From Lutibacter sp. A80 (lineage in GTDB: Bacteria > Bacteroidota > Bacteroidia > Flavobacteriales > Flavobacteriaceae): a stretch of DNA of 64,000 bases. Of the stretch, positions 1 to 64,000 are shown piece by piece. The stretch is taken from NCBI RefSeq assembly GCF_022429645.1, contig NZ_CP092480.1:1267501-1331500 (forward strand). Reading direction: 5' to 3'. A program made the position numbers and the translations under genes. Each line of letters begins with the position of its first letter. Position 1 is the stretch's first letter. The notes under the pieces were generated by a model. That model ran no database searches. It worked only from the letters and a program-made list of their open reading frames with translations, and was not told the DNA's origin.

Positions 1-396
1 GCCGTATTTTGAAGTCCCCATATTTCCGTCAGTATAACTTTCTTCAAAAAAATCATATTCTGGTTCCCAGTTTGTTCTAAGTTTTAATTTACCTTCTTCA
101 ACTCTTACATTATGTGGAACAAATTGAGATGGTGCACGGCCTTTCCAAATGTAATAATCACCATTTAAACCTTCAACAAACCATTTTATTGTATCTATTG
201 AGTCTCCTTCAAATTCATCTGAAATTTCTTCATTTAACACCCATCCTTCTCTATTTTCAGGATCTGAAAAAGGATAATATAAAGACTCCGTAATTAAATC
301 TTTAGTATTCTCTTTATCATATTTTTCTGGTCCACAACTAATAAATAAGAAGACTCCTAATAACAGTGTGAAACTATAAATCTTGTAATAATTCAT
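1..396 (-). CDS. GH16 family glycoside hydrolase, lipoprotein (C-terminus outside window)
   Basis: Only the first 132 codons are inside the window; the gene runs off the left edge. The start is the ATG at 396, two bases after the stop of the sugar porter, so the two are co-transcribed. The protein opens with a lipoprotein signal ending in FISC (Cys21), followed by acidic and polar residues. The segment after about residue 45 (WVLNEEISDEFEG, then WKGRAPSQF) matches the N-terminal part of the complete GH16 at 10400-11413, including the WKGRAPSQF block. The catalytic ExDxxE region is not visible here. By family it should be an outer-surface endo-beta-galactanase; its agar, porphyran or carrageenan specificity cannot be told from this fragment. 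Confidence 0.8.
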   Translation of the reverse strand, partial: MNYYKIYSFTLLLGVFLFISCGPEKYDKENTKDLITESLYYPFSDPENREGWVLNEEISDEFEGDSIDTIKWFVEGLNGDYYIWKGRAPSQFVPHNVRVEEGKLKLRTNWEPEYDFFEESYTDGNMGTSKYG

Positions 397-398
397 AA

Positions 399-2054
399 TT
401 ATTTATTTTGTAGTTTTAGCTGAATTTCTTCAATTGTTAATCCTTTTGTTTCTATTAAATATTTATATAAAATTACCAAACCTACAGCAACGGTTATTGC
501 ATAAAAAAGTAATGTATTACTTATCCCAAATGTTGCTAGTTGTTTTGGAAAAAAGACTTGTACCATTGAACTTACAATACTTGTTAATAAAGTAAAAAAT
601 GGAATAGCTATACCACGTATTGATATAGGAAATATTTCTGAAAACAACACCCACATAACAGGCCCTACTGAAAAATGAAATGCTGCAATAAAACTTAGGA
701 TACCTATTAATATTAAAATAGCATTAATTTTAGCTGCTTTTTGTATTAAAACACTTTCGTGATTACGAGCATCTACTTCACCTAATGTTTCTTCTAAAGC
801 TTTTTTAAATGAAATATCACTATCGTATTCTACACCTACAATTGCATTAAGTCTTTCTGGGTTATTAATTTCATTTAATTCAACAATAGCATTATTATTA
901 ATTGTATAGCGTGCTGAATTAAATCCATAAAAACATAGTCCTAAACTTAAAATTATCCAAACCATACCCCAAATAATTAACGGTCTTCGGCCTAATTTAT
1001 CTACTAACAACAAACCTAAAATTGTAAAAACAACGCTTGTTAAACCTATCCAAATAGATTGCATAAAAGCAGCATCTGACCCTCCTCCTATTTGTTCAAA
1101 AACAGTTGGTGCATAAAAGAGAATTGCATTTATACCCGTAGATTGTTGTGCTATAGCAATTGTAGTTGCTATAATAAAAGTAACACGCATTGGTTTACTA
1201 AATATCTGCTTTAATTGTGAAACTATTGAATGATCTTGTTCACCAATATCCATACTCTTTTGCATTTCTTGTATGTTAAGAATCACCTCATCTTCAGGAA
1301 TAATTTTTCTAAGTGTATTTTTAGCTTCCTCAGACTTTCCATTAAACATTAACCATGAAGGACTTCTAGGTATAAAGTAAAGTAAAGTAAGCCATATAAG
1401 AGCTGGCAAAATTTCAGATCCTAACATCCATCTCCAGGTGTTTTCTCTTAAACCTAAATCATCTACCCAAGCTGCATCTGAATTAGTAAATTGAATAATT
1501 AAATAGTTGATAAAGTAAGCTGCAGATAACCCTAAGACAATATTTATTTGTGTCATAGAAACCAACTTCCCTCTCCATTTAGGTGGTGCAATTTCACCAA
1601 TATACATAGAAGCTACAGATATAGAACTAAAAGCTAACCCGCCTAAAAATCGGGCTGCAACTAGTGCCCAATAGCTTGGTGCTAATGCCGATGACACTGC
1701 TGAAACCAAGTATAGTGCAGCTATTATTTGCAATGTTTTTTTTCTACCTAAGTAATTACAAGCACTACCTGCAAAAAACAATGCTAATAAAACACCAATA
1801 CTTGGAGCTCCAACTACAAAACCTAATTGTAGTGGATTTAGTGAAAATTCTTCTGTAATAAAATTTACAGTTCCTGAAATTAAAGCAGCATCTAAGCCAA
1901 AAATAAAACCTCCAACGGCTACAATCGTTGCGTAAGTAAATGCATTTTTTTTATATGAACTCATTTTTAAAATGTTTAAGTAGGCCTCTTCACCTAATTT
2001 AAGTATTACTACTTGACTTGCTTGTTTTATATTGATTTGTTCATCATTTTTCAA
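399..2054 (-). CDS. MFS sugar porter (sugar:H+ symporter)
   Basis: A 12-helix major facilitator of the sugar porter family. Visible hallmarks are FGLDAALISG in helix 1, the LGRKK loop motif, PRSPSWL after helix 6, QQSTGINAILFY in helix 7 and DKLGRRP between helices 8 and 9. A hydrophilic insert of about 55 residues (near 383-440) lies before the last helices; it is longer than in classic XylE/GalP. The first 30 residues are polar and unusual, and a second ATG at 1964 gives a more typical start. However, the predicted transcription start near 2084 is compatible with the longer form. The likely role is inner-membrane uptake of galactose or another monosaccharide released by the PUL enzymes. The gene is followed after 2 bp by the GH16 gene and preceded by a regulon promoter. 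Confidence 0.85.
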   Translation of the reverse strand: MKNDEQINIKQASQVVILKLGEEAYLNILKMSSYKKNAFTYATIVAVGGFIFGLDAALISGTVNFITEEFSLNPLQLGFVVGAPSIGVLLALFFAGSACNYLGRKKTLQIIAALYLVSAVSSALAPSYWALVAARFLGGLAFSSISVASMYIGEIAPPKWRGKLVSMTQINIVLGLSAAYFINYLIIQFTNSDAAWVDDLGLRENTWRWMLGSEILPALIWLTLLYFIPRSPSWLMFNGKSEEAKNTLRKIIPEDEVILNIQEMQKSMDIGEQDHSIVSQLKQIFSKPMRVTFIIATTIAIAQQSTGINAILFYAPTVFEQIGGGSDAAFMQSIWIGLTSVVFTILGLLLVDKLGRRPLIIWGMVWIILSLGLCFYGFNSARYTINNNAIVELNEINNPERLNAIVGVEYDSDISFKKALEETLGEVDARNHESVLIQKAAKINAILILIGILSFIAAFHFSVGPVMWVLFSEIFPISIRGIAIPFFTLLTSIVSSMVQVFFPKQLATFGISNTLLFYAITVAVGLVILYKYLIETKGLTIEEIQLKLQNK

Positions 2055-2086
2055 TTATAAATAAAACAAATATAAAAGCATCTATA

Positions 2087-2157
2087 TACAAAGTAATTAG
2101 AAATTCATCTTTTTATATTGATAAATTTTACCCTTTGTTAACCTAATTTTACCTTTT
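2087..2157 (-). promoter_or_regulatory. AraC-type operator plus -7 element upstream of the sugar porter
   Basis: On the plus strand, half-sites TTTTACC at 2126-2132 and 2147-2153 are spaced exactly 21 bp (A at 2130 and 2151). Exactly 41 bp from the first A lies CAAAGTAA (2089-2096), which reads TTACTTTG on the coding strand, one mismatch from the Bacteroidota -7 consensus TAnnTTTG. The same arrangement, with identical 21 and 41 bp spacings, occurs at 7421, 13884 and 45609. The operator sits just upstream of the -33 region, as expected for an activator. The binding protein is inferred to be the AraC regulator at 7507-8364. Confidence 0.65.
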
Positions 2158-2186
2158 AGAACAAGTGTAAAATTATAGCATAATAA

Positions 2187-2219
2187 AAAAGATACCGAAA
2201 AAAACTATCGGTATCTTTT
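2187..2219 (-). terminator. Rho-independent terminator after susD
   Basis: A perfect 12-bp inverted repeat (2187-2198 with 2208-2219, 9-nt loop) ends on the minus strand in a run of six T. It lies 43 bp beyond the stop codon of the SusD gene and closes the SusC-SusD unit before the sugar porter promoter. Confidence 0.85.
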
Positions 2220-2261
2220 AAGTATAAATACTAAGTATTTAATACAACCCAAACATATTAA

Positions 2262-3974
2262 TTAATATCCATAATTTTGTTCTAATGAAGCGTCTTTATC
2301 TATCTCTGTTTGTGGAATTGGCAAATAATATCTATAATCAAACCAAGGTCTATTTACAACTGTATACTCTTCATAATTCAATGTACCATCAATAGATTTT
2401 GTCCATTTTAATCCTCTAATATCATATCCTCCTATATGGTCTTGATTCATCCATCTTCTTTCATCAAAAAAGTTATGTCCTTCAAAGCAAAGCTCTACCC
2501 TTCTTTCTCTTTTAATAGCTTCTAATAGAGCTGCTCCGCTAACATCTATATTTGGTTGTAATGCCCTGTTTGATACTTTATTAACATAATCACGAGCAAT
2601 ATTTTCATCTATATAATACATAGCTTCAGCATAATTTAAATAAATTTCAGCCAATCTGTACATAATATAAGGACGATCTACAGAAAAGGTTGTTAAAGTA
2701 GATAAACTTTCATCTTGAAATTTCCTTATATTATAACCAGTTTTAGATGAATGTAATTGGTTTCCTAACCCTTTAGGAGAGTCTAATCCATCAGGAGTTT
2801 CATCGCTTGGGTTATCTGCCAAAGCATAATCTACATTACGGCCTCGAAAATCAGCCCCTTGAAATAAAAGGTTTGCATAATACCTCATCTCTCTTCCTTC
2901 ATTTATGTTTAATGCATCAAAAGTTTCATTATTAGTTCTACTTCCATCTTTCATATTAAATTCTAGAGTAAAATTGTGTGAAGGTGAACTTAATCCCCAA
3001 CCAGTATAACCATTAGGTGATTGTGCTTGATCTGGCAATGTATTAATATCGTTAGCCATTTCTGCATATAAACTTCCATACGAACGTCCAAATAAAATAT
3101 CTTGATTTTTGTGTAAAAATAAATTTTGGTATTCTGTAGCATTCGCAACAGGAATTAAATCACGATCTCCAACTAAATCTATTACTGCCTTTGCAGCATC
3201 TGCTGCATCTTGCCATTTTGTTGATTTTGTATAATCATAAATAGATCCATTTGGTACAGTACTCGGGTCATGTAACTCACTTGCAGCATACAGTAAAACT
3301 CTTGATTTAACCGCTAAAGCTGACAGTTTAGTTGCTCTACCAAACTCTGAAGCTTCCATTGGTAAAATAAGAGCAGCTTCATCCAAATCATTCACTATAA
3401 AATCTACACAATCTTCAAAACTATCTCTAGATAAATTAAATTCATCATCCAATCCAAACGATTTTTTAATAATTGGAACACCTCCATAATATTTAACTAA
3501 ATTAAAATAGGTAAAAGCTCTTAAAAATGTCATTTCCGCTTTTAATTGTGCTACTTCTTCTGGAGCTTCCTCCATTGCTTCACTACCTTCTATTTTTTCT
3601 AAAAATTCATTTATTAGTTTCACATAATCCCAAGAAGTTGCCCATCTATTATTAAATGCCAATCCTGCATTACTTGGTGACCACCCTCCTCTCATTTTAT
3701 AAGGAGTATCTAGATCTTTAAAGTTAAATTTAGCTTCCCAAGAAGCTCCTTCTATCCCTATTCTTTGTGTCCACCATTGGGAGCGATTTATAGCCCAACT
3801 ATCTGTAGTATTATAAGCTGTAACCACCACAAGTTTTGCTTGGTTAACATCACTATAAATTGCATCTTCTGTAAAAGAATCACTTGCTTCTGTATTTAAA
3901 ATATCATCACTACAACTCCCTATTGTAAAAATAGTTAACAGTGCAATCGCAAATTTTATTATTATATATTTCAT
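2262..3974 (-). CDS. SusD/RagB-family glycan-binding outer-membrane lipoprotein
   Basis: 570 residues with a lipoprotein signal ending in IGSC (Cys21) followed by SDD, the acidic surface-export type of Bacteroidota. The SusD fold is recognisable from an N-terminal TPR-like region (AEMTFLRAFTYFNLVKYYGGVP near 148-170) and a C-terminal block with IKRERRVELCFEGHNFFDERRW, ending in the common PIPQTEID and NYGY tail. It pairs with the SusC immediately upstream (60-bp gap) and would hold oligosaccharide over the TonB-dependent channel. Ligand type is not readable from the sequence; location in a sulfated-galactan locus suggests carrageenan or agar oligosaccharides. Confidence 0.92.
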   Translation of the reverse strand: MKYIIIKFAIALLTIFTIGSCSDDILNTEASDSFTEDAIYSDVNQAKLVVVTAYNTTDSWAINRSQWWTQRIGIEGASWEAKFNFKDLDTPYKMRGGWSPSNAGLAFNNRWATSWDYVKLINEFLEKIEGSEAMEEAPEEVAQLKAEMTFLRAFTYFNLVKYYGGVPIIKKSFGLDDEFNLSRDSFEDCVDFIVNDLDEAALILPMEASEFGRATKLSALAVKSRVLLYAASELHDPSTVPNGSIYDYTKSTKWQDAADAAKAVIDLVGDRDLIPVANATEYQNLFLHKNQDILFGRSYGSLYAEMANDINTLPDQAQSPNGYTGWGLSSPSHNFTLEFNMKDGSRTNNETFDALNINEGREMRYYANLLFQGADFRGRNVDYALADNPSDETPDGLDSPKGLGNQLHSSKTGYNIRKFQDESLSTLTTFSVDRPYIMYRLAEIYLNYAEAMYYIDENIARDYVNKVSNRALQPNIDVSGAALLEAIKRERRVELCFEGHNFFDERRWMNQDHIGGYDIRGLKWTKSIDGTLNYEEYTVVNRPWFDYRYYLPIPQTEIDKDASLEQNYGY

Positions 3975-4034
3975 CTCTTTATATCTTTATAATTTTCTTA
4001 TTAATTAACATTGTATAAATTTTCTATTTTTAAA

Positions 4035-7000
4035 TTAAAAATTAAAATTTAAACCAAACGTAAATGATTTTAAGGAAGGGTATCTACTCTGTCTAAAACT
4101 ATTATAACCTTCAGCTTCAGGATCTAAACCTAAATCATATATATCTGAAAACATAGTTAACACATTATAACCTCTAACATAAACTTTGACATCAGCAAAC
4201 CTTGTAATATCTTTAGGAATAGCATAACCTAGTTCAACCTCTTTTAACCTAAGGTATGAAGCATCACGCAACCATAAATCGGCACCTTGAAAATTTTCTG
4301 GTCCATTTAAACTACTACTATATGCATCTCCATTAGCAAATGCTCTTGGATATCTTGCATCAGTATTTTCAGGAGTCCAACGTTGATCATATAAGAAATC
4401 TGGCAAAGCTCCATTTCCTTCAAAAAATACTTGCATTTTAGCTTTAGCTTGCCCTTGAAATAAGAAACTAAAATTCCAATTTTTATAATTTAAACCACCA
4501 TGTATACCATATTGTACCTCAGGTACGTTTGACGAGTAAGAACGTATTCTATCTCCTGCGTCTATTCTACCATTTTCATTTGTATCAATATAATACGGTT
4601 CTCCTGGAACTGTACCTGCTAATTTTGCAGGTTCGGCATCTACTTGTGCTTGGTTTTGAAAAAGTCCATTTGTTGGATATATTAAATATGAATCCATTGG
4701 ATGTCCTTCTTGTTTCATTGCATCTATTACATTTTCAGCCTCATCCATATAAACTACTTCATTTTTGGCTTGGGTAAAATTAAAACCAATATTATAAGCT
4801 AAATCTTCAATAGTATCATTCCATCCCAATTCAAATTCCCAACCATAATTATCTACTTTACCTATATTTTCTTGAGGCAATGTTAACCCTGTATAATCTG
4901 GTATTGATGCATTTCTTGTTATTAAAATATCTTCTCTTTTTTGATAAAAATAATTGAAATCTCCTGTCAATCTACTATCTAATAATGTAAAGTTTAAACC
5001 AATATTTTTCATATCTGCAGCCTCCCAAGTAATATCTGGGTTTGCAGCTGCTACTCCAATACTAGAATATCCGTTATAATATTCTCCACCAAAATTATAA
5101 TAGTTAGGTAGTGCACCTACATTACCTGCATAATTATATTGGGTTAAGTACTGAAAACCAGATATACGGTCGTTACCCATTTTAGCCCAAGATGACCTTA
5201 GTTTTAATGAATTTACCCAAGAAACATCTTCCATAAAAGATTCTTTATCTATTGACCAAGACAATGCAATTCCTGGGAAAGTTCCAAATCTATTTCCTGG
5301 ACCAAAATTACTAGAGCCATCGTGACGTAATGTAATGTCTACGTAATATTTTTTCATATAATCGTAAGAAAATGAACCGAAATAATTAACACGAGCCCAT
5401 TCATAAGATGTTCCGTCAGAAGTTTGACCATCTGTATCTCCTGCAAATAACTCAGAGTGTTCAGAATCTGGAAAGCCTTTCTTTTCTACCCAAAAATTAC
5501 GTTGATCTGAAGTAGTTTGTTCATATCCAACAAACCCACTAAAACTATGTTTATCGTTTATTGTTTTAGAATAATAAACAGTTGCATTCAACATTAACTC
5601 GTTGTATTTCCAAAAACTTTCACGTAATATATTTTCATTTCCATCTTGTGAAAATCCAGGTTGTGCAACATATTCGTCAGAACCTTCAAGATAAGAATAA
5701 ACCGTCCAAGGACTGTACCAATATTTTTGATCATAATTCATTCTTCGCATACCTGCAAACCCTTTGAATTTTAAACCTTCAGCAAGTTTATTTAAATCAT
5801 AGTCAATTGATATTTTACCACGTAAATCAGTATCTACTTGCTTTTCAAAACCTGTTTCATCACTAGACATAATAACTGGGTTAGCTCCGTTTTCACCTCC
5901 CCAAGCAATTAAACCATTTGGATATACAGCAACTTCAGTAGGAAAATTATTATAAATATTTTTATAAATATAGCTTGTACCAATACCAGGCTCTACAGTT
6001 TCACCAAATCTTCCAGATAAGTCAACACCTAATTTAAGATCATCTATAATTTTAATATCTAAGTTAGATCTTATTTGATTTTGATCAAATTTTAAGTCGC
6101 CTGATTTATACATTCCTTTTTGACGAATCATATCTCCACTAACAAAATAATTTACATTTTCATTTCCTCCTGAAAGTGATAATGATGTTCTTGATTCAGG
6201 TGATGTTTTAGAAAAAGTTTCGTCTGCCCAATTTGTATTAGGATAATTAATAGGATCTATACCATTAGCATATTTAACAATATCTTCCTCGGTATATGTA
6301 GCATTTCTACCAAACCTTTCTTCTATTTCATTATTATAAATTGCAAATTGTTCAGAAGACATTAAACTTGGTTCAGCTGAAAATGAAGAAACTGTATAAG
6401 AAGTAGATAAATTTATTTTAGTTTTCCCATTTTTACCTCTTTTTGTTGTCACTAAAATAACACCATTTGCGGCTCTTGCTCCATAAATTGCGGCAGCTCC
6501 ATCTTTTAAAACTGTTAAACTTTCAATATCTTGAGGTGATAAATGTGAAAAAGAAGATGCTACAATTCCATCAATTAATATTAATGGAGCATTATTTCCC
6601 AAAGTAGATTTTCCTCTTATTAACAATGTTGTTTCACCCGAACCTGGTGTACCTCCTCTATCTGAAATAATTAAACCTGAAACTTTACCTGCCAATGATT
6701 TTACTAAATCTTTACTCCCAGACTTTTCAATATCGCCTGCTTTTACAGTACTTACTGAACCTGTAACATCACCTTTTTTTCTAGTTGAATATCCTAATAC
6801 CACTACTTCATCTAGGTTTTCAGTATTAGCTTCTAACATCACATTTATTGTTGTTTCTCCATCTACTACAACCTCTTTAGTTTTATAACCTATGTAAGAA
6901 AAAACAAGAACAGCATTACTTTCTACTGAAATTGAATAATTCCCATCAAAATCTGTTAAAGCTCCATTTGAAGTACCTTTAACTAATACATTTACACCTG

Positions 7001-7235
7001 GTAATGGCCCATCTTTATCAGAAACCACACCTGATATCTCAATTTGTTGATTTAAGATAATTGGTTCATTATTTTCAAAGCCACTATACGAAATCGATTT
7101 CGCAACAATACCTTGAAAAAAACTCATTGAAAATAAAAATGCTAAAGTAAGCACCTTGTTAAAATTCAATTTTAAAACTAAACTACCCGAGTTTTGGTAA
7201 TTTGTTTTTGATTTAAAATTTCTTAGTTTTTTCAT
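4035..7235 (-). CDS. SusC/RagA TonB-dependent oligosaccharide transporter
   Basis: About 1,066 residues from the ATG at 7235; an in-frame ATG at 7286 would add 17 residues, but the MKKLRNF start is the usual SusC form before a long signal peptide. After the signal comes a carboxypeptidase-D-like domain (ISGVVSDKDGPLPGVNV, TDFDGNYS), then the TonB box region (LDEVVVLGYST), the plug with LIRGKSTLGNNAPLILIDG and TVLKDGAAAIYGARAANGVI, and a 22-strand barrel ending in FGLNFNF. It imports oligosaccharides through the outer membrane with the SusD encoded next. A regulon promoter lies 190 bp upstream and the AraC gene beyond that. Confidence 0.93.
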   Translation of the reverse strand: MKKLRNFKSKTNYQNSGSLVLKLNFNKVLTLAFLFSMSFFQGIVAKSISYSGFENNEPIILNQQIEISGVVSDKDGPLPGVNVLVKGTSNGALTDFDGNYSISVESNAVLVFSYIGYKTKEVVVDGETTINVMLEANTENLDEVVVLGYSTRKKGDVTGSVSTVKAGDIEKSGSKDLVKSLAGKVSGLIISDRGGTPGSGETTLLIRGKSTLGNNAPLILIDGIVASSFSHLSPQDIESLTVLKDGAAAIYGARAANGVILVTTKRGKNGKTKINLSTSYTVSSFSAEPSLMSSEQFAIYNNEIEERFGRNATYTEEDIVKYANGIDPINYPNTNWADETFSKTSPESRTSLSLSGGNENVNYFVSGDMIRQKGMYKSGDLKFDQNQIRSNLDIKIIDDLKLGVDLSGRFGETVEPGIGTSYIYKNIYNNFPTEVAVYPNGLIAWGGENGANPVIMSSDETGFEKQVDTDLRGKISIDYDLNKLAEGLKFKGFAGMRRMNYDQKYWYSPWTVYSYLEGSDEYVAQPGFSQDGNENILRESFWKYNELMLNATVYYSKTINDKHSFSGFVGYEQTTSDQRNFWVEKKGFPDSEHSELFAGDTDGQTSDGTSYEWARVNYFGSFSYDYMKKYYVDITLRHDGSSNFGPGNRFGTFPGIALSWSIDKESFMEDVSWVNSLKLRSSWAKMGNDRISGFQYLTQYNYAGNVGALPNYYNFGGEYYNGYSSIGVAAANPDITWEAADMKNIGLNFTLLDSRLTGDFNYFYQKREDILITRNASIPDYTGLTLPQENIGKVDNYGWEFELGWNDTIEDLAYNIGFNFTQAKNEVVYMDEAENVIDAMKQEGHPMDSYLIYPTNGLFQNQAQVDAEPAKLAGTVPGEPYYIDTNENGRIDAGDRIRSYSSNVPEVQYGIHGGLNYKNWNFSFLFQGQAKAKMQVFFEGNGALPDFLYDQRWTPENTDARYPRAFANGDAYSSSLNGPENFQGADLWLRDASYLRLKEVELGYAIPKDITRFADVKVYVRGYNVLTMFSDIYDLGLDPEAEGYNSFRQSRYPSLKSFTFGLNFNF

Positions 7236-7420
7236 AAAATAAGTTAGTTTAATTTTACTATTATAAGTTTGATTTAATTTATACATAATAAATTATCAAT
7301 AACAAAATTCAACCTTACATGTTGATATATAGTATTTTAACTGCAATTTATTTTTAATAAATAAAAAGCAACAAAAGCATTAAAATCAAAATATAATAAA
7401 TGATTTCCTTTAGTTATTTA

Positions 7421-7490
7421 TACAAAGTAAGTGCAATATTTTTGTTAAGAAATGGTTAAATTTACCTTCTGACTACATTATTTTACCCCA
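7421..7490 (-). promoter_or_regulatory. AraC-type operator plus -7 element upstream of susC
   Basis: Half-sites TTTACC at 7461-7466 and 7482-7487 are 21 bp apart (A at 7464 and 7485). CAAAGTAA at 7423-7430 (coding strand TTACTTTG) lies exactly 41 bp from the first A. Spacing and sequence match the sites at 2087, 13884 and 45609. The leader would be about 130-180 nt long, depending on the susC start. The operator begins 17 bp downstream of the araC stop codon. Confidence 0.65.
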
Positions 7491-7506
7491 TTAAAAAATG
7501 GTAGAA

Positions 7507-8364
7507 TTAAATAGTTTTTCGATAATTATTAGGTGTACATCCCATAATTTGTTTAAACTGTTTATTAAAGTTTGTAATGGAGTTATATCCTACAATATAA
7601 CAAACTTCAGAAACAGGTAAATCACCTTGAATAAGCAATCTAGAAGCATTTCTTATTCTAACTTCATTTAAAAATTGAGTGAAGGATTTATTAGTCATTC
7701 TTTTAAAAAAACGACAAAAAGAATTTGTAGTCATACAAGCAACTTCAGCCACATCGTTTAAACTAATATAACTAACATAATTATCAGAAATAAATTTTAA
7801 GACATTGTCTATTCTTTGTGAATTTTCTGAAGTAAATTGTCTCATATCTGAAGACGAAAGTAGTTTTTTATCTTTAACTATTGAGAGTCTATGAAGAATT
7901 TCTAATAACTTTATACTTTGCTCCACTGGTTTAAGATTAGCAATATTCATGATGTCTTGATGCATCTTTTTACTAGTTTTTTCACCAAAAGCTACGCCAT
8001 ATTTAGAATCATCAAGCATTTTATTGATTTCCTTAAATTCTACACTTTCAAAAGTGTTTTCTCCAATAAAATCTTTACTAAACTTAGTGACTATGGTTTT
8101 TACAAAATACGCTTCATTATCTTTATAATATGAAATATCATTTCTCCATAAATGTGGTAAATAAGGACCTACTAAAACTAAATCACCAGGTAAAAAAGGG
8201 GAAACGCTATCTCCTACAAAACGAATTCCACTACTTTGTGAAATATACAACAATTCATATTCTAGATGGTAATGCCATGATGCATCTAAACAAGGAACTT
8301 CCCTATTTTCGATAAATAGTTTCTTATTTATAGGTTTTTCTGAATTTTTAACTACTAATTTCAT
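7507..8364 (-). CDS. AraC-family transcriptional regulator with cupin sensor domain
   Basis: 285 residues. Residues 1-150 form a cupin-like sugar-sensing domain (SWHYHLEYELLYI, then PGDLVLVGPYLPHLW). The last 100 residues carry the two AraC helix-turn-helix units: SLNDVAEVACMTTNSFCRFFKR and LPVSEVCYIVGYNSITNFNKQFK, then the conserved GCTPNNYRK ending. It is the only regulator in the window and the natural candidate for the 21-bp direct-repeat operators found upstream of susC, the sugar porter, the aldolase/kinase unit and the relic region. AraC proteins bind two half-sites about two helical turns apart, which fits. The inducer is probably a mono- or disaccharide from the galactan (inference). 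Confidence 0.92.
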   Translation of the reverse strand: MKLVVKNSEKPINKKLFIENREVPCLDASWHYHLEYELLYISQSSGIRFVGDSVSPFLPGDLVLVGPYLPHLWRNDISYYKDNEAYFVKTIVTKFSKDFIGENTFESVEFKEINKMLDDSKYGVAFGEKTSKKMHQDIMNIANLKPVEQSIKLLEILHRLSIVKDKKLLSSSDMRQFTSENSQRIDNVLKFISDNYVSYISLNDVAEVACMTTNSFCRFFKRMTNKSFTQFLNEVRIRNASRLLIQGDLPVSEVCYIVGYNSITNFNKQFKQIMGCTPNNYRKTI

Positions 8365-8370
8365 CTATTA

Positions 8371-8378
8371 CAAATATA
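8371..8378 (-). promoter_or_regulatory. Candidate -7 promoter element of the AraC gene
   Basis: The coding strand reads TATATTTG, a full match to the Bacteroidota -7 consensus TAnnTTTG, six bases before the ATG at 8364. If used, the transcript would have almost no leader. No clear TTG -33 box is present at the expected distance, and such AT-rich octamers arise by chance, so this is tentative. Confidence 0.35.
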
Positions 8379-8480
8379 ATAAATATATTTTTGATTTGTA
8401 ATAACTTATATTATATTGAAGCTCCGTGTTAAAAATAATTTTATAGTCCCTACTACAATGCTAGAATTAAACAATCTCTT

Positions 8481-9947
8481 TTATTTTTCAATTTGAAAAA
8501 GAGTATCAAAATCTGGCATATTTAATGATTCCCAATCTTTGCCTGTTTTTTCACTATGAAACCATAAAGGTTTTGAATGAGTTGTGCTCCAATCTTTACT
8601 TTGCTTTACCAATTTTGTTAAAATTTCTGGATGTTTCAAACTTAAATCAATGGTTTCAGAAATATCATTTTCAATATTGAACAATTTCCAATGTTGTCTG
8701 TGAATTTTTAAAGCTTTCCATTCATCAATTCTTATAGCTGCATCAGTAAATCCTTTTTGATGCCTCATTGCAAAAATTGGCTCTCCGAATCTAGCATTAC
8801 TATTTTCTTGAATATTTTTCCATATATTTTTACCATCTAATATTTTATCTTTTGAAATAGATGCTCCTGCTAAATAAGATAAGGTTGGATAAAAATCTAA
8901 TGAAGAAACTGGGTAGTTATAATATTTTCCGGCAGCAATATGTTTTGGCCAATAGAAAAACATAGGAACTCTAAACCCACCTTCATAGGTACTTCCTTTT
9001 CCTTCTTTTAAAGGAAAATTATTTGCTCCTTGATCTAATCTACCTCCATTATCGCTTAAAAATATAATTAAGGTATTCTCTAATTGTTTCGTTTCTTTTA
9101 ATGCTTCAACCACTTTTTTAACTCCTCTATCAACTGCATAAACCATTGCTGCATAAGTTCTTCTTTTTTCATCATTAATAGATTCAAACAACTTTAAATC
9201 TTCTTTTTTAGCTTCTAAAGGTGTATGAGGTGCATTATATGATAAATATAAAAAGAATGGTTTTTTGGTTTTAGCTGCATCATTAACAAAACGAACGGCC
9301 TCTCTAGACAGAGCATCTGTAACGTATTCTGTTTCTACAACTTCTTCTCCATTATGTTCTAATGGCAATAAATATTCGAAAATATGTTTGTTTCCTGCTT
9401 TTTTTCTAATTTCATAAGCTTTCATAAATTGTTCAGGAAAATAATTATGACCTCCTCCTAAAAATCCATAAAAATCATCGAATCCTCTATTGTTTGGGTG
9501 GTATTTTTCAACAGCCCCCAAATGCCACTTTCCTAATGCTCCTGTATAGTATCCAGCATCTTGTAAAGTCGAACTTATAAACTTTTCGTTTACATCTATT
9601 CCTTCTCCAATAATTTCACTATTTGGAGGTAAGTTAAACTGAGATCCTATTGTATGCGGATAACGACCAGTCATTATACTTGCTCTACTTGGTCCACAAA
9701 AAGGATGTGTTACATAGGCAGATTTAAAGATAGTTCCTTTATTAGCTAACGCATCTAAATTTGGAGTTTTAATATCTGGAGAACCATTAAAACCAACATC
9801 GGCATACCCTAAATCATCACATAAAACAAACAATATGTTTGGTTTTATTTCTGATACTGTAACTAATTTCTTTTTTGTTGTTGTACAAGCACTTAATACA
9901 AAAGCAATACAACACATTAATAATTTAAAAGTATTGATACGAAACAT
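8481..9947 (-). CDS. S1-family sulfatase, lipoprotein
   Basis: 488 residues with a lipoprotein signal (LSAC, Cys21). The metal-binding start CDDLGYADVG is followed by the sulfatase signature CGPSRASIMTG, with Cys84 the residue to be converted to formylglycine; GKWHLG and DNGG blocks complete the active site. It hydrolyses sulfate esters from galactan oligosaccharides; the regiospecificity cannot be read. It is the last gene after the GH16 and the small helical protein, separated from the latter by a 13-bp hairpin. Like all sulfatases here it needs a maturation enzyme, not found in this window. Confidence 0.92.
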   Translation of the reverse strand: MFRINTFKLLMCCIAFVLSACTTTKKKLVTVSEIKPNILFVLCDDLGYADVGFNGSPDIKTPNLDALANKGTIFKSAYVTHPFCGPSRASIMTGRYPHTIGSQFNLPPNSEIIGEGIDVNEKFISSTLQDAGYYTGALGKWHLGAVEKYHPNNRGFDDFYGFLGGGHNYFPEQFMKAYEIRKKAGNKHIFEYLLPLEHNGEEVVETEYVTDALSREAVRFVNDAAKTKKPFFLYLSYNAPHTPLEAKKEDLKLFESINDEKRRTYAAMVYAVDRGVKKVVEALKETKQLENTLIIFLSDNGGRLDQGANNFPLKEGKGSTYEGGFRVPMFFYWPKHIAAGKYYNYPVSSLDFYPTLSYLAGASISKDKILDGKNIWKNIQENSNARFGEPIFAMRHQKGFTDAAIRIDEWKALKIHRQHWKLFNIENDISETIDLSLKHPEILTKLVKQSKDWSTTHSKPLWFHSEKTGKDWESLNMPDFDTLFQIEK

Positions 9948-9971
9948 AATTATAGGTTATCTTTTTGAAGA

Positions 9972-10010
9972 AGAAAGTCTTTAATTCTAAAATAGCATTA
10001 AAGACTTTCT
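9972..10010 (-). terminator. Intercistronic hairpin between small protein and sulfatase genes
   Basis: A perfect 13-bp inverted repeat (9972-9984 with 9998-10010, 13-nt loop) begins 8 bp after the stop of the small protein gene. No T-run follows on the minus strand (TCTTC instead), so it may be an mRNA-stabilising or partial attenuation structure rather than a full terminator. Confidence 0.5.
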
Positions 10011-10017
10011 ATGTGAC

Positions 10018-10371
10018 TTATATATTTTTTAACTCTTCGCGCATTTTAGCTAAAAAAGGTGCTATTTCTTTATAAGATTTTCCAACCAACTTAATAAACT
10101 TTGTATTAAAAGTTTTACTAATTTCTTGGCTTTTAACTTTTCTATTTTCTTTTGACAATCCTTCTTTTACAGCCTTATTAAGATCTAAATAACTTTGAAC
10201 CATTTCAGTTCTAAATTCTACTAATTCTTTTACTTGATCTTTATTTAAATCATACTCTTTTGTTGCTGCTTCAACAAAATGGTTTATTTTTTTTTGTTGT
10301 GTTTTTATTTTTTGACCAAATGTAGTACTAACTGTTACTAATAAAATTATTAATAATATTACTTTTTTCAT
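10018..10371 (-). CDS. Small secreted helical protein of unknown function
   Basis: 117 residues from the ATG at 10371, chosen because it starts a clean signal peptide (MKKVILLIILLVTVSTTFGQ). The longer frame would start inside the preceding GH16 gene. The mature part is highly charged and predicted all-helical, with a NKDQVKELVEFRTEMVQSY stretch reminiscent of periplasmic Spy/LTXXQ or zinc-resistance-type helical proteins, but no diagnostic motif is present. It lies 28 bp after the GH16 gene and before a sulfatase, so it is probably co-expressed with them. It could be a periplasmic chaperone or sensor for secreted enzymes; this is a guess from size and composition only. Confidence 0.65.
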   Translation of the reverse strand: MKKVILLIILLVTVSTTFGQKIKTQQKKINHFVEAATKEYDLNKDQVKELVEFRTEMVQSYLDLNKAVKEGLSKENRKVKSQEISKTFNTKFIKLVGKSYKEIAPFLAKMREELKNI

Positions 10372-10399
10372 CTCACTTAATTTTAAATTATTATTATGT

Positions 10400-11413
10400 T
10401 TATAAATTACTTTTGTTTTTTTGCCATACCCTAACATATTCAATCTCAAAATCTACAACACCATCGTCTTTTTCTCCCTCAGGGCTATTTAATTCTAAAT
10501 CTTCTTTAGAATCTGGAACACCATGCCATGGAAATGTTTCCTGATCTAACCAAATATGAATTGGCCCGTCTAAAACCCAACCATTAGGCAATCCTTTATC
10601 TTTAGCATAAGCATCTACTTGTTCTTTTGTAGCTCCAGTTTTGTACTTACCATCAACATATAATTTTAATCCATTCTCATCCCACTCAATTCCATATACG
10701 TGAAAATCATCTGCTACTCTAAATCCATAATCTAAACGTTCTGTATAAACTGTTTTACCTTTCCCTTCTCTACTCCAATCATGAATTGACCACCAAAGCT
10801 CACGATCTTTCCATTCTTTTCCTTTTTGACGGTGATCTCCAAACTGTTCAAAAATATCTAGTTCGGTTTGGCTACCTGTTGCCCAAAAAGCACTAGTAAT
10901 TTCTGCATCTGCAGCTTTACTTTTAATCTCCATATAACCGTATTTAAAATTTCTTCTCCCAATAAAACAAGCTGTGGTTATATTTTCATATTTTTCAATT
11001 TTATTATCAGATCCCCAGGTTTGCTTATTATCATCACTAAAAGGAAAATCGGGTTCCCAACGTGTTTCTAAAATTAACTTTCCATCTTCTAATCTATAAT
11101 TTTTACCTGAAAATTGAGAAGGAGCGCGACCTTTCCAAACTTTTTTATTAGGATAATCTGGATCTTTATATACAGGTTTCCCATTTTCAAACTTTCCTAC
11201 TATATACCATTTATCTTCGTCTATAACAGCAGCATCAAATTCATCACTAACATCTGTGTTTAAAACCCAATTTCCTTTATTGGATTGATCTGATAAAGGT
11301 AATAGCTCAATATTTTTGTCGTCTTTTGCTGTATTAATAGTACTTTTACAACTTAAAAAAAACACTAAGAGTAAGATTCCAATTACAACAAAACTAAATT
11401 CTTTTTTTTTCAT
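10400..11413 (-). CDS. GH16 endo-beta-galactanase-like lipoprotein
   Basis: 337 residues, full length for a single-domain GH16. A lipoprotein signal ends in LSC (Cys22). The catalytic motif is ELDIFE at 184-189: Glu184 nucleophile, Asp186, Glu189 acid/base. WKGRAPSQF (93-101) and the C-terminal VDFEIEYVRVW are typical of red-algal galactanases of the family (agarases, porphyranases, kappa-carrageenases). Classical kappa-carrageenases usually read EIDVVE, so ELDIFE argues somewhat against that subgroup. It cleaves internal beta-1,4 bonds, probably at the cell surface. It is first in a unit with the small helical protein and a sulfatase, and is a paralogue of the truncated GH16 at 1-396. Confidence 0.87.
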   Translation of the reverse strand: MKKKEFSFVVIGILLLVFFLSCKSTINTAKDDKNIELLPLSDQSNKGNWVLNTDVSDEFDAAVIDEDKWYIVGKFENGKPVYKDPDYPNKKVWKGRAPSQFSGKNYRLEDGKLILETRWEPDFPFSDDNKQTWGSDNKIEKYENITTACFIGRRNFKYGYMEIKSKAADAEITSAFWATGSQTELDIFEQFGDHRQKGKEWKDRELWWSIHDWSREGKGKTVYTERLDYGFRVADDFHVYGIEWDENGLKLYVDGKYKTGATKEQVDAYAKDKGLPNGWVLDGPIHIWLDQETFPWHGVPDSKEDLELNSPEGEKDDGVVDFEIEYVRVWQKNKSNL

Positions 11414-11556
11414 TATTCTTTTTTTAATACTTCTTACTTTTACTTTACCTCTAAAAAGTTTCTATATCTATTAATAATACATCTATTGTTTATCAACTAA
11501 AAGTATATTATAAATAATACCTTCAACATAATTTATTTATTCTGGTAGTTATACTA

Positions 11557-11588
11557 TTACTGGTTATCCTATTTAGAATAACCAGTAA
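11557..11588 (-). terminator. Hairpin downstream of the sugar kinase gene
   Basis: An 11-bp perfect inverted repeat (11557-11567 with 11578-11588, 10-nt loop) lies 52 bp beyond the kinase stop. No T-tract follows on the minus strand, so it is a weak or factor-assisted terminator at best. The rest of the 226-bp gap shows no gene. Confidence 0.45.
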
Positions 11589-11639
11589 ATACTTATAAAC
11601 TTCACTATCAAACAATATTACAACCTAATATTCTTATAA

Positions 11640-12728
11640 CTATCTAACAACTCTACCAGATCCAGAACCTTGCATTAAAGATTCTACCTCTGAACGTGTA
11701 GAATAATTAAAATCGCCTTTAATTGAATGTTTTAAACAAGAAGCTGCTACCGCATATTTTACAGCAATTTGAGGCTCAGAGAGTCCTTTAGTTGTTAACG
11801 CAAAAACCAAACCACCAGCAAATGAATCTCCACCTCCAACGCGGTCAACAATATTTTTAATTTCATACGATTGATACTTATTATTTAAATCTAAAGGTGC
11901 AAAAAAAGGTTTATCTGTAGCCGTATCATATAGCATAGCTCCCCAATTATTATGTGAAGCTGAATAACTTTCACGTAAAGTAATTGCAACTTTTTTTACA
12001 TTTGGAAATTGTTCAACAACTTGACGTGCTACATCTGGATAACGAGAGGTATCTAATTTTCCAGTATGTACATCTGTATTCCCAGCTCTAATTCCTAAAA
12101 CATCATAGCAATCTTCCTCATTCCCAATAACAACATCAATATATGGTAAAATTTTGCGCATTGTTTCTTGAGCTAATTCACGAGCAGATTTAGAGCTGTC
12201 CCAATCCCATAATTTTCCTCTAAAATTTAAATCTATTGAAACAGAAGCTCCTGTTTCTTTTGCTTTTTTTGCAGCATATAAAGTAGCTTCTGCAGCATTT
12301 TTAGACAATGCTGGTGTAATTCCACTTAAATGCAACCAACTTGCTCCTTTAAAAATATTTTCCCAATCATATGCTTCAACTGGTGTAATTGCTATTGCAG
12401 AATCTGCACGGTCATAAATTACATTACTTGGTCTTTGATTAGCTCCTGTTTCTAGAAAATATAATCCTAAACGACCTTTATCTGTTCGTAATACATATTG
12501 TGTATCTACACCCACAGAACGAACAGCATCGATAGTTGCTTCAGCTAAGGCATGTTTTGGCAAAGCTGTAACATAACGTGCATTTCCTCCAAAATTACAA
12601 ATTGATGCAGCTACACTTGCTTCTGCACCTGCATAAGTCATATCAAACTGACGTGTTTGTCTTAATCGTAAATTATCAGGAGCAGCTATGCGCCCCATTA
12701 TTTCTCCAAATGTTACAATTGTATTCAT
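11640..12728 (-). CDS. kdgK: PfkB-family 2-keto-3-deoxy-gluconate/galactonate kinase
   Basis: 362 residues with ribokinase/PfkB features: N-terminal TFGEIMGRI, the AGAEASVAASICNFGG substrate block and the C-terminal RVGGGDSFAGG anion-hole motif with catalytic Asp301. The long form with FGEIMGR and SIDLNFRGKLW is that of KDG kinases. It would phosphorylate 2-keto-3-deoxy-galactonate or -gluconate, giving the substrate of the aldolase encoded 76 bp upstream. In carrageenan users this reaction serves D-galactose by the De Ley-Doudoroff route or 3,6-anhydro-D-galactose; which of the two applies here cannot be decided. A broken second copy of its 3' end lies at 45276-45515. Confidence 0.88.
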   Translation of the reverse strand: MNTIVTFGEIMGRIAAPDNLRLRQTRQFDMTYAGAEASVAASICNFGGNARYVTALPKHALAEATIDAVRSVGVDTQYVLRTDKGRLGLYFLETGANQRPSNVIYDRADSAIAITPVEAYDWENIFKGASWLHLSGITPALSKNAAEATLYAAKKAKETGASVSIDLNFRGKLWDWDSSKSARELAQETMRKILPYIDVVIGNEEDCYDVLGIRAGNTDVHTGKLDTSRYPDVARQVVEQFPNVKKVAITLRESYSASHNNWGAMLYDTATDKPFFAPLDLNNKYQSYEIKNIVDRVGGGDSFAGGLVFALTTKGLSEPQIAVKYAVAASCLKHSIKGDFNYSTRSEVESLMQGSGSGRVVR

Positions 12729-12804
12729 ATTGTTAATTCTTTTTTTATTGATCCGTAATAAGTGCTTTTTTGTTAGGTTTAAAAACTAAAATTCAAAGTG
12801 CTTA

Positions 12805-13488
12805 TTAACGTTGTTTTTGTGATTTAATACTTTTAATTAAAGTTCTTATTTGTTTGGCATTTTTTGTTATTTCTGCCCAATTCTCAGATTGAATTAACGA
12901 ACGTTTTGCCACCCAAGACCCTCCTATTGCCGTAATTAAAGGTGATTCTAAATAACTGCTTGCATTATCTAAGTTACATCCTCCTAATGGTATAAAAGTT
13001 GGATTCAAATATTGATAAGGAGCTACCATATTTTTTAAGTGTTCCATACCTCCTGAAGATTCTGCAGGAAAATATTTTAAAACTCTACACCCTTCCTCTA
13101 ATGCCATCTCAATATCTGTTGGAGTCATAATTCCTGGTGCAAAAGACAATCCTTGTTTTCTAGCTTCTGCTATAATTTTAGGGTTACAACCTGGAGAAAC
13201 AGCGAAATCTGCTCCTGCATCTACAACAGCACTCACTTGATCTTTTGTTAAAACAGTTCCAAAACCTAGACAAATTTCTGGTACTTCTTTTTTTATTAAT
13301 CGTGCAGCATCTAATGCTACAGGCGTACGAAGTGTTAATTCTATTGTATCAACTCCTCCTGCTAAAAGTGCTCTAGAAACTGGCACTACATGTTTTAAAT
13401 CATCAATGATAAGAACCGCTATAATACCAGCTTCATCAATTTTTTTAATAATTTCAGGTGACATAGCCTGTTGATTTATTGGATACAT
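12805..13488 (-). CDS. eda: KDPG/KDPGal aldolase
   Basis: 227 residues, typical for this class I aldolase. Visible active-site features are GGVDTIELTLRT with Glu50 and VLKYFPAESSGG with the Schiff-base Lys138, plus the GTVLT and PLGG phosphate-binding blocks. It splits 2-keto-3-deoxy-6-phosphogluconate or -galactonate into pyruvate and glyceraldehyde 3-phosphate. It lies between the VOC-like gene (25-bp gap) and the kinase, in an operon with a regulon promoter. The gluco/galacto preference is not readable. Confidence 0.9.
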   Translation of the reverse strand: MYPINQQAMSPEIIKKIDEAGIIAVLIIDDLKHVVPVSRALLAGGVDTIELTLRTPVALDAARLIKKEVPEICLGFGTVLTKDQVSAVVDAGADFAVSPGCNPKIIAEARKQGLSFAPGIMTPTDIEMALEEGCRVLKYFPAESSGGMEHLKNMVAPYQYLNPTFIPLGGCNLDNASSYLESPLITAIGGSWVAKRSLIQSENWAEITKNAKQIRTLIKSIKSQKQR

Positions 13489-13513
13489 AATTATCTATTT
13501 TTCCTAATTTAAA

Positions 13514-13834
13514 TTATTCTTTTATTTCCAAAAATTCTATAGGAGATCCATTATTATTAATATAGACAACCCGAACTCCTTCGGCAGGTGAAAAAATTTC
13601 CCCTAAAACTTTTCTACCCAAAATTGCATTTTCAATATTACCTACTAGATAAGAAACATGCGGCATTGTTTTTACCATTTCAGACACCAAGCTATCTTTA
13701 TCAAACTTTACAAATTCAACATTAAACTCATCTTTATTAAAGTCTGTATAATGAAATTTTCCAGGTTCACAAAAACCATCCCATTCCATATCTTCTGTAG
13801 TTGGTATTCCTATATGACTAAATTTATATTCCAT
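13514..13834 (-). CDS. VOC/glyoxalase-fold small protein
   Basis: 106 residues, no signal peptide, so cytoplasmic. The opening HIGIPT and the ending SPIEFLEI, with a central FSPAEGVRVVYI strand, match the vicinal-oxygen-chelate fold. Possible metal ligands are His7, His59 and the C-terminal Glu, although the single repeat would have to dimerise to complete a site. It is the first gene of the VOC-aldolase-kinase operon, just behind a regulon promoter, so its role is probably in the same sugar-acid route, for example as an isomerase, epimerase or lactone-handling step. No specific reaction can be assigned. Confidence 0.7.
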   Translation of the reverse strand: MEYKFSHIGIPTTEDMEWDGFCEPGKFHYTDFNKDEFNVEFVKFDKDSLVSEMVKTMPHVSYLVGNIENAILGRKVLGEIFSPAEGVRVVYINNNGSPIEFLEIKE

Positions 13835-13883
13835 TTTATGAGTTTAAATAGTTAAATATTAAAGTTTTGAATTTATTTATACA

Positions 13884-13953
13884 TACAAAATACGCTTAAA
13901 TTCATGGTTTCGTATTGTTTAAATTTACCCTTTATTCACCTTATTTTATCCTT
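13884..13953 (-). promoter_or_regulatory. AraC-type operator plus -7 element upstream of the VOC-eda-kdgK operon
   Basis: Half-sites TTTACCC at 13924-13930 and TTTATCC at 13945-13951 are 21 bp apart (A at 13927 and 13948). CAAAATAC at 13886-13893 (coding strand GTATTTTG) is exactly 41 bp from the first A. The predicted start near 13880 gives a leader of about 46 nt. The second half-site has one change (TATCC for TACC). The rest of the 435-bp gap up to 14270 holds the terminator at 14143 and nothing else I recognise. Confidence 0.6.
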
Positions 13954-14142
13954 ACAAAGACATAGCTTATTACACTATTAAAAATGAAACACGAGAGCTA
14001 TAGAAGTATAAAAATGAAGAATAATTACTTTAAAATTAGTTTGCTTAAAACTTATTTTAGTTAGAAAAACCTAGTAATTAGAAAGTGAGTTTAAAACAAA
14101 ATTAGAAGCCTTAACAAACTAAAAATCAATTTATAAACACAA

Positions 14143-14168
14143 AAAGAGCTGAAATAAATCAGCTCTTT
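14143..14168 (-). terminator. Rho-independent terminator after sulfatase operon
   Basis: A perfect 10-bp stem (14143-14152 with 14159-14168, 6-nt loop) runs into TTTTT on the minus strand, 102 bp after the sulfatase stop at 14270. It closes the GH110-SusCD-SGBP-sulfatase transcription unit. Confidence 0.8.
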
Positions 14169-14269
14169 AATATTTAACAACTTTTATGAAATAAATATTC
14201 TATTATTTCTATGCTATTTTAATTTATATTTAAAATGTATTTATGGAATAATTCATTAAAAAAAAATTA

Positions 14270-15727
14270 TTATTCAAATGGAAACAATTTTGAAGCTTCA
14301 CTCTCTTTAATCATTATCTGCTTTATTTTAGCTGTAATTTCTGGATATTTTGCTGATACATTTGTAGTTTCAGCTTCATCACTTAATAAATTATACAACT
14401 CTAATTCTCCTTGTTTATTTTTATTATTTATATTGTACCACACACCTTTCCATGGTCCCATTCTAACAGCTTTTCTACCTTGTCTAATATTAAATTCCCA
14501 ATATAAATAATCGTGCTCTTTTTGGCTATTTTTATTTAATAATGTAGGTACTAATGAAATTCCATCAATATTTTCAGGTACTTCAGCATCAACAATTTCT
14601 GTTATAGTTGGAACAATATCCCAAAATGCAGATACATGATTTGTAACGCTTCCTTCTTTTATTTTATTAGGCCAAACAACAATAAAAGGAGCTCTTATTC
14701 CACCTTCATACAAATCTCTCTTATAACCTCTAAATCCAGAAGTACTATTAAAAAAATCAGGGTTTGCTCCACCTTCTTGTGTTGGTCCATTATCACTTGC
14801 AAACATTATTATTGTATTGTCTGCAATACCTAATTCATGTACTTTATTAATAATTTGACCAACATAAGCATCTATTCTTGAAACCATAGTAGCATATGTA
14901 GCTCTTGGCTTTTCAACAGAACTATACTCGTACCATACCATATTTGGGCCATAATCAGAAGTATATTTATTGTCTTCGGTATAAGGTATTTCTTCAAATT
15001 TACCATCATACATAGCAAAAATTGAGTCTTTTGGTGAAATTAATTCTGTATGTGGTAACGCTAAAGGAACGTAGGCAAAAAATGATTTATTTTTATTTTC
15101 ATCTAAAAACTTAAGCGTATATTCTTGTATTTTATCTTGTGAATAAACAACTGTATTTATACCGTCATTGCCTTTTAATGAATCTCTTTTTTGATTATGG
15201 TTTAAATATGGTGGATAATACCTGTGTGCTAATTTTTGACAATTATAACCGTAGAACTCATCAAAACCTTGATTATTTGGATCTCCTTCTCCAAAACCAA
15301 GCCCCCATTTTCCAAACATTCCGGTAGTATAACCTTTATCTTTTAAAATCTCTGCCAATGTAAGTGCATCTTTAGGCAATGGCACTTGTCCTTCTTGACC
15401 ATTGGAAGCCTCTTTATTCCCTCTAATTGGTGTATGACCTGTATGTTGCCCTGTCATTAAAGTTGATCTAGAAGGGGCGCATACGGCTGCTCCACTGTAA
15501 TGTTGTGTAAACTTCATTCCATTAAAAGCCATTTGGTCTATATTTGGAGTCTGAATCTTTGTTTGTCCATAAACTCCTATGTCTCCAATTCCCATATCAT
15601 CAGCCAAAATATAAATAATATTTGGGTGTTTATTTTGACCTAAAACATTCATTTTTTCTTTTACTTGAGAATATGAAATTCCTATTGTAGAAACAAGTAC
15701 AGCAAGTAATATTATTTTATTCTTCAT
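14270..15727 (-). CDS. S1-family sulfatase, secreted
   Basis: 485 residues with a Sec signal peptide ending near residue 20 (GISYSQ) and no lipobox, so probably periplasmic. ADDMGIGDIG provides metal ligands, CAPSRSTLMTG the formylglycine site (Cys83) and GKWGLG and DNGP further active-site blocks. It resembles the sulfatase at 32540-33964 (shared GHTPIRGNK/GHASIRGNK, GYKRDLYEGG/GYKRDVYEGG and DYLYWE blocks), so the two may act on related sulfate positions. It is the last gene of the SusCD operon and is preceded by an imperfect hairpin with a T-run, suggesting lower expression than the genes before it. Confidence 0.92.
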   Translation of the reverse strand: MKNKIILLAVLVSTIGISYSQVKEKMNVLGQNKHPNIIYILADDMGIGDIGVYGQTKIQTPNIDQMAFNGMKFTQHYSGAAVCAPSRSTLMTGQHTGHTPIRGNKEASNGQEGQVPLPKDALTLAEILKDKGYTTGMFGKWGLGFGEGDPNNQGFDEFYGYNCQKLAHRYYPPYLNHNQKRDSLKGNDGINTVVYSQDKIQEYTLKFLDENKNKSFFAYVPLALPHTELISPKDSIFAMYDGKFEEIPYTEDNKYTSDYGPNMVWYEYSSVEKPRATYATMVSRIDAYVGQIINKVHELGIADNTIIMFASDNGPTQEGGANPDFFNSTSGFRGYKRDLYEGGIRAPFIVVWPNKIKEGSVTNHVSAFWDIVPTITEIVDAEVPENIDGISLVPTLLNKNSQKEHDYLYWEFNIRQGRKAVRMGPWKGVWYNINNKNKQGELELYNLLSDEAETTNVSAKYPEITAKIKQIMIKESEASKLFPFE

Positions 15728-15765
15728 ATTTTATATAATTGGTACTTTTAAATTAATCTATTAAA

Positions 15766-15804
15766 AAAGGCATTTAAAAGCTACTAGAGCTGTTAAATAC
15801 CTTT
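15766..15804 (-). terminator. Intra-operon terminator-like hairpin between two sulfatases
   Basis: A 17-position inverted repeat with two mismatches (15766-15782 with 15788-15804, 5-nt loop) is followed on the minus strand by a T-run. It lies 49 bp after the stop at 15853 and 39 bp before the next start, so it should partially uncouple the last sulfatase from the operon. Confidence 0.6.
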
Positions 15805-15852
15805 AAAATTGCTCTTAATAAAATATCTCATTAATTATAGATAGCTCTGAAA

Positions 15853-17427
15853 CTATCTAAACTGAACTTCTTTAACTCCTGTTTTATAATCTTTCCCTCT
15901 TAACTTTTCAAAAATATTTTTCAGTTCTAAAAGTTTTTCAGGATTAGATTCCGCTAAATTATTTTGCTGACCTTTATCTTCTTTTACATTATATAATTGT
16001 TCATAAGGGAAGTTACCAACCTCAATACCTACTTTTTCTCTAAAATTTTCACCTTTATAACTTGGTATATATACCCAATCTCCACTTCTTAGAGCTGTTT
16101 TCCCTGTAGCTTCAATTATTAAATTATCTCTTCCTTTATCTGTTTCTCCTAAAAAGGTATTTAATAGATCTTTACTATCTGTAGACTCTTCAGTAGTACC
16201 TGTTAAAGTTGCTAAAGAAGCTAATAAATCCATCTGACAAATAATAGCATCAGAAACTGTTGGTTCTATTTTTCCTTTCCAATATGTTATTAAAGGAACT
16301 CTTGTTCCGGCTTCAAAAATACTGTATTTACCACCTCTAAAACCACCTTTAGGATCATGGTTTCCTATTTTTTCAACGGCATCATCAAAATAACCATCAT
16401 TTAAAACAGGACCATTATCACTTGAAAACACAACTAATGTATTCTCTAACAAGCCTTCATCTTTTAAGGTTTTCATAAATTCTCCAATACACCAATCCGC
16501 TTCTAAAATAACATCTCCACGTGGTCCCATTCCAGATTTACCAACAAATCTTGGGTTTGGCGTTCTAGGCACATGAGGTTGCTGCATTGCATAATATAAA
16601 AAGAAAGGTTTGTCTTTATGTGTTTTTACATATTCTTGTGCTTTTTCTAAAAAATGATCGGCCATATCAATATCACTCCATTTTGCACCTTCTCCACCTT
16701 TCATATATCCAATTCTTGGTATGCCATTTACAATGCTATTATTATGACCATGATGCCACTTCATTGTTAGCTTTTCTGGATTTGTAATAGCTGTAGGCTC
16801 ACCTTCAAAATTATTTTTATAATCTACTTGAATAGGATCTTCTTTATCTAACCCAACAACATTACCATTTTCTATATAAACAGTTGGAACACGATCTTGA
16901 GTTGCTGCCATTATATAAGAACTATCAAAACCAACTTCATTTGGTCCTGGAGATACTCTATTATTCCAATTTACAACACCTGTACCCAACCCTAAATGCC
17001 ATTTACCAACAACTGCTGTTTGATACCCTTGTTTTTTTAACATTTTTGGTAACGTTTGTTGCTCTGTACTAATTAGTAAAGGAGCAGTTCCTGGTAATAT
17101 TTTCGCATTTTTATTTCTCCAAGGATACACCCCTGTTAACAATCCAAACCTACTAGGTGTACATGTTGCTGAAGTTGCATACCCATTGGTGAATTTAACA
17201 CCTTCATTTGCTAAAGCATCTATGTTAGGTGTTTGAATTTCTGTTGCACCAAAAGAACTTAAATCTCCATAACCTAAATCATCTAAATAAATAATAACAA
17301 TATTAGGTTTTTCTTGAGTTGTTACTATTTCAACCTCTTTTTCCTTTTCTTTACAAGAAATCAAGCTTGAAATTGTTACAATAAGAACTAATAAGCTACT
17401 GATTTTTCTTAAAAAATTGATTTTCAT
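15853..17427 (-). CDS. S1-family sulfatase, lipoprotein
   Basis: 524 residues with lipoprotein signal SLISC (Cys25) followed by KEKEKE, consistent with surface or periplasmic anchoring. YLDDLGYGDL gives metal ligands; CTPSRFGLLTG holds the formylglycine precursor Cys89. GKWHLG and SSDNGP are intact. It follows the surface glycan-binding protein gene after a strong 15-bp hairpin. By family it removes sulfate from galactan oligosaccharides; subfamily and position are not readable. Confidence 0.92.
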   Translation of the reverse strand: MKINFLRKISSLLVLIVTISSLISCKEKEKEVEIVTTQEKPNIVIIYLDDLGYGDLSSFGATEIQTPNIDALANEGVKFTNGYATSATCTPSRFGLLTGVYPWRNKNAKILPGTAPLLISTEQQTLPKMLKKQGYQTAVVGKWHLGLGTGVVNWNNRVSPGPNEVGFDSSYIMAATQDRVPTVYIENGNVVGLDKEDPIQVDYKNNFEGEPTAITNPEKLTMKWHHGHNNSIVNGIPRIGYMKGGEGAKWSDIDMADHFLEKAQEYVKTHKDKPFFLYYAMQQPHVPRTPNPRFVGKSGMGPRGDVILEADWCIGEFMKTLKDEGLLENTLVVFSSDNGPVLNDGYFDDAVEKIGNHDPKGGFRGGKYSIFEAGTRVPLITYWKGKIEPTVSDAIICQMDLLASLATLTGTTEESTDSKDLLNTFLGETDKGRDNLIIEATGKTALRSGDWVYIPSYKGENFREKVGIEVGNFPYEQLYNVKEDKGQQNNLAESNPEKLLELKNIFEKLRGKDYKTGVKEVQFR

Positions 17428-17453
17428 ATTTTACATATATTAAATTATATACT

Positions 17454-17488
17454 AATGTCTGTTGAAAATATATTTTTCAACAGACATT
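17454..17488 (-). other. Strong intercistronic hairpin between SGBP and sulfatase genes
   Basis: A perfect 15-bp stem (17454-17468 with 17474-17488) with a 5-nt loop starts 9 bp after the stop of the lipoprotein gene. No T-run follows (AGTATATAA), so it looks like an mRNA 3'-end protector or processing site. Such structures after susCDE-type genes keep those messages more abundant than downstream enzymes; that role is inferred. Confidence 0.65.
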
Positions 17489-17496
17489 TCTTGTAT

Positions 17497-19182
17497 TTAT
17501 GATCTAGGAATTAATTTCACCCAACTTAAATTATCAAAATACATTTTTTGCAATCCTACAGCATCTGAATTATTAGATACTACAACTTTTAAATCAAATC
17601 TTGTTCCCGATGCAATAGCTGCAGTTGTGATATCTTGACTAATTTCAATCCATTCACCACGAGGTAAATTTTCAATATCCCAAACTATTTCTTGACTAGG
17701 TTTTTGAATAATGTTAGTGAATGTTTTCATAGTATTACCTGGCTCAAGGTAAACCATATAAGATACTCTGTAAGTACCTGCTTCTATTCCATTAGGTTTA
17801 GAAAAATCTGATCCTTGTAACGCTACAGTTACCACTCCGTCTGCGCTTTCATATTTCATAGATGCTTCACCTTCATAAAATTTATCAGTAGTTCTATAAA
17901 ATGGCAATCCTAAATTATCATTAGCAGCTCCAACCCAATAACCATCACAATCTGCTTTTCTAGTTGTATTTCCTGAAGAAGAAGCATTTTCAAATCCAGC
18001 CCACGATTCTACTAACACATTACTTCCTAAGTCCATAGTAACTATAGTTGGCTCAAAGTCATCTAACACTCTAGAATCTACTGAAACTATATTTCCTCCA
18101 GAATAAGCAAGTGTTATAGTATCTGTATTATAAACTGGTTCTGCTAATGTTAATTCTATAATAGTAGCATCTTCTGAATTAATTTTAGCTGAGCTTACAG
18201 CAATATTTTGGTCAAAACCAGCTGTTTCATTAGTTACATGTACTGTAAAAAAATCTTCTTGTTGTACCAAAGCAGCTACTTCTCCAGTAACGCTAAAAGA
18301 AATTACATTATCTGTAATACTAACTTTACCTGTTCTTACAAACGGTGCTGTAGATGGTAATACTTCAATTTTTAAAGGAATTATTTTTGATATTGTTTTT
18401 TTAGGAACTTCTTCACCAGCTCTAATGGATTCCATATAACTTGTAAATTCTCCAAGCTTATTATATTTTACAACTGCAGTATCACCTCCACTTGTTTCTG
18501 GTTTTCCTCCGTCAAGATACCATTTTGTTCCTGTTGGTCTTCCTTCAGTTGATTTATCTACATACATTAAATCTTGACCTGCTTCAATAGATACTGTTTG
18601 CCAAGAATCAATTTCTTCTTCTGAAGGTATTTGATCCTGTGTTAATGTTAATACCTTTACCAATGTTGGGTTTAACGGATCTGAATAATCGTATTTAAAA
18701 ATTTCACAAGCAGGATTTGGATTAGCAAAAACATCTACTGTAAATTTTTGTTCAATTTCCCATGAACCATCTGAAAGTTTTGAAGAATTTGCTACAGAAT
18801 CTTTAAAAACATTTGTAAGAACTACTTCTTGAATACCAGGCTCAACAAAAAGCACATTTGCTAAATCTTCAGCTGATTCAGTTCCCGGAATTATAAAAGG
18901 TGTATAAATTGAATCTTTATCTGTAATCTCTTTATTTAAAAAATTACAAGAAGCTGGGATTGTCCATTTATGACTTATTGCATTTTGTGAAACATCGTAA
19001 AAAGCAATATAATTATCTATGTTTATTTGTTTCTCTGTAAGATCAAAATTTGCTGCTACTCCATCACCAGTATACCAAGAAAAACTTGAATAATCTCCGA
19101 AAGGTGCTTCATAATCATCTTCGCAACCTATAGTAAAGCCTAAGGTTAAAAATAATAGTGATATGATTAATATTTTTTTCAT
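17497..19182 (-). CDS. Surface glycan-binding lipoprotein (SusE-position SGBP)
   Basis: 561 residues with lipoprotein signal TIGC (Cys20) followed by EDD, a surface-export signature. It has a beta-rich, multi-domain build: an N-terminal PKD-like region (ISHKWTIPASC near 70; GTKWYLDGG near 215), a middle Ig-like region and a C-terminal jelly-roll-like domain of about 160 residues starting near 400 (ADCDGYWVGAAND, then MYFDNLSWVKL). The latter looks like a carbohydrate-binding module. Directly after SusD (19-bp gap), it occupies the usual SusE/SGBP position and should capture polysaccharide at the cell surface. I see no catalytic motif. Confidence 0.78.
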   Translation of the reverse strand: MKKILIISLLFLTLGFTIGCEDDYEAPFGDYSSFSWYTGDGVAANFDLTEKQINIDNYIAFYDVSQNAISHKWTIPASCNFLNKEITDKDSIYTPFIIPGTESAEDLANVLFVEPGIQEVVLTNVFKDSVANSSKLSDGSWEIEQKFTVDVFANPNPACEIFKYDYSDPLNPTLVKVLTLTQDQIPSEEEIDSWQTVSIEAGQDLMYVDKSTEGRPTGTKWYLDGGKPETSGGDTAVVKYNKLGEFTSYMESIRAGEEVPKKTISKIIPLKIEVLPSTAPFVRTGKVSITDNVISFSVTGEVAALVQQEDFFTVHVTNETAGFDQNIAVSSAKINSEDATIIELTLAEPVYNTDTITLAYSGGNIVSVDSRVLDDFEPTIVTMDLGSNVLVESWAGFENASSSGNTTRKADCDGYWVGAANDNLGLPFYRTTDKFYEGEASMKYESADGVVTVALQGSDFSKPNGIEAGTYRVSYMVYLEPGNTMKTFTNIIQKPSQEIVWDIENLPRGEWIEISQDITTAAIASGTRFDLKVVVSNNSDAVGLQKMYFDNLSWVKLIPRS

Positions 19183-19201
19183 TTTATTGATTTTAAATTA
19201 G

Positions 19202-20956
19202 TTAATTTACGTTTGAATTATTTAATACTTCAGTTAAAGGAAGCGGTAAATATCCGTGTAAACCTTCATTATAATTGGCCGCAGCCTGCACATATTCTTT
19301 AATTGTTATTTTATTATTAGAAGGATCTTCACTTAAACCTAATTGAAGTAAACTTGCTGCCCGTTTAGCTGTAGTTCCTTCTTCAGTTGTATAAGAATAA
19401 TCAATTAAATTAAAATCTAAAGCTGCTAAATCTTCAAAACGTTGTTTTGTAACTCCCCATCTTCTCAAATCTATTGTTCTAGTATCAAAACCTTCACAAG
19501 CTAGTTCTAATGGACGTTCAACAAACATTAGTTGTTCCATTAAAGTTTCTTCTGTATAAGTTATACCATTAAAATCATGTCCCGATCCATCATCTTCACC
19601 TAGTAATACTAACCCCCAACGTTGACGAATTTTATTAATATATTTTAAAGCTCCGTCAATATCTCCTGTTTTAATTAAACATTCTGCATACATTAAATAA
19701 ACATCTGCTAAGCGATTAACAACAACATTTTTTCCTGATTTCCATGGTGAATCGCCTACTTCAGCTTCTTTTGTTACAATGTCATGATTTGTGAATTTTT
19801 TAAAATTCGAAAATATTGTATTTGTAAACCCTGCCACTTGATTAGCCGCAGCATATTTGTAGTATTCAGATTGATTATCGTTTACAACAGCTATCATTTG
19901 CGCTCCTCTTAATGGAATATCTCTTAATTTAAGCCCCCCTGCCCCATCATCTACATAATTACGGTTGTCTTGAGAATCTAAAGGTTCCGTTGAATATTCA
20001 TATGTAAGCCAAGCTGCTGGAACAAATTCACTTGCACCTTGTATAATTCCAGTTGGTGCAGTATATCTAGCCCATCTTGTAAAGAAACTTTCTTCGTCCC
20101 ATTGTGTTTCTTCTGTTTGCTGTACAGCTGAATAATTTAATTCAAAAATAGATTCATCATTATAATCTCCAGCTGACGTAAATAACAAGTTAACTTCATC
20201 TCCTTCTAACAATCTATAACCATAAGCTCCATTATTTATAACATCACTTAAATATTCTTTTGCTTTTTCATATTCTTCAGTGTATAGGTAACTTTTTCCT
20301 AAAATAGTTGCTGCTGTACCCGCTGTAACTCTTGATTTTTGCTCAAACTGAGCTGGTAAATTTTCATATGCATATTGTAAATCTTCTCTAAAAAAAGCAA
20401 TTACTTCTTCAGATGAAGATACTGGCTTTGAAAATTCCTCAGCATTTCCAGGTACAGATTCTCTAATTACAATTTTACCTTCATTATAACTTGAATGCAA
20501 GTAAAAATGAACTAAACCTCTAAAAAATCGGGCTTGCCCCATTTGCTCTGTCCATCTAGCATCACTCTTATACTCTTCATCCATATTATTTAGCCCTTCA
20601 ATTACTTGATTTGCTCTAAAAATAACTTGGTACATAGCATCCCATCTTTGACTAACTTCTTTATTTGTATTACTAAATGTTTTATAATACCAAGGTTGTC
20701 CTGTACCTAAAGGACTTGTTCTAAATTTTGGATATGCTATATCACTTCTCCAAGATTCAACATTATAGAATAAAATAAAGTGATTTAACATCGCTCCATA
20801 TACTGAGGTTAAATTAGCATCTGTTTCTTCTAAATTTGACCAGTAAATATCTGCTGATATATTATTTGGATTATCTTCTTCTAGATAATCTGAACAAGAT
20901 TGCACTGAGAATGTTAATGCAATTATACTTATAAAATATATTATATGTTTTTTCAT
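19202..20956 (-). CDS. SusD/RagB-family glycan-binding lipoprotein
   Basis: 584 residues, lipoprotein signal VQSC (Cys21) then SDYLEED. SusD-type features are the N-terminal helical region with QARFFRGLVHFYLHSSY and a C-terminal VERPLELACEGFDTRTIDLRRW block, ending with GYLPLPLTEVLNN. It is distinct from the SusD at 2262-3974, so the locus carries two import systems, which supports two ligands or two oligosaccharide classes. It lies 16 bp after its SusC and before the SGBP gene. Confidence 0.92.
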   Translation of the reverse strand: MKKHIIYFISIIALTFSVQSCSDYLEEDNPNNISADIYWSNLEETDANLTSVYGAMLNHFILFYNVESWRSDIAYPKFRTSPLGTGQPWYYKTFSNTNKEVSQRWDAMYQVIFRANQVIEGLNNMDEEYKSDARWTEQMGQARFFRGLVHFYLHSSYNEGKIVIRESVPGNAEEFSKPVSSSEEVIAFFREDLQYAYENLPAQFEQKSRVTAGTAATILGKSYLYTEEYEKAKEYLSDVINNGAYGYRLLEGDEVNLLFTSAGDYNDESIFELNYSAVQQTEETQWDEESFFTRWARYTAPTGIIQGASEFVPAAWLTYEYSTEPLDSQDNRNYVDDGAGGLKLRDIPLRGAQMIAVVNDNQSEYYKYAAANQVAGFTNTIFSNFKKFTNHDIVTKEAEVGDSPWKSGKNVVVNRLADVYLMYAECLIKTGDIDGALKYINKIRQRWGLVLLGEDDGSGHDFNGITYTEETLMEQLMFVERPLELACEGFDTRTIDLRRWGVTKQRFEDLAALDFNLIDYSYTTEEGTTAKRAASLLQLGLSEDPSNNKITIKEYVQAAANYNEGLHGYLPLPLTEVLNNSNVN

Positions 20957-20972
20957 GTGAATATTTTTATTA

Positions 20973-23900
20973 TTAAAAATTAAATTTAATACCTAAACTA
21001 TATAATGAAGCTAAAGGATATCTTGAAACATCCATTCCATTTCTAGCTACGTTAGACCCTCCTACTTCAGGATCATATCCCTCATATTTAGTAAATGTTA
21101 ATGCATTTTGAGCCAAAACAAAAATTCTAAAATTTGAAATATTTAATTTTTCTAATTTCTTTTTTGGAATTGTATACCCTATAGAAACTAATTTCAATCT
21201 TATATAATCACCATCCTCAAGCCAATAATCTGTAGTAGCAACTAAATTAGGTAGACCACTTTTAGAATCTCCTGTCCACAATGGAATATTTGATGTTGGA
21301 TTTTCTGGAGTCCACATATTTACAAGATCTCCGTGCGTAGCGTACGTATATGTTGCTGCTTTTGTACCATTCATAATTTCTGCTCCACTTGAACCATACC
21401 AATTCATTGTAAAGTCGAAATTATTATAAATCCATTTAAAATTAAATCCAATTTCAAAATCAGATTGTCCACTTCCCATATAATGTCTATCTTCTACAGT
21501 TATATCTCCATCATCATTATGATCTACATATATTAAATCTCCAAAATCTGCATTTATTTTTGAAGGATATTTTCTATATGCATCTAATTGCTCTTGGGTT
21601 TGAATTACTCCATCTGTTTCATATAACCAAAAAGCACCTGCTTCATATCCTTCAGCTAAAACTGTAACCATTGAATTAGTATCTCCGGAAATTAATGTAG
21701 AATTTGAGTTATAGATTAAATTTCTATCACCTTCCATACTTGTAATTTCGTTATCATTCATTGCAAAAACAGCATTTGCTTGTAACTTATGTTTACCAAA
21801 AGTTTTTTGATATCCTGCAGCTATTTCTAAACCTGTATTTTTCATATCACCAACATTTAATGTAATACTTGGATCATAATAAGCTCCTGCAGAACCAGGT
21901 AATTCAACTTGAAACAACATATCATCTTTATTGGTTATATAATAATCTGCTGTTAACGTTATACTATTTTTAAGAAAAGAAAAATCAAAACCAAGGTTTT
22001 GTTGAACAGAAGTTTCCCATTTAACATCTCTATTAGCATAGGATTTTATAGAAGAGCCATAATTTACATAGTTATCAGACTCATCAAAAATATAATCACT
22101 TCCTTGTTCAATACTACTTGAATATTCGTAAGCAGGAAAACTTTCATTACCTACAGTACCATAACTAGCTCTAATTTTAAAATTATTTACAATGGGCTTA
22201 ATTGATTCCCAAAAGTTTTCATCAGAAACATTCCAACCTAAAGAAACTGAAGGAAATGTACCCCAACGATTTGCTTCACCAAATTTAGAAGAACCATCTT
22301 TACGAATAACACCAGAAAATAAATACTTCCCTTTATAATCATATTGAATTCTTCCTAAAAAACTTAATATTTTAGTATTATAATTAAATCCTGAGTAAGC
22401 ATCAGGATTAATTGTAGCCCCATTTAACACTTCTACATTTTCATTTGTTACACCTTGTTTATAAGCTGTAAAAGTTTCATAACTGTTCTCATAAACAGAA
22501 CCATTTAATACAGCACCTACAGTATGATTTCCAAAAGATTCTTTATAATCTAACCCTACATCAAAAGAAAAAGTTGTTGCTCTAGATGTAGTTGCTTGTA
22601 CATAACTTTTTGTTGGATCTACTTCACTTGTTCCCTCTAAAACATTAGTAACCGTATAAGGAGGTACAAAAATATTTCTTAAATAATTAGTAGTGGATCC
22701 TCCTACGTTTGATGTAAGTTTTAATTGGTCCATTAACTTTCTTGTAACACTTAAACTTGTATTTAAACGATCACTTTTACTATTATCTTTTCTCTTTAAA
22801 CTATTTACTAGTATATTTAACGGTGTAGTAACACCTCCTGTACCATCAGTAAAAACTTCACTTGCATCAGGGTCAACTTCTGGGTAATATGATGGATAAC
22901 GTTGTGCATTTACAATTAAACCATTACTGGCTCTTTCAGTATCTTGTATAGTAAACGCAATACTTGAAGTAATTTTCCATTTATCTACATTGTATGAAGT
23001 TGTCGCACGTCCATTATATCTTTTATATCCTGAATTTAACAATACACCTTCTTGATTAAAAAATCCACCTACAGCATTGTATGAAAAATCTCCTGTACCT
23101 CCTGAAACATTTAAAGAGTATTGCTGTGTACTTGCATTATCTACCAATACATAATCGCTAAATTTATTATCATTATTTAACCATTCTGGATTTTTACTTG
23201 GTCCTGGTTCATAATTCCAATCTGTATAGGCATATCTCATATTTTCAAAATATACTCTATCATTAGTATTCATTAAAGGAACATCTTCTCCTAAATGTTG
23301 CACCCCATAATTTGCATCAATACTAACATTTGTTTTTCCTACTTTTCCTTTTTTAGTTGTTATTAAAATAACCCCCGCTGCACCTCTTGTTCCATAAACT
23401 GCTGCAGAAGCGGCGTCTTTTAACACATCAATAGTTTCAATTTCGTTAGCACTTAAGCCTGGATCTCCTTGTTGTGGAATACCGTCAACAACAAACAAAG
23501 GAGTATTTGAGCCTCCTAAAGAAGTAATACCTCTAATTTGAATGCTTGATTCTGATCCAGGTTCCCCCGAAGCACTAGTAATATTAACACCTGCAACTTG
23601 ACCTTGTAACATTGATGCTACATCTGATGCTACAAATTCTTCTATATTTTCTGCTTTAATTTGAGAAACTGCTCCTGTTAACTCTTTTTTAGAAACAGTA
23701 CCGTATCCAATTACAACTACCTCATCTAAACTTTGAGTATCTGAAGCCATTGAGATATTGAGTTGACTTTTTTCTACTTTAATAGATTTAGGAGTCATTC
23801 CAACAAAACTAAATACTAAAATATCTCCTTTTTTTGCTACAATGGAATATTGTCCATCAAAATTAGTAGTAGTTCCAGTATTTGTACCTTTAACAAGTAC

Positions 23901-24059
23901 TGTAACACCTGGTATAGGAAATCCGTCTTCAACAGCAGTAACAACCCCTTGAACTGTAATTTCTTGCGCTTGTAAACTTATGGTAAACAAAAACACAAAT
24001 ACAGCAGAAAGTATACTACCTCTTACTTTGTTTGAAATAAATAATCTTTTGTTTTTCAT
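20973..24059 (-). CDS. SusC/RagA TonB-dependent oligosaccharide transporter
   Basis: 1,028 residues. A signal peptide (ISLQAQ near 27-32) precedes a carboxypeptidase-D-like domain (VQGVVTAVEDGFPIPGVTV; TTNFDGQYS). The TonB-box region is LDEVVVIGYGTVSKKELTG. The plug carries IQIRGITSLGGSNTPLFVVDG and VLKDAASAAVYGTRGAAGVI. The barrel ends in LGIKFNF. It follows the GH110 gene by 35 bp and precedes its SusD partner by 16 bp. In the lambda-carrageenan model it imports sulfated galacto-oligosaccharides made by surface endo-enzymes (inference). Confidence 0.93.
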   Translation of the reverse strand: MKNKRLFISNKVRGSILSAVFVFLFTISLQAQEITVQGVVTAVEDGFPIPGVTVLVKGTNTGTTTNFDGQYSIVAKKGDILVFSFVGMTPKSIKVEKSQLNISMASDTQSLDEVVVIGYGTVSKKELTGAVSQIKAENIEEFVASDVASMLQGQVAGVNITSASGEPGSESSIQIRGITSLGGSNTPLFVVDGIPQQGDPGLSANEIETIDVLKDAASAAVYGTRGAAGVILITTKKGKVGKTNVSIDANYGVQHLGEDVPLMNTNDRVYFENMRYAYTDWNYEPGPSKNPEWLNNDNKFSDYVLVDNASTQQYSLNVSGGTGDFSYNAVGGFFNQEGVLLNSGYKRYNGRATTSYNVDKWKITSSIAFTIQDTERASNGLIVNAQRYPSYYPEVDPDASEVFTDGTGGVTTPLNILVNSLKRKDNSKSDRLNTSLSVTRKLMDQLKLTSNVGGSTTNYLRNIFVPPYTVTNVLEGTSEVDPTKSYVQATTSRATTFSFDVGLDYKESFGNHTVGAVLNGSVYENSYETFTAYKQGVTNENVEVLNGATINPDAYSGFNYNTKILSFLGRIQYDYKGKYLFSGVIRKDGSSKFGEANRWGTFPSVSLGWNVSDENFWESIKPIVNNFKIRASYGTVGNESFPAYEYSSSIEQGSDYIFDESDNYVNYGSSIKSYANRDVKWETSVQQNLGFDFSFLKNSITLTADYYITNKDDMLFQVELPGSAGAYYDPSITLNVGDMKNTGLEIAAGYQKTFGKHKLQANAVFAMNDNEITSMEGDRNLIYNSNSTLISGDTNSMVTVLAEGYEAGAFWLYETDGVIQTQEQLDAYRKYPSKINADFGDLIYVDHNDDGDITVEDRHYMGSGQSDFEIGFNFKWIYNNFDFTMNWYGSSGAEIMNGTKAATYTYATHGDLVNMWTPENPTSNIPLWTGDSKSGLPNLVATTDYWLEDGDYIRLKLVSIGYTIPKKKLEKLNISNFRIFVLAQNALTFTKYEGYDPEVGGSNVARNGMDVSRYPLASLYSLGIKFNF

Positions 24060-24094
24060 TTGATTAACTTTGGTTTGGTTTGTATTAATTAATT

Positions 24095-25993
24095 TTATCT
24101 AAATTTTAAACTCTGTAATTTTTCATCAGCTTTTAATATAACATTTGCTTTTCCTTTATATTTATTCTTTTGAAATTTTATATTTTTTGAATGTTCTATT
24201 TTAATTGCTGGATTTTCTGGGTATAACATTGGAAAATTACCTGAGTTTATAATTGAATTACCTTTAAATAATAAACCATCGGTATTTATAATTTGTAAAA
24301 TTAAATTGTCGAAATGATTGAATTTATTATTAGTAATTTCAATATTTTTAAATGCTATATTTTGATTATCATCATCGGTATCAAAACGAATAACTCCTCT
24401 ATTAAAACCACTATGTTGGCAATCTTGAAAAGTATTATTTTCAATCACTAAATCTTTGACGCTTCCAGACTCGTACCAGCTACTACTTTCAACAGGAATT
24501 AAAATAGCTTCCATTTCAGTACTAAAATAGCTATCCTTAATCACAGTTTTTTTAGGTGTAGAAATTAGCAACCCCCTAGCTCTGTTATTACTTATATTAC
24601 AATTCTCTACAGTAAATTCTGGATATGCATCTAAATTTTCTACTAAATCTCCTGTTTTTAAATATGTAGGAAGTTTCTCATCAAATGTAATTATTTGATA
24701 CCTTCCATTTAAATATTGTATATTTTTAATTGTTGCTTTACTATAAGGATCGAAAGAATCACTTAAACGTACAAAACCTAAATTATCATTCACCTGCCCT
24801 ATTACAAACCCTTGTTGTTGATGGTGCCCCATTCTTACTCCAATTCTATATTCATCTATAATATCTACAATTATTTGATAGGTACCATGTACATTTGAAG
24901 CATCATCTAATTGATTTTGAAAAGTACAGTTTTTTAATACTACTTTCCCTCTACAACCTACAAAGTGAGTAGCATCGGCTGTTGTTGAAACCATACGTCC
25001 TTTTGAAGGGGTTACATTGAAATTATCTAATATTAAATCTGAAGAATTTTCAGCAATAATCCCCATACCTCCAGCATGGTGTACATTTACATTCTGTGCA
25101 TTAAATCCTTTAGTTTGTGTAACTCTAAAAGCTGGAGAAACGCGATTATAACCTTGACTTCCTTTCATTGTTAAAATCATTCCAACTGGAGGTAGTTCTT
25201 TTTTATGCCCGTAAACTCGAACTAACCCAGGTTTTAACTGTTCTACTTTAGCTCTATTCTCCCAGCCAATATTTCTTATAATTAAATCTTTAGTATCGAC
25301 CTCATATTTGTACTTAATTTTATCAATATTATTAGTAATTGAAGTCTTTGATTTTGTTGAAATATTGGTATATTTTTCTGTCTCAAAAGCAATAGCTTTT
25401 CTATCTGGATCATATAAAATAGATTGCCCTAAACTATGTTCGTAGTATTCTTTTATAAAAAATATTTCACCATTTCTTATATCATAAGGATACTCATCTG
25501 ATATTTGCATATCAAAAGTTTTATTTTCTTTATCATTTGCAACAATAAGTCCCTCGCTATGAAATGCCTCATTCCAATCTATTGAAACATTTTTTACAGT
25601 AATATTTGAACTATTGTCAATTAAAAAAGGAATTATTACACCATGAAATATAAAGGTCGAACCATTACCATTTATTGTTAAATTTTTAAAATCAAAAATT
25701 GGAAATGGTGTTTTTACCATTAAATCTCCATGATTAGAAATATAACAGAATTTTTCATAACCTTTATCAGGATAAAAATGATAAGTTCCTTTTTCAAAAG
25801 TTATTTCAGAAATTGGCCTTTCTTTAGCTTCCAATATTCTGGCAACCACTGCTGGAGTTGCATCGTCGGAAATTGCTACACTAAAATATACTGGTGTTGC
25901 TTTTACTATTTGTGTATTACTTGCAAGTAAAAAACCCGTTACTAATAGTATAGTAATCATTAAAAGTTTAGATGTTAATTTATACCTTATCAT
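24095..25993 (-). CDS. GH110 alpha-1,3-galactosidase
   Basis: 632 residues with a hydrophobic N-terminal signal. The protein is a right-handed parallel beta-helix with GH110 landmarks: ADATHFVGCRGK (Asp340), QLDDASNVHGTY (Asp363, Asp364), the HHQQQGF segment and many short strand repeats such as FTVENCNISNNRARG. The acidic residues at 340 and 363/364 recur at 300 and 323/324 in the second copy at 57938-59755 and are likely catalytic. GH110 enzymes release alpha-1,3-linked galactose; a marine member has been linked to lambda-carrageenan disaccharide backbone. It is the first gene of the second SusCD operon. Confidence 0.85.
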   Translation of the reverse strand: MIRYKLTSKLLMITILLVTGFLLASNTQIVKATPVYFSVAISDDATPAVVARILEAKERPISEITFEKGTYHFYPDKGYEKFCYISNHGDLMVKTPFPIFDFKNLTINGNGSTFIFHGVIIPFLIDNSSNITVKNVSIDWNEAFHSEGLIVANDKENKTFDMQISDEYPYDIRNGEIFFIKEYYEHSLGQSILYDPDRKAIAFETEKYTNISTKSKTSITNNIDKIKYKYEVDTKDLIIRNIGWENRAKVEQLKPGLVRVYGHKKELPPVGMILTMKGSQGYNRVSPAFRVTQTKGFNAQNVNVHHAGGMGIIAENSSDLILDNFNVTPSKGRMVSTTADATHFVGCRGKVVLKNCTFQNQLDDASNVHGTYQIIVDIIDEYRIGVRMGHHQQQGFVIGQVNDNLGFVRLSDSFDPYSKATIKNIQYLNGRYQIITFDEKLPTYLKTGDLVENLDAYPEFTVENCNISNNRARGLLISTPKKTVIKDSYFSTEMEAILIPVESSSWYESGSVKDLVIENNTFQDCQHSGFNRGVIRFDTDDDNQNIAFKNIEITNNKFNHFDNLILQIINTDGLLFKGNSIINSGNFPMLYPENPAIKIEHSKNIKFQKNKYKGKANVILKADEKLQSLKFR

Positions 25994-26134
25994 TTTTTAT
26001 AGTTAAGCTTATGTTATTTTTAATTTATAGTATAAAATTTGAAATTTAATAACACTAAGGTGTCTTAAAGAGTAAATAAAATGTACTCACAAGTATAATT
26101 AATTGATTTACAGTATAATAAACTCAAAGAAAAC

Positions 26135-26201
26135 TATTATTATTTTAAATTTTAAACAAAAAAAGTAACAAAAAACCTAAAACAAGTTCTTAATTACCTT
26201 T
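26135..26201 (-). promoter_or_regulatory. Degenerate fifth regulon-type operator upstream of GH110
   Basis: ACC-containing half-sites with A at 26175 and 26196 are 21 bp apart (second half ATTACCTTT, close to the other sites; first half AAAACCTAA, poor). CAAAGAAA at 26135 is 40 rather than 41 bp from the first A. It is the only element in this 234-bp gap that resembles the four clear operators. Tentative. Confidence 0.25.
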
Positions 26202-26227
26202 TTATATAAGTATTTTATCTTAGAAAA

Positions 26228-28672
26228 TTAGTTCAGTTTAATAACCACTTCCTGTTCTACAGTTTTTGAAGACACTTTTAATTTTACATTATTATCAACA
26301 GAATTCATAATCTTAATAATTACTAAACATTTTCCTTTTTTAGTGAATCTTGAAGTAGTATTAAAGTTATCAGTTGTATCATTTATACTTCCGTTTGAAA
26401 TACCAATTATTTCTCCACCACCTTCAATATGAAAGTTTAATACAGTTTCTTTATGGCTTATTAAATTTTCTTTTTCATCTACTACTTCAACCTCAACCTG
26501 TACAATATCTCCTCTTTTCAACCCTTCTTTTTTATAGATATTAAAATTAAAATGATGAGGTTTACCTGCTGTATTTAAAACAAATTCACATACTTCTTTT
26601 CCATTAATAATTCCTACTGCTTTTATAGAACCTGGCTGATAATTAATAGCTCTCCACTTCATAATAAAATTATCAATTTCCGATAATTTTTTATTCCCTA
26701 ATTTCTTTCCGTTTAAATATAAATCTACTGAATCACAATTTGTATAAGTTACTAAATCGTAAGCTTTTCCTTTTTCAAAATTCCAAGTTGCATTCATTGG
26801 TGGTACACCCCAACGTCCAGATGTGGAAAAATCGTCAGCATCACCTTCATAAACCGCTATTCTAACTATAGGTTTTTCAGACCAAAAGGCTTCATATAGA
26901 TACGAAACTTCTTTTCTAAAACCTGCTAAATCGAGTAAACCACTGTCAGAGCCAAGTTTTGGGTATTTTTTAGATTCTCCTAAATAATCAATACCAGACC
27001 ACAAAAACAACCCCATATTAAAGTCATTCTTCAAAACATCTAACCAAGGTGATTTTTCTATATTAGCAAATCTTTTTTCAGGTGTACTATTAAAGTACAC
27101 ATAACTTTCAGTACTTATATATAGTTTTCCAAGTGTACGACTTCCTATTTCTTTACACCATTGTTCTCCATAATTTAAAGCTATTAAATCCATATAGGAA
27201 CAACTTTCAATAATATCATTTACTTTTTTTACAGGATCTCCATCTTTTCCTCTTTCCATTCCAGATATCACCGGGCGTGTTGGATCTAGAGTTCTAACAA
27301 AACTTGCATATTTTTTTAATCCATAATTTTGTCGATTATCTCCTGGACTATGGTTTTCATTTCCTACACTCCAAATAATAACACTTGGATGATTTCTATC
27401 TCTAAAAATAGTTTGCTGATAATTTTTCTGCCATTCAAGATAAAAATAAGGATCACCAAAACCATTTGGGTTAAAAAAACTACTTTTCTTTGTGTTCCAA
27501 GGTACATTATCATACCATTTATCTACAAATTCATTCATTACTAAGAACCCCATTTCATCACATAAATCCATAAATTCTGGAGCAGCTGGATTGTGAGCTG
27601 TTCTAATAGCATTACACCCAATACCCTTTAAAATTTTTAATCTTCGTTCCCAAACTTCAATAGGCACAGCAGCACCTAAAACTCCAGCATCATGATGTAG
27701 ACAAACACCTTTCATTTTTATGTTTTCACCATTTAAAAAGAACCCTTTTTCTGCATCAAAGCGAATGCTACGAATACCAAAATTTGATTTATAATCATCT
27801 ACTACTCTTGTATCAACTACTAGTTGAGTAATTGCAATGTACATATTAGGAGTTCTATCGCTCCATAAGCTTGGTGAATCAATTGTTATTTGTTGCTCAA
27901 AAGTGTATTTTTTCAAGAGCCTGGCATTAACTTCTGTTTCAGTAAAACCTACATTTTCACCTTTTGAATTATATATGGTAGTTTGCAAAATGAAATCTAC
28001 ATTTCCTCTAAAATTTTCAACAGTAGTTTCAATATTTACAATTGCTTTTTCCTTTGACACTTTTGGTGTTGTAATATAAGTACCCCAATTAGCAACATGT
28101 AATTTATCTGAAATTAACAACCATGTATTTCTATAAATACCAGATCCTGAGTACCATCTACAATTTGGTTGTATAGAATTATCTACTTTTACCGCTATAA
28201 CATTCTTTTCTCCAAACTTTAAATAGGGTGAAATATCAAAATAAAAACTTGTATACCCATCATATTGAATTCCAACATGTTCTCCGTTAATCCAAACTTG
28301 AGAGTGTCTATAAGCACCGTCAAATTGAATTTCAACATGCTTATTTTTGTAATTATCGGGTAGATTAAATTCTTTTCTATACCAACCTATTCCTCCTGGC
28401 AGCCAAGCATTCCTTCCTGAATTTTCTTTACTAAACTCATATTCAACACTCCAATCATGCGGTAAATCAATATTTCGCCAATTAGCATCATTAAAATCCT
28501 CATTACTAAATTCTATAGCATCGTCTAATATAAATTTCCAATTTTTATTGAAGTTTTTTTTTATTCGCACATCCAAACCAGGTTTAATCTGTGCAGTTAT
28601 GTTAACCGATAATAAAATAAAAAGAATTAAATTGTTTATTTTTTTAAAACTCATTTTAAATATATTATTCAA
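26228..28672 (-). CDS. GH2 family beta-galactosidase-like enzyme
   Basis: 814 residues with a signal peptide (NITAQ). GH2 order: sugar-binding jelly roll (about 40-190, with DLPHDWSVE and SGSGIYRNTWL), Ig-like domain (200-300), TIM barrel (300-600) and C-terminal Ig-like domains including DUF4982-type. The acid/base is Glu439 in VGNENHS and the nucleophile Glu522 in ISTESYV. It should remove terminal beta-linked galactose in the periplasm after desulfation. ATG 28672 overlaps the preceding stop by 8 bp; an ATG at 28654 (MSFKKINN) would also give a good signal peptide. It is the last gene of the sulfatase-GH2 operon. Confidence 0.88.
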   Translation of the reverse strand: MNNIFKMSFKKINNLILFILLSVNITAQIKPGLDVRIKKNFNKNWKFILDDAIEFSNEDFNDANWRNIDLPHDWSVEYEFSKENSGRNAWLPGGIGWYRKEFNLPDNYKNKHVEIQFDGAYRHSQVWINGEHVGIQYDGYTSFYFDISPYLKFGEKNVIAVKVDNSIQPNCRWYSGSGIYRNTWLLISDKLHVANWGTYITTPKVSKEKAIVNIETTVENFRGNVDFILQTTIYNSKGENVGFTETEVNARLLKKYTFEQQITIDSPSLWSDRTPNMYIAITQLVVDTRVVDDYKSNFGIRSIRFDAEKGFFLNGENIKMKGVCLHHDAGVLGAAVPIEVWERRLKILKGIGCNAIRTAHNPAAPEFMDLCDEMGFLVMNEFVDKWYDNVPWNTKKSSFFNPNGFGDPYFYLEWQKNYQQTIFRDRNHPSVIIWSVGNENHSPGDNRQNYGLKKYASFVRTLDPTRPVISGMERGKDGDPVKKVNDIIESCSYMDLIALNYGEQWCKEIGSRTLGKLYISTESYVYFNSTPEKRFANIEKSPWLDVLKNDFNMGLFLWSGIDYLGESKKYPKLGSDSGLLDLAGFRKEVSYLYEAFWSEKPIVRIAVYEGDADDFSTSGRWGVPPMNATWNFEKGKAYDLVTYTNCDSVDLYLNGKKLGNKKLSEIDNFIMKWRAINYQPGSIKAVGIINGKEVCEFVLNTAGKPHHFNFNIYKKEGLKRGDIVQVEVEVVDEKENLISHKETVLNFHIEGGGEIIGISNGSINDTTDNFNTTSRFTKKGKCLVIIKIMNSVDNNVKLKVSSKTVEQEVVIKLN

Positions 28673-31004
28673 TATTTAACTCTAATTCACCTAATAAATC
28701 TCTTGATTTTACCGATACTTTTGTTTTCCCTATTTTAGCTCCAATTCTAATCAATGCTGTTGCAATACCTGCTTCAGCTGTAACTTTCCCAACGTTCATC
28801 ACTTCTATATTTTCACCAAAGTTTAATTCAACTTCTTCTGAAAAATCAGGAACTATAGTTCCGTTTTCATCAACCGCAGCAATGTATAAAAATAATACAT
28901 CATTTACTCCAGCTTCTGGGGCTTTGCCACTTTCGTCCAACCAAACTTTTAAACTTGTTGCTTTTTTGGGTGTGATTACTATATCTTCTGCAACTTTTTT
29001 ACCATTAATAAATCCTTCTGCTTTTAGGGTTCCTGCTTCAAAAGAACCAACATTAAAGGTAAATGGTGGATGATTTAAATTGGTTGTATTCTTATCTGAA
29101 TCTGGTTGTTGCGTTGCAATTAATTTATCATTTAAAAATAATTTTACTTCATCACAGTTTGAATACACTTTTACATCAATAGGTGATTTTTCGTTCCAAT
29201 ATGTTGCAAGTTTTAAAACTACACCATCTTTAACGGTTCTCTGACTTTGATAAAAATAATATCCAAATTTGGGTAATCTAAAAATATCCATTAAGCCAGA
29301 GTATTCTATATCATCATGGTATCCACGATTATAATCATACATTACCCAGTAACTATCTGAATAAGCTTTTGTATTTAAATTATCGTTATGAGCTTCTTGA
29401 ACATTATATGCTTGTTGTAATAAACCAACCTCACCATTTGCACGTGGTTGTCTACTACTCATTTCATCTCTTAATTCATTTGGTAAGTTATCTTGATTTA
29501 AACCAGCATTTTTAGAATAATATTCCCAATCTCCATATTCTGAAACTGAATATGGCTGATTCTCTTTTAAATCATGTGGATGTAAAATTCTATGTTGGCG
29601 CGCTTGCAAATAAATATCATAAACATCATCCATCCATCCACAAGAGTATACGTGTTCTCCTGGATACTCTGCATGTACAATTTTGTTGAGTTCTTCCATA
29701 AAAAAGATAGGCATTTTTGTTTCGTTCAAAGAAACTTCCCAAGCTAAAACACTCGGTCTATTTCTATCTCTACGAATTAAATTTGTAGCAGATTTATAAC
29801 AGTAGTCTCTAAAAGAATCGGTATCATTATAAAACTGCCACCCCATAATTGCATTAATTACAACTATTCCTAATTCATCACAAGCATCCATAAATGCCGG
29901 TGAATGTGGGTAGTGAGATAATCTTATGTAATTGAAACCTCCATCTTTAATTTTTTTAGCATCTCTATATTGGGCATTGTCAGATAAAGCATAACCTATA
30001 AAAGGATATTCTTGATGGCGATTTACACCTCTTAAAAATGTTTTTTCACCATTTATATATAACTCATCGTTTTTAAAAGTAAATTCTCTAATTCCAAAAC
30101 GCGTAGTTTTTTTATCTACAATATCTCCATTTATTAAAACTGAAGTTTCTAAATGGTATAAATTTGGATCTTTTGGAGACCAAAGTTTTGCATTTACAAT
30201 GGATATTTGTTCTTCTAATTCAACATCTGATTCTGCCATAATTGAAACATCAGATGAAGTCACTTCTTTAACCAATTCATTTTTATAATAAACAGCATGT
30301 TTTAATTCTAAATTACTAGCGTTTCTATCTTCATTTACAATATGAGTTTTTACATTTATAGTAGATTCTTCTTTAGAAACTTTTGGATATGTAATAAAAA
30401 TACCACCACCTGCTACTTTGTTTGCTACAATTGGGTTTGAAATATATACGTTGTTTTTTACTGTTAACCAAGCGTTTCTATACAAACCTCCATACATATT
30501 AAAGTCTAATCTTTTTAATGGTTTAGGACCAGTTACCAAATTATCGGTATTATCCAATCTAACAGCAATTACATTTTTATCACCACTTTTTAAATAATTT
30601 GTAATATCAACTACTACTGGTAAATATCCTCCATGATGCGATGAAACCTCTAATCCATTTATCCATATTTTAGAATAGTTCATAGCTGCTTCTAATTCTA
30701 AAAACACCTTCTTATCCGATTCATTTTTTGGAACATCAAAAACTTTACGATACCAACAAATTCCTTGCCATTGGTTATTTACAACAAGTGGTTCAATATT
30801 TGCTGTGTGCGGCAAACTAACTTGTTGCCAACTTGAGTCATCAAACTCAATTGAATGCATTTTATCTTCATTAAGATTGGAGTCACTCAATAATTTAAAT
30901 TTCCAATCTGAATTTATACTTATTTTATGTGTTGTACCTTTTTTACAAGATTGTAAAGCAACTACTGTAAAAAATAAAATTCCAATTAATTTAACAATTC
31001 TCAT
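28665..31004 (-). CDS. GH2 family beta-galactosidase-like lipoprotein
   Basis: 779 residues with lipoprotein signal LQSC (Cys20). GH2 domains in order: jelly roll with VSLPHTANIEP and GGLYRNAWL, Ig-like, TIM barrel (LRGVNRHQEYP near 324) and a C-terminal Ig-like region. The acid/base is Glu428 in EVSLNETK and the nucleophile Glu489 in SVSEYGDW. The acid/base context (SLNE) differs from the neighbour's VGNE, so the two GH2 enzymes are not recent duplicates and likely recognise different substituents. It overlaps the downstream GH2 by 8 bp and follows a sulfatase by 7 bp. Confidence 0.88.
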   Translation of the reverse strand: MRIVKLIGILFFTVVALQSCKKGTTHKISINSDWKFKLLSDSNLNEDKMHSIEFDDSSWQQVSLPHTANIEPLVVNNQWQGICWYRKVFDVPKNESDKKVFLELEAAMNYSKIWINGLEVSSHHGGYLPVVVDITNYLKSGDKNVIAVRLDNTDNLVTGPKPLKRLDFNMYGGLYRNAWLTVKNNVYISNPIVANKVAGGGIFITYPKVSKEESTINVKTHIVNEDRNASNLELKHAVYYKNELVKEVTSSDVSIMAESDVELEEQISIVNAKLWSPKDPNLYHLETSVLINGDIVDKKTTRFGIREFTFKNDELYINGEKTFLRGVNRHQEYPFIGYALSDNAQYRDAKKIKDGGFNYIRLSHYPHSPAFMDACDELGIVVINAIMGWQFYNDTDSFRDYCYKSATNLIRRDRNRPSVLAWEVSLNETKMPIFFMEELNKIVHAEYPGEHVYSCGWMDDVYDIYLQARQHRILHPHDLKENQPYSVSEYGDWEYYSKNAGLNQDNLPNELRDEMSSRQPRANGEVGLLQQAYNVQEAHNDNLNTKAYSDSYWVMYDYNRGYHDDIEYSGLMDIFRLPKFGYYFYQSQRTVKDGVVLKLATYWNEKSPIDVKVYSNCDEVKLFLNDKLIATQQPDSDKNTTNLNHPPFTFNVGSFEAGTLKAEGFINGKKVAEDIVITPKKATSLKVWLDESGKAPEAGVNDVLFLYIAAVDENGTIVPDFSEEVELNFGENIEVMNVGKVTAEAGIATALIRIGAKIGKTKVSVKSRDLLGELELNIE

Positions 31005-31011
31005 CTATATA

Positions 31012-32526
31012 TTATTTTATTTGTTTTTTAATTTTTTTATATTCAGCACCATACTTCTTAAAACCAACTTCAACACCTTGTTGCATTTTCTTATAAACCT
31101 CAGGTTTTTCGGTTTTAATCCATTCTACTAAATCAACCGTGTTTTGTACTGATTTTGGTTCGTAAATATCACTTACTGGTTTAAACTCTTCATCATAAGC
31201 TTTTGTTTTTGCTCTCATCATTTTTAAAACTGAAGCATATTTTGGCTTATTAGCTAAATTCACTAGTTCTTGAGGGTCATTTTTCAAATTATATAATTCT
31301 TCAGAAGGTTTTGAATCTTCAAAAAAGAAACTTTGATTTTTATTTAATTTTCCTTCTTTTTTTAGACCTCTCATTATATGTACTGCTGGGCGATAAAACT
31401 CTAAATAAGCTTGATGTGCATCAAAAGGTATTTCTGGTTTATCGTTTCTAATATATTTCCATTCGTTTGAAGTAATTGCTCTCATTTTCTCTGGAATTTC
31501 ATCCCATAAATCACGTGCAGCATACACATACTCACGCTCAAAATCATTTGAAAACATAGGTTTACCACTCATATAATCTGGAATTTCAACACCTGCAAAA
31601 TCTAAAATAGTAGCAGTAATATCGGTTGAACTCACAACATCATCTCTTACTTGACCTCCTTCTAAACCTTTTGGATAATGAATAATATAAGGGATTCTCA
31701 ACCCTGCATCGTGTAAATATCCTTTTCCTTTAATATTACAACGCCCATTATCTCCAATAAAAATAACAATTGTATTATCTGCTAGCCCTTTATCTTCTAA
31801 TTCTTTAAAAATCATTCCTACTTCATTATCCATATATTCTACTTGATCTAAATATTTAGCCCAATCTAATCTAATAGCAGGATCATCTGCATAATATTCA
31901 GGTAACACTACATCATTTGGATTTACTGGGTGGACAGATTTCTCACGAACCTCATTCCACCATTCGCCTCTATGAGTTACAACTAATTGAATTTGAGCAA
32001 AAAATGGTTCATCAGATTTTTTAATTGTATCGTATTTATCAAACAGTCCAAATTTTGTTTTTCCATCCCATTCCCCTATTGGTTCATGCTTAAAATTCAC
32101 ATCAATCTTTCTACCTTTTTTCATTACTGATTGATTTCCCAAAATAGTAGTATATCCAGCCTCTCTTAATTTTTGAGTAAATGGTGTAAATTGGCTATCT
32201 AAAGGAACATCTCTATTACTTCTATGGTTGTGTGAATTTGTTTTTACTTGATGTGTACCAATCATCATTGCAGATCTACTTGGAGAACAAATAGAATTGG
32301 TTACAAAACAATTATTGAACTTAACACCTTCTGCTGCCATTTTATTTAGATTTGGAGTTTTTACGGCGGGCATTCCATAACACTCTAAATCGGTACTCAT
32401 ATCTTCGGCCATAATCCAAATAATATTTGGTTTTTTAACTTCAACACTTTCCTCTTCTTTTGATTTACAACTTGTTAAGTTTATGGCTAAAAATAACAAG
32501 AAAGGATAGACTATTATATTTTTCAT
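31012..32526 (-). CDS. S1-family sulfatase, lipoprotein
   Basis: 504 residues with lipoprotein signal LTSC (Cys20) then KSKEEE. IMAEDMSTDLECYG replaces the usual DD start, a feature of one S1 group; CSPSRSAMMIG carries formylglycine precursor Cys80; GDNGRC and DLWDEIPEKMRAI follow. The same N-terminal style (IIAEDLSPFMGCYG) occurs in the sulfatase at 48484-50025, so these two belong to one subgroup. It sits between another sulfatase (13-bp gap) and the GH2 lipoprotein gene. Confidence 0.92.
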   Translation of the reverse strand: MKNIIVYPFLLFLAINLTSCKSKEEESVEVKKPNIIWIMAEDMSTDLECYGMPAVKTPNLNKMAAEGVKFNNCFVTNSICSPSRSAMMIGTHQVKTNSHNHRSNRDVPLDSQFTPFTQKLREAGYTTILGNQSVMKKGRKIDVNFKHEPIGEWDGKTKFGLFDKYDTIKKSDEPFFAQIQLVVTHRGEWWNEVREKSVHPVNPNDVVLPEYYADDPAIRLDWAKYLDQVEYMDNEVGMIFKELEDKGLADNTIVIFIGDNGRCNIKGKGYLHDAGLRIPYIIHYPKGLEGGQVRDDVVSSTDITATILDFAGVEIPDYMSGKPMFSNDFEREYVYAARDLWDEIPEKMRAITSNEWKYIRNDKPEIPFDAHQAYLEFYRPAVHIMRGLKKEGKLNKNQSFFFEDSKPSEELYNLKNDPQELVNLANKPKYASVLKMMRAKTKAYDEEFKPVSDIYEPKSVQNTVDLVEWIKTEKPEVYKKMQQGVEVGFKKYGAEYKKIKKQIK

Positions 32527-32539
32527 TTAAATCTGTTTT

Positions 32540-33964
32540 TTATTTAAAAACGCCTCCTGAATAAGGCCAGTGTTCATCTTTAACACTCGCTTTTCTTAAA
32601 ATCTCATTTGCTTTTCTAACAATTTCTGGATGGGCATTAGAAATATCGTTTTGCTCGTATAAATCTTTTTCTAAATCGTAAATTTCTGTATGATAATTGT
32701 CTCCATATCTTACAGCTTTCCATTTTCCAAAACGAGTAGCCTGACGGAAGCCTTTAACACTTTTACCTTCTTGAATTTCCCAATATAAATAATCATGTTT
32801 TTTTTGTGGTTTTCCAAACAACTCAGGTACTATTGAAATACCATCTGTTTGTTTTGGAGCTTCTATTCCTGCAATTTCTGCTAGAGTTGGCATAATATCG
32901 TAAAACGTTGATGGATGGTTAGACTCGCCTGGTTTAATTTTATCTTTCCAATAAGCAATCATTGGTACACGAACACCACCTTCATAAACATCTCTTTTAT
33001 ATCCATTTAAATTTCCTGAGCTATTAAAAAATCGATAATCGTGATGATTCTCATTAGTAGGTCCGTTATCACTTGAATAAATAATTATTGTATTTTCTAA
33101 TTCTCCTCTTTCTTCTAACTTAGAGAATAAACGTTTAATTTGAGTATCTAACATTGTTATACGGGCAGCATGACGTCTTTCTATCTCAGGCCACTCTTCA
33201 ATTTTATCTAGATATAAATCATTTTTACTTAAAAAGTATTCATGTGCATGTGGAATTCTGTAAGACATGTATAAAAAGAATGGTTTATCTTCATCTTTAT
33301 TATCTAAATAATCTAATGCAAAATTGGTTCTAAACTCATCTAAACAAGAGTAATCATTATAATTATAAAAAATAGAATCTTGATTATTATTTACCCAATG
33401 AACACGTTCATCTATCTCATTCCCATTTTTATCTTCTCCCCATTGTTCTTGAACAGCATAATCAAAACCTCTTCCTTTAGCCCAAGTACTTACATCTTCT
33501 GGCACACCTAAATGCCATTTACCAATCATTGCTGATTGGTACCCTGCTTCTTTTAACATTTCAGGAATTATAATTTCAGATTTTTTAAGTGGAACTCTAT
33601 CCCATTTATTGTTTATATTCCCTTTATTTCCTCTTATACTTGCATGTCCAGTATGTTTTCCTGTCATTAACACAGCTCTAGAAGGTGAACAAACTGAAGT
33701 ACCAGCATAAAAGTCTGTAAACCGTAAACCTTTACTAGCCAAATCATCTAAAAAAGGGGTTTTTATAGTTTGTTGTCCGTAAGCACCTAATTCACCATAC
33801 CCCATATCATCAGCTAATAAAAAAACAATATTAGGTTTACTTAATTTCTTAGCTTTTTGGGAAGTATTAACTTGTTTAATCTCTTTTTTTGCTTCATTCT
33901 TATTACAAGAAATTAACAGAATAACTCCGGTAAAGACAATTAATAACTGCTTAAATAATTTCAT
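32540..33964 (-). CDS. S1-family sulfatase, lipoprotein
   Basis: 474 residues from the ATG at 33964, chosen because it directly starts a lipoprotein signal (MKLFKQLLIVF, ending LISC) and leaves a 17-bp gap. The longer frame to 34012 would overlap the upstream sulfatase. ADDMGYGELG, CSPSRAVLMTG (formylglycine Cys92 in this numbering), GKWHLG and SSDNGP are intact. It is close to the sulfatase at 14270-15727 in several blocks. Confidence 0.92.
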   Translation of the reverse strand: MKLFKQLLIVFTGVILLISCNKNEAKKEIKQVNTSQKAKKLSKPNIVFLLADDMGYGELGAYGQQTIKTPFLDDLASKGLRFTDFYAGTSVCSPSRAVLMTGKHTGHASIRGNKGNINNKWDRVPLKKSEIIIPEMLKEAGYQSAMIGKWHLGVPEDVSTWAKGRGFDYAVQEQWGEDKNGNEIDERVHWVNNNQDSIFYNYNDYSCLDEFRTNFALDYLDNKDEDKPFFLYMSYRIPHAHEYFLSKNDLYLDKIEEWPEIERRHAARITMLDTQIKRLFSKLEERGELENTIIIYSSDNGPTNENHHDYRFFNSSGNLNGYKRDVYEGGVRVPMIAYWKDKIKPGESNHPSTFYDIMPTLAEIAGIEAPKQTDGISIVPELFGKPQKKHDYLYWEIQEGKSVKGFRQATRFGKWKAVRYGDNYHTEIYDLEKDLYEQNDISNAHPEIVRKANEILRKASVKDEHWPYSGGVFK

Positions 33965-33981
33965 TTTATATTTGTTTTTGT

Positions 33982-35361
33982 TTAGTACACTGGAACAGCT
34001 TCTTTTTCCCAATTAGCAATAGCAATTTTTAATGTTTCTTCAATTTCTAAACCTTTTCCTATTAAATCATTCTTTTCACTTATATCTTTAGTAACATTAA
34101 ATAATTGAAATTTCCCACTATGATATTTAATCAGTTTCCAATCTCCATCAATTACAGCTGCATACTGATCTTCATAACTTCTAAAGAAAAATAACTTACG
34201 ACTTTCAAATTTTTGTTCTTTAATAATTGGCATTAAACTTTTCCCTTGAATACCTTCTCCATCAAACTTTTCACCTGAAGCTATCTCCATTATAGTTGGA
34301 TATAAATCAATAGATTGTACAGGTATTTCAGTTACACTTTTAGCTTTTGTAACTCCGGGATAAAATACTATAAAAGGAACACGTGCCCCACCTTCACCTA
34401 AAGTATTACCACCTTTTTTACCTCCACTTAGAGGAGCATTAGAATACGCTCCACCTTGGTCTGAAATTAAAATAATTACAGTATTATCAGCAATTCCCTT
34501 TTCTTCTAAAGCTTTTCTAACCTCTCCTACTGATTTGTCTAACGTTTCAACCATTGCTCCATGATGTGCATACTTTCCTTCCATTCCCTTATCTTGGTAT
34601 TTTTTTAATAATTGTTTTTTACCAATTGAAGGACCGTGAACGGTATAATACCAAAAAGACAACATAAAAGGGTCTTGTTTATCGTAATTCTTAATAAAAT
34701 CTGTAGCCTTATTAGTAAGCACTTCGGTTAAATAATCTCCTTCTTTCAATCCCGATTTTAAGAATCCTTTTGGATCATCTTCTGGCTTAAAAAATGGATA
34801 ATAATAATTTTTAGGATGCCCTGCATTAGTGGTTCCGTAAACTTCATCAAAACCTTGCTTATCTGGAAAATGAGCTTGATGACCTAAATGCCATTTTCCA
34901 ATAAACGCGTTGTAATATCCATATTCTTTTAAACGTTCTGCATAGGTTACCTCTTCTAAAGGCAGATAATTTATTGAAGGCATTTGAACGGGGTCTTTTG
35001 GCCACAAATTATACTTTTCTACTTCTGGATTACCCGAAATATGACGAGGCATCTCCATTCTAACAGACTCTTTACCTGTTAATATTGCTGCTCTACTAGG
35101 GCTACAAGTTGGTGTAGGAATGTAAGCTCTATTAAAATCTAATCCATCTCTTTTTAATTGATCAATATTTGGTGTTTCAAAAAGCGGATTCCTATAACCA
35201 ACATCTGCCCAACCCCAATCATCTACAAATAACAAAACAATATTTGGTTTTCTATTTTTTTTATCAGTTGAAACTTGTTGTTCACCTTGGTCTTTACAAG
35301 TTATAAATAGCATTGCAACAAAAGCTACAAATACGTTTAAGATTGTTTTTTTTGAAATCAT
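33982..35361 (-). CDS. S1-family sulfatase, lipoprotein
   Basis: 459 residues, lipoprotein signal FITC (Cys22) then KDQGE. FVDDWGWADVG gives metal ligands; CSPSRAAILTG carries Cys86, the formylglycine precursor; GKWHLG and SDQGG follow. It is first in the operon of three sulfatases and two GH2 enzymes. Its 450-bp upstream gap contains no regulon-type operator, only AT-rich sequence with no recognisable gene; the promoter was not identified. Confidence 0.92.
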   Translation of the reverse strand: MISKKTILNVFVAFVAMLFITCKDQGEQQVSTDKKNRKPNIVLLFVDDWGWADVGYRNPLFETPNIDQLKRDGLDFNRAYIPTPTCSPSRAAILTGKESVRMEMPRHISGNPEVEKYNLWPKDPVQMPSINYLPLEEVTYAERLKEYGYYNAFIGKWHLGHQAHFPDKQGFDEVYGTTNAGHPKNYYYPFFKPEDDPKGFLKSGLKEGDYLTEVLTNKATDFIKNYDKQDPFMLSFWYYTVHGPSIGKKQLLKKYQDKGMEGKYAHHGAMVETLDKSVGEVRKALEEKGIADNTVIILISDQGGAYSNAPLSGGKKGGNTLGEGGARVPFIVFYPGVTKAKSVTEIPVQSIDLYPTIMEIASGEKFDGEGIQGKSLMPIIKEQKFESRKLFFFRSYEDQYAAVIDGDWKLIKYHSGKFQLFNVTKDISEKNDLIGKGLEIEETLKIAIANWEKEAVPVY

Positions 35362-35811
35362 AAGTTATCTATCTGTATTATTTTCTTAAATCTGTTATAC
35401 ATTTTCAACAACGTAAAAGTGCCTCTATATCTTAATTAATATGTTTCTATTAGTTTAGAAAATGTATTTAACTGTAAATTTATTAGTAAATACCTTTAAA
35501 TTATAGTAAAAAACTACCTGATGATATTTAAAATTTATCTTTAAGAAATATGATATAAATTACATATATAATAAAAAGACTCTTTATATTTTAGAATATT
35601 AGTATACAAATTATGATAGGCACAAGATAATGGAGGAGTTACTTTTTAAGTTTTCTTAACTCTAATATAAATAATAGCATTTTGAAATTAAACCAACTTT
35701 AGATTATTCGAAACAAAAACCCTTTTATTTCAACAACTTAACATAACAAAACTAAAATAATTACTTATAATTTCTTATTTAGAACCTCTTCAATAACTTT
35801 TATTAATATGA

Positions 35812-37314
35812 TTAGTTTAGATTTTCTAAATTTCTTGTTGCTTTAATTGTTGGATCAGCTTCTGCATCTACATAATTTTTCTGCTTATCAAAATGAGTTT
35901 TATTAGGTATTTGGCGTTTTTTAGGCACCCATTTTTTCAACTCTTTTAACACAGATTTATAATTTTTATTTAAAATTAAATTTTCCCATTCCATTGGATC
36001 TTTTTCGATATTATACAATTGCTCAGTTCCTTTTAAACTGACCATATAATGCCATTTTCCTTTTAATATTGAAGTTCCTTCAGAAGTAATTGTTATACCA
36101 GGGTAATCCCAATTTGAGTTTGGATTCTTTAATATTGTAGAAAAATCATGTCCATCAATGTTTGCTTTCTCAGGCAAACCACATAACGAAACTAAGGTAG
36201 GATACAAATCTATTAAACTTACATTTTGATCAACAACTTCAGCTTTTTTCATTCCAGGTAAACGAATAAATAGTGGTGTTCTAACAGCTTCTAAAAATGT
36301 TGTATTTTTAAGGTACCGCTGTTTTTCACCTAAATGCCAACCGTGATCTCCCCATATAATCACAATGGTATTATCTGCATATCCGCTCTCTTCCAAAGCC
36401 TCCATTACAACTCCCAAACAAGCGTCAACATATGAAATATTAGCCAAATAAGCTCTTGTTGCTTCTTTCTCCAACCCATGCTTTTTAATCCATTTATACT
36501 CTCCTGTTGGTTGAAAAGCTTTTTCTCCATTAGGTTTCAAAATATCATCTAAATCATCTTCAGGAACTATGGGAGGTATAATTTTATTAACATCGTACAT
36601 ATCAAAAAATTCTTGTGGTACTATCCAAGGTAAATGCGGTTTTATAAAACCAACTCCCATAAAAAAAGGTCTATCAAAATCTCTTTTTAATTGATTACAG
36701 GCCCAATCTGCCACTTTATAATCTACAGTTTCTTCAAAAGAATCTATAGTTGGTCCCCAACTTAATTTGCTTTTTTTGCTTTTATATTCTGGTTTTTTTT
36801 CTCCATTTATAATTCCAGCTTTTGAAGCTGTATATCTTTTCTTATTAACCGGATCTTTCTCATATCTACGAGCTCGTGCAAATTCATCAAAAGCCCAATG
36901 CCCAAAATCGGTTCCAAATTCAGCACCGTGTTTATGAAATATTTTTCCATTTGCTAACGTATAATATCCATTTTTTGAAAAATATTCTGGAAGCGTTGCA
37001 TTCTTTTTAACAATATCAGAATAAATCATATTTTGAGAGTTTCCATAAACACCTGAAGTACTAGGTAAAAACCCAGACAATATTGCTGAACGAGAAGGCC
37101 CACAAATAGGAGCCGCACAAACTGCATTTTTAAACACCATTGCTTCTTCTATAAAATTATCCATATTAGGAGTAATAGCTTGTTTATTTCCTTCTAAAGG
37201 TCCCACCCAATCATTAATATCATCAATAGCTATAAATATTATATTAGGTTTTTTTTGTGCTGATATTTGGAACATTCCAAGAATGAATATCATTAAAAGA
37301 AATATTTTTTTCAT
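35812..37314 (-). CDS. S1-family sulfatase, secreted (iduronate-sulfatase-like subgroup)
   Basis: 500 residues with a Sec signal (FQISAQ) and no lipobox. AIDDINDWVGPLEG followed by ITPNMD is the signature of the iduronate-2-sulfatase-like S1 group. The formylglycine precursor is Cys71 in CGPSRSAILSG; GDHGWHLGEK is conserved. It is clearly paralogous to the sulfatase at 38184-39584 (same motifs, Cys71 in both). Its ATG overlaps the esterase stop by 4 bp (ATGA), indicating translational coupling. It is the last gene of the DUF5696-GH2-sulfatase-esterase operon; the 450-bp gap beyond shows no clear terminator. Confidence 0.92.
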   Translation of the reverse strand: MKKIFLLMIFILGMFQISAQKKPNIIFIAIDDINDWVGPLEGNKQAITPNMDNFIEEAMVFKNAVCAAPICGPSRSAILSGFLPSTSGVYGNSQNMIYSDIVKKNATLPEYFSKNGYYTLANGKIFHKHGAEFGTDFGHWAFDEFARARRYEKDPVNKKRYTASKAGIINGEKKPEYKSKKSKLSWGPTIDSFEETVDYKVADWACNQLKRDFDRPFFMGVGFIKPHLPWIVPQEFFDMYDVNKIIPPIVPEDDLDDILKPNGEKAFQPTGEYKWIKKHGLEKEATRAYLANISYVDACLGVVMEALEESGYADNTIVIIWGDHGWHLGEKQRYLKNTTFLEAVRTPLFIRLPGMKKAEVVDQNVSLIDLYPTLVSLCGLPEKANIDGHDFSTILKNPNSNWDYPGITITSEGTSILKGKWHYMVSLKGTEQLYNIEKDPMEWENLILNKNYKSVLKELKKWVPKKRQIPNKTHFDKQKNYVDAEADPTIKATRNLENLN

Positions 37315-38177
37315 TTATTTAACTTTATTACTTTATTTGCAAAAGCAATTCCTAAACGTTTTTGACCTTCAGTATTGTAATGTAAATTATCGGAATGTTT
37401 TGGAAAATCATTCCAGTTTTTATCTGTTGAAGTCTTTACAATTTCAATAACATTATCTGAATTAGCAACTTGTTCCATCGCTTTTCTAACCAATATAGGT
37501 CCTGCTTTAAATTTTCTTGGTAAGGGATTTACTTGCCCAATTACAAATGGTAAATTATCTATATTTAAATGTTTTCTATACCCACTTATTAATTTTTTAA
37601 GATTCTCTTTGTAGCTTAAAGCTGTAATTTCTTTGTTGGTATCGCTTTCTCCTTGCATCCAAACCAAACCTAAAATCTTATATGATTTACCTTCTAAAAT
37701 CAACCTTTTTAAGTTATTATCAATTAATTGTAAATGAGCTTGAAATAATTGTTGTTGTTTTCTAGATCCACGTTCTGCAAAATCAGCTTTATCTTCAATC
37801 CAATTTGCGCTCCAAGCACCATATAATGATGTTCCTCCAACAGCCTTTTTTATTAATAAATATTCTTGATTTGGATTTGCTTCAGCCAATGTTAAGCCTA
37901 TAAATATTTCTGGACCAAAATGCTTATTAAAATCGTATTTTTCAGATTCTACAGTATAATATGAAAGTGGTTTTGGTGCTATTTTAGGGTTGTCCGAAGT
38001 ACTTAGCAATACTCTATCTGCTACTTTTTCAATTCTTGCTTTTACTGAATTATCTAAAATTTCATAATTTCCATGACCGGCCATATTACTTTGTCCTGCT
38101 AATAAAACAACATAAACATCTTTATTTTGTGAAAAACTATTAAGGGTGATAAGTACTAAAAATATTAAATATTTCAT
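37311..38177 (-). CDS. SGNH/CE6-like (SASA) carbohydrate esterase
   Basis: 288 residues with a signal peptide (NSFSQ). LLAGQSNMAGHG contains nucleophile Ser30; WMQGESD is the third block and SDNLHYNTEGQ supplies the catalytic His. This is the sialate-O-acetylesterase/CE6-like domain. It is embedded between two paralogous sulfatases and overlaps the downstream one by 4 bp. A second copy lies at 57061-57930. Carrageenans are not classically acetylated, so the natural substrate may be an O-acetyl or other ester on the native algal galactan, or the enzyme may have another role. Confidence 0.85.
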   Translation of the reverse strand: MKYLIFLVLITLNSFSQNKDVYVVLLAGQSNMAGHGNYEILDNSVKARIEKVADRVLLSTSDNPKIAPKPLSYYTVESEKYDFNKHFGPEIFIGLTLAEANPNQEYLLIKKAVGGTSLYGAWSANWIEDKADFAERGSRKQQQLFQAHLQLIDNNLKRLILEGKSYKILGLVWMQGESDTNKEITALSYKENLKKLISGYRKHLNIDNLPFVIGQVNPLPRKFKAGPILVRKAMEQVANSDNVIEIVKTSTDKNWNDFPKHSDNLHYNTEGQKRLGIAFANKVIKLNK

Positions 38178-38183
38178 TAGTTA

Positions 38184-39584
38184 CTATTTTAATTTTTTCT
38201 TCAATATTTTTCTAAAACGTTGAAGTATCACTTCATTTGCTTTATCATTCGCAATATTTGTCCATTCATTTGGATCAATGGTATGGTTATATAATTCTTC
38301 AAAACCATCTGGATAAACCGTATATCTATAGTGTTCACTTCTTAAAGAATGCATGCCTACTGCTTTAGAAGTCAGCGCTACTTCATTCCATTTGTTATTT
38401 GGATTATTTAGTAATGTTTTAATACTTTTACCATCTAAATCATCTTTAACTGGTAACCCACATAAATCAATTAAAGTAGGGTAAACATCTATTAAAGATA
38501 CAATTTTAGTACTTACACCAGATTCTTTATTTCTTGGATCAAAAATTAATAATGGGGTTTTAGCTGCTCGTTCCCAGAGTACATTTTTAGACCAATGTTC
38601 TTTTTCTCCTAAATGCCAACCGTGATCGCCCATTAAAACAACAATTGTATTTGTTGCGTAAGGACTTTTATTTAATGAATTTAATAACTCTCCTATACAA
38701 GCATCTGCAAAAGAAATATTTGCTAAATAGGCTCTAACAGCTTCTTTCCATTTATTAGCATCTAAAACAGCCTTATGAACACCTTTTTTTGCCATATTAT
38801 TCCCCATTCTACCGACATCCGCTAAATCATTTTCTAAAACTTCTGGCAATTGAATTTCATCTAAATTATAAAGATCAAAATATTTTTTTGGAGCATACCA
38901 CGGTAAATGAGGTTTAAAAATACCACAAGCTACAAAAAATGGTTTTTCATGTTCTTGATTTATATAATCTGCACAAAACTCAGCTGATTTCCAATCGTTA
39001 TTTTCTTCATCTTTTGTATCAGTGCCATACCAATCAAAAGATCTTAAGAACGATCCTTTAACTCCATACTCTTTTAAATTTAAGCCATGTGAATGTCTAT
39101 ATTTAGCATCTGGATAAACTGTACCAGCATTTCCAATACGTTCTACTTGAAATGACCCTGGATCACTTCCATGTTTTGGTTCTTCTTTACCCCCTCTAGC
39201 ATTATGAAATATTTTACCTGCAGCAGCTGTACTATAACCATTTTGTTCAAAGTATTGTGGTAAAGTAATCGTATTTTCAAAACCTTCCATTTCTCTAAAA
39301 ACTTCATTATTCCCATAAACCCCTGTTGTTGAAGGATTGTAACCTGTTAACATGCTTGTTCTTGAAGGGTTACACAATGCTGCTGAACAATAAGAATTTT
39401 TAAAAACAATACTCTTTTCGGCTAATTTATCAATATTAGGTGTAATTGCTTGTTGATTTCCTTCAAACGCTCCCACCCAATCATTCATATCATCTACCAT
39501 GATTAATAATACATTTGGTTTTTCTTGTGCTAAACCAACAAAAACATTCACTAATAAAATCAGTACAATTAAATATTTTTTCAT
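38184..39584 (-). CDS. S1-family sulfatase, secreted (iduronate-sulfatase-like subgroup)
   Basis: 466 residues from the ATG at 39584, chosen for its clean signal peptide (MKKYLIVLILL to GLAQ); an upstream in-frame ATG at 39647 would add 21 polar residues. MVDDMNDWVGAFEG, ITPNID, CNPSRTSMLTG (Cys71) and GDHGWHLGEK parallel the sulfatase at 35812-37314. The Asn after the Cys is a tolerated variant of C-x-P-S-R. It precedes the esterase by 6 bp and follows the LacZ-type GH2. Confidence 0.92.
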   Translation of the reverse strand: MKKYLIVLILLVNVFVGLAQEKPNVLLIMVDDMNDWVGAFEGNQQAITPNIDKLAEKSIVFKNSYCSAALCNPSRTSMLTGYNPSTTGVYGNNEVFREMEGFENTITLPQYFEQNGYSTAAAGKIFHNARGGKEEPKHGSDPGSFQVERIGNAGTVYPDAKYRHSHGLNLKEYGVKGSFLRSFDWYGTDTKDEENNDWKSAEFCADYINQEHEKPFFVACGIFKPHLPWYAPKKYFDLYNLDEIQLPEVLENDLADVGRMGNNMAKKGVHKAVLDANKWKEAVRAYLANISFADACIGELLNSLNKSPYATNTIVVLMGDHGWHLGEKEHWSKNVLWERAAKTPLLIFDPRNKESGVSTKIVSLIDVYPTLIDLCGLPVKDDLDGKSIKTLLNNPNNKWNEVALTSKAVGMHSLRSEHYRYTVYPDGFEELYNHTIDPNEWTNIANDKANEVILQRFRKILKKKLK

Positions 39585-39735
39585 TATTACCTTTTTACAA
39601 TTATAATACCAAATAACACTATATCTTTTAAATAAAATGTAGTTCATAGTTTCAAATATGTCACTATAAATAAAAATCTACTGATATCTTAAATTTATCT
39701 ATTAAAATATAAACTGTGTTATATTGATACTAAAA

Positions 39736-43002
<3,267 letters not shown>

Positions 43003-43106
43003 TCATCAAATTAATATCTTTTTTATTTCCTAAACAATAGTGTTGAGTTTATGTCTAGTTAAAATAAATTATATATGGTTCTAAACTTATTTTAATTCAA
43101 ACTTTA

Positions 43107-45197
43107 TTAGTTTAAACTTGTTTTAAACTGGCCTTTTTTAATAGTTCCATCTTTAAACTTAACTCGATATCCAAACGCTGGTATACTAATTCCATCAGGT
43201 GTAGTTTGTTTTACCGGACCTAAATTTGCTATTACTTCCGTATTAGATGCAAAAGTTGTTTTTTGAAGGTTAAAGTCAACACTTAAATATTCATGACTAG
43301 TTAATTCTTCAAAGAAGGTTTCACGATTTACTGGGCTCACTACTTCATTAGCCATTTTAATCATATCTTTCATTCCTTCAAATTCATAAGGAGAAAAGAA
43401 AATTGTTGTTCCAATACCGTATAATATATTTCTTAAACTCTTTACTTTAAAATCTCCGTATTTAGACATTTGGTTATCTGGATCTTGAATTTTTCCAAAC
43501 ACAGCAATAGCATCGTGGTATACTAAATTAAATAGTGGAGCAGGGTGAGAAAATTCCCAAAGATTGGAATTTTTATAAGTCATACCTTCAAACATATCAA
43601 AATAAGGAATCCATTGTTGTTGTCCATGTTCCGTTCCATTAACTAAATTTAATGAGTCTATATATTTAGCTAAATTATACAACCCTGTATTGTCTTTATC
43701 TGGATAAGTTGCAAAAGAAATATCAGTAATATCAGCCTCCAAACCTAATGCAGCAATTTCCTTGTGCAAGCTTTTTTTTGCCAAACCTAATTGTTTATTT
43801 TGGTCAATATTAGCCCATCTACTATTTGTATTTATTAACTTTCCATCTTTGCTTTTAGCAAATAAATCTGTGTTAAAATCAGGGTCATTTTCTAAAGTTG
43901 CTGAATAAGCATGATAAGAGGAATACAGATATCCATATTTTTTAGTTAAATCTACAGCTTCTTTTAAACCTGCTACACCTCCTAAATTTTCATTAATTGG
44001 CCAGCAATTTGGAACAAAATTTGAAAACACTCCCCAAGCATGAAAAAAGGCATTGTCAACACCTAAATCATCATGAGTAGTTTTTATGATTTTACTTAAA
44101 TCTTTGAAAGTAAAAGCCATTCCAGGCATTTCAACATAATGTGGATAGCCTCCATACAATCCCATATAAATAGCTCCTTGTAATTTTTTTACGTCAGAAT
44201 TCCTTTTAGCCTTATCTTTTAAAGAAACAAAATAACCTCTTTCAATGGCTTCTTTTCTGTAAACTTTTGCCATTTCAACATGTGTTCCTTTTGGAATAAA
44301 TTGATAGCTTATAATTTTTTTCTCATTTTTTCTATTTAAATTCCACACAGGATCTAAAAATTCTATTCTTTTATAAGGAGACATTATACCTTTTGAAGTA
44401 AATAAATACTGACCATTATTGTTTATGTTATAAAACATATTTGGTCTTGCAGATTCATCAATAATACCAATTACCGCTGATTTTTCATTATATGTTCCCC
44501 ACCAAGGCATAGATAAACCTATGTTATTATTATATAGAGGTAGTTTACCCTTTGATCTTCCATAATATGTAGCATCATCCCACATGCAGAATCGCCCTCC
44601 ATTCATTGGAAAAATATAAGAAGGACAAATTACACCTTGTTTTTGAGGAATTACAGCAGCTCCTTTATCAACATCGGTTTCTAAGCTAAAAGCTCTTGCA
44701 GGATATCTTAGTTCAACCAACTTATTGTCGCCTGAACTATAAGAAATAACCTCAACATCTAATTTCATAGAAGTTAATCGGATTTCCGTTTTAATTGAAA
44801 CCCCTTTAGCAACAGTATTATTATTTAATTTAGGATTGTTAAAGCTAATAGCTACTGTTGTTTCATCTTTTTTATCAACTACAATAGATTCACTATTTGA
44901 AATATTAACATCTTGAGATTTTCCTTTCAAATCTTTTATTGTCAAAATACCAGCAGCGTTTTCCCAAGGATCTGGATTCCATATTTGCCCAGATTTCTTT
45001 TCTATTACTTGAAAAGTACCACTTTTATTGTCGACTATAACTTTTATAGAAGCATTCTCTAAAGTAATTGAATTAGAATTTAATTTATTTTCAGTATTTA
45101 TATTGTTCGGGTTTGATGTATAACTTTGAATTAACATCAAACTAAAAATCACTAGTATAAAACTTGCTATTTTTTGTATACTTTTTGTGTTTATCAT
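43107..45197 (-). CDS. DUF5696/GH101-like putative glycoside hydrolase
   Basis: 696 residues with an N-terminal signal. Residues 45-320 are a beta-sandwich (IKVIVDNKSGTFQVIEKKSG; IWNPDPWENAAG), as in DUF5696 and GH101-related proteins. Then KVYRKEAIERGYF opens a TIM barrel with DNAFFHAWGVFSN, HAYSATLENDPDFN and LEADITDISF, candidates for catalytic acids. The last 80 residues are beta-rich. I do not know a characterised close relative. Placement beside a LacZ-type GH2 and sulfatases suggests cleavage of a galactosidic bond in sulfated galactan. It directly follows the relic region, whose regulon promoter may now drive it. Confidence 0.6.
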   Translation of the reverse strand: MINTKSIQKIASFILVIFSLMLIQSYTSNPNNINTENKLNSNSITLENASIKVIVDNKSGTFQVIEKKSGQIWNPDPWENAAGILTIKDLKGKSQDVNISNSESIVVDKKDETTVAISFNNPKLNNNTVAKGVSIKTEIRLTSMKLDVEVISYSSGDNKLVELRYPARAFSLETDVDKGAAVIPQKQGVICPSYIFPMNGGRFCMWDDATYYGRSKGKLPLYNNNIGLSMPWWGTYNEKSAVIGIIDESARPNMFYNINNNGQYLFTSKGIMSPYKRIEFLDPVWNLNRKNEKKIISYQFIPKGTHVEMAKVYRKEAIERGYFVSLKDKAKRNSDVKKLQGAIYMGLYGGYPHYVEMPGMAFTFKDLSKIIKTTHDDLGVDNAFFHAWGVFSNFVPNCWPINENLGGVAGLKEAVDLTKKYGYLYSSYHAYSATLENDPDFNTDLFAKSKDGKLINTNSRWANIDQNKQLGLAKKSLHKEIAALGLEADITDISFATYPDKDNTGLYNLAKYIDSLNLVNGTEHGQQQWIPYFDMFEGMTYKNSNLWEFSHPAPLFNLVYHDAIAVFGKIQDPDNQMSKYGDFKVKSLRNILYGIGTTIFFSPYEFEGMKDMIKMANEVVSPVNRETFFEELTSHEYLSVDFNLQKTTFASNTEVIANLGPVKQTTPDGISIPAFGYRVKFKDGTIKKGQFKTSLN

Positions 45198-45275
45198 AAT
45201 TAAAATTTTAATAATTTTTCATATTTAAATTAAGAAGTGATAAATTAAAAAAATTTAGCACTTGTCACTGTTTTG

Positions 45276-45515
45276 TTATCTTACAAATTTACCGGAACCA
45301 ATAGCTCTCATAAAAGCTTCAACTTCGACACAAGCTGATTAATTAAAACCCACCTTTAATAGAATATCTTAAATAAAATACCTCAACTTCATATTTTACA
45401 ACTGTTTCAAAATCGCTTAATTCAGGTGTCTTTACATCAAAAAAATCTCCACCTCCAGCACAATCTACAATGTTTTTTATTTTGTTCGAACATTGACACA
45501 TTTTATCAATCATTT
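45276..45515 (-). pseudogene. kdgK: Degraded 3' fragment of a KDG kinase gene
   Basis: Translated on the minus strand, this stretch gives NKIKNIVDCAGGGDFF, then VVKYEV and YSIKGGF followed by a stop. After a frameshift it continues CVEVEAFMRAIGSGKFVR and a stop at 45276. Each block aligns in order with the intact kinase at 11640-12728 (EIKNIVDRVGGGDSF, AVKYAV, HSIKGDF, SEVESLMQGSGSGRVVR). About a dozen residues after GGGD are missing, and the 5' two-thirds of the gene is absent. The remaining reading frame cannot encode a kinase. It lies in the 581-bp gap between the DUF5696 and GH150 genes, directly after an orphan signal peptide. Confidence 0.8.
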
Positions 45516-45584
45516 TTGTAGTGCAACAGATAAAAAGAACATAAAAATAAGTAGCACACTAAAAGCTAATTTTAATATTTTCAT
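45510..45584 (-). pseudogene. Orphan signal peptide (remnant of a secreted-protein gene)
   Basis: An ATG at 45584 opens a 24-codon frame, MKILKLAFSVLLIFMFFLSV then ALQK and a stop. This is a textbook Sec signal peptide with no mature domain. The kinase fragment begins immediately after. It starts about 22 nt behind a well-formed regulon promoter, so a secreted enzyme gene here was probably deleted, fusing its 5' end to a broken kdgK. Confidence 0.6.
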
Positions 45585-45608
45585 TGTATTATGTGATATT
45601 CTGCTCTT

Positions 45609-45679
45609 TACAAAATAAGCATTTTGTTCTATTTTGAAATTAGTTAAATTTACCTTTATTTCAGTATATATTACCTTTA
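45609..45679 (-). promoter_or_regulatory. AraC-type operator plus -7 element upstream of the relic region
   Basis: Half-sites TTTACC at 45649-45654 and ATTACC at 45670-45675 are 21 bp apart (A at 45652 and 45673). CAAAATAA at 45611-45618 (coding strand TTATTTTG) is exactly 41 bp from the first A. All spacings match the sites at 2087, 7421 and 13884. The element is intact although the gene behind it is broken; transcripts could run on into the DUF5696 gene at 45197. Confidence 0.6.
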
Positions 45680-45719
45680 CCATTAAATTTAGTTTGTTTT
45701 AATATTTTGATAAAATAAG

Positions 45720-45750
45720 TATCGAGGACCTTTCAAAAAAATCCTCGATA
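45720..45750 (-). terminator. Terminator-like hairpin after the GH150 gene
   Basis: A perfect 9-bp stem (45720-45728 with 45742-45750, 13-nt loop) lies 29 bp beyond the stop at 45779. The minus strand continues CTTATTTTATC, a weak T-rich tail. Confidence 0.6.
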
Positions 45751-45778
45751 TAAATATTAACAATAAATCAATTAAATA

Positions 45779-48421
45779 TTAATATGCAATATCTAAAAAG
45801 CGCATTGAGCCAGCTGGAACTTTTACTTTTATTAAATTATTTGTAATTTCTAAATCCTCATTGCTTAAAATATCTCTAACAGATTTAGGTTGCTTTAATT
45901 GAAATATTATAGTTACTTCTCTTTCTTGAGGTGTAATATAACCTGGATCTACTAAAATTAATCGTGAATGATTTTTATCTAATTTAATAACCGACCACGA
46001 AGCTCCTTTAACTACAATAGGTAAGGTTTTCTCACCTTTTTCAACCGTAGCTTTTATAAGTTCACCAAATTGATTCGCCGGAATTTTTGTATCTCCGTCA
46101 AACCCAACTTTAGCATTTGAAACAACATAAGAAATATTCTTTTTTTGTAAATCTTCTTTAGATTCTATTGGAGCAATAGGAACCATTCCGTATGGCATTT
46201 CTGGCATATAATTTAGCCAACGGTATTTTACCCCCAACGCAACTTTTGAGAAATCATATTCTGGAATACTGCTTCCTGCCCAATGCATTTGACTTAAAGA
46301 AAATATTGCATTTTCATCATCTAAATTGTATTGTTTTAAATTATGATGATTGTCTACTGAATGAATCAATTTTTCATCCACATTTTTTATTAAATGCCAC
46401 GCCCCGATTGATTGAATATCTTCTTTTTGAACAATTGGTAATACTCCTGATTTCATTAATGCAAAAAACAAATCCAGTCCTGGTTTTTCTATAAAATTAT
46501 TATCAAAAATAATCCCATATTTTGCACCATAAGCTGCCATAATAACACCTTGTCGCAAATATGGAGAAATGGAATTTTGACCTCCTGGAGATAAAGGCCT
46601 CCAGCTTGTAGGATTATCATCAACCAAACGCATAGCAAAATTATCTACATAACCACCTACTAGCATTCCAACTCTTCCAGCAAAATTTAAATCTTGAGTT
46701 CTATTACTAGTATCTTCTGAAGCTGGAGCTAAAATATCGTTGTATTTACCAGAGAAAAACATGTCTTTCCATAATGGTAAATACGAAGTCGCTGCCCAAA
46801 ACATATTTTTATATCTAAAATATAATTTTGCTTTGTTATTTTTTCGAATAGCTTTTGCCAATCTAGGCATATATTCATTCACAAAATATTTAACTCTAGG
46901 ATCTTCAACATCAGCCATTTCAGCATATACAAATCCATAACAGGTATTTGGAGCCACCTCTAAAATTTGCTCTAACGTTTCAATTTGAATATAAAAAGGA
47001 TCGTTTCCGTGCCCTGCCCAAAATGTAAATGGTTGGTTATTGGCTTCGTAGTCTCTTGCCATTTGTACAATTTCATCTCTTGTACTTACATACTTGCCTC
47101 GTTTATCTTTTTTTAAAGCAACATTACCCATAAGTTTAACCAAATGAGAACGGTCTGTACTTTCCTTTGGTGCTTTTTGAATTACAAATTTTATTTCACC
47201 TCCATCTAATTTTTCAACTTTATCGTTAATTTCTTTAGATGTAATCATTACCCATTCATCATCAGATTTTTTCTGATAGCTAGGCAGTTTAAAATTTAAA
47301 GTTTGTTTATATAAGGTATTTAAATTCTCTTCAACCTCTAACATTCTCCCTTGTTTTTCAAGATTTTTTTCCCACCAGTTATTTTTATTTAAATTATAAA
47401 AATATAAGGCATTACCCCCATCCACTTCACCTACAGCAATTAATTGATTGGTTTGTGATTCATAAACAAAATCGTTAAAAACCATACTTCCATATCTTTG
47501 CCCTGCTTGTTGAAGTAATTTACCTTTTGAATCTAATACAAACAAAATACCTCCATGTTTAAAAACTATTTCCTTACTTTTTGACAAATAAGTTCCCTGT
47601 GAATGTCCATAACGTTGTACTTCTTTTTTAGTAGCCTTAAATTGTGCCAATACATTAAAGTCTGAATCTAACGCCATCATAAACGGAGTAAAGGAAATGT
47701 CTGCAAAAAACAACACATCATCTTTATTGTCGTTATTTATATCAGCAATTTTAATATCTGTTACCATGGCTTTTCTCAAGTCTTTCAACTGTTTTTCTTT
47801 AATTGAAACACTCTTCATCACTTCTTTCGTTTCAGGGTTTAAAAAACCCATAAACTCCCAACGAAACTTATCATGATTGTAAGTCATTACAAACAATGAT
47901 TTTTTATTAGCTTCTAAGAAGTTTCCTGCCTCAATTTTTCTAAAAACTCCTTCAATTTTAGTTATAGAAACTAATTTTCCGTCTGCATTTAATTCGTATA
48001 AATTAGCATCATTTCCACCTGCAAAAATTTGTACTTTTCCATTATTTATAACAGCAACTTCATTAAAACGAACTTTATGATCTGAAGTAAATTTCCAAAG
48101 TAATTTACCTGTACTATCATAACAATAAATAGTTCCATCTCCACTCGCAGCAATTAAATCTTCATTTTTATCACCATTAACATCTGCTGCAACAATTTCA
48201 AATAAAACTGCTGGTTTTTGTGTTGCAATGCTCCAATGTTTTTTTCCATTAATAGCATATGAAGACAAACCACCTTCTAATTCTGAAATATACAATACAG
48301 TTTTATTATTAACTTTTGCAGTTACAGTACTTCTAATGGCATTTCCATCAATCGAAAAGTTTTGTGCAAAACTTGAAATTGAAATGAGCAATACAATAAA
48401 AAAACTATTTATTTTATTCAT
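45779..48421 (-). CDS. GH150-like lambda-carrageenase (beta-propeller plus catalytic domain)
   Basis: 880 residues from the ATG at 48421; a GTG nine bases upstream also opens the frame. After the signal peptide (SSFAQ), residues 30-380 form a beta-propeller of FG-GAP/PQQ-like blades (VAADVNGDKNEDLIAAS; IADINNDNKDDVLFFA). The remaining 500 residues are the presumed catalytic domain, with WAGHGNDPF near 471-479, SEDTSNRTQDLNFAGRVGM and GAKYGIIFDNNF. The truncated gene at 61924 shares all these. The known lambda-carrageenase family has a propeller before a large unique domain and similar size, hence this call; no search was done. It follows a sulfatase by 62 bp. Confidence 0.6.
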   Translation of the reverse strand: MNKINSFFIVLLISISSFAQNFSIDGNAIRSTVTAKVNNKTVLYISELEGGLSSYAINGKKHWSIATQKPAVLFEIVAADVNGDKNEDLIAASGDGTIYCYDSTGKLLWKFTSDHKVRFNEVAVINNGKVQIFAGGNDANLYELNADGKLVSITKIEGVFRKIEAGNFLEANKKSLFVMTYNHDKFRWEFMGFLNPETKEVMKSVSIKEKQLKDLRKAMVTDIKIADINNDNKDDVLFFADISFTPFMMALDSDFNVLAQFKATKKEVQRYGHSQGTYLSKSKEIVFKHGGILFVLDSKGKLLQQAGQRYGSMVFNDFVYESQTNQLIAVGEVDGGNALYFYNLNKNNWWEKNLEKQGRMLEVEENLNTLYKQTLNFKLPSYQKKSDDEWVMITSKEINDKVEKLDGGEIKFVIQKAPKESTDRSHLVKLMGNVALKKDKRGKYVSTRDEIVQMARDYEANNQPFTFWAGHGNDPFYIQIETLEQILEVAPNTCYGFVYAEMADVEDPRVKYFVNEYMPRLAKAIRKNNKAKLYFRYKNMFWAATSYLPLWKDMFFSGKYNDILAPASEDTSNRTQDLNFAGRVGMLVGGYVDNFAMRLVDDNPTSWRPLSPGGQNSISPYLRQGVIMAAYGAKYGIIFDNNFIEKPGLDLFFALMKSGVLPIVQKEDIQSIGAWHLIKNVDEKLIHSVDNHHNLKQYNLDDENAIFSLSQMHWAGSSIPEYDFSKVALGVKYRWLNYMPEMPYGMVPIAPIESKEDLQKKNISYVVSNAKVGFDGDTKIPANQFGELIKATVEKGEKTLPIVVKGASWSVIKLDKNHSRLILVDPGYITPQEREVTIIFQLKQPKSVRDILSNEDLEITNNLIKVKVPAGSMRFLDIAY

Positions 48422-48483
48422 TTTTAACACCTTAAATTTTTATAACAAATTGAGTAAGTCAAATACTATTCCTAAACATAGAA

Positions 48484-50025
48484 TTATTCTTCTGTTTTAA
48501 ATTGATCGTACTCTGGATTTATTTTTGCATTTTTAAAACGTGGGCGATCTTTCCACATATTGTATGTTGCTTTTAATTGTGCTGAAGCTTCTGGATATTG
48601 TCCTTGATCATTTGTTTCTTTAATCCAATTTTCTAAATATTCTCTATGTTCTTTCAATACTTCTGCAAATTTAGGATTGTTAGCTAAATTATTCATTTGA
48701 TCTGGGTCAGCTTCTAAATCATAAAATTCTTCAGTCGGTCTTATTCCAAACCAATGTTTATCTTGATAGGCTGTTAACTTTCCTTCATCGTGTAGTTTCT
48801 TTAAATCTTTTACAATAGGTTTATTATCCCTATAACCAGCTTGCATCATAGGTCTTTCAGGAAAATAATTTCTGATATATCTATACTTTTCTGACACTAC
48901 AGTTCTAATTCTGTCTATAGTATAATCGCATCTATCTCTTGCGCCAACCACATATTTAGAACCTTTGTAATCGGAAGCAAACAAATCTTGTCCGTCTAAA
49001 TAATCTGGCATTTTTGCTCCTCCCATAGCTAACGTAGTTGCTGAAACATCTAATAATGATACTAAATCATTTCTAACAAGTCCAGCTTTTAATTCTGGAT
49101 GATTTCCTTTAATCATTAAAGGTACTAACATCCCTCCTTCATAACAGAATTGCTTATGACGTAATGATGAAGGACTTCCGTGATCTGAAAAGAAAAATAT
49201 AATTGTATTTTCTAATTCTCCATCTTTTTCTAATTGTTTTAATATCTTTTCTACAGTAACATCAGATCCTCTATTGGCATTATAATGTTCTGTCCAAGCT
49301 TTGCGTTGTGATGGAATATTTGGAAAATATAGAGGTAATGGAACATCGTTAATTGCCAATTCTTCACCTTCACGTACATATTTTGCATCTTTTTTCCCTC
49401 CCATTATTTGAACCTGACCAAACCACGGTTGGTTTTTATCTGTGCGAGCATTCCATACATAATCTTTTACCGTCATATAATCAATAGCAAAATTACCTTG
49501 CCATCCATTCATTCCTGCAACATAATCTTCTTTAGTTCCAACATCGTACATTGCCCTTCTATCATAATGAAAATTGTAATCATCTTTACCACTGTTGAAA
49601 GTAAAATAACCAGCTTCTTTCATTAATTCAGGAATTGTTTTCATTCCTTCTGGCAAATGAATTTGCAATTCTTCTGGTACTACTTCACCATTTGTAAACC
49701 TACTAGATCTATGATTATGAGTTCCCGTTGTAGTTTGCATTTTTCCAGTTATAAAAGCAGATCTTGCTGCAGAACAAACTGGAGCTGTTGAGTATGCTCT
49801 TTTAAACAATACTCCTTCAGCTGCTAATTCATCTATTACTGGTGTATGACCTTTATTTATTGTATCTCCATAACACCCCATAAAAGGTGATAAATCTTCT
49901 GCAATTATCCATAAGATATTTGGTTTTTTAGTTTCTACAATCTTGCTTTCTGTTTTAGATGCACAAGAAAAAAATAGACTAACAAAAAGGGCTACTACAA
50001 AAAATTTTAAATAATTAATTTTCAT
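48484..50025 (-). CDS. S1-family sulfatase, lipoprotein, variant CSAAR site
   Basis: 513 residues with lipoprotein signal FFSC (Cys21). IIAEDLSPFMGCYGD resembles the sulfatase at 31012-32526. The formylglycine site is CSAARSAFITG (Cys84): Ala-Ala replaces the common Pro-Ser, still within the broad C-x-P/A-x-R rule. SDHGSPSS supplies further metal ligands. It lies between the flavin-motif protein (33-bp gap) and the GH150 gene in one unit. Confidence 0.9.
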   Translation of the reverse strand: MKINYLKFFVVALFVSLFFSCASKTESKIVETKKPNILWIIAEDLSPFMGCYGDTINKGHTPVIDELAAEGVLFKRAYSTAPVCSAARSAFITGKMQTTTGTHNHRSSRFTNGEVVPEELQIHLPEGMKTIPELMKEAGYFTFNSGKDDYNFHYDRRAMYDVGTKEDYVAGMNGWQGNFAIDYMTVKDYVWNARTDKNQPWFGQVQIMGGKKDAKYVREGEELAINDVPLPLYFPNIPSQRKAWTEHYNANRGSDVTVEKILKQLEKDGELENTIIFFFSDHGSPSSLRHKQFCYEGGMLVPLMIKGNHPELKAGLVRNDLVSLLDVSATTLAMGGAKMPDYLDGQDLFASDYKGSKYVVGARDRCDYTIDRIRTVVSEKYRYIRNYFPERPMMQAGYRDNKPIVKDLKKLHDEGKLTAYQDKHWFGIRPTEEFYDLEADPDQMNNLANNPKFAEVLKEHREYLENWIKETNDQGQYPEASAQLKATYNMWKDRPRFKNAKINPEYDQFKTEE

Positions 50026-50058
50026 TTTTATTTTATTTAAATACTGTTATTTATTCTG

Positions 50059-51192
50059 TTACAATTCATTTTTATGTTTTTTTTGATATTCATTCAGGAT
50101 AACAATTTCTTCTTGATTAAGATTCTGATCTTTTAAAAACCAGTAAACATTTCTTCCTATAAGAAAATCTTGTTTAAGTAAAGGAAATACATTTTGCACC
50201 ACTTTTTTTGAATCTGGATTTTTAATTTTCATTAAATTTAAAAATAATGATACTTCTTGAAATGAATTTAAACCAGTAGCTTCATTGCTCAATTCATCTA
50301 AATAACTTTTAGAAATCTCCTTTTTAGTATTTAATAAAGAATTTAAAACCAATATTTTCTGAGAATTTGACACCTTTTTTAATAACCTTAATGAAGCTGA
50401 TAAATATATTTTTTTTGAAGCATTCTCTAAATAGTTAATTGTAGCTTTTGTTAAAGTCGGATTTTTTATAGTTTCTTTAATTACAGTTTCTGTTAGATCT
50501 TTTTTATAGAAATTAGTAGCTACTAATTGTTCTATTGAAAATAATTTTAATTTTACATCATCATCTTTTAAAAAAGATTTAAAATCTTTTGATCTACAAG
50601 ATAAACCTGTGATATTTCTAATTATTGATTGAATATCTCCATGTGTCCAATGCCATAAAGTATAACAAGTTAAGGCAGCTCCTTTAACCGTATCTTCTTC
50701 ATTTAAATCTAATGCCGTTGCACCTGAGACTGCATCAACTTCATTATGACTTTCGTCAGGTACTTTTAAAATTTCATCTACTTGCACATTTTTAAAAGGT
50801 GAATTTTCATTTAATAAAATAGCATGTAATTTTATATAATCTTCTTTTTCGAATAAATCTGCTTCATATTTTTCTAGAGTAGCACCTTCATTTAATTCAT
50901 ATTTTAAATAGTGCCCCAAATTATTCCAATAAACCCTTACAGGTATTACTTTACATACATTTTCTAAACAAATTACAGATTTTACATCCATATAAAATTC
51001 TATAGACAATCCTTTATTATTTTGAATTTCAATTAATTGAACTTGCTCTATATTATTTATCCCTTTTCCAGGGTGATGGACTTTAACCTCGTGTGTAATT
51101 TTAGTTGTTTTTTTTTTAAAATTAGTATCGCTATTTTGATAAAGAATCCAAAAAGAAACAACTATAAAAAAAAATTTAAAACAAATATTCAT
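50059..51192 (-). CDS. FMN-binding-like protein with flavinylation motif and helical repeats
   Basis: 377 residues with an N-terminal hydrophobic segment (signal or anchor, 5-18). Residues 35-190 look like an FMN_bind-type domain whose last part, DAVSGAT at 153-159, matches the Dxx(S/T)GAT flavinylation motif with Thr159 as candidate FMN acceptor. A Cys75/Cys80 pair lies earlier (ICLENVC). Residues 200-377 are all-helical, possibly HEAT-like. It follows the FAD oxidoreductase by 13 bp, suggesting an electron-transfer partner. No ApbE flavin transferase is present here. The domain call rests on the motif and spacing only; otherwise it is a hypothetical protein. Confidence 0.55.
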   Translation of the reverse strand: MNICFKFFFIVVSFWILYQNSDTNFKKKTTKITHEVKVHHPGKGINNIEQVQLIEIQNNKGLSIEFYMDVKSVICLENVCKVIPVRVYWNNLGHYLKYELNEGATLEKYEADLFEKEDYIKLHAILLNENSPFKNVQVDEILKVPDESHNEVDAVSGATALDLNEEDTVKGAALTCYTLWHWTHGDIQSIIRNITGLSCRSKDFKSFLKDDDVKLKLFSIEQLVATNFYKKDLTETVIKETIKNPTLTKATINYLENASKKIYLSASLRLLKKVSNSQKILVLNSLLNTKKEISKSYLDELSNEATGLNSFQEVSLFLNLMKIKNPDSKKVVQNVFPLLKQDFLIGRNVYWFLKDQNLNQEEIVILNEYQKKHKNEL

Positions 51193-51205
51193 ATAGTTAT
51201 CTTAA

Positions 51206-53137
51206 TTAATAGCAACGAATTTCAAACATTTTAACATTTGGAGCACCATAAGTCTCATCAATTTTTACTCGTACTGCAGTTGTCTTTATTTTGTCAAAAT
51301 TAACTTTTACTAAACGTGTTTTATTATTATCTACCGCTCCTAATTTTTTCCAATTCCCTTTAACCCTAGCTTCAACTACAAAGCTTTTAGCTAATTCTGG
51401 TGGAATTCCTAAAATTTGTCCTTCGTTTTTTTTAGGATTTTTATGCATCATCATTTTACGTTGCAAATTAGTATCAAACTTCATTTCAACACTTGTTAAA
51501 TTTACAGGGCTTCTCCATTCTAATTGTAATTCAGCATTCAAACCTTCAGATTGCCAATGGTGAGGTTTATCAATTTCATCTCTAGAAACACCATCTAATA
51601 ATAATTTAACATTACCTGAAGAAGTTGATGAAGCTACAATTAAGTCTGCTTTTTTAGCTTTATCCATTGGATCATTAGCAGGTCTATTAGGAAAATAAGA
51701 ATCATCTCTAAGTAATTGTTCTTGCAATTGATTCATATGTTTTTTATACAAGCCTCTTGGATTTACTCCTTTTTGAACACACATTGCTGCAGCAGCTCCT
51801 GCTGCTTGTCCCAACATTGAACATGTTCCTATAATTCTAGTTGAAGACAACGCAATATGAGATACACTTATATTTCTACCTGCAAATAATAAATTATCAA
51901 TATTTTTTGAGTATAAACATCTAAATGGTATTTGATAAACTTCACTAAAACGTGCGTGAAAATAACTAGCTGGTTCATCTAGATTTTCAATTCCTCCTGG
52001 ACAATGTTCATCTAAACTCCACCCTCCAAAAGCTATTGCATCGTCAAATTGAGTATTTCCTAGCAAGTCTCCTTCTGTTAAGATATAATCTCCCATAAAT
52101 CTTCTAGACTCCCTTCTTCCAGGAATTGAGCCTATCCAATCTAAGGCCAGATTAGCTGCTTCTGGAAAATCTCCAGAATTTTTAATATGATCCCAAACCC
52201 CATAAAAATGAGCCATTAAGCGATGTCTAATTTCATCTCTTTCTCCAATAATATCTGTATCACTACTTAATTCTACCCACCAAAAACCTTCTTTTACTTG
52301 CTTTATTTTTCTATGCTTATCTTCAAATGCTTTTTTAGCATTAAATGGCAAAGCGTAGTCTGGAGGATAAAATGGTACTGGCCTTCCCATATCTTTGGTA
52401 ATCATCATAAAGCAATCTCCCATTACCCAACCATCTGGTTCTTCGGGAGCATATTTTTCATTAAATTCTGCTTTCCCTTCTCTCCCCATTCTAAATTCTG
52501 CTCCTGCAGTAGCTGCCATTAAACCATCTCCAGAACAATCGCAAAAAATTGCTGCGTTTAACGTAAAGTCTGTTTCTGTAGTTAGCTGTCGACAAACTAT
52601 TGATTTAATTTTATTTCCATCCATAAAAACATCTTTTGCTGTTGTATTTAACAACAAAGTCAGATTTTTTTCACGAACTACATAATTGTATAAAACGTGA
52701 TCCCAAACTGGATATGATTCCTGTGGATTATAATGCCAATTTTCAATTAAAAGCTCTTCAACAATACCTGTTTCTCTTTCAACTCTATGTTTATTTTGTA
52801 AATTTTGAACTCCATTTACGGTTACCCTCATTTCACTTGAAGCATTTCCACCCAAAACTGGTCTGTCTTGAACTAAAACTACTTTTGCTCCATTTCTAGC
52901 AGCAGAAACAGCCGCTGAAATACCAGACATACCTCCACCCACAACAACAACATCTACATTTAATGTTTTTTTTCTAACTGGATCCTTTTTAATTTGACCT
53001 TCTACACCTTCATTCCAATTAAACAACCTTTTATCTGTTCCCTCTGATGTTTGTGCAGTTAAATCACCAAAAAATGGAAACAACCCTGCTGCCAAAGCTC
53101 CTTTTGCACTGGTATTAAAAAATTTTCTACGTTTCAT
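51206..53137 (-). CDS. FAD-dependent oxidoreductase (FAD_oxidored family) with C-terminal jelly roll
   Basis: 643 residues. The N-terminus MKRRKFFNTSAKGALAAG is a Tat-like signal, implying export of the folded flavoprotein. The Rossmann motif VVVVGGGMSGISAA (63-76), followed by PVLGGNASSEMRV and CDCSGDG, defines the FAD_oxidored group of succinate-dehydrogenase-like flavoproteins. Residues 500-643 resemble a discoidin/galactose-binding jelly roll (LQLEWRSPVNLTSVEMKFD; TAVRVKIDE). Such proteins recur in PULs but their reactions are mostly unknown. Here it precedes the flavin-motif protein, a sulfatase and GH150, so oxidation of a sugar in the galactan is a reasonable guess, no more. Confidence 0.82.
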   Translation of the reverse strand: MKRRKFFNTSAKGALAAGLFPFFGDLTAQTSEGTDKRLFNWNEGVEGQIKKDPVRKKTLNVDVVVVGGGMSGISAAVSAARNGAKVVLVQDRPVLGGNASSEMRVTVNGVQNLQNKHRVERETGIVEELLIENWHYNPQESYPVWDHVLYNYVVREKNLTLLLNTTAKDVFMDGNKIKSIVCRQLTTETDFTLNAAIFCDCSGDGLMAATAGAEFRMGREGKAEFNEKYAPEEPDGWVMGDCFMMITKDMGRPVPFYPPDYALPFNAKKAFEDKHRKIKQVKEGFWWVELSSDTDIIGERDEIRHRLMAHFYGVWDHIKNSGDFPEAANLALDWIGSIPGRRESRRFMGDYILTEGDLLGNTQFDDAIAFGGWSLDEHCPGGIENLDEPASYFHARFSEVYQIPFRCLYSKNIDNLLFAGRNISVSHIALSSTRIIGTCSMLGQAAGAAAAMCVQKGVNPRGLYKKHMNQLQEQLLRDDSYFPNRPANDPMDKAKKADLIVASSTSSGNVKLLLDGVSRDEIDKPHHWQSEGLNAELQLEWRSPVNLTSVEMKFDTNLQRKMMMHKNPKKNEGQILGIPPELAKSFVVEARVKGNWKKLGAVDNNKTRLVKVNFDKIKTTAVRVKIDETYGAPNVKMFEIRCY

Positions 53138-53244
53138 TTAAATAAAAATATATATTATTGTTTAGGTTTACTTGACTAAAGTAATTTACAAACCCTATTT
53201 TTTTGTATTCTTTAATAAAAATAGTGTCTCTTTTAGTTAATTTT

Positions 53245-53266
53245 AAGTACTTTATTAAAAGTACTT
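53245..53266 (-). terminator. Hairpin after sulfatase gene
   Basis: A 9-bp perfect stem (53245-53253 with 53258-53266, 4-nt loop) sits 14 bp after the stop at 53280. It is AT-rich and followed by AAAATTAAC rather than a T-run, so termination strength is doubtful. It separates the 61.2-53.3 kb unit from the FAD oxidoreductase unit. Confidence 0.4.
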
Positions 53267-53279
53267 GTTAAACTTATAA

Positions 53280-54734
53280 TTATTCAATTATATAAGCTCT
53301 TTTTCCTTTTAAACCTGGTTCATCAACTGCTTTCATTTGCTTAAATAATTCTGTTTGTAATTTTTTAGCAATATCTTTATAATCTTTATCGTTATAAAAA
53401 TTAATCAATTCGTTTGGATCTTTTTTAAGATCAAATAAATAGGGTTTTTCTTTTTTATCCAATACTAATTTATAACGATTATTTACCGCAGCTACCCACC
53501 ATCCACCAGACTTGGCAAAATATGTAATTCTATCACTTGTTATTTCTTTTTCATCGTTTAAAAAATCTTCTGAAGTATCTAAGCCATGAAATTTCTCGGA
53601 AGTTTTCACCCCCATTAAACTTAATATTGTTGGCGTAAAATCTACATTGGTATAAGCTGTATTAATCACTTTCCCTGATTTAATTTTCCCAGGATAACGA
53701 ATCACAAATGGAATTTTTGCTGAAGCTTCGTATGGAACTCCTTTGTTTCTTCTGTTGTGTTCGAAAAACATATCTCCGTGATCTGAAGTAAAAATAATAA
53801 TGGTGTTATCTGTTAAATTATTATCATCTAAAAATTTTAAAATTCGACCAACACTATCATCTATATGTTTTACCATTCCAAAATATTGACGTAAAGCTTC
53901 TTTATTAAATGCCTGTTTCCCAATTGCCTCATTAGTATTTTCAGTACCAATTGCCCAAGATGGTTTTATTGCGGTATACGATGGATCCATTGTTTTGGGA
54001 GGGATTATATCCATATCTTTATACATAGTATTATAAGGTGGTTTTGCATAATCTGGTGTATGAGGATCTGGTATAGATAACATTAACGCAAATGGTTTAT
54101 TTTTATCACGTTCTAAAATTTCTAATGTCTTATCCGTAAAATAATCGGTTACATGAATTATTTCATCTGCAGGAAATTTTTTAGCAACTTTATCATTAAC
54201 ACCTTTAATATTACCATCTTTAATATGGAAATAAGGAGCATGACCTCCACGCATCATATATCTATTATCATTAAAACCCGCTTTATATTTAATATCAAAA
54301 GTATATTTTTCATGACCATCTAAATGCCATTTTCCCACATAAGAAGTTGCATAACCTTGCTCTTGTAAAATTGTTGCAAATGTTGGTATATCTTCACGAA
54401 TATGCATCCCGTTTTTTGGCGCACCTGTTGCTTGTGGATATAAGCCCGTAACTAGTGATGCCCTAGAAGGAGTACAAACAGGAGAGGAAGCATAATAGCT
54501 TGTACAAATTGCTCCTTCTACTGCAATTTTATCAATATTTGGTGTATTCACATTGTTTCCTTTCCCCCAAACAAATGCCTGGTCTTCAGACATTATATCT
54601 TGATAACAGCTTAGTGTTCTAAAACTGTGTTCATCTGTATGAATTATTATTAAATTGGGTTTATTTTGAGCCTCAATTTTAAAACCTAAAAAAAGGAAAA
54701 AAGCGACTAATAAAAATGATATTTTAGTTTTCAT
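53280..54734 (-). CDS. S1-family sulfatase, secreted
   Basis: 484 residues with a Sec signal (KIEAQ). IIHTDEHSFRTLSCYQD replaces the usual DD start with Asp-Glu; CTPSRASLVTG holds formylglycine precursor Cys87; GKWHLDG and SDHGD follow. The DEHS start and the DHGD block place it in a different S1 subgroup from its neighbours. It is the last gene of the unit containing GH110, the esterase and the GH42-like enzyme, 13 bp behind the latter. Confidence 0.9.
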   Translation of the reverse strand: MKTKISFLLVAFFLFLGFKIEAQNKPNLIIIHTDEHSFRTLSCYQDIMSEDQAFVWGKGNNVNTPNIDKIAVEGAICTSYYASSPVCTPSRASLVTGLYPQATGAPKNGMHIREDIPTFATILQEQGYATSYVGKWHLDGHEKYTFDIKYKAGFNDNRYMMRGGHAPYFHIKDGNIKGVNDKVAKKFPADEIIHVTDYFTDKTLEILERDKNKPFALMLSIPDPHTPDYAKPPYNTMYKDMDIIPPKTMDPSYTAIKPSWAIGTENTNEAIGKQAFNKEALRQYFGMVKHIDDSVGRILKFLDDNNLTDNTIIIFTSDHGDMFFEHNRRNKGVPYEASAKIPFVIRYPGKIKSGKVINTAYTNVDFTPTILSLMGVKTSEKFHGLDTSEDFLNDEKEITSDRITYFAKSGGWWVAAVNNRYKLVLDKKEKPYLFDLKKDPNELINFYNDKDYKDIAKKLQTELFKQMKAVDEPGLKGKRAYIIE

Positions 54735-54747
54735 AAGTTATTATTTT

Positions 54748-57045
54748 TTATTCTGATTTTGTTACTTCTACAAAAAATACTTCATTAGGTTTTAATACTG
54801 GATTTGAACTAACTTCAATTCCTTTTAATAAATCTTTACACACAATTTTTGAACTTCCATTTAACATAATTTCTAAAGTAGCATTTGATTTACCAACATT
54901 TACTACAGAAAGCACATTATTTCCTGCCTTATTTTTTACCACTTTCCAAATACAACCTTTTGTATCTGCTAAATTTGTTTCAGAAATAGCAACTTCAGGC
55001 AGTAAGTTTCTATTGTTTAAAATAGACAATGCTTTCTCTTTTATTTTTGAAAAAGAATTCAACTTAATAAGTGTTCCTTTAGATTGTTCTAAACTTATTT
55101 GTGTTTTTCCGTATTCATTTTTCAATAAACTTTCATTGTCAACAATTACAATTCCACCATTATCTAAATAATTTTGAAGTTCTTTTAATTCATTAGTTGT
55201 AACAAAAGGGGTTTTATAGACCAATACAACATCCCAATTATTATCATCTTGTTTTTTTATAATATTTTCGGTTACAAAACCTAAAGATATTCCTTCAAAG
55301 TTAAGAGACTTGTACAGTTTATAAAGATCATCCATATGTGCTTCTTTATTTATTGCTGAAGTTTTTGAATAAAATATTCTTAATGGTTTTCTTTGGCGTT
55401 GCATTTTCATTATTTCTTCTGAAAACGAATTTAAATCGATTAATGTGGTTGCAACTTCATTTGTAACTCTTGGCTGCATAGTATTTGAACCTGCATAACC
55501 TTTATCATTCATTGCTTTTTTAGAAATTGATCCATCTTCATTTCTTGGCCAATACCAAATTTGACTCGCTGTCATTCCATAGGAATGTGCCAACCAAAAA
55601 GTTGCTCTTGCATACATTGGATCTAAATATAAATTTCTAGACCTAACAGTTGATAAATAATGTAATTCTGAATTAAAGTTTATTTTATTTGGACTTACAG
55701 ATTTCATAAAATCAAAACCCATACACAACTCTCTCCATTCAAAAGCATAATATTTTTGCCATTCATGAGGTTTACCCCAAGTATAAGTATGATCTGCACC
55801 GGAATCGTTTCCAATAATTCCGCTTAACTCTGTTAAAGCTTCTAAATCTATACCATGAGCACGTTTATTATCAGTCCAAAGATTTGGCATAATTTTTAAA
55901 TGTACTTTAGCTTCAGAATCATAATTTGTAATTTCTGATTTTAAAAACGAATACCAATCTGTTACTCTGTCCATATTAAAAGAAGTCCAATCATACCAAA
56001 TTGGCGTTCCTTTTAAACTAATATCAATAGGTATTTGAATTACAACTTCATTAAAACTATTAAAATTAGTATTCCACAAGTTATTTAAGACTTTTATATT
56101 TTTATGTTTAGCAGCTAACCAAACTTTAAATTTTTCAATTGTATATTGAGAAACACCTCCTGAAGCCCATGGTAATTTATTCTTTGTAGCATCAGTATAT
56201 GTATAAAAATGTGGTTCGTTACATAACATATAACCTAGCTGTGTATATTTTTTACCTGCCATTAATGGAACAACACTTTTTAGTAATTTCTGTTGAATTT
56301 CTCTTGCTCCTGGATTATCTATATCATAAACAGTGTATGTATCTTCACGCATTCCATAATTTGGTCCATATTTTTGTTCTGCCCAATTAGGTATTGTTTT
56401 ATGATTTAGAAAAATAAATCCTAAAGATCCTTCCGGTTTAGTTGTTAACTCTTTTATTTTATTATGGTTTACGGTTCCGTCTTCTTTCACAACATAAGAA
56501 GGTGTTAAAAAGAAACCATCTTGATTTCCATGATATTCTGTTAAACTTTTCACTTTTGGTTTCCAAGTATAATCTGCCAAAAAAACTGGACGCCCGTTAA
56601 ATGTTAATTGGTCTTCCTCTACAATTACTTTTCTCCAATCTACATTTGGACTCGGTTTTCTATAGACTTTTTCATCAATCAATAATTGTAAAAAATCAAT
56701 AGCGTCATCTAACATGAAAATCACATCATTTCGTTCAAAAGTTGCTAAATTTTCAGCCATTTTTAAAGCATCTTTTTTAAATGAAGGTACCAACTGAAAA
56801 CTCTTTGTATTTATACTTACATTTTCTTCGTCCCAAGCTGCATTTTTTAAAAATATTTCAGCTGTTCTAACCGTAGTTTTTTCTTTTAAAACATCTATAT
56901 TTTTCTTTTCTGCTTTTTTTATTAATTTTTCTAAAGATTTAATTTTAGAAATTGCTTCTTTTTCTAACGATTGTGCATTAATTGACAAACTCGATAAAAG
57001 AAAAACTGTAAATAATAGTAAACGAACTCTAATTGTAATTTTCAT
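54748..57045 (-). CDS. GH42/GH167-like clan GH-A glycosidase
   Basis: 765 residues with a signal peptide (SINAQ). Residues 26-130 are a charged helical domain, unusual for the clan. A TIM barrel follows: GYMLCNEPHFYT places a likely acid/base at Glu277, and KINFNSELHYLS a likely nucleophile at Glu460. Residues 560-690 look like a Rossmann-like trimerisation domain as in GH42 (VVLVYKTPFVTT; LDNGGIVIVDN), then a short beta domain. GH42 and the related GH167 include beta-galactosidases acting on carrageenan oligosaccharides, so removal of beta-linked galactose from neocarra-oligosaccharides is likely. Exact family not settled. It lies between the esterase and a sulfatase. Confidence 0.68.
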   Translation of the reverse strand: MKITIRVRLLLFTVFLLSSLSINAQSLEKEAISKIKSLEKLIKKAEKKNIDVLKEKTTVRTAEIFLKNAAWDEENVSINTKSFQLVPSFKKDALKMAENLATFERNDVIFMLDDAIDFLQLLIDEKVYRKPSPNVDWRKVIVEEDQLTFNGRPVFLADYTWKPKVKSLTEYHGNQDGFFLTPSYVVKEDGTVNHNKIKELTTKPEGSLGFIFLNHKTIPNWAEQKYGPNYGMREDTYTVYDIDNPGAREIQQKLLKSVVPLMAGKKYTQLGYMLCNEPHFYTYTDATKNKLPWASGGVSQYTIEKFKVWLAAKHKNIKVLNNLWNTNFNSFNEVVIQIPIDISLKGTPIWYDWTSFNMDRVTDWYSFLKSEITNYDSEAKVHLKIMPNLWTDNKRAHGIDLEALTELSGIIGNDSGADHTYTWGKPHEWQKYYAFEWRELCMGFDFMKSVSPNKINFNSELHYLSTVRSRNLYLDPMYARATFWLAHSYGMTASQIWYWPRNEDGSISKKAMNDKGYAGSNTMQPRVTNEVATTLIDLNSFSEEIMKMQRQRKPLRIFYSKTSAINKEAHMDDLYKLYKSLNFEGISLGFVTENIIKKQDDNNWDVVLVYKTPFVTTNELKELQNYLDNGGIVIVDNESLLKNEYGKTQISLEQSKGTLIKLNSFSKIKEKALSILNNRNLLPEVAISETNLADTKGCIWKVVKNKAGNNVLSVVNVGKSNATLEIMLNGSSKIVCKDLLKGIEVSSNPVLKPNEVFFVEVTKSE

Positions 57046-57060
57046 AAAAAATAATTGATA

Positions 57061-57930
57061 TTAAAAATAAAAAGCCTTTGCAAAAGCAATTCCTAAACGT
57101 TTTTGTCCTTCGGTATTGTAATGTACATTATCAGTATGTTTTGGAAAATCGCTCCACGATGTGTCTGTTGAAGTTCTAATAATTGTAGCATACTTATCTT
57201 GCTTTACAAACTTTTCCATATTTTGTCGTACTAAATTTGCTCCACCATCTATACCGTATCTTGAATTTATTTGCCCAATAACAATCGGCATTTTAAGTAC
57301 ATTAAATGTTTTTCGATATGCTTTTACTAATTTTTTCAAATTCTTTTGATAACTTTTTGCTGCTACTTTTAAAATAGCATCATTTTCACCTTGCATCCAA
57401 GCTAAACCAATAATTCGATACGTTTTACCTTTAGATTTTAAATCTTCTAAATTTTTATTAATATCAGCAATATGCATATTAAATAGCTGCAAATTTTGTT
57501 TAAATCCTTTTTCTATTTTTTTTGCTTTTTTCTCTTTCCAAAAAGGATTCCAAGCTCCATACAATGCCGTACCTCCTTGAGAACGCTTAATTAATAAAAA
57601 TTCTTTTGAAGGGTATTTTTCAGCCAATGTAACACCTAATAACAATTCTGGACCAAAACGTTTTAAAAATGGATATTTCTCTGATGGTTTATTATTATAA
57701 AAAGCTAATGGTTTAGCTACATTTCCATTAAAACTTAAAGAAACTCTATGCGAAACTTCTTCAACTCTATTCCTAATTGCTTCATCTAACTCATCATAAT
57801 TACCAGCTCCGGCCATGTTACTTTGACCTGCTAATAACACAACCTCTACCGTAGATTCTTTTACATTTTGTGCTTGTATTGAATGACAAAAACATCCAAA
57901 AGCTACAAGTATTACAAGTCTAATTCTCAT
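57061..57930 (-). CDS. SGNH/CE6-like (SASA) carbohydrate esterase
   Basis: 289 residues with a signal peptide (HSIQAQ). LLAGQSNMAGAG holds nucleophile Ser37; WMQGEND is the Gly/Asn block; HTDNVHYNTEGQ gives the catalytic His. It is a paralogue of the esterase at 37311-38177 (same KRLGIAFA ending). WMQGEND here reads WMQGESD there, the main motif difference. It lies between GH110 (7-bp gap) and the GH42-like gene (15-bp gap), so it is co-translated with chain-trimming enzymes. Confidence 0.85.
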   Translation of the reverse strand: MRIRLVILVAFGCFCHSIQAQNVKESTVEVVLLAGQSNMAGAGNYDELDEAIRNRVEEVSHRVSLSFNGNVAKPLAFYNNKPSEKYPFLKRFGPELLLGVTLAEKYPSKEFLLIKRSQGGTALYGAWNPFWKEKKAKKIEKGFKQNLQLFNMHIADINKNLEDLKSKGKTYRIIGLAWMQGENDAILKVAAKSYQKNLKKLVKAYRKTFNVLKMPIVIGQINSRYGIDGGANLVRQNMEKFVKQDKYATIIRTSTDTSWSDFPKHTDNVHYNTEGQKRLGIAFAKAFYF

Positions 57931-57937
57931 AAATTAT

Positions 57938-59755
57938 TTACAATTTAACCTTTAAACCTTTGTTCTTTTTAAACTTTAATGATTTTTTAGAAACAGCATC
58001 TGTTTTTAAAATATTTGTACAATTTCCTTCATAAGTATTTTTATACACCTCTATATTTTTACAATTTTCAAAATCGAACATAGATGCATTTGGATATTGT
58101 GGTTTTTCTGTTGTTGTTTGCTTAATTGTATTATCTCTAACAATTAAACCATCCAATCTATCTGCCCAAATAATACGATTATCAAAAGTTTCAATTGTAT
58201 TATTTTCAAAAAGAATGTTCCTATCATATGTAATCGTTTGGTCAAATGTTTTTCCTAAGCGAGGAGATACTTTTAAAATAGCATGTTCTGCTCCTCCGTA
58301 AGCACAATCTACAAAACGATTATTTCTAATAATTACTTCTTCTACATTCCCAGATTCAAACCAATAAAATGTTTCACCCCTTAACATAATAGATGACATC
58401 ATTGAAGATAAATCGTTATCCTCAATAATTATTTTTTTTGGTGTTTTAATAATAATATTTCTTGCTCTATGGTCTCGAATTGTATTTCCACGCATAGTAA
58501 AAGTAGGATTCCAAGTTTTGTTTTCTAAAATATCCCCTACTTTTAAATCTGAAGGTAATTTATTCTCAAATGTTAATTCTGAATAATAATCGTTAATTAC
58601 TTTTACATCAATTACTTTATTTACATCTGCACGTTGAGGATTAGGATTTTTAATAAACCAAATTTCATCATCAATTCCAGCAAATTCAAACCCCATTTGT
58701 TGATCGTGTTTCAATATAAAACGAAGAGTCTTATCATCTAAAATATCTGTTACTTCTACATAAGTACCATGTACATTAGTTCCATCATCATACATTCCTT
58801 CAAATCGACAGTTTTCTATCAAAATTTCACCTTTACAATTGGCAAAGTGGGTAGCATCTGCAATTATAGAAATTACTCTATCTGACCCTTCTCTAATAAA
58901 AATACCACTATTTAAAATATCTATATCTTCAGATCTTTCAAACAAAAACCCCATTCCTAAAGCATGGTGAATTATTACATTATTAAAACGAATATTTTTT
59001 GAATTACGCACTAAAAATGCTGGTGCATAACGGTTGTTTTTTTTGTCTCCCTTAGATTGTAAAACAGAACCTACTCTTGGAAATTTTTTCATGTTTTTAT
59101 CATAAAAACGCAAATTTCCGTTTGCTAATTTTTCAACATAATTTGGTCTTAAAGATTGATCCCAAGCACCATAATCTACCGCTTTAGTTTCTTTATTATG
59201 TGACAATGAACTACCTAAAGAATTAAAATTAAAATGATTAATTCCAGGGAATTCAATTTTTCCTTTTTTTAATTGCCATGAGAACCCCTCTGTATATGGC
59301 TTTAAATCGTAATAACCTTCTTGTTTATTTACAGCTATTACATCACCTTGAAAACTAAAAGGAATATCCCAATCAATAGTTAAGTTACTCACTTTAACTG
59401 TATTGCAACCTTCAAAAACCATAGGAGCAGCCTGACCTCTAAAAATAAATTCAGCCCCATTTCCTTCAATTTCTACAGAATTAAACCCTTCAAAATTGAA
59501 AATTATTTTTTTAAATCCATTACCATGATTGGTTATGTATAAATATTTACCAATTGCATAATCTGTATGAAATGTATAATTTTCTTTTTCAAAAACTAAC
59601 TTAATATCTTTCTCTTTAGCCTCTTCAATTGCTGTTCTTACTACGTATGCCATATCTCCATCAGCATGCTTTATATTAATTATTTCAACTGCATTTGCTT
59701 GATACGATATAAATAAAGCTATTATTGAAAGGTATGTTAAAATTGTGTTCTTCAT
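57938..59755 (-). CDS. GH110 alpha-1,3-galactosidase
   Basis: 605 residues, the usual family length, with a signal peptide (ANAVE). The parallel beta-helix carries ADATHFANCKGE (Asp300) and MYDDGTNVHGTY (Asp323, Asp324), the same spacing as in the copy at 24095-25993, plus HDQQMGFEF. The two copies differ substantially outside the core, so they may handle different sulfation states of the alpha-1,3-galactose. It lies 22 bp behind a sulfatase and 7 bp before the esterase. Confidence 0.86.
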   Translation of the reverse strand: MKNTILTYLSIIALFISYQANAVEIINIKHADGDMAYVVRTAIEEAKEKDIKLVFEKENYTFHTDYAIGKYLYITNHGNGFKKIIFNFEGFNSVEIEGNGAEFIFRGQAAPMVFEGCNTVKVSNLTIDWDIPFSFQGDVIAVNKQEGYYDLKPYTEGFSWQLKKGKIEFPGINHFNFNSLGSSLSHNKETKAVDYGAWDQSLRPNYVEKLANGNLRFYDKNMKKFPRVGSVLQSKGDKKNNRYAPAFLVRNSKNIRFNNVIIHHALGMGFLFERSEDIDILNSGIFIREGSDRVISIIADATHFANCKGEILIENCRFEGMYDDGTNVHGTYVEVTDILDDKTLRFILKHDQQMGFEFAGIDDEIWFIKNPNPQRADVNKVIDVKVINDYYSELTFENKLPSDLKVGDILENKTWNPTFTMRGNTIRDHRARNIIIKTPKKIIIEDNDLSSMMSSIMLRGETFYWFESGNVEEVIIRNNRFVDCAYGGAEHAILKVSPRLGKTFDQTITYDRNILFENNTIETFDNRIIWADRLDGLIVRDNTIKQTTTEKPQYPNASMFDFENCKNIEVYKNTYEGNCTNILKTDAVSKKSLKFKKNKGLKVKL

Positions 59756-59777
59756 CTTTTCTATATTTATTATTTTT

Positions 59778-61244
59778 TTAAAGATTTACTCCTGTCCCTT
59801 GTAATGATGCATCGTGTCCCCACATAATATACCAAGGATCTTCTGTTTTAATTTGAAATGCTTTCATTTTTGTTTTCATAATTTCTAATTCTTTTTCATA
59901 ATCTTTTTGTAACACCAAATTGTTCAACTCTTCAGGATCTTCGGCTAAATTGTACAACTCAAACTCAGGTCTAAACAAAAAATCTTTTACTTTTTTTGAA
60001 CCAAAATATTCTTCTTTAGCTCTATAATTACTTTGCCATGTTGAAGAAGCCCATAAATCTGAGGCAAATGGATATTCTAAACGCCAAACTATATTCCAAA
60101 TTAACTTATAATCACCACTTCTAACTACACGCATTGGATAATACATTGTAATTTCATGAAATGTATGTGATGCGTAAATCTCGTTCCATTCTTCTGATTT
60201 TTTTTCTGCTATAATATTTTTAAAAGATTTTCCATGAAAATCTTCTGGTTTATATTTAACCTTAGCCATATCTAAAATGGTGGGTGTTAAATCTACCCAA
60301 GAAATCATTGCATTATTTATAATTCCTTTTGTTGAATGTGTAGGATCTTTAATAATACACGGTAATTTTATTCCTGGTTCATTTACTGTTGTTTTAGCTC
60401 CTGGAAAAGCCATTCCATTATCTGAAATATACATTACAATTGTATTGTTTGCTTTACCAGATTCTTGTAACATTTTCATTAATTTACCAAAACCTTGATC
60501 AATTCTTGAAATACTTTGATAGTATTGAGCTATCTCTTCTCTACTCTCTTTTGTATCGGGTAAAAAGTTAGGAACTAATACATCTTCTGGATTATACACT
60601 ATAGTTTCAACACCTTTATAACCTTCTGACTTATTCCCAAAATTATTAGGGGTATTCCAAGGGTCTGGTTCAAAAGGGTGTCCTCTATGTGGATCATCAG
60701 TACAGAAATATAAAAAGAATGGTTTATCTGAATTTAAAACACCTCCACACTGTTCTGCCATTTCAACTGTATTTCTAGGATCTGCTTCCAAAACCGTATT
60801 AAAATGATAAACTTTTTCCGGTGCTACGTGGTATTTTCCAATTCGGGCAGTTTCGTACCCAGAATTTTCTAATAAAACTGGTAAAGATTTTACATTATCA
60901 TAGGTACTAAAATGATGGTAATCGTGCACATGACCATAAGAACCTGTTGCGTGTCCAAACTTTCCTGTTAAAATTACCGACCTACTTGCCGCACAACTTG
61001 CACTTGTACAATATGCATTTTTAAAAATCGTTCCTTCGGAAGCCAATTTATCTAAATTTGGAGTTTGAATTACCTTATTTCCATAACAACCCAAAGCATC
61101 TGTTCCGTGATCATCAGCTACAAATAAAATAACATTTGGTCTTTCAATTAATGTTGCTGTTTCAGGTTCTTTAGACACATTTTTACAACTATTAAAAATA
61201 ACGGCAAAAAATAAAAAACTAATTTTTAAAACTTTTATTTTCAT
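59778..61244 (-). CDS. S1-family sulfatase, lipoprotein, variant CAASR site
   Basis: 488 residues with lipoprotein signal FNSC (Cys20). VADDHGTDALGCYGN is the metal-binding start; CAASRSVILTG contains formylglycine precursor Cys84, with Ala in place of Pro at the +2 position. GKYHVAPE and SDNGMAFP replace the common GKWHLG and DNG blocks, as in heparan-N-sulfatase-like S1 members. It is the first gene of a five-gene unit. The 264-bp gap upstream holds the terminator of the EF-hand gene and no regulon-type operator. Confidence 0.9.
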   Translation of the reverse strand: MKIKVLKISFLFFAVIFNSCKNVSKEPETATLIERPNVILFVADDHGTDALGCYGNKVIQTPNLDKLASEGTIFKNAYCTSASCAASRSVILTGKFGHATGSYGHVHDYHHFSTYDNVKSLPVLLENSGYETARIGKYHVAPEKVYHFNTVLEADPRNTVEMAEQCGGVLNSDKPFFLYFCTDDPHRGHPFEPDPWNTPNNFGNKSEGYKGVETIVYNPEDVLVPNFLPDTKESREEIAQYYQSISRIDQGFGKLMKMLQESGKANNTIVMYISDNGMAFPGAKTTVNEPGIKLPCIIKDPTHSTKGIINNAMISWVDLTPTILDMAKVKYKPEDFHGKSFKNIIAEKKSEEWNEIYASHTFHEITMYYPMRVVRSGDYKLIWNIVWRLEYPFASDLWASSTWQSNYRAKEEYFGSKKVKDFLFRPEFELYNLAEDPEELNNLVLQKDYEKELEIMKTKMKAFQIKTEDPWYIMWGHDASLQGTGVNL

Positions 61245-61456
61245 CTAAAATATATTTACTCTATATAATTACAATTCTTTAATTAATTCCATGATTAAAC
61301 AATAGTTTATACATAAAAACCTTAATAATCTTCTATTGCAATAAAATTAGAAATAGGAGAAACTTTTAATGTATTTACACGTTTATTAATTGTTCTTTTC
61401 AGTACATAAGTTATGTAGTTTCTCAATTATTACATAGTCTACACTATAATGCATTA

Positions 61457-61484
61457 AAAAGCCGAAATAAACATTTCGGCTTTT
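61457..61484 (-). terminator. Rho-independent terminator after the EF-hand gene
   Basis: A perfect 12-bp stem with a GC core (61457-61468 with 61473-61484, 4-nt loop) runs into T residues on the minus strand, 24 bp after the stop at 61509. Confidence 0.85.
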
Positions 61485-61508
61485 ATTAACTTCAAATAAT
61501 TAAATACA

Positions 61509-61814
61509 CTATTTTTTCTCTTTGCTTTTTTGTTTAGCCAACTTCCAATCAACTTTTTGTTGAAGCTCTTCTAAAACAAGTTTTCCATCGTTATTTTTAT
61601 CAAGCCCCAAAAACATTAAATCAACTTTAATAGGTCCGCCTTTTTTATTGGTTTTACCTTTGTAAAACATTTTCATTTCTTCTAAAGATACAGCTCCATT
61701 TTTATCTTTATCCATCCATTTTAATTTTTTTTCTGCCTTAGCTTTATCTTGTGCTTTCACATTTGGTATTGCTGCAAAAAAAAGAATTAATAGTACTGCT
61801 TTTAAAATTTTCAT
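61509..61814 (-). CDS. Small secreted EF-hand calcium-binding protein
   Basis: 101 residues with a signal peptide (MKILKAVLLILFFAAI to VKAQ). Two EF-hand loops are visible: DKDKNGAVSLEE near 36-47 and DKNNDGKLVLEE near 72-83, each with the D-x-D/N-x-D/N-G pattern and terminal Glu. The rest is rich in Lys. It lies 109 bp after the truncated GH150 gene and before a terminator, so it is the last gene of that unit. A calcium-binding helper for secreted sulfatases (which use Ca2+) or for GH150 is plausible but unproven. Confidence 0.8.
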   Translation of the reverse strand: MKILKAVLLILFFAAIPNVKAQDKAKAEKKLKWMDKDKNGAVSLEEMKMFYKGKTNKKGGPIKVDLMFLGLDKNNDGKLVLEELQQKVDWKLAKQKSKEKK

Positions 61815-61923
61815 ATAAAATATATTTTAATAATTCTTGAATAAATTTACGATAACACTCATTTTTTTTGTACTTAAAAATAAATAAAATGTAGTTCTCA
61901 ATAATTAATTAAACAAGCTATTA

Positions 61924-64000
61924 TCACTCTAATTTATTAGTCAACTCTACATCTATAAATCTAAATCCTCCCAATGGAATATCTATATTTGTTGCTGAAT
62001 TTATTTGTTTAAATTCTTCACCACTTAAAACATCTGTTATTTTAATTGGTGAAATTGTATTAAAATTTACAATTGCTGTACTATTTTTAGGATTTATATA
62101 GCCATTATCAATTAGTGTTAATCTTAAATGTTTAGGCGAAACTTGTGCAACTACCCAAGCCACATCTCCAGAAACGGTTATCGGCAGTTTTTTAGCACTT
62201 TGCTTTATATCATTTTTAATTACTTTGTAATACTCATCAGCATTATAAGTTTGTTTTCCATCTGCGGAATAATAATTACGTCCGTCTGTAATATATTCTT
62301 TCATTATATTTTTATACAGTGGATGTAAGTTATTTACCATTTTACCTCTAGGTACATCTTTTTTAGCAAATACACCTTTTTGCGGTGGTGTCACTAAAAC
62401 CAATCCATTTTGATAAGGTGCTAAAAAATTTAACCTCCTTTCTTTAACTCCTGCTGCATATCTAGAAAAATCCCATTCTGTAACTGGTGCACCTGGCCAA
62501 GTACCATTTAACCTACTAAATACAAACGGATTATTTTCTTCAAATTCTTGATCATAAAAAGCAGTCCACTTTACATTAGCTCCATCATTTAAATAATGAT
62601 GATCTGGGGTTTTCATGCTTAAATGAACTGGTGAAATACTAACTATTTCATTTCGTTTTGGAACATATAAAGCTCCTTTTGCTATCAGTTCCCAATAAAC
62701 ACTCATATACTCTTGATTTACAGGAAAATTATTAATGAATTGTGCTCCATTTGATGTGTGAAAAATTAACATTCGTAAAAAGTGATTTGGTAATCTTTGG
62801 TAACCCAATTGTCTTGAACGATCAAACGAAGTATTATCTGGTACAGCTCTTGTACCCCAACTATTTACAGCTCCACTTGCCCACATACCCATTCTACCAG
62901 CAAAACTTAGCTCCATAGATTTATCTGTAGTTTCCTCCATTGATGGCACAAAAACATCTGCAAATTCGCCCGACATTAATCTAGACCAAGAATCTAAGTA
63001 GTTAGATCCTAACCAAAATATATTTTTAGAACGCAAAAATACATTTGCATTTTTACCTTGTGCATATTTTGCCAATGGATAAATTAAATCGTTTACTAAA
63101 AAATCCAAATTTTCTTTAGAGTGATCTTCTACTTCTGGATAAATTAATACTGTTTTTTTACCTTTAGCATTATCTATAACACTTTTTGTAGTGTTAATAC
63201 TAAACATATATGGATCGTTTCCATGACCCGCCCAATAAGCTATTCCAGGTTCGTCTTTAAATCTTTTTGAAATATAATCTATTGCTTCATTTTGGCTTAG
63301 TGTATATTTTTTTCTTCTATCTCTAGCTTTTTTATATTTATCATTTAAAAATGAAGATCTATCAAATTTCTCTACTTCTTTCATAAATAAAGAATTTAGA
63401 AAAATTGGATTTTTATACTTTCTATCAATTTCATTTTTTAATGTCAACTCACTTTCTGGAACACTTTCAGTCATTAAATAAACTGATTGTGATGTATTTT
63501 GATTTAAAGGTTTTTTATAGTTCTTTAAATATTTTCTTATTGTATTTGTATTCTTTATAATCTCAGATATTTTACCTTTTGGTGCTAGATTTTGAAATTC
63601 TTTTTTCCATTTTTTTTGCTCTGTATTTATAATATGAATACAATTTCCACCACTTTGTGCACTTGCTAAAATTACATTTCCTGTAATTTCATCTTTATAC
63701 ATATCGTTATATGCATAAGTACCAACTAATCGTTCAACTTCCTTTTCTGTTGAATTTGGTTTATATAAATGAATCTGACTTCCTGCCCTTGTTAAATATG
63801 TTGTTTCATTATTCTGATTAATTATAACTGTTTGTGCAATATCGTAACCAAATTTAATTTTAGAAACTCTATGAAAACTAAATTTATCATTTACTAAATC
63901 ATATGTAGAAACTAACAAATCATTAGCGTGAGCTGATGCCCCTAAAATAACATCTTCAGTTCCATCATTATTTATATCTGCAGATTTAAAATCACCTAAA
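61924..64000 (-). CDS. GH150-like lambda-carrageenase, N-terminus outside window
   Basis: About 690 codons; the frame is open to the right edge, so the true start lies beyond 64000. The first visible residues (LGDFKSADINNDGTEDVILG) are a propeller FG-GAP blade. The catalytic part shares WAGHGNDP, METTDK-like FAGRMGMW and a C-terminal DVLSGEEFKQI and FRFIDVELTN tail with the protein at 45779-48421 (DILSNEDLEI; MRFLDIAY). The copies are diverged, so probably not functionally redundant. It shares a unit with the EF-hand gene. Confidence 0.6.
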   Translation of the reverse strand, partial: LGDFKSADINNDGTEDVILGASAHANDLLVSTYDLVNDKFSFHRVSKIKFGYDIAQTVIINQNNETTYLTRAGSQIHLYKPNSTEKEVERLVGTYAYNDMYKDEITGNVILASAQSGGNCIHIINTEQKKWKKEFQNLAPKGKISEIIKNTNTIRKYLKNYKKPLNQNTSQSVYLMTESVPESELTLKNEIDRKYKNPIFLNSLFMKEVEKFDRSSFLNDKYKKARDRRKKYTLSQNEAIDYISKRFKDEPGIAYWAGHGNDPYMFSINTTKSVIDNAKGKKTVLIYPEVEDHSKENLDFLVNDLIYPLAKYAQGKNANVFLRSKNIFWLGSNYLDSWSRLMSGEFADVFVPSMEETTDKSMELSFAGRMGMWASGAVNSWGTRAVPDNTSFDRSRQLGYQRLPNHFLRMLIFHTSNGAQFINNFPVNQEYMSVYWELIAKGALYVPKRNEIVSISPVHLSMKTPDHHYLNDGANVKWTAFYDQEFEENNPFVFSRLNGTWPGAPVTEWDFSRYAAGVKERRLNFLAPYQNGLVLVTPPQKGVFAKKDVPRGKMVNNLHPLYKNIMKEYITDGRNYYSADGKQTYNADEYYKVIKNDIKQSAKKLPITVSGDVAWVVAQVSPKHLRLTLIDNGYINPKNSTAIVNFNTISPIKITDVLSGEEFKQINSATNIDIPLGGFRFIDVELTNKLE

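Follow-up and report, generated by a model that had tools for sequence, protein, structure and literature searches.

What switches on the genes of a carrageenan locus together? The 64,000-nucleotide stretch of Lutibacter sp. A80 DNA that we analysed (the ‘window’) raises the question in concrete form. The original prediction placed in it four copies of one ‘composite’, two half-sites 21 bp apart at a fixed distance from a promoter −7 box, and read these as targets of an AraC-family regulator. All four composites are indeed present, on the minus strand, with the C of CAAA at 2089, 7423, 13886 and 45611, and at all four (4/4) this C is 41 bp away from the A of the proximal half-site. On the minus strand their form is GGTAAA-N15-GGTAAA, with variant distal half-sites at site 3 (GATAAA) and site 4 (GGTAAT). 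Judged by their sequence features, the composites are very probably the operators and activator-dependent promoters of a CgrA-type AraC regulon. This explanation draws on the sequence, the fixed geometry, specificity within the genome, conservation among relatives, and the genes that follow the sites.

The composites and the genes they precede

2087–2153, minus strand: composite 1; distal half-site 2146–2153, proximal 2125–2132, −7 box TTACTTTG at 2089–2096; 0 mismatches, 46.4 bits; MFS sugar porter follows; predicted start about 2084
7421–7487, minus strand: composite 2; distal 7480–7487, proximal 7459–7466, −7 box 7423–7430; 0 mismatches, 45.3 bits; AraC gene on one side, susC on the other; predicted start about 7418
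13884–13950, minus strand: composite 3; distal 13943–13950 (GATAAAAT), proximal 13922–13929, −7 box 13886–13893; 1 mismatch, 41.8 bits; 106-aa gene, aldolase and kinase follow; predicted start about 13881
45609–45675, minus strand: composite 4; distal 45668–45675 (GGTAATAT), proximal 45647–45654, −7 box 45611–45618; 1 mismatch, 35.0 bits; decayed region follows, GH129-like gene 414 bp downstream; predicted start about 45606
26153–26219, minus strand: weak candidate composite upstream of 24095–25993; 15.7 bits, the same score as the best shuffle
35473–35539, minus strand: weak candidate composite upstream of 33982–35361; 14.5 bits
399–2054, minus strand: MFS sugar porter, target of composite 1
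2262–3974, minus strand: SusD-like lipoprotein, 3′ of susC
4035–7286, minus strand: SusC-like receptor, target of composite 2
7507–8364, minus strand: AraC-family regulator (CgrA-like), 285 aa; Pfam HTH_18, 2.4e-22
11640–13834, minus strand: 106-aa gene with no match to a known family, KDPG/KHG-type aldolase and 2-keto-3-deoxy-sugar-acid kinase; together presumably the unit controlled by composite 3
45346–45510, minus strand: relic, kinase fragment 3′ of composite 4; 46% identity over 54 aa to the kinase at 11640–12728

The 106-aa gene had earlier been labelled ‘VOC’, a label that neither Pfam nor NCBIfam supports. The ‘relic’ region at composite 4 keeps its name, with the amendment that it holds a fragment of a sugar-acid kinase gene. 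The SusC-like receptor is 63% identical to a composite-bearing SusC encoded far from the cluster in genome G236, probably the counterpart of cgtA. In the window, the matrix scan (described below) found no strong site directly before the sulfatases at 14–17 kb and 31–40 kb, the third susC, or the lambda-carrageenases. A frameshift of the GH16 gene at 10.0–11.4 kb was also considered and ruled out; the frame at 10018–10449 holds a small ORF of its own, whose start resembles a signal peptide.

Specificity, geometry and conservation

A search of the whole genome (3,930,133 bp) with the pattern GGTAAANT-N13-GGTAAANT-N29-TAYTTTGTA, allowing up to 3 mismatches, gives 6 matches, all within C1:1,244,077–1,313,175, some 69 kb around the carrageenan locus; the reversed pattern gives 0 matches in the same genome at the same limit. 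That identical spacing is unlikely by chance, as first supposed, is borne out by this comparison, and the many random matches that would speak against the supposition are absent. The half-site pair alone is unspecific genome-wide (63+77 matches at ≤1 mismatch, versus 89+77 in the control), which makes both the promoter part and an intergenic location indispensable. Pattern matches within ORFs, such as C1:1256560 in L037:2887–4473, were treated as chance.

A matrix made from relatives (56 training sites from 14 other genomes, with G000 alone held out; scores in the training genomes are not independent) finds eight strong sites in a 119-kb region, four of them beyond the window. The four composites first counted are all real, then, but the count was too low for the region. 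Control maxima are 15.7 bits in 20 shuffles of the 119-kb region and 11.3 bits in three 20-kb stretches elsewhere in the genome; across all seven control stretches, four of them from relatives, the best score is 17.9 bits. These seven 20-kb stretches contain 0 half-site pairs in 10,190 intergenic bases, a small control sample. A threshold of 17 bits gave 106 hits, the weakest of which may be chance since the threshold is near the best control score; 94 non-ORF hits exceed 20 bits.

The geometry recurs in the 15 genomes that have the same AraC gene. Half-site pairs of the form G[GA]TAA[AT][ATC]T occur 50 times at 21 bp, and at most once at any other spacing from 8 to 60; two direct half-sites about 21 bp apart are the arrangement by which AraC-type operators would be recognized. 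Of the 85 intergenic pairs, 47 have TTTG at exactly +61; no other offset has it in more than 3. With the window's four sites removed the figure is 43 of 81; for pairs inside ORFs it is 3 of 50. Every genome (15/15) has at least one intergenic pair with TTTG at +61. The remaining 38 of the 85 unconditioned pairs lack it, and 22 of those have TTTA or TTAG instead, variants that are common before the cycloisomerase operon and found also before some susC and sulfatase genes. The logo of the 85 sites shows a −7 box T[T/A]AnTTTG, the second place being T in 46 and A in 36, and no conserved −33 element, which fits activator dependence. The Bacteroidota sigma-A −7 consensus, near TAnnTTTG, and its position are known (PMC9723704). 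A box of this kind accompanied by a weak or absent −33 box, as found here, would mark an activator-dependent Bacteroidota sigma-A promoter.

Composite and regulator also occur together. At ≤2 mismatches, with the best places listed and at most 6 candidates scored per genome, the composite is found in 13 of 15 genomes with an AraC orthologue versus 13 of 382 without (p about 1e-15); 7 of the latter 13 have a Zobellia-type regulator. Across the 15 genomes, composites precede gene starts on both strands, and their targets include the cycloisomerase operon (12/15), sulfatases (11), SusC1 (10), GH16 (8) and GH127 (6).

In the Zobellia-type group, 24 of 27 pairs have the +61 arrangement, as do 36 of 47 in 40 named loci. 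A pair with TTTG at +61 is absent within the 10-kb flanks in 8 of 36 non-outgroup named loci, and the outgroup AraC loci of Niabella and Carboxylicivirga (37–38% identical to the Zobellia type) have 0 pairs in 4 loci. Six Zobellia genomes have 5 or 6 pattern hits each (control, 0); in G399, G001 and G388 the sixth is a stray hit with 3 mismatches. At its second letter the half-site is looser in this group than in the window type, a difference partly built in because the two scans used different patterns. By gene order, and mapped in congeners rather than in Z. galactanivorans itself, the composite-led units of one Zobellia genome contain counterparts of 13 of the 13 genes induced by 3,6-anhydro-D-galactose (D-AnG) in PMC5698469 Table 1. 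This mapping used a second matrix, with G236 sites 404189 and 413553 in its training and 402766, 419431 and two distant loci outside it; for genes that D-AnG does not induce, a single kappa-carrageenase-like locus of another genome served as negative control. Zobellia genes 3151–3154 have a composite upstream in gene order, yet are without significant D-AnG induction, and so an operon end or polarity is needed.

The regulator and its proposed action

The C-terminal part of the 7507–8364 product matches HTH_18 (2.4e-22) and HTH_AraC (8.7e-16), both above cut-off, and AraC-type domains are among its PDB sequence matches; this double helix-turn-helix assigns it to the AraC/XylS family. Residues 1–200 have no Pfam match. 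The N-terminal part, a putative ligand-binding and dimerisation domain of cupin type, is predicted to form a beta-barrel plus helices in a model of mean pLDDT 67.9, whose matches among AraC-family structures include the N-domain of AraC (2arc chains; target TM values of 0.58 and 0.53). Identity to the Zobellia-type regulators is 37–39%, and the regulator tree has two clades (100/100 and 100/99), joined weakly (87/76). Among 397 genomes, the window type occurs in 15, the Zobellia type in 10 and both in 0; the same pathway genes lie beside each. Co-occurrence, sites in the region fetched around the gene in 15/15 genomes, and the 21-bp period all support the original assignment to AraC, as do the geometry of the Zobellia-type group and its agreement with the published D-AnG-induced genes.

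From these features we infer binding, activation, ligand and start sites. In each composite an operator and a promoter would be joined: the AraC-type regulator would bind as a dimer to the two GGTAAAwT half-sites, which run head to tail and are offset by two helical turns, with the sigma-A −7 box, which lacks a conserved −33 element, lying downstream. By sigma-A numbering, with the start expected about 5 nt past the G of TTTG, the first positions of the half-sites would be near −69 and −48, from which an AraC-type activator can contact RNA polymerase. The activating ligand would be a carrageenan-breakdown metabolite, most likely D-AnG or the first products, and the ligand-bound regulator would turn on together the genes for uptake (susCD, MFS), de-sulfation, GH127 and D-AnG catabolism.

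Classical AraC is a dual regulator, and the protein here might likewise be a repressor or dual regulator, the promoter being held off without ligand and released or activated with it. We consider this unlikely. An inverted half-site near-match (≤1 mismatch) overlaps the −7 box in 10 of 102 sites, and the regulation seen with the Z. galactanivorans cgrA mutant on plates was termed complex (PMC5698469); but the −7 box is left uncovered by the direct repeat, which is situated upstream, and cgrA deletion causes a lag and reduced growth on carrageenan (PMC5698469), which points to positive control. A third upstream half-site was rejected as unenriched: it occurs at −21 in 2 of 102 sites at ≤1 mismatch and in 6 at ≤2, against 0–2 and 0–7 at other offsets. 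Somewhat less likely again is a real operator bound by another regulator of the locus, two-component or TPR-type for example, with the AraC gene a mere neighbour. L037:6246–7862 encodes a TPR protein with no assigned role, and AraC binding to the composites is argued from sequence; however, 20 of 26 composite-bearing genomes (≤2 mismatches) have one of the two AraC groups, and the 21-bp direct repeat is an AraC-type architecture (PMC3878776). That the four places, similar arrangements in one sulfatase-gene-rich locus, stem from a repeat that was duplicated or mobile, equally spaced through recent copying rather than function, is hardly credible and is already contradicted by the relatives: the likeness is limited to half-sites and −7 box, the spacers differ, and 14 further genomes keep the geometry but not the spacers, with sites ahead of gene starts on either strand.

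A broader and much more tentative idea is that of a fixed ‘ruler’ promoter. In two AraC lineages (37–39% identical) the half-site letters drift while three features stay constant: the half-site pair, the 21-bp phase and the distance to a degenerate TTnnTTTG box. The activator would thus stand in both for the −33 contact that is missing and for the A in the −7 box. Perhaps this applies to other AraC-type and hybrid two-component Bacteroidota promoters. Among 55 non-carrageenan SusC upstreams (discovery set; G000 and G236), 6 of 148 TTTG anchors fit the rule, with a mean of 0.2 at other spacings; in a replication set of 59 upstreams 0 of 137 fit, and the spacing rule for other SusC promoters was dropped.

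Significance and known systems

The 21-bp architecture is already known from Bacteroides AraC-type systems; for the carrageenan motif, its promoter coupling and its regulon we found no description in the literature searched. The composite is a concrete candidate operator for the carrageenan regulator, testable on 70-bp fragments. It would make controlled genes predictable from sequence alone in 22 genera of one family (14 of the window type, 8 of the Zobellia type), connects the locus with genes lying apart from it (in Zobellia, the distal susCD and a sulfatase), and supplies a design for inducible promoters in marine Bacteroidota.

Escherichia coli AraC at araBAD, like the composites, has a 21-bp direct repeat and a proximal half-site similarly far from the start, and its domain plan is probably similar to that of the window regulator (2arc is among the structural matches). 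Its half-site letters are different, and the window promoter is of the Bacteroidota sigma-A kind. The CgrA regulon of Z. galactanivorans (ZGAL_3159; PMC5698469) likewise has an AraC regulator beside a carrageenan PUL, and the same pathway genes. The Zobellia-type group shares the composite geometry of the window, whereas susCD is inside the locus in the window and far away in Zobellia, and the window protein is 39% identical to the Zobellia ones; the available text of PMC5698469 describes no operator for CgrA.

For Bacteroides hybrid two-component regulators with AraC-type HTH domains, direct repeats with a mean of 21 bp have been predicted, the interpretation being that monomers sit two turns from each other along the same face of the DNA (PMC3878776). 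As with the composites, a direct pair of half-sites at 21-bp spacing precedes PUL operons; the hybrids, however, are membrane sensor-kinase fusions, whereas the window's regulator is a 285-aa one-component protein, and the available text makes no mention of a fixed distance to the −7 box (PMC3878776). XylRA, from the beta-1,3-xylan loci of marine Vibrio, likewise has an AraC-type DNA-binding domain and AT-rich direct repeats ahead of several operons within a single algal-polysaccharide locus, the motif being demonstrated by gel shift; it differs from the window regulator in its LacI-type sensor domain, its phylum and its motif (PMC12125979).

Architecture of the composite and its probable regulator

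The four composites lie where the original prediction placed them, and each has the same layout on the minus strand: a GGTAAA-like half-site, 15 bases, GGTAAA, and then a box with TTTG at its end.

Composite 1, window 2087, minus strand
Composite 2, window 7421, minus strand
Composite 3, window 13884, minus strand (distal half-site GATAAA)
Composite 4, window 45609, minus strand (distal half-site GGTAAT)

Counted from the G of TTTG as position 0, all four share a distal half-site start of -64 and a proximal one of -43; their spacers are unlike one another. The logo of 85 intergenic sites from 15 genomes reads GGTAAAAT, N4, T and, further on, GGTAAwTT..A..AAT, about 20 unconserved bases and T(T/A)AnTTTG. 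At the second position of the -7 box, 46 of these sites have T and 36 have A, and the logo contains no conserved -33 box. The sigma-A consensus in the accessible text of PMC9723704 is TAnnTTTG at -12 to -5, a register that places the first bases of the half-sites near -69 and -48. No third half-site is enriched among 102 sites; an inverted near-match (ATTTTACC, up to one mismatch) overlaps the -7 box in 10 of them (e.g. G323:C2:8155, G383:C1:2518023 and G237:C7:350237, as genome, contig and position). The half-site positions are close to those of araI1 and araI2 in E. coli.

Pfam finds only HTH domains in the window's AraC-type regulator (7507-8364). Its predicted structure (mean pLDDT 67.9) comprises a beta-barrel, helices and a double HTH, and matches AraC-family structures, the AraC N-domain included. 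The first HTH recognition region is almost invariant in 15 orthologues.

Composite 4 stands 27 bases upstream of the ATG of a 24-codon, signal-peptide-like frame that ends in a stop. Past this frame, in a decayed region (window 45346-45584), is a gene fragment that shares 46% identity with the 2-keto-3-deoxy-sugar kinase across 54 residues. The gene once served by this promoter seems to be gone while the promoter persists; its present target may be the GH129-like gene 414 bp downstream.

Specificity and conservation

The half-site pair alone is frequent in the Lutibacter genome: at up to one mismatch it matches 63 times on one strand and 77 on the other, and the reversed pattern 89 and 77 times. 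Many random matches of the same spacing would have counted against the original prediction; a search for the pair with its -7 box at the fixed place (3.93 Mb, up to three mismatches) gave only six, and none for the reversed-pattern control; all six fall inside 69 kb around the window. A matrix trained on 14 other genomes (56 sites), this genome being held out, finds eight matches of at least 28.6 bits in a 119-kb region of it; the best of 20 shuffles scores 15.7 bits, and control stretches reach at most 11.3 (this genome) and 17.9 (relatives). The original count of four is corrected to eight strong sites in the 119 kb, four of them outside the window.

C1:1264147 (C1, the contig), minus strand: new site upstream of a GH127 gene (pattern search)
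C1:1244077, plus strand: new site upstream of a second susC (pattern search)
C1:1251601: new site upstream of a sulfatase gene (matrix)
C1:1238402 (L038:5902 in the fetched locus): new site at the start of a cycloisomerase, aldehyde dehydrogenase and RhaT-like transporter unit (matrix)
Window 26153 and 35473: weak candidate composites (matrix)

The site at C1:1238402 has TTTA-like letters in place of TTTG and overlaps the mechanical TTG start of the ORF in its unit, so the real start of that ORF should be downstream. At cycloisomerase operon sites, TTTA, TTAG or TTAT replaces TTTG at the same offset in 11 of 12 genomes. Two lambda-carrageenase-like genes with CGLA domains (window 45779-48430 and 61924-63918) share the locus with kappa-family pathway genes; the matrix places no strong composite directly before either.

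A regulator at least 60% identical over its length to the window protein occurs in 15 of 397 family genomes, one of which also has a further copy (57%); among the matches listed for the 397, none of the rest exceeds 41%. The composite is present at up to three mismatches in 15/15 carriers versus 64/382 other genomes, and at up to two in 13/15 versus 13/382. Seven of these last 13 hold the Zobellia-type regulator; in four others the match is apparently one conserved, probably coding sequence.

Regions of 35 to 80 kb around the AraC gene in 14 relatives, compared together with the Lutibacter region, gave the 85 intergenic 21-bp pairs (up to two mismatches, -7 box not required). TTTG stands at +61 in 47 of them, including at least one in each genome, and at any other offset in three at most. 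The proportion is 43/81 without the window composites, and only 3/50 for pairs inside ORFs. Among the 38 intergenic pairs lacking TTTG there, TTTA occurs in 14 and TTAG in 8. Pairs of G[GA]TAA[AT][ATC]T number 50 at 21 bp and never more than one at any other spacing between 8 and 60 bp; control stretches, which comprise only 10,190 intergenic bases, contain no such pair.

Target genes

Scanning the 15 regions with the matrix gave 106 matches above 17 bits, four of them inside ORFs. The best control score lies close to this cut-off, and the weakest matches may therefore be chance; all except the eight in Lutibacter come from matrix-training genomes. Targets were named by the best match of the first downstream gene to window-region proteins.

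First downstream genes at the 102 non-ORF sites; others occur in addition, and 20 sites have no match
Sulfatase: 22 sites, 11 genomes
Cycloisomerase: 12 sites, 12 genomes
SusC1: 10 sites, 10 genomes
GH16: 9 sites, 8 genomes
GH127: 8 sites, 6 genomes
SusC2: 6 sites, 6 genomes
106-aa gene: 5 sites, 5 genomes

The 106-aa protein (window 13514-13834) has no Pfam or NCBIfam match. Two CgrA-like genes lie some 10 kb from each other in one relative, G237 (C7:362887 and 372640; 69% and 57% identical to the window regulator), surrounded by several composites.

Zobellia-type regulons and related systems

Normal growth of Zobellia galactanivorans on carrageenan requires the AraC regulator CgrA, ZGAL_3159 (PMC5698469, accessible text). 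Regulators of this second group, found in Zobellia, Cellulophaga, Maribacter, Arenibacter, Aquimarina and others, are 37-39% identical to the window regulator (nine compared). In the tree, the window type and the Zobellia type form two clades, each well supported; they join at 87/76 and are likely, though not firmly, sisters. None of the 397 genomes has both types, but with 15 and 10 carriers chance predicts only 0.4, so this alone proves little.

The composite geometry is the same in both groups. Eleven Zobellia-type regions (ten with this regulator, plus G050, which gave no pair) contain exact GNTAAANT pairs, 17 with a spacing of 21 bp and no more than one with other spacings; TTTG is at +61 in 24 of 27 pairs. 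In 40 named loci, which share some genomes with these regions, the figure is 36/47. At least one such pair occurs in 28 of 36 named loci, setting aside four distant outgroups, whose loci contain no 21-bp pair. Six Zobellia genomes have five or six pattern matches each genome-wide (control, 0).

Table 1 of PMC5698469, in the accessible text, comprises 29 genes, 13 significantly induced by 3,6-anhydro-D-galactose (D-AnG). G236, which we infer to be a Zobellia like G001 and G388, has the gene order ZGAL_3159 to ZGAL_3145 of that paper's table. Counterparts were assigned by gene order, family and identity in congener genomes. Composites precede those of ZGAL_3158 (matrix only, 27.4 bits; missed by the pattern), 3157, 3150 and 3147. 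Another precedes a distant sulfatase taken as the ZGAL_181 counterpart, which shares 61% identity with the sulfatase occupying the ZGAL_3146 place in the cluster (the published pair is 65% identical; PMC5698469), and another a distant susC-susD pair taken as cgtA-cgtB (SusC 63% identical to the window's). By gene order, and with inferred operon ends, the composite-led units contain counterparts of all 13 induced genes, together with four not significantly induced (3151-3154, at the end of the 3157 unit). Kappa-carrageenase belongs to the class not induced by D-AnG (PMC5698469, accessible text); the kappa-carrageenase-like locus of G001, whose gene is below the family cut-off, has no site (best score 3.0).

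In the upstream regions of 55 non-carrageenan SusC genes (Lutibacter and G236), a 21-bp repeat in the same register is over-represented, with 6/148 TTTG anchors where other spacings average 0.2. The corresponding figure is 0/137 anchors for the regions before 59 SusC genes in eight further genomes, a set biased to the best-scoring SusC proteins; as the enrichment failed to replicate, a general 21-bp rule for SusC promoters is not claimed. The 21-bp repeats seen in the TTTG register upstream of non-carrageenan SusC genes have other sequences (e.g. CCATTTGTTGT twice in L300; also L268, L273, L318 and others).

Open-access literature, searched for carrageenan or CgrA operators and for AraC motifs of PULs or flavobacterial promoters, yielded no description of the composite among the matches listed. 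The proposal of an AraC regulon is supported and extended by these results. AraC-type hybrid two-component systems of Bacteroides have predicted direct repeats with a mean of 21 bp (PMC3878776, accessible text), and the evidence supports the composite as a new operator and regulon of an AraC kind already known.
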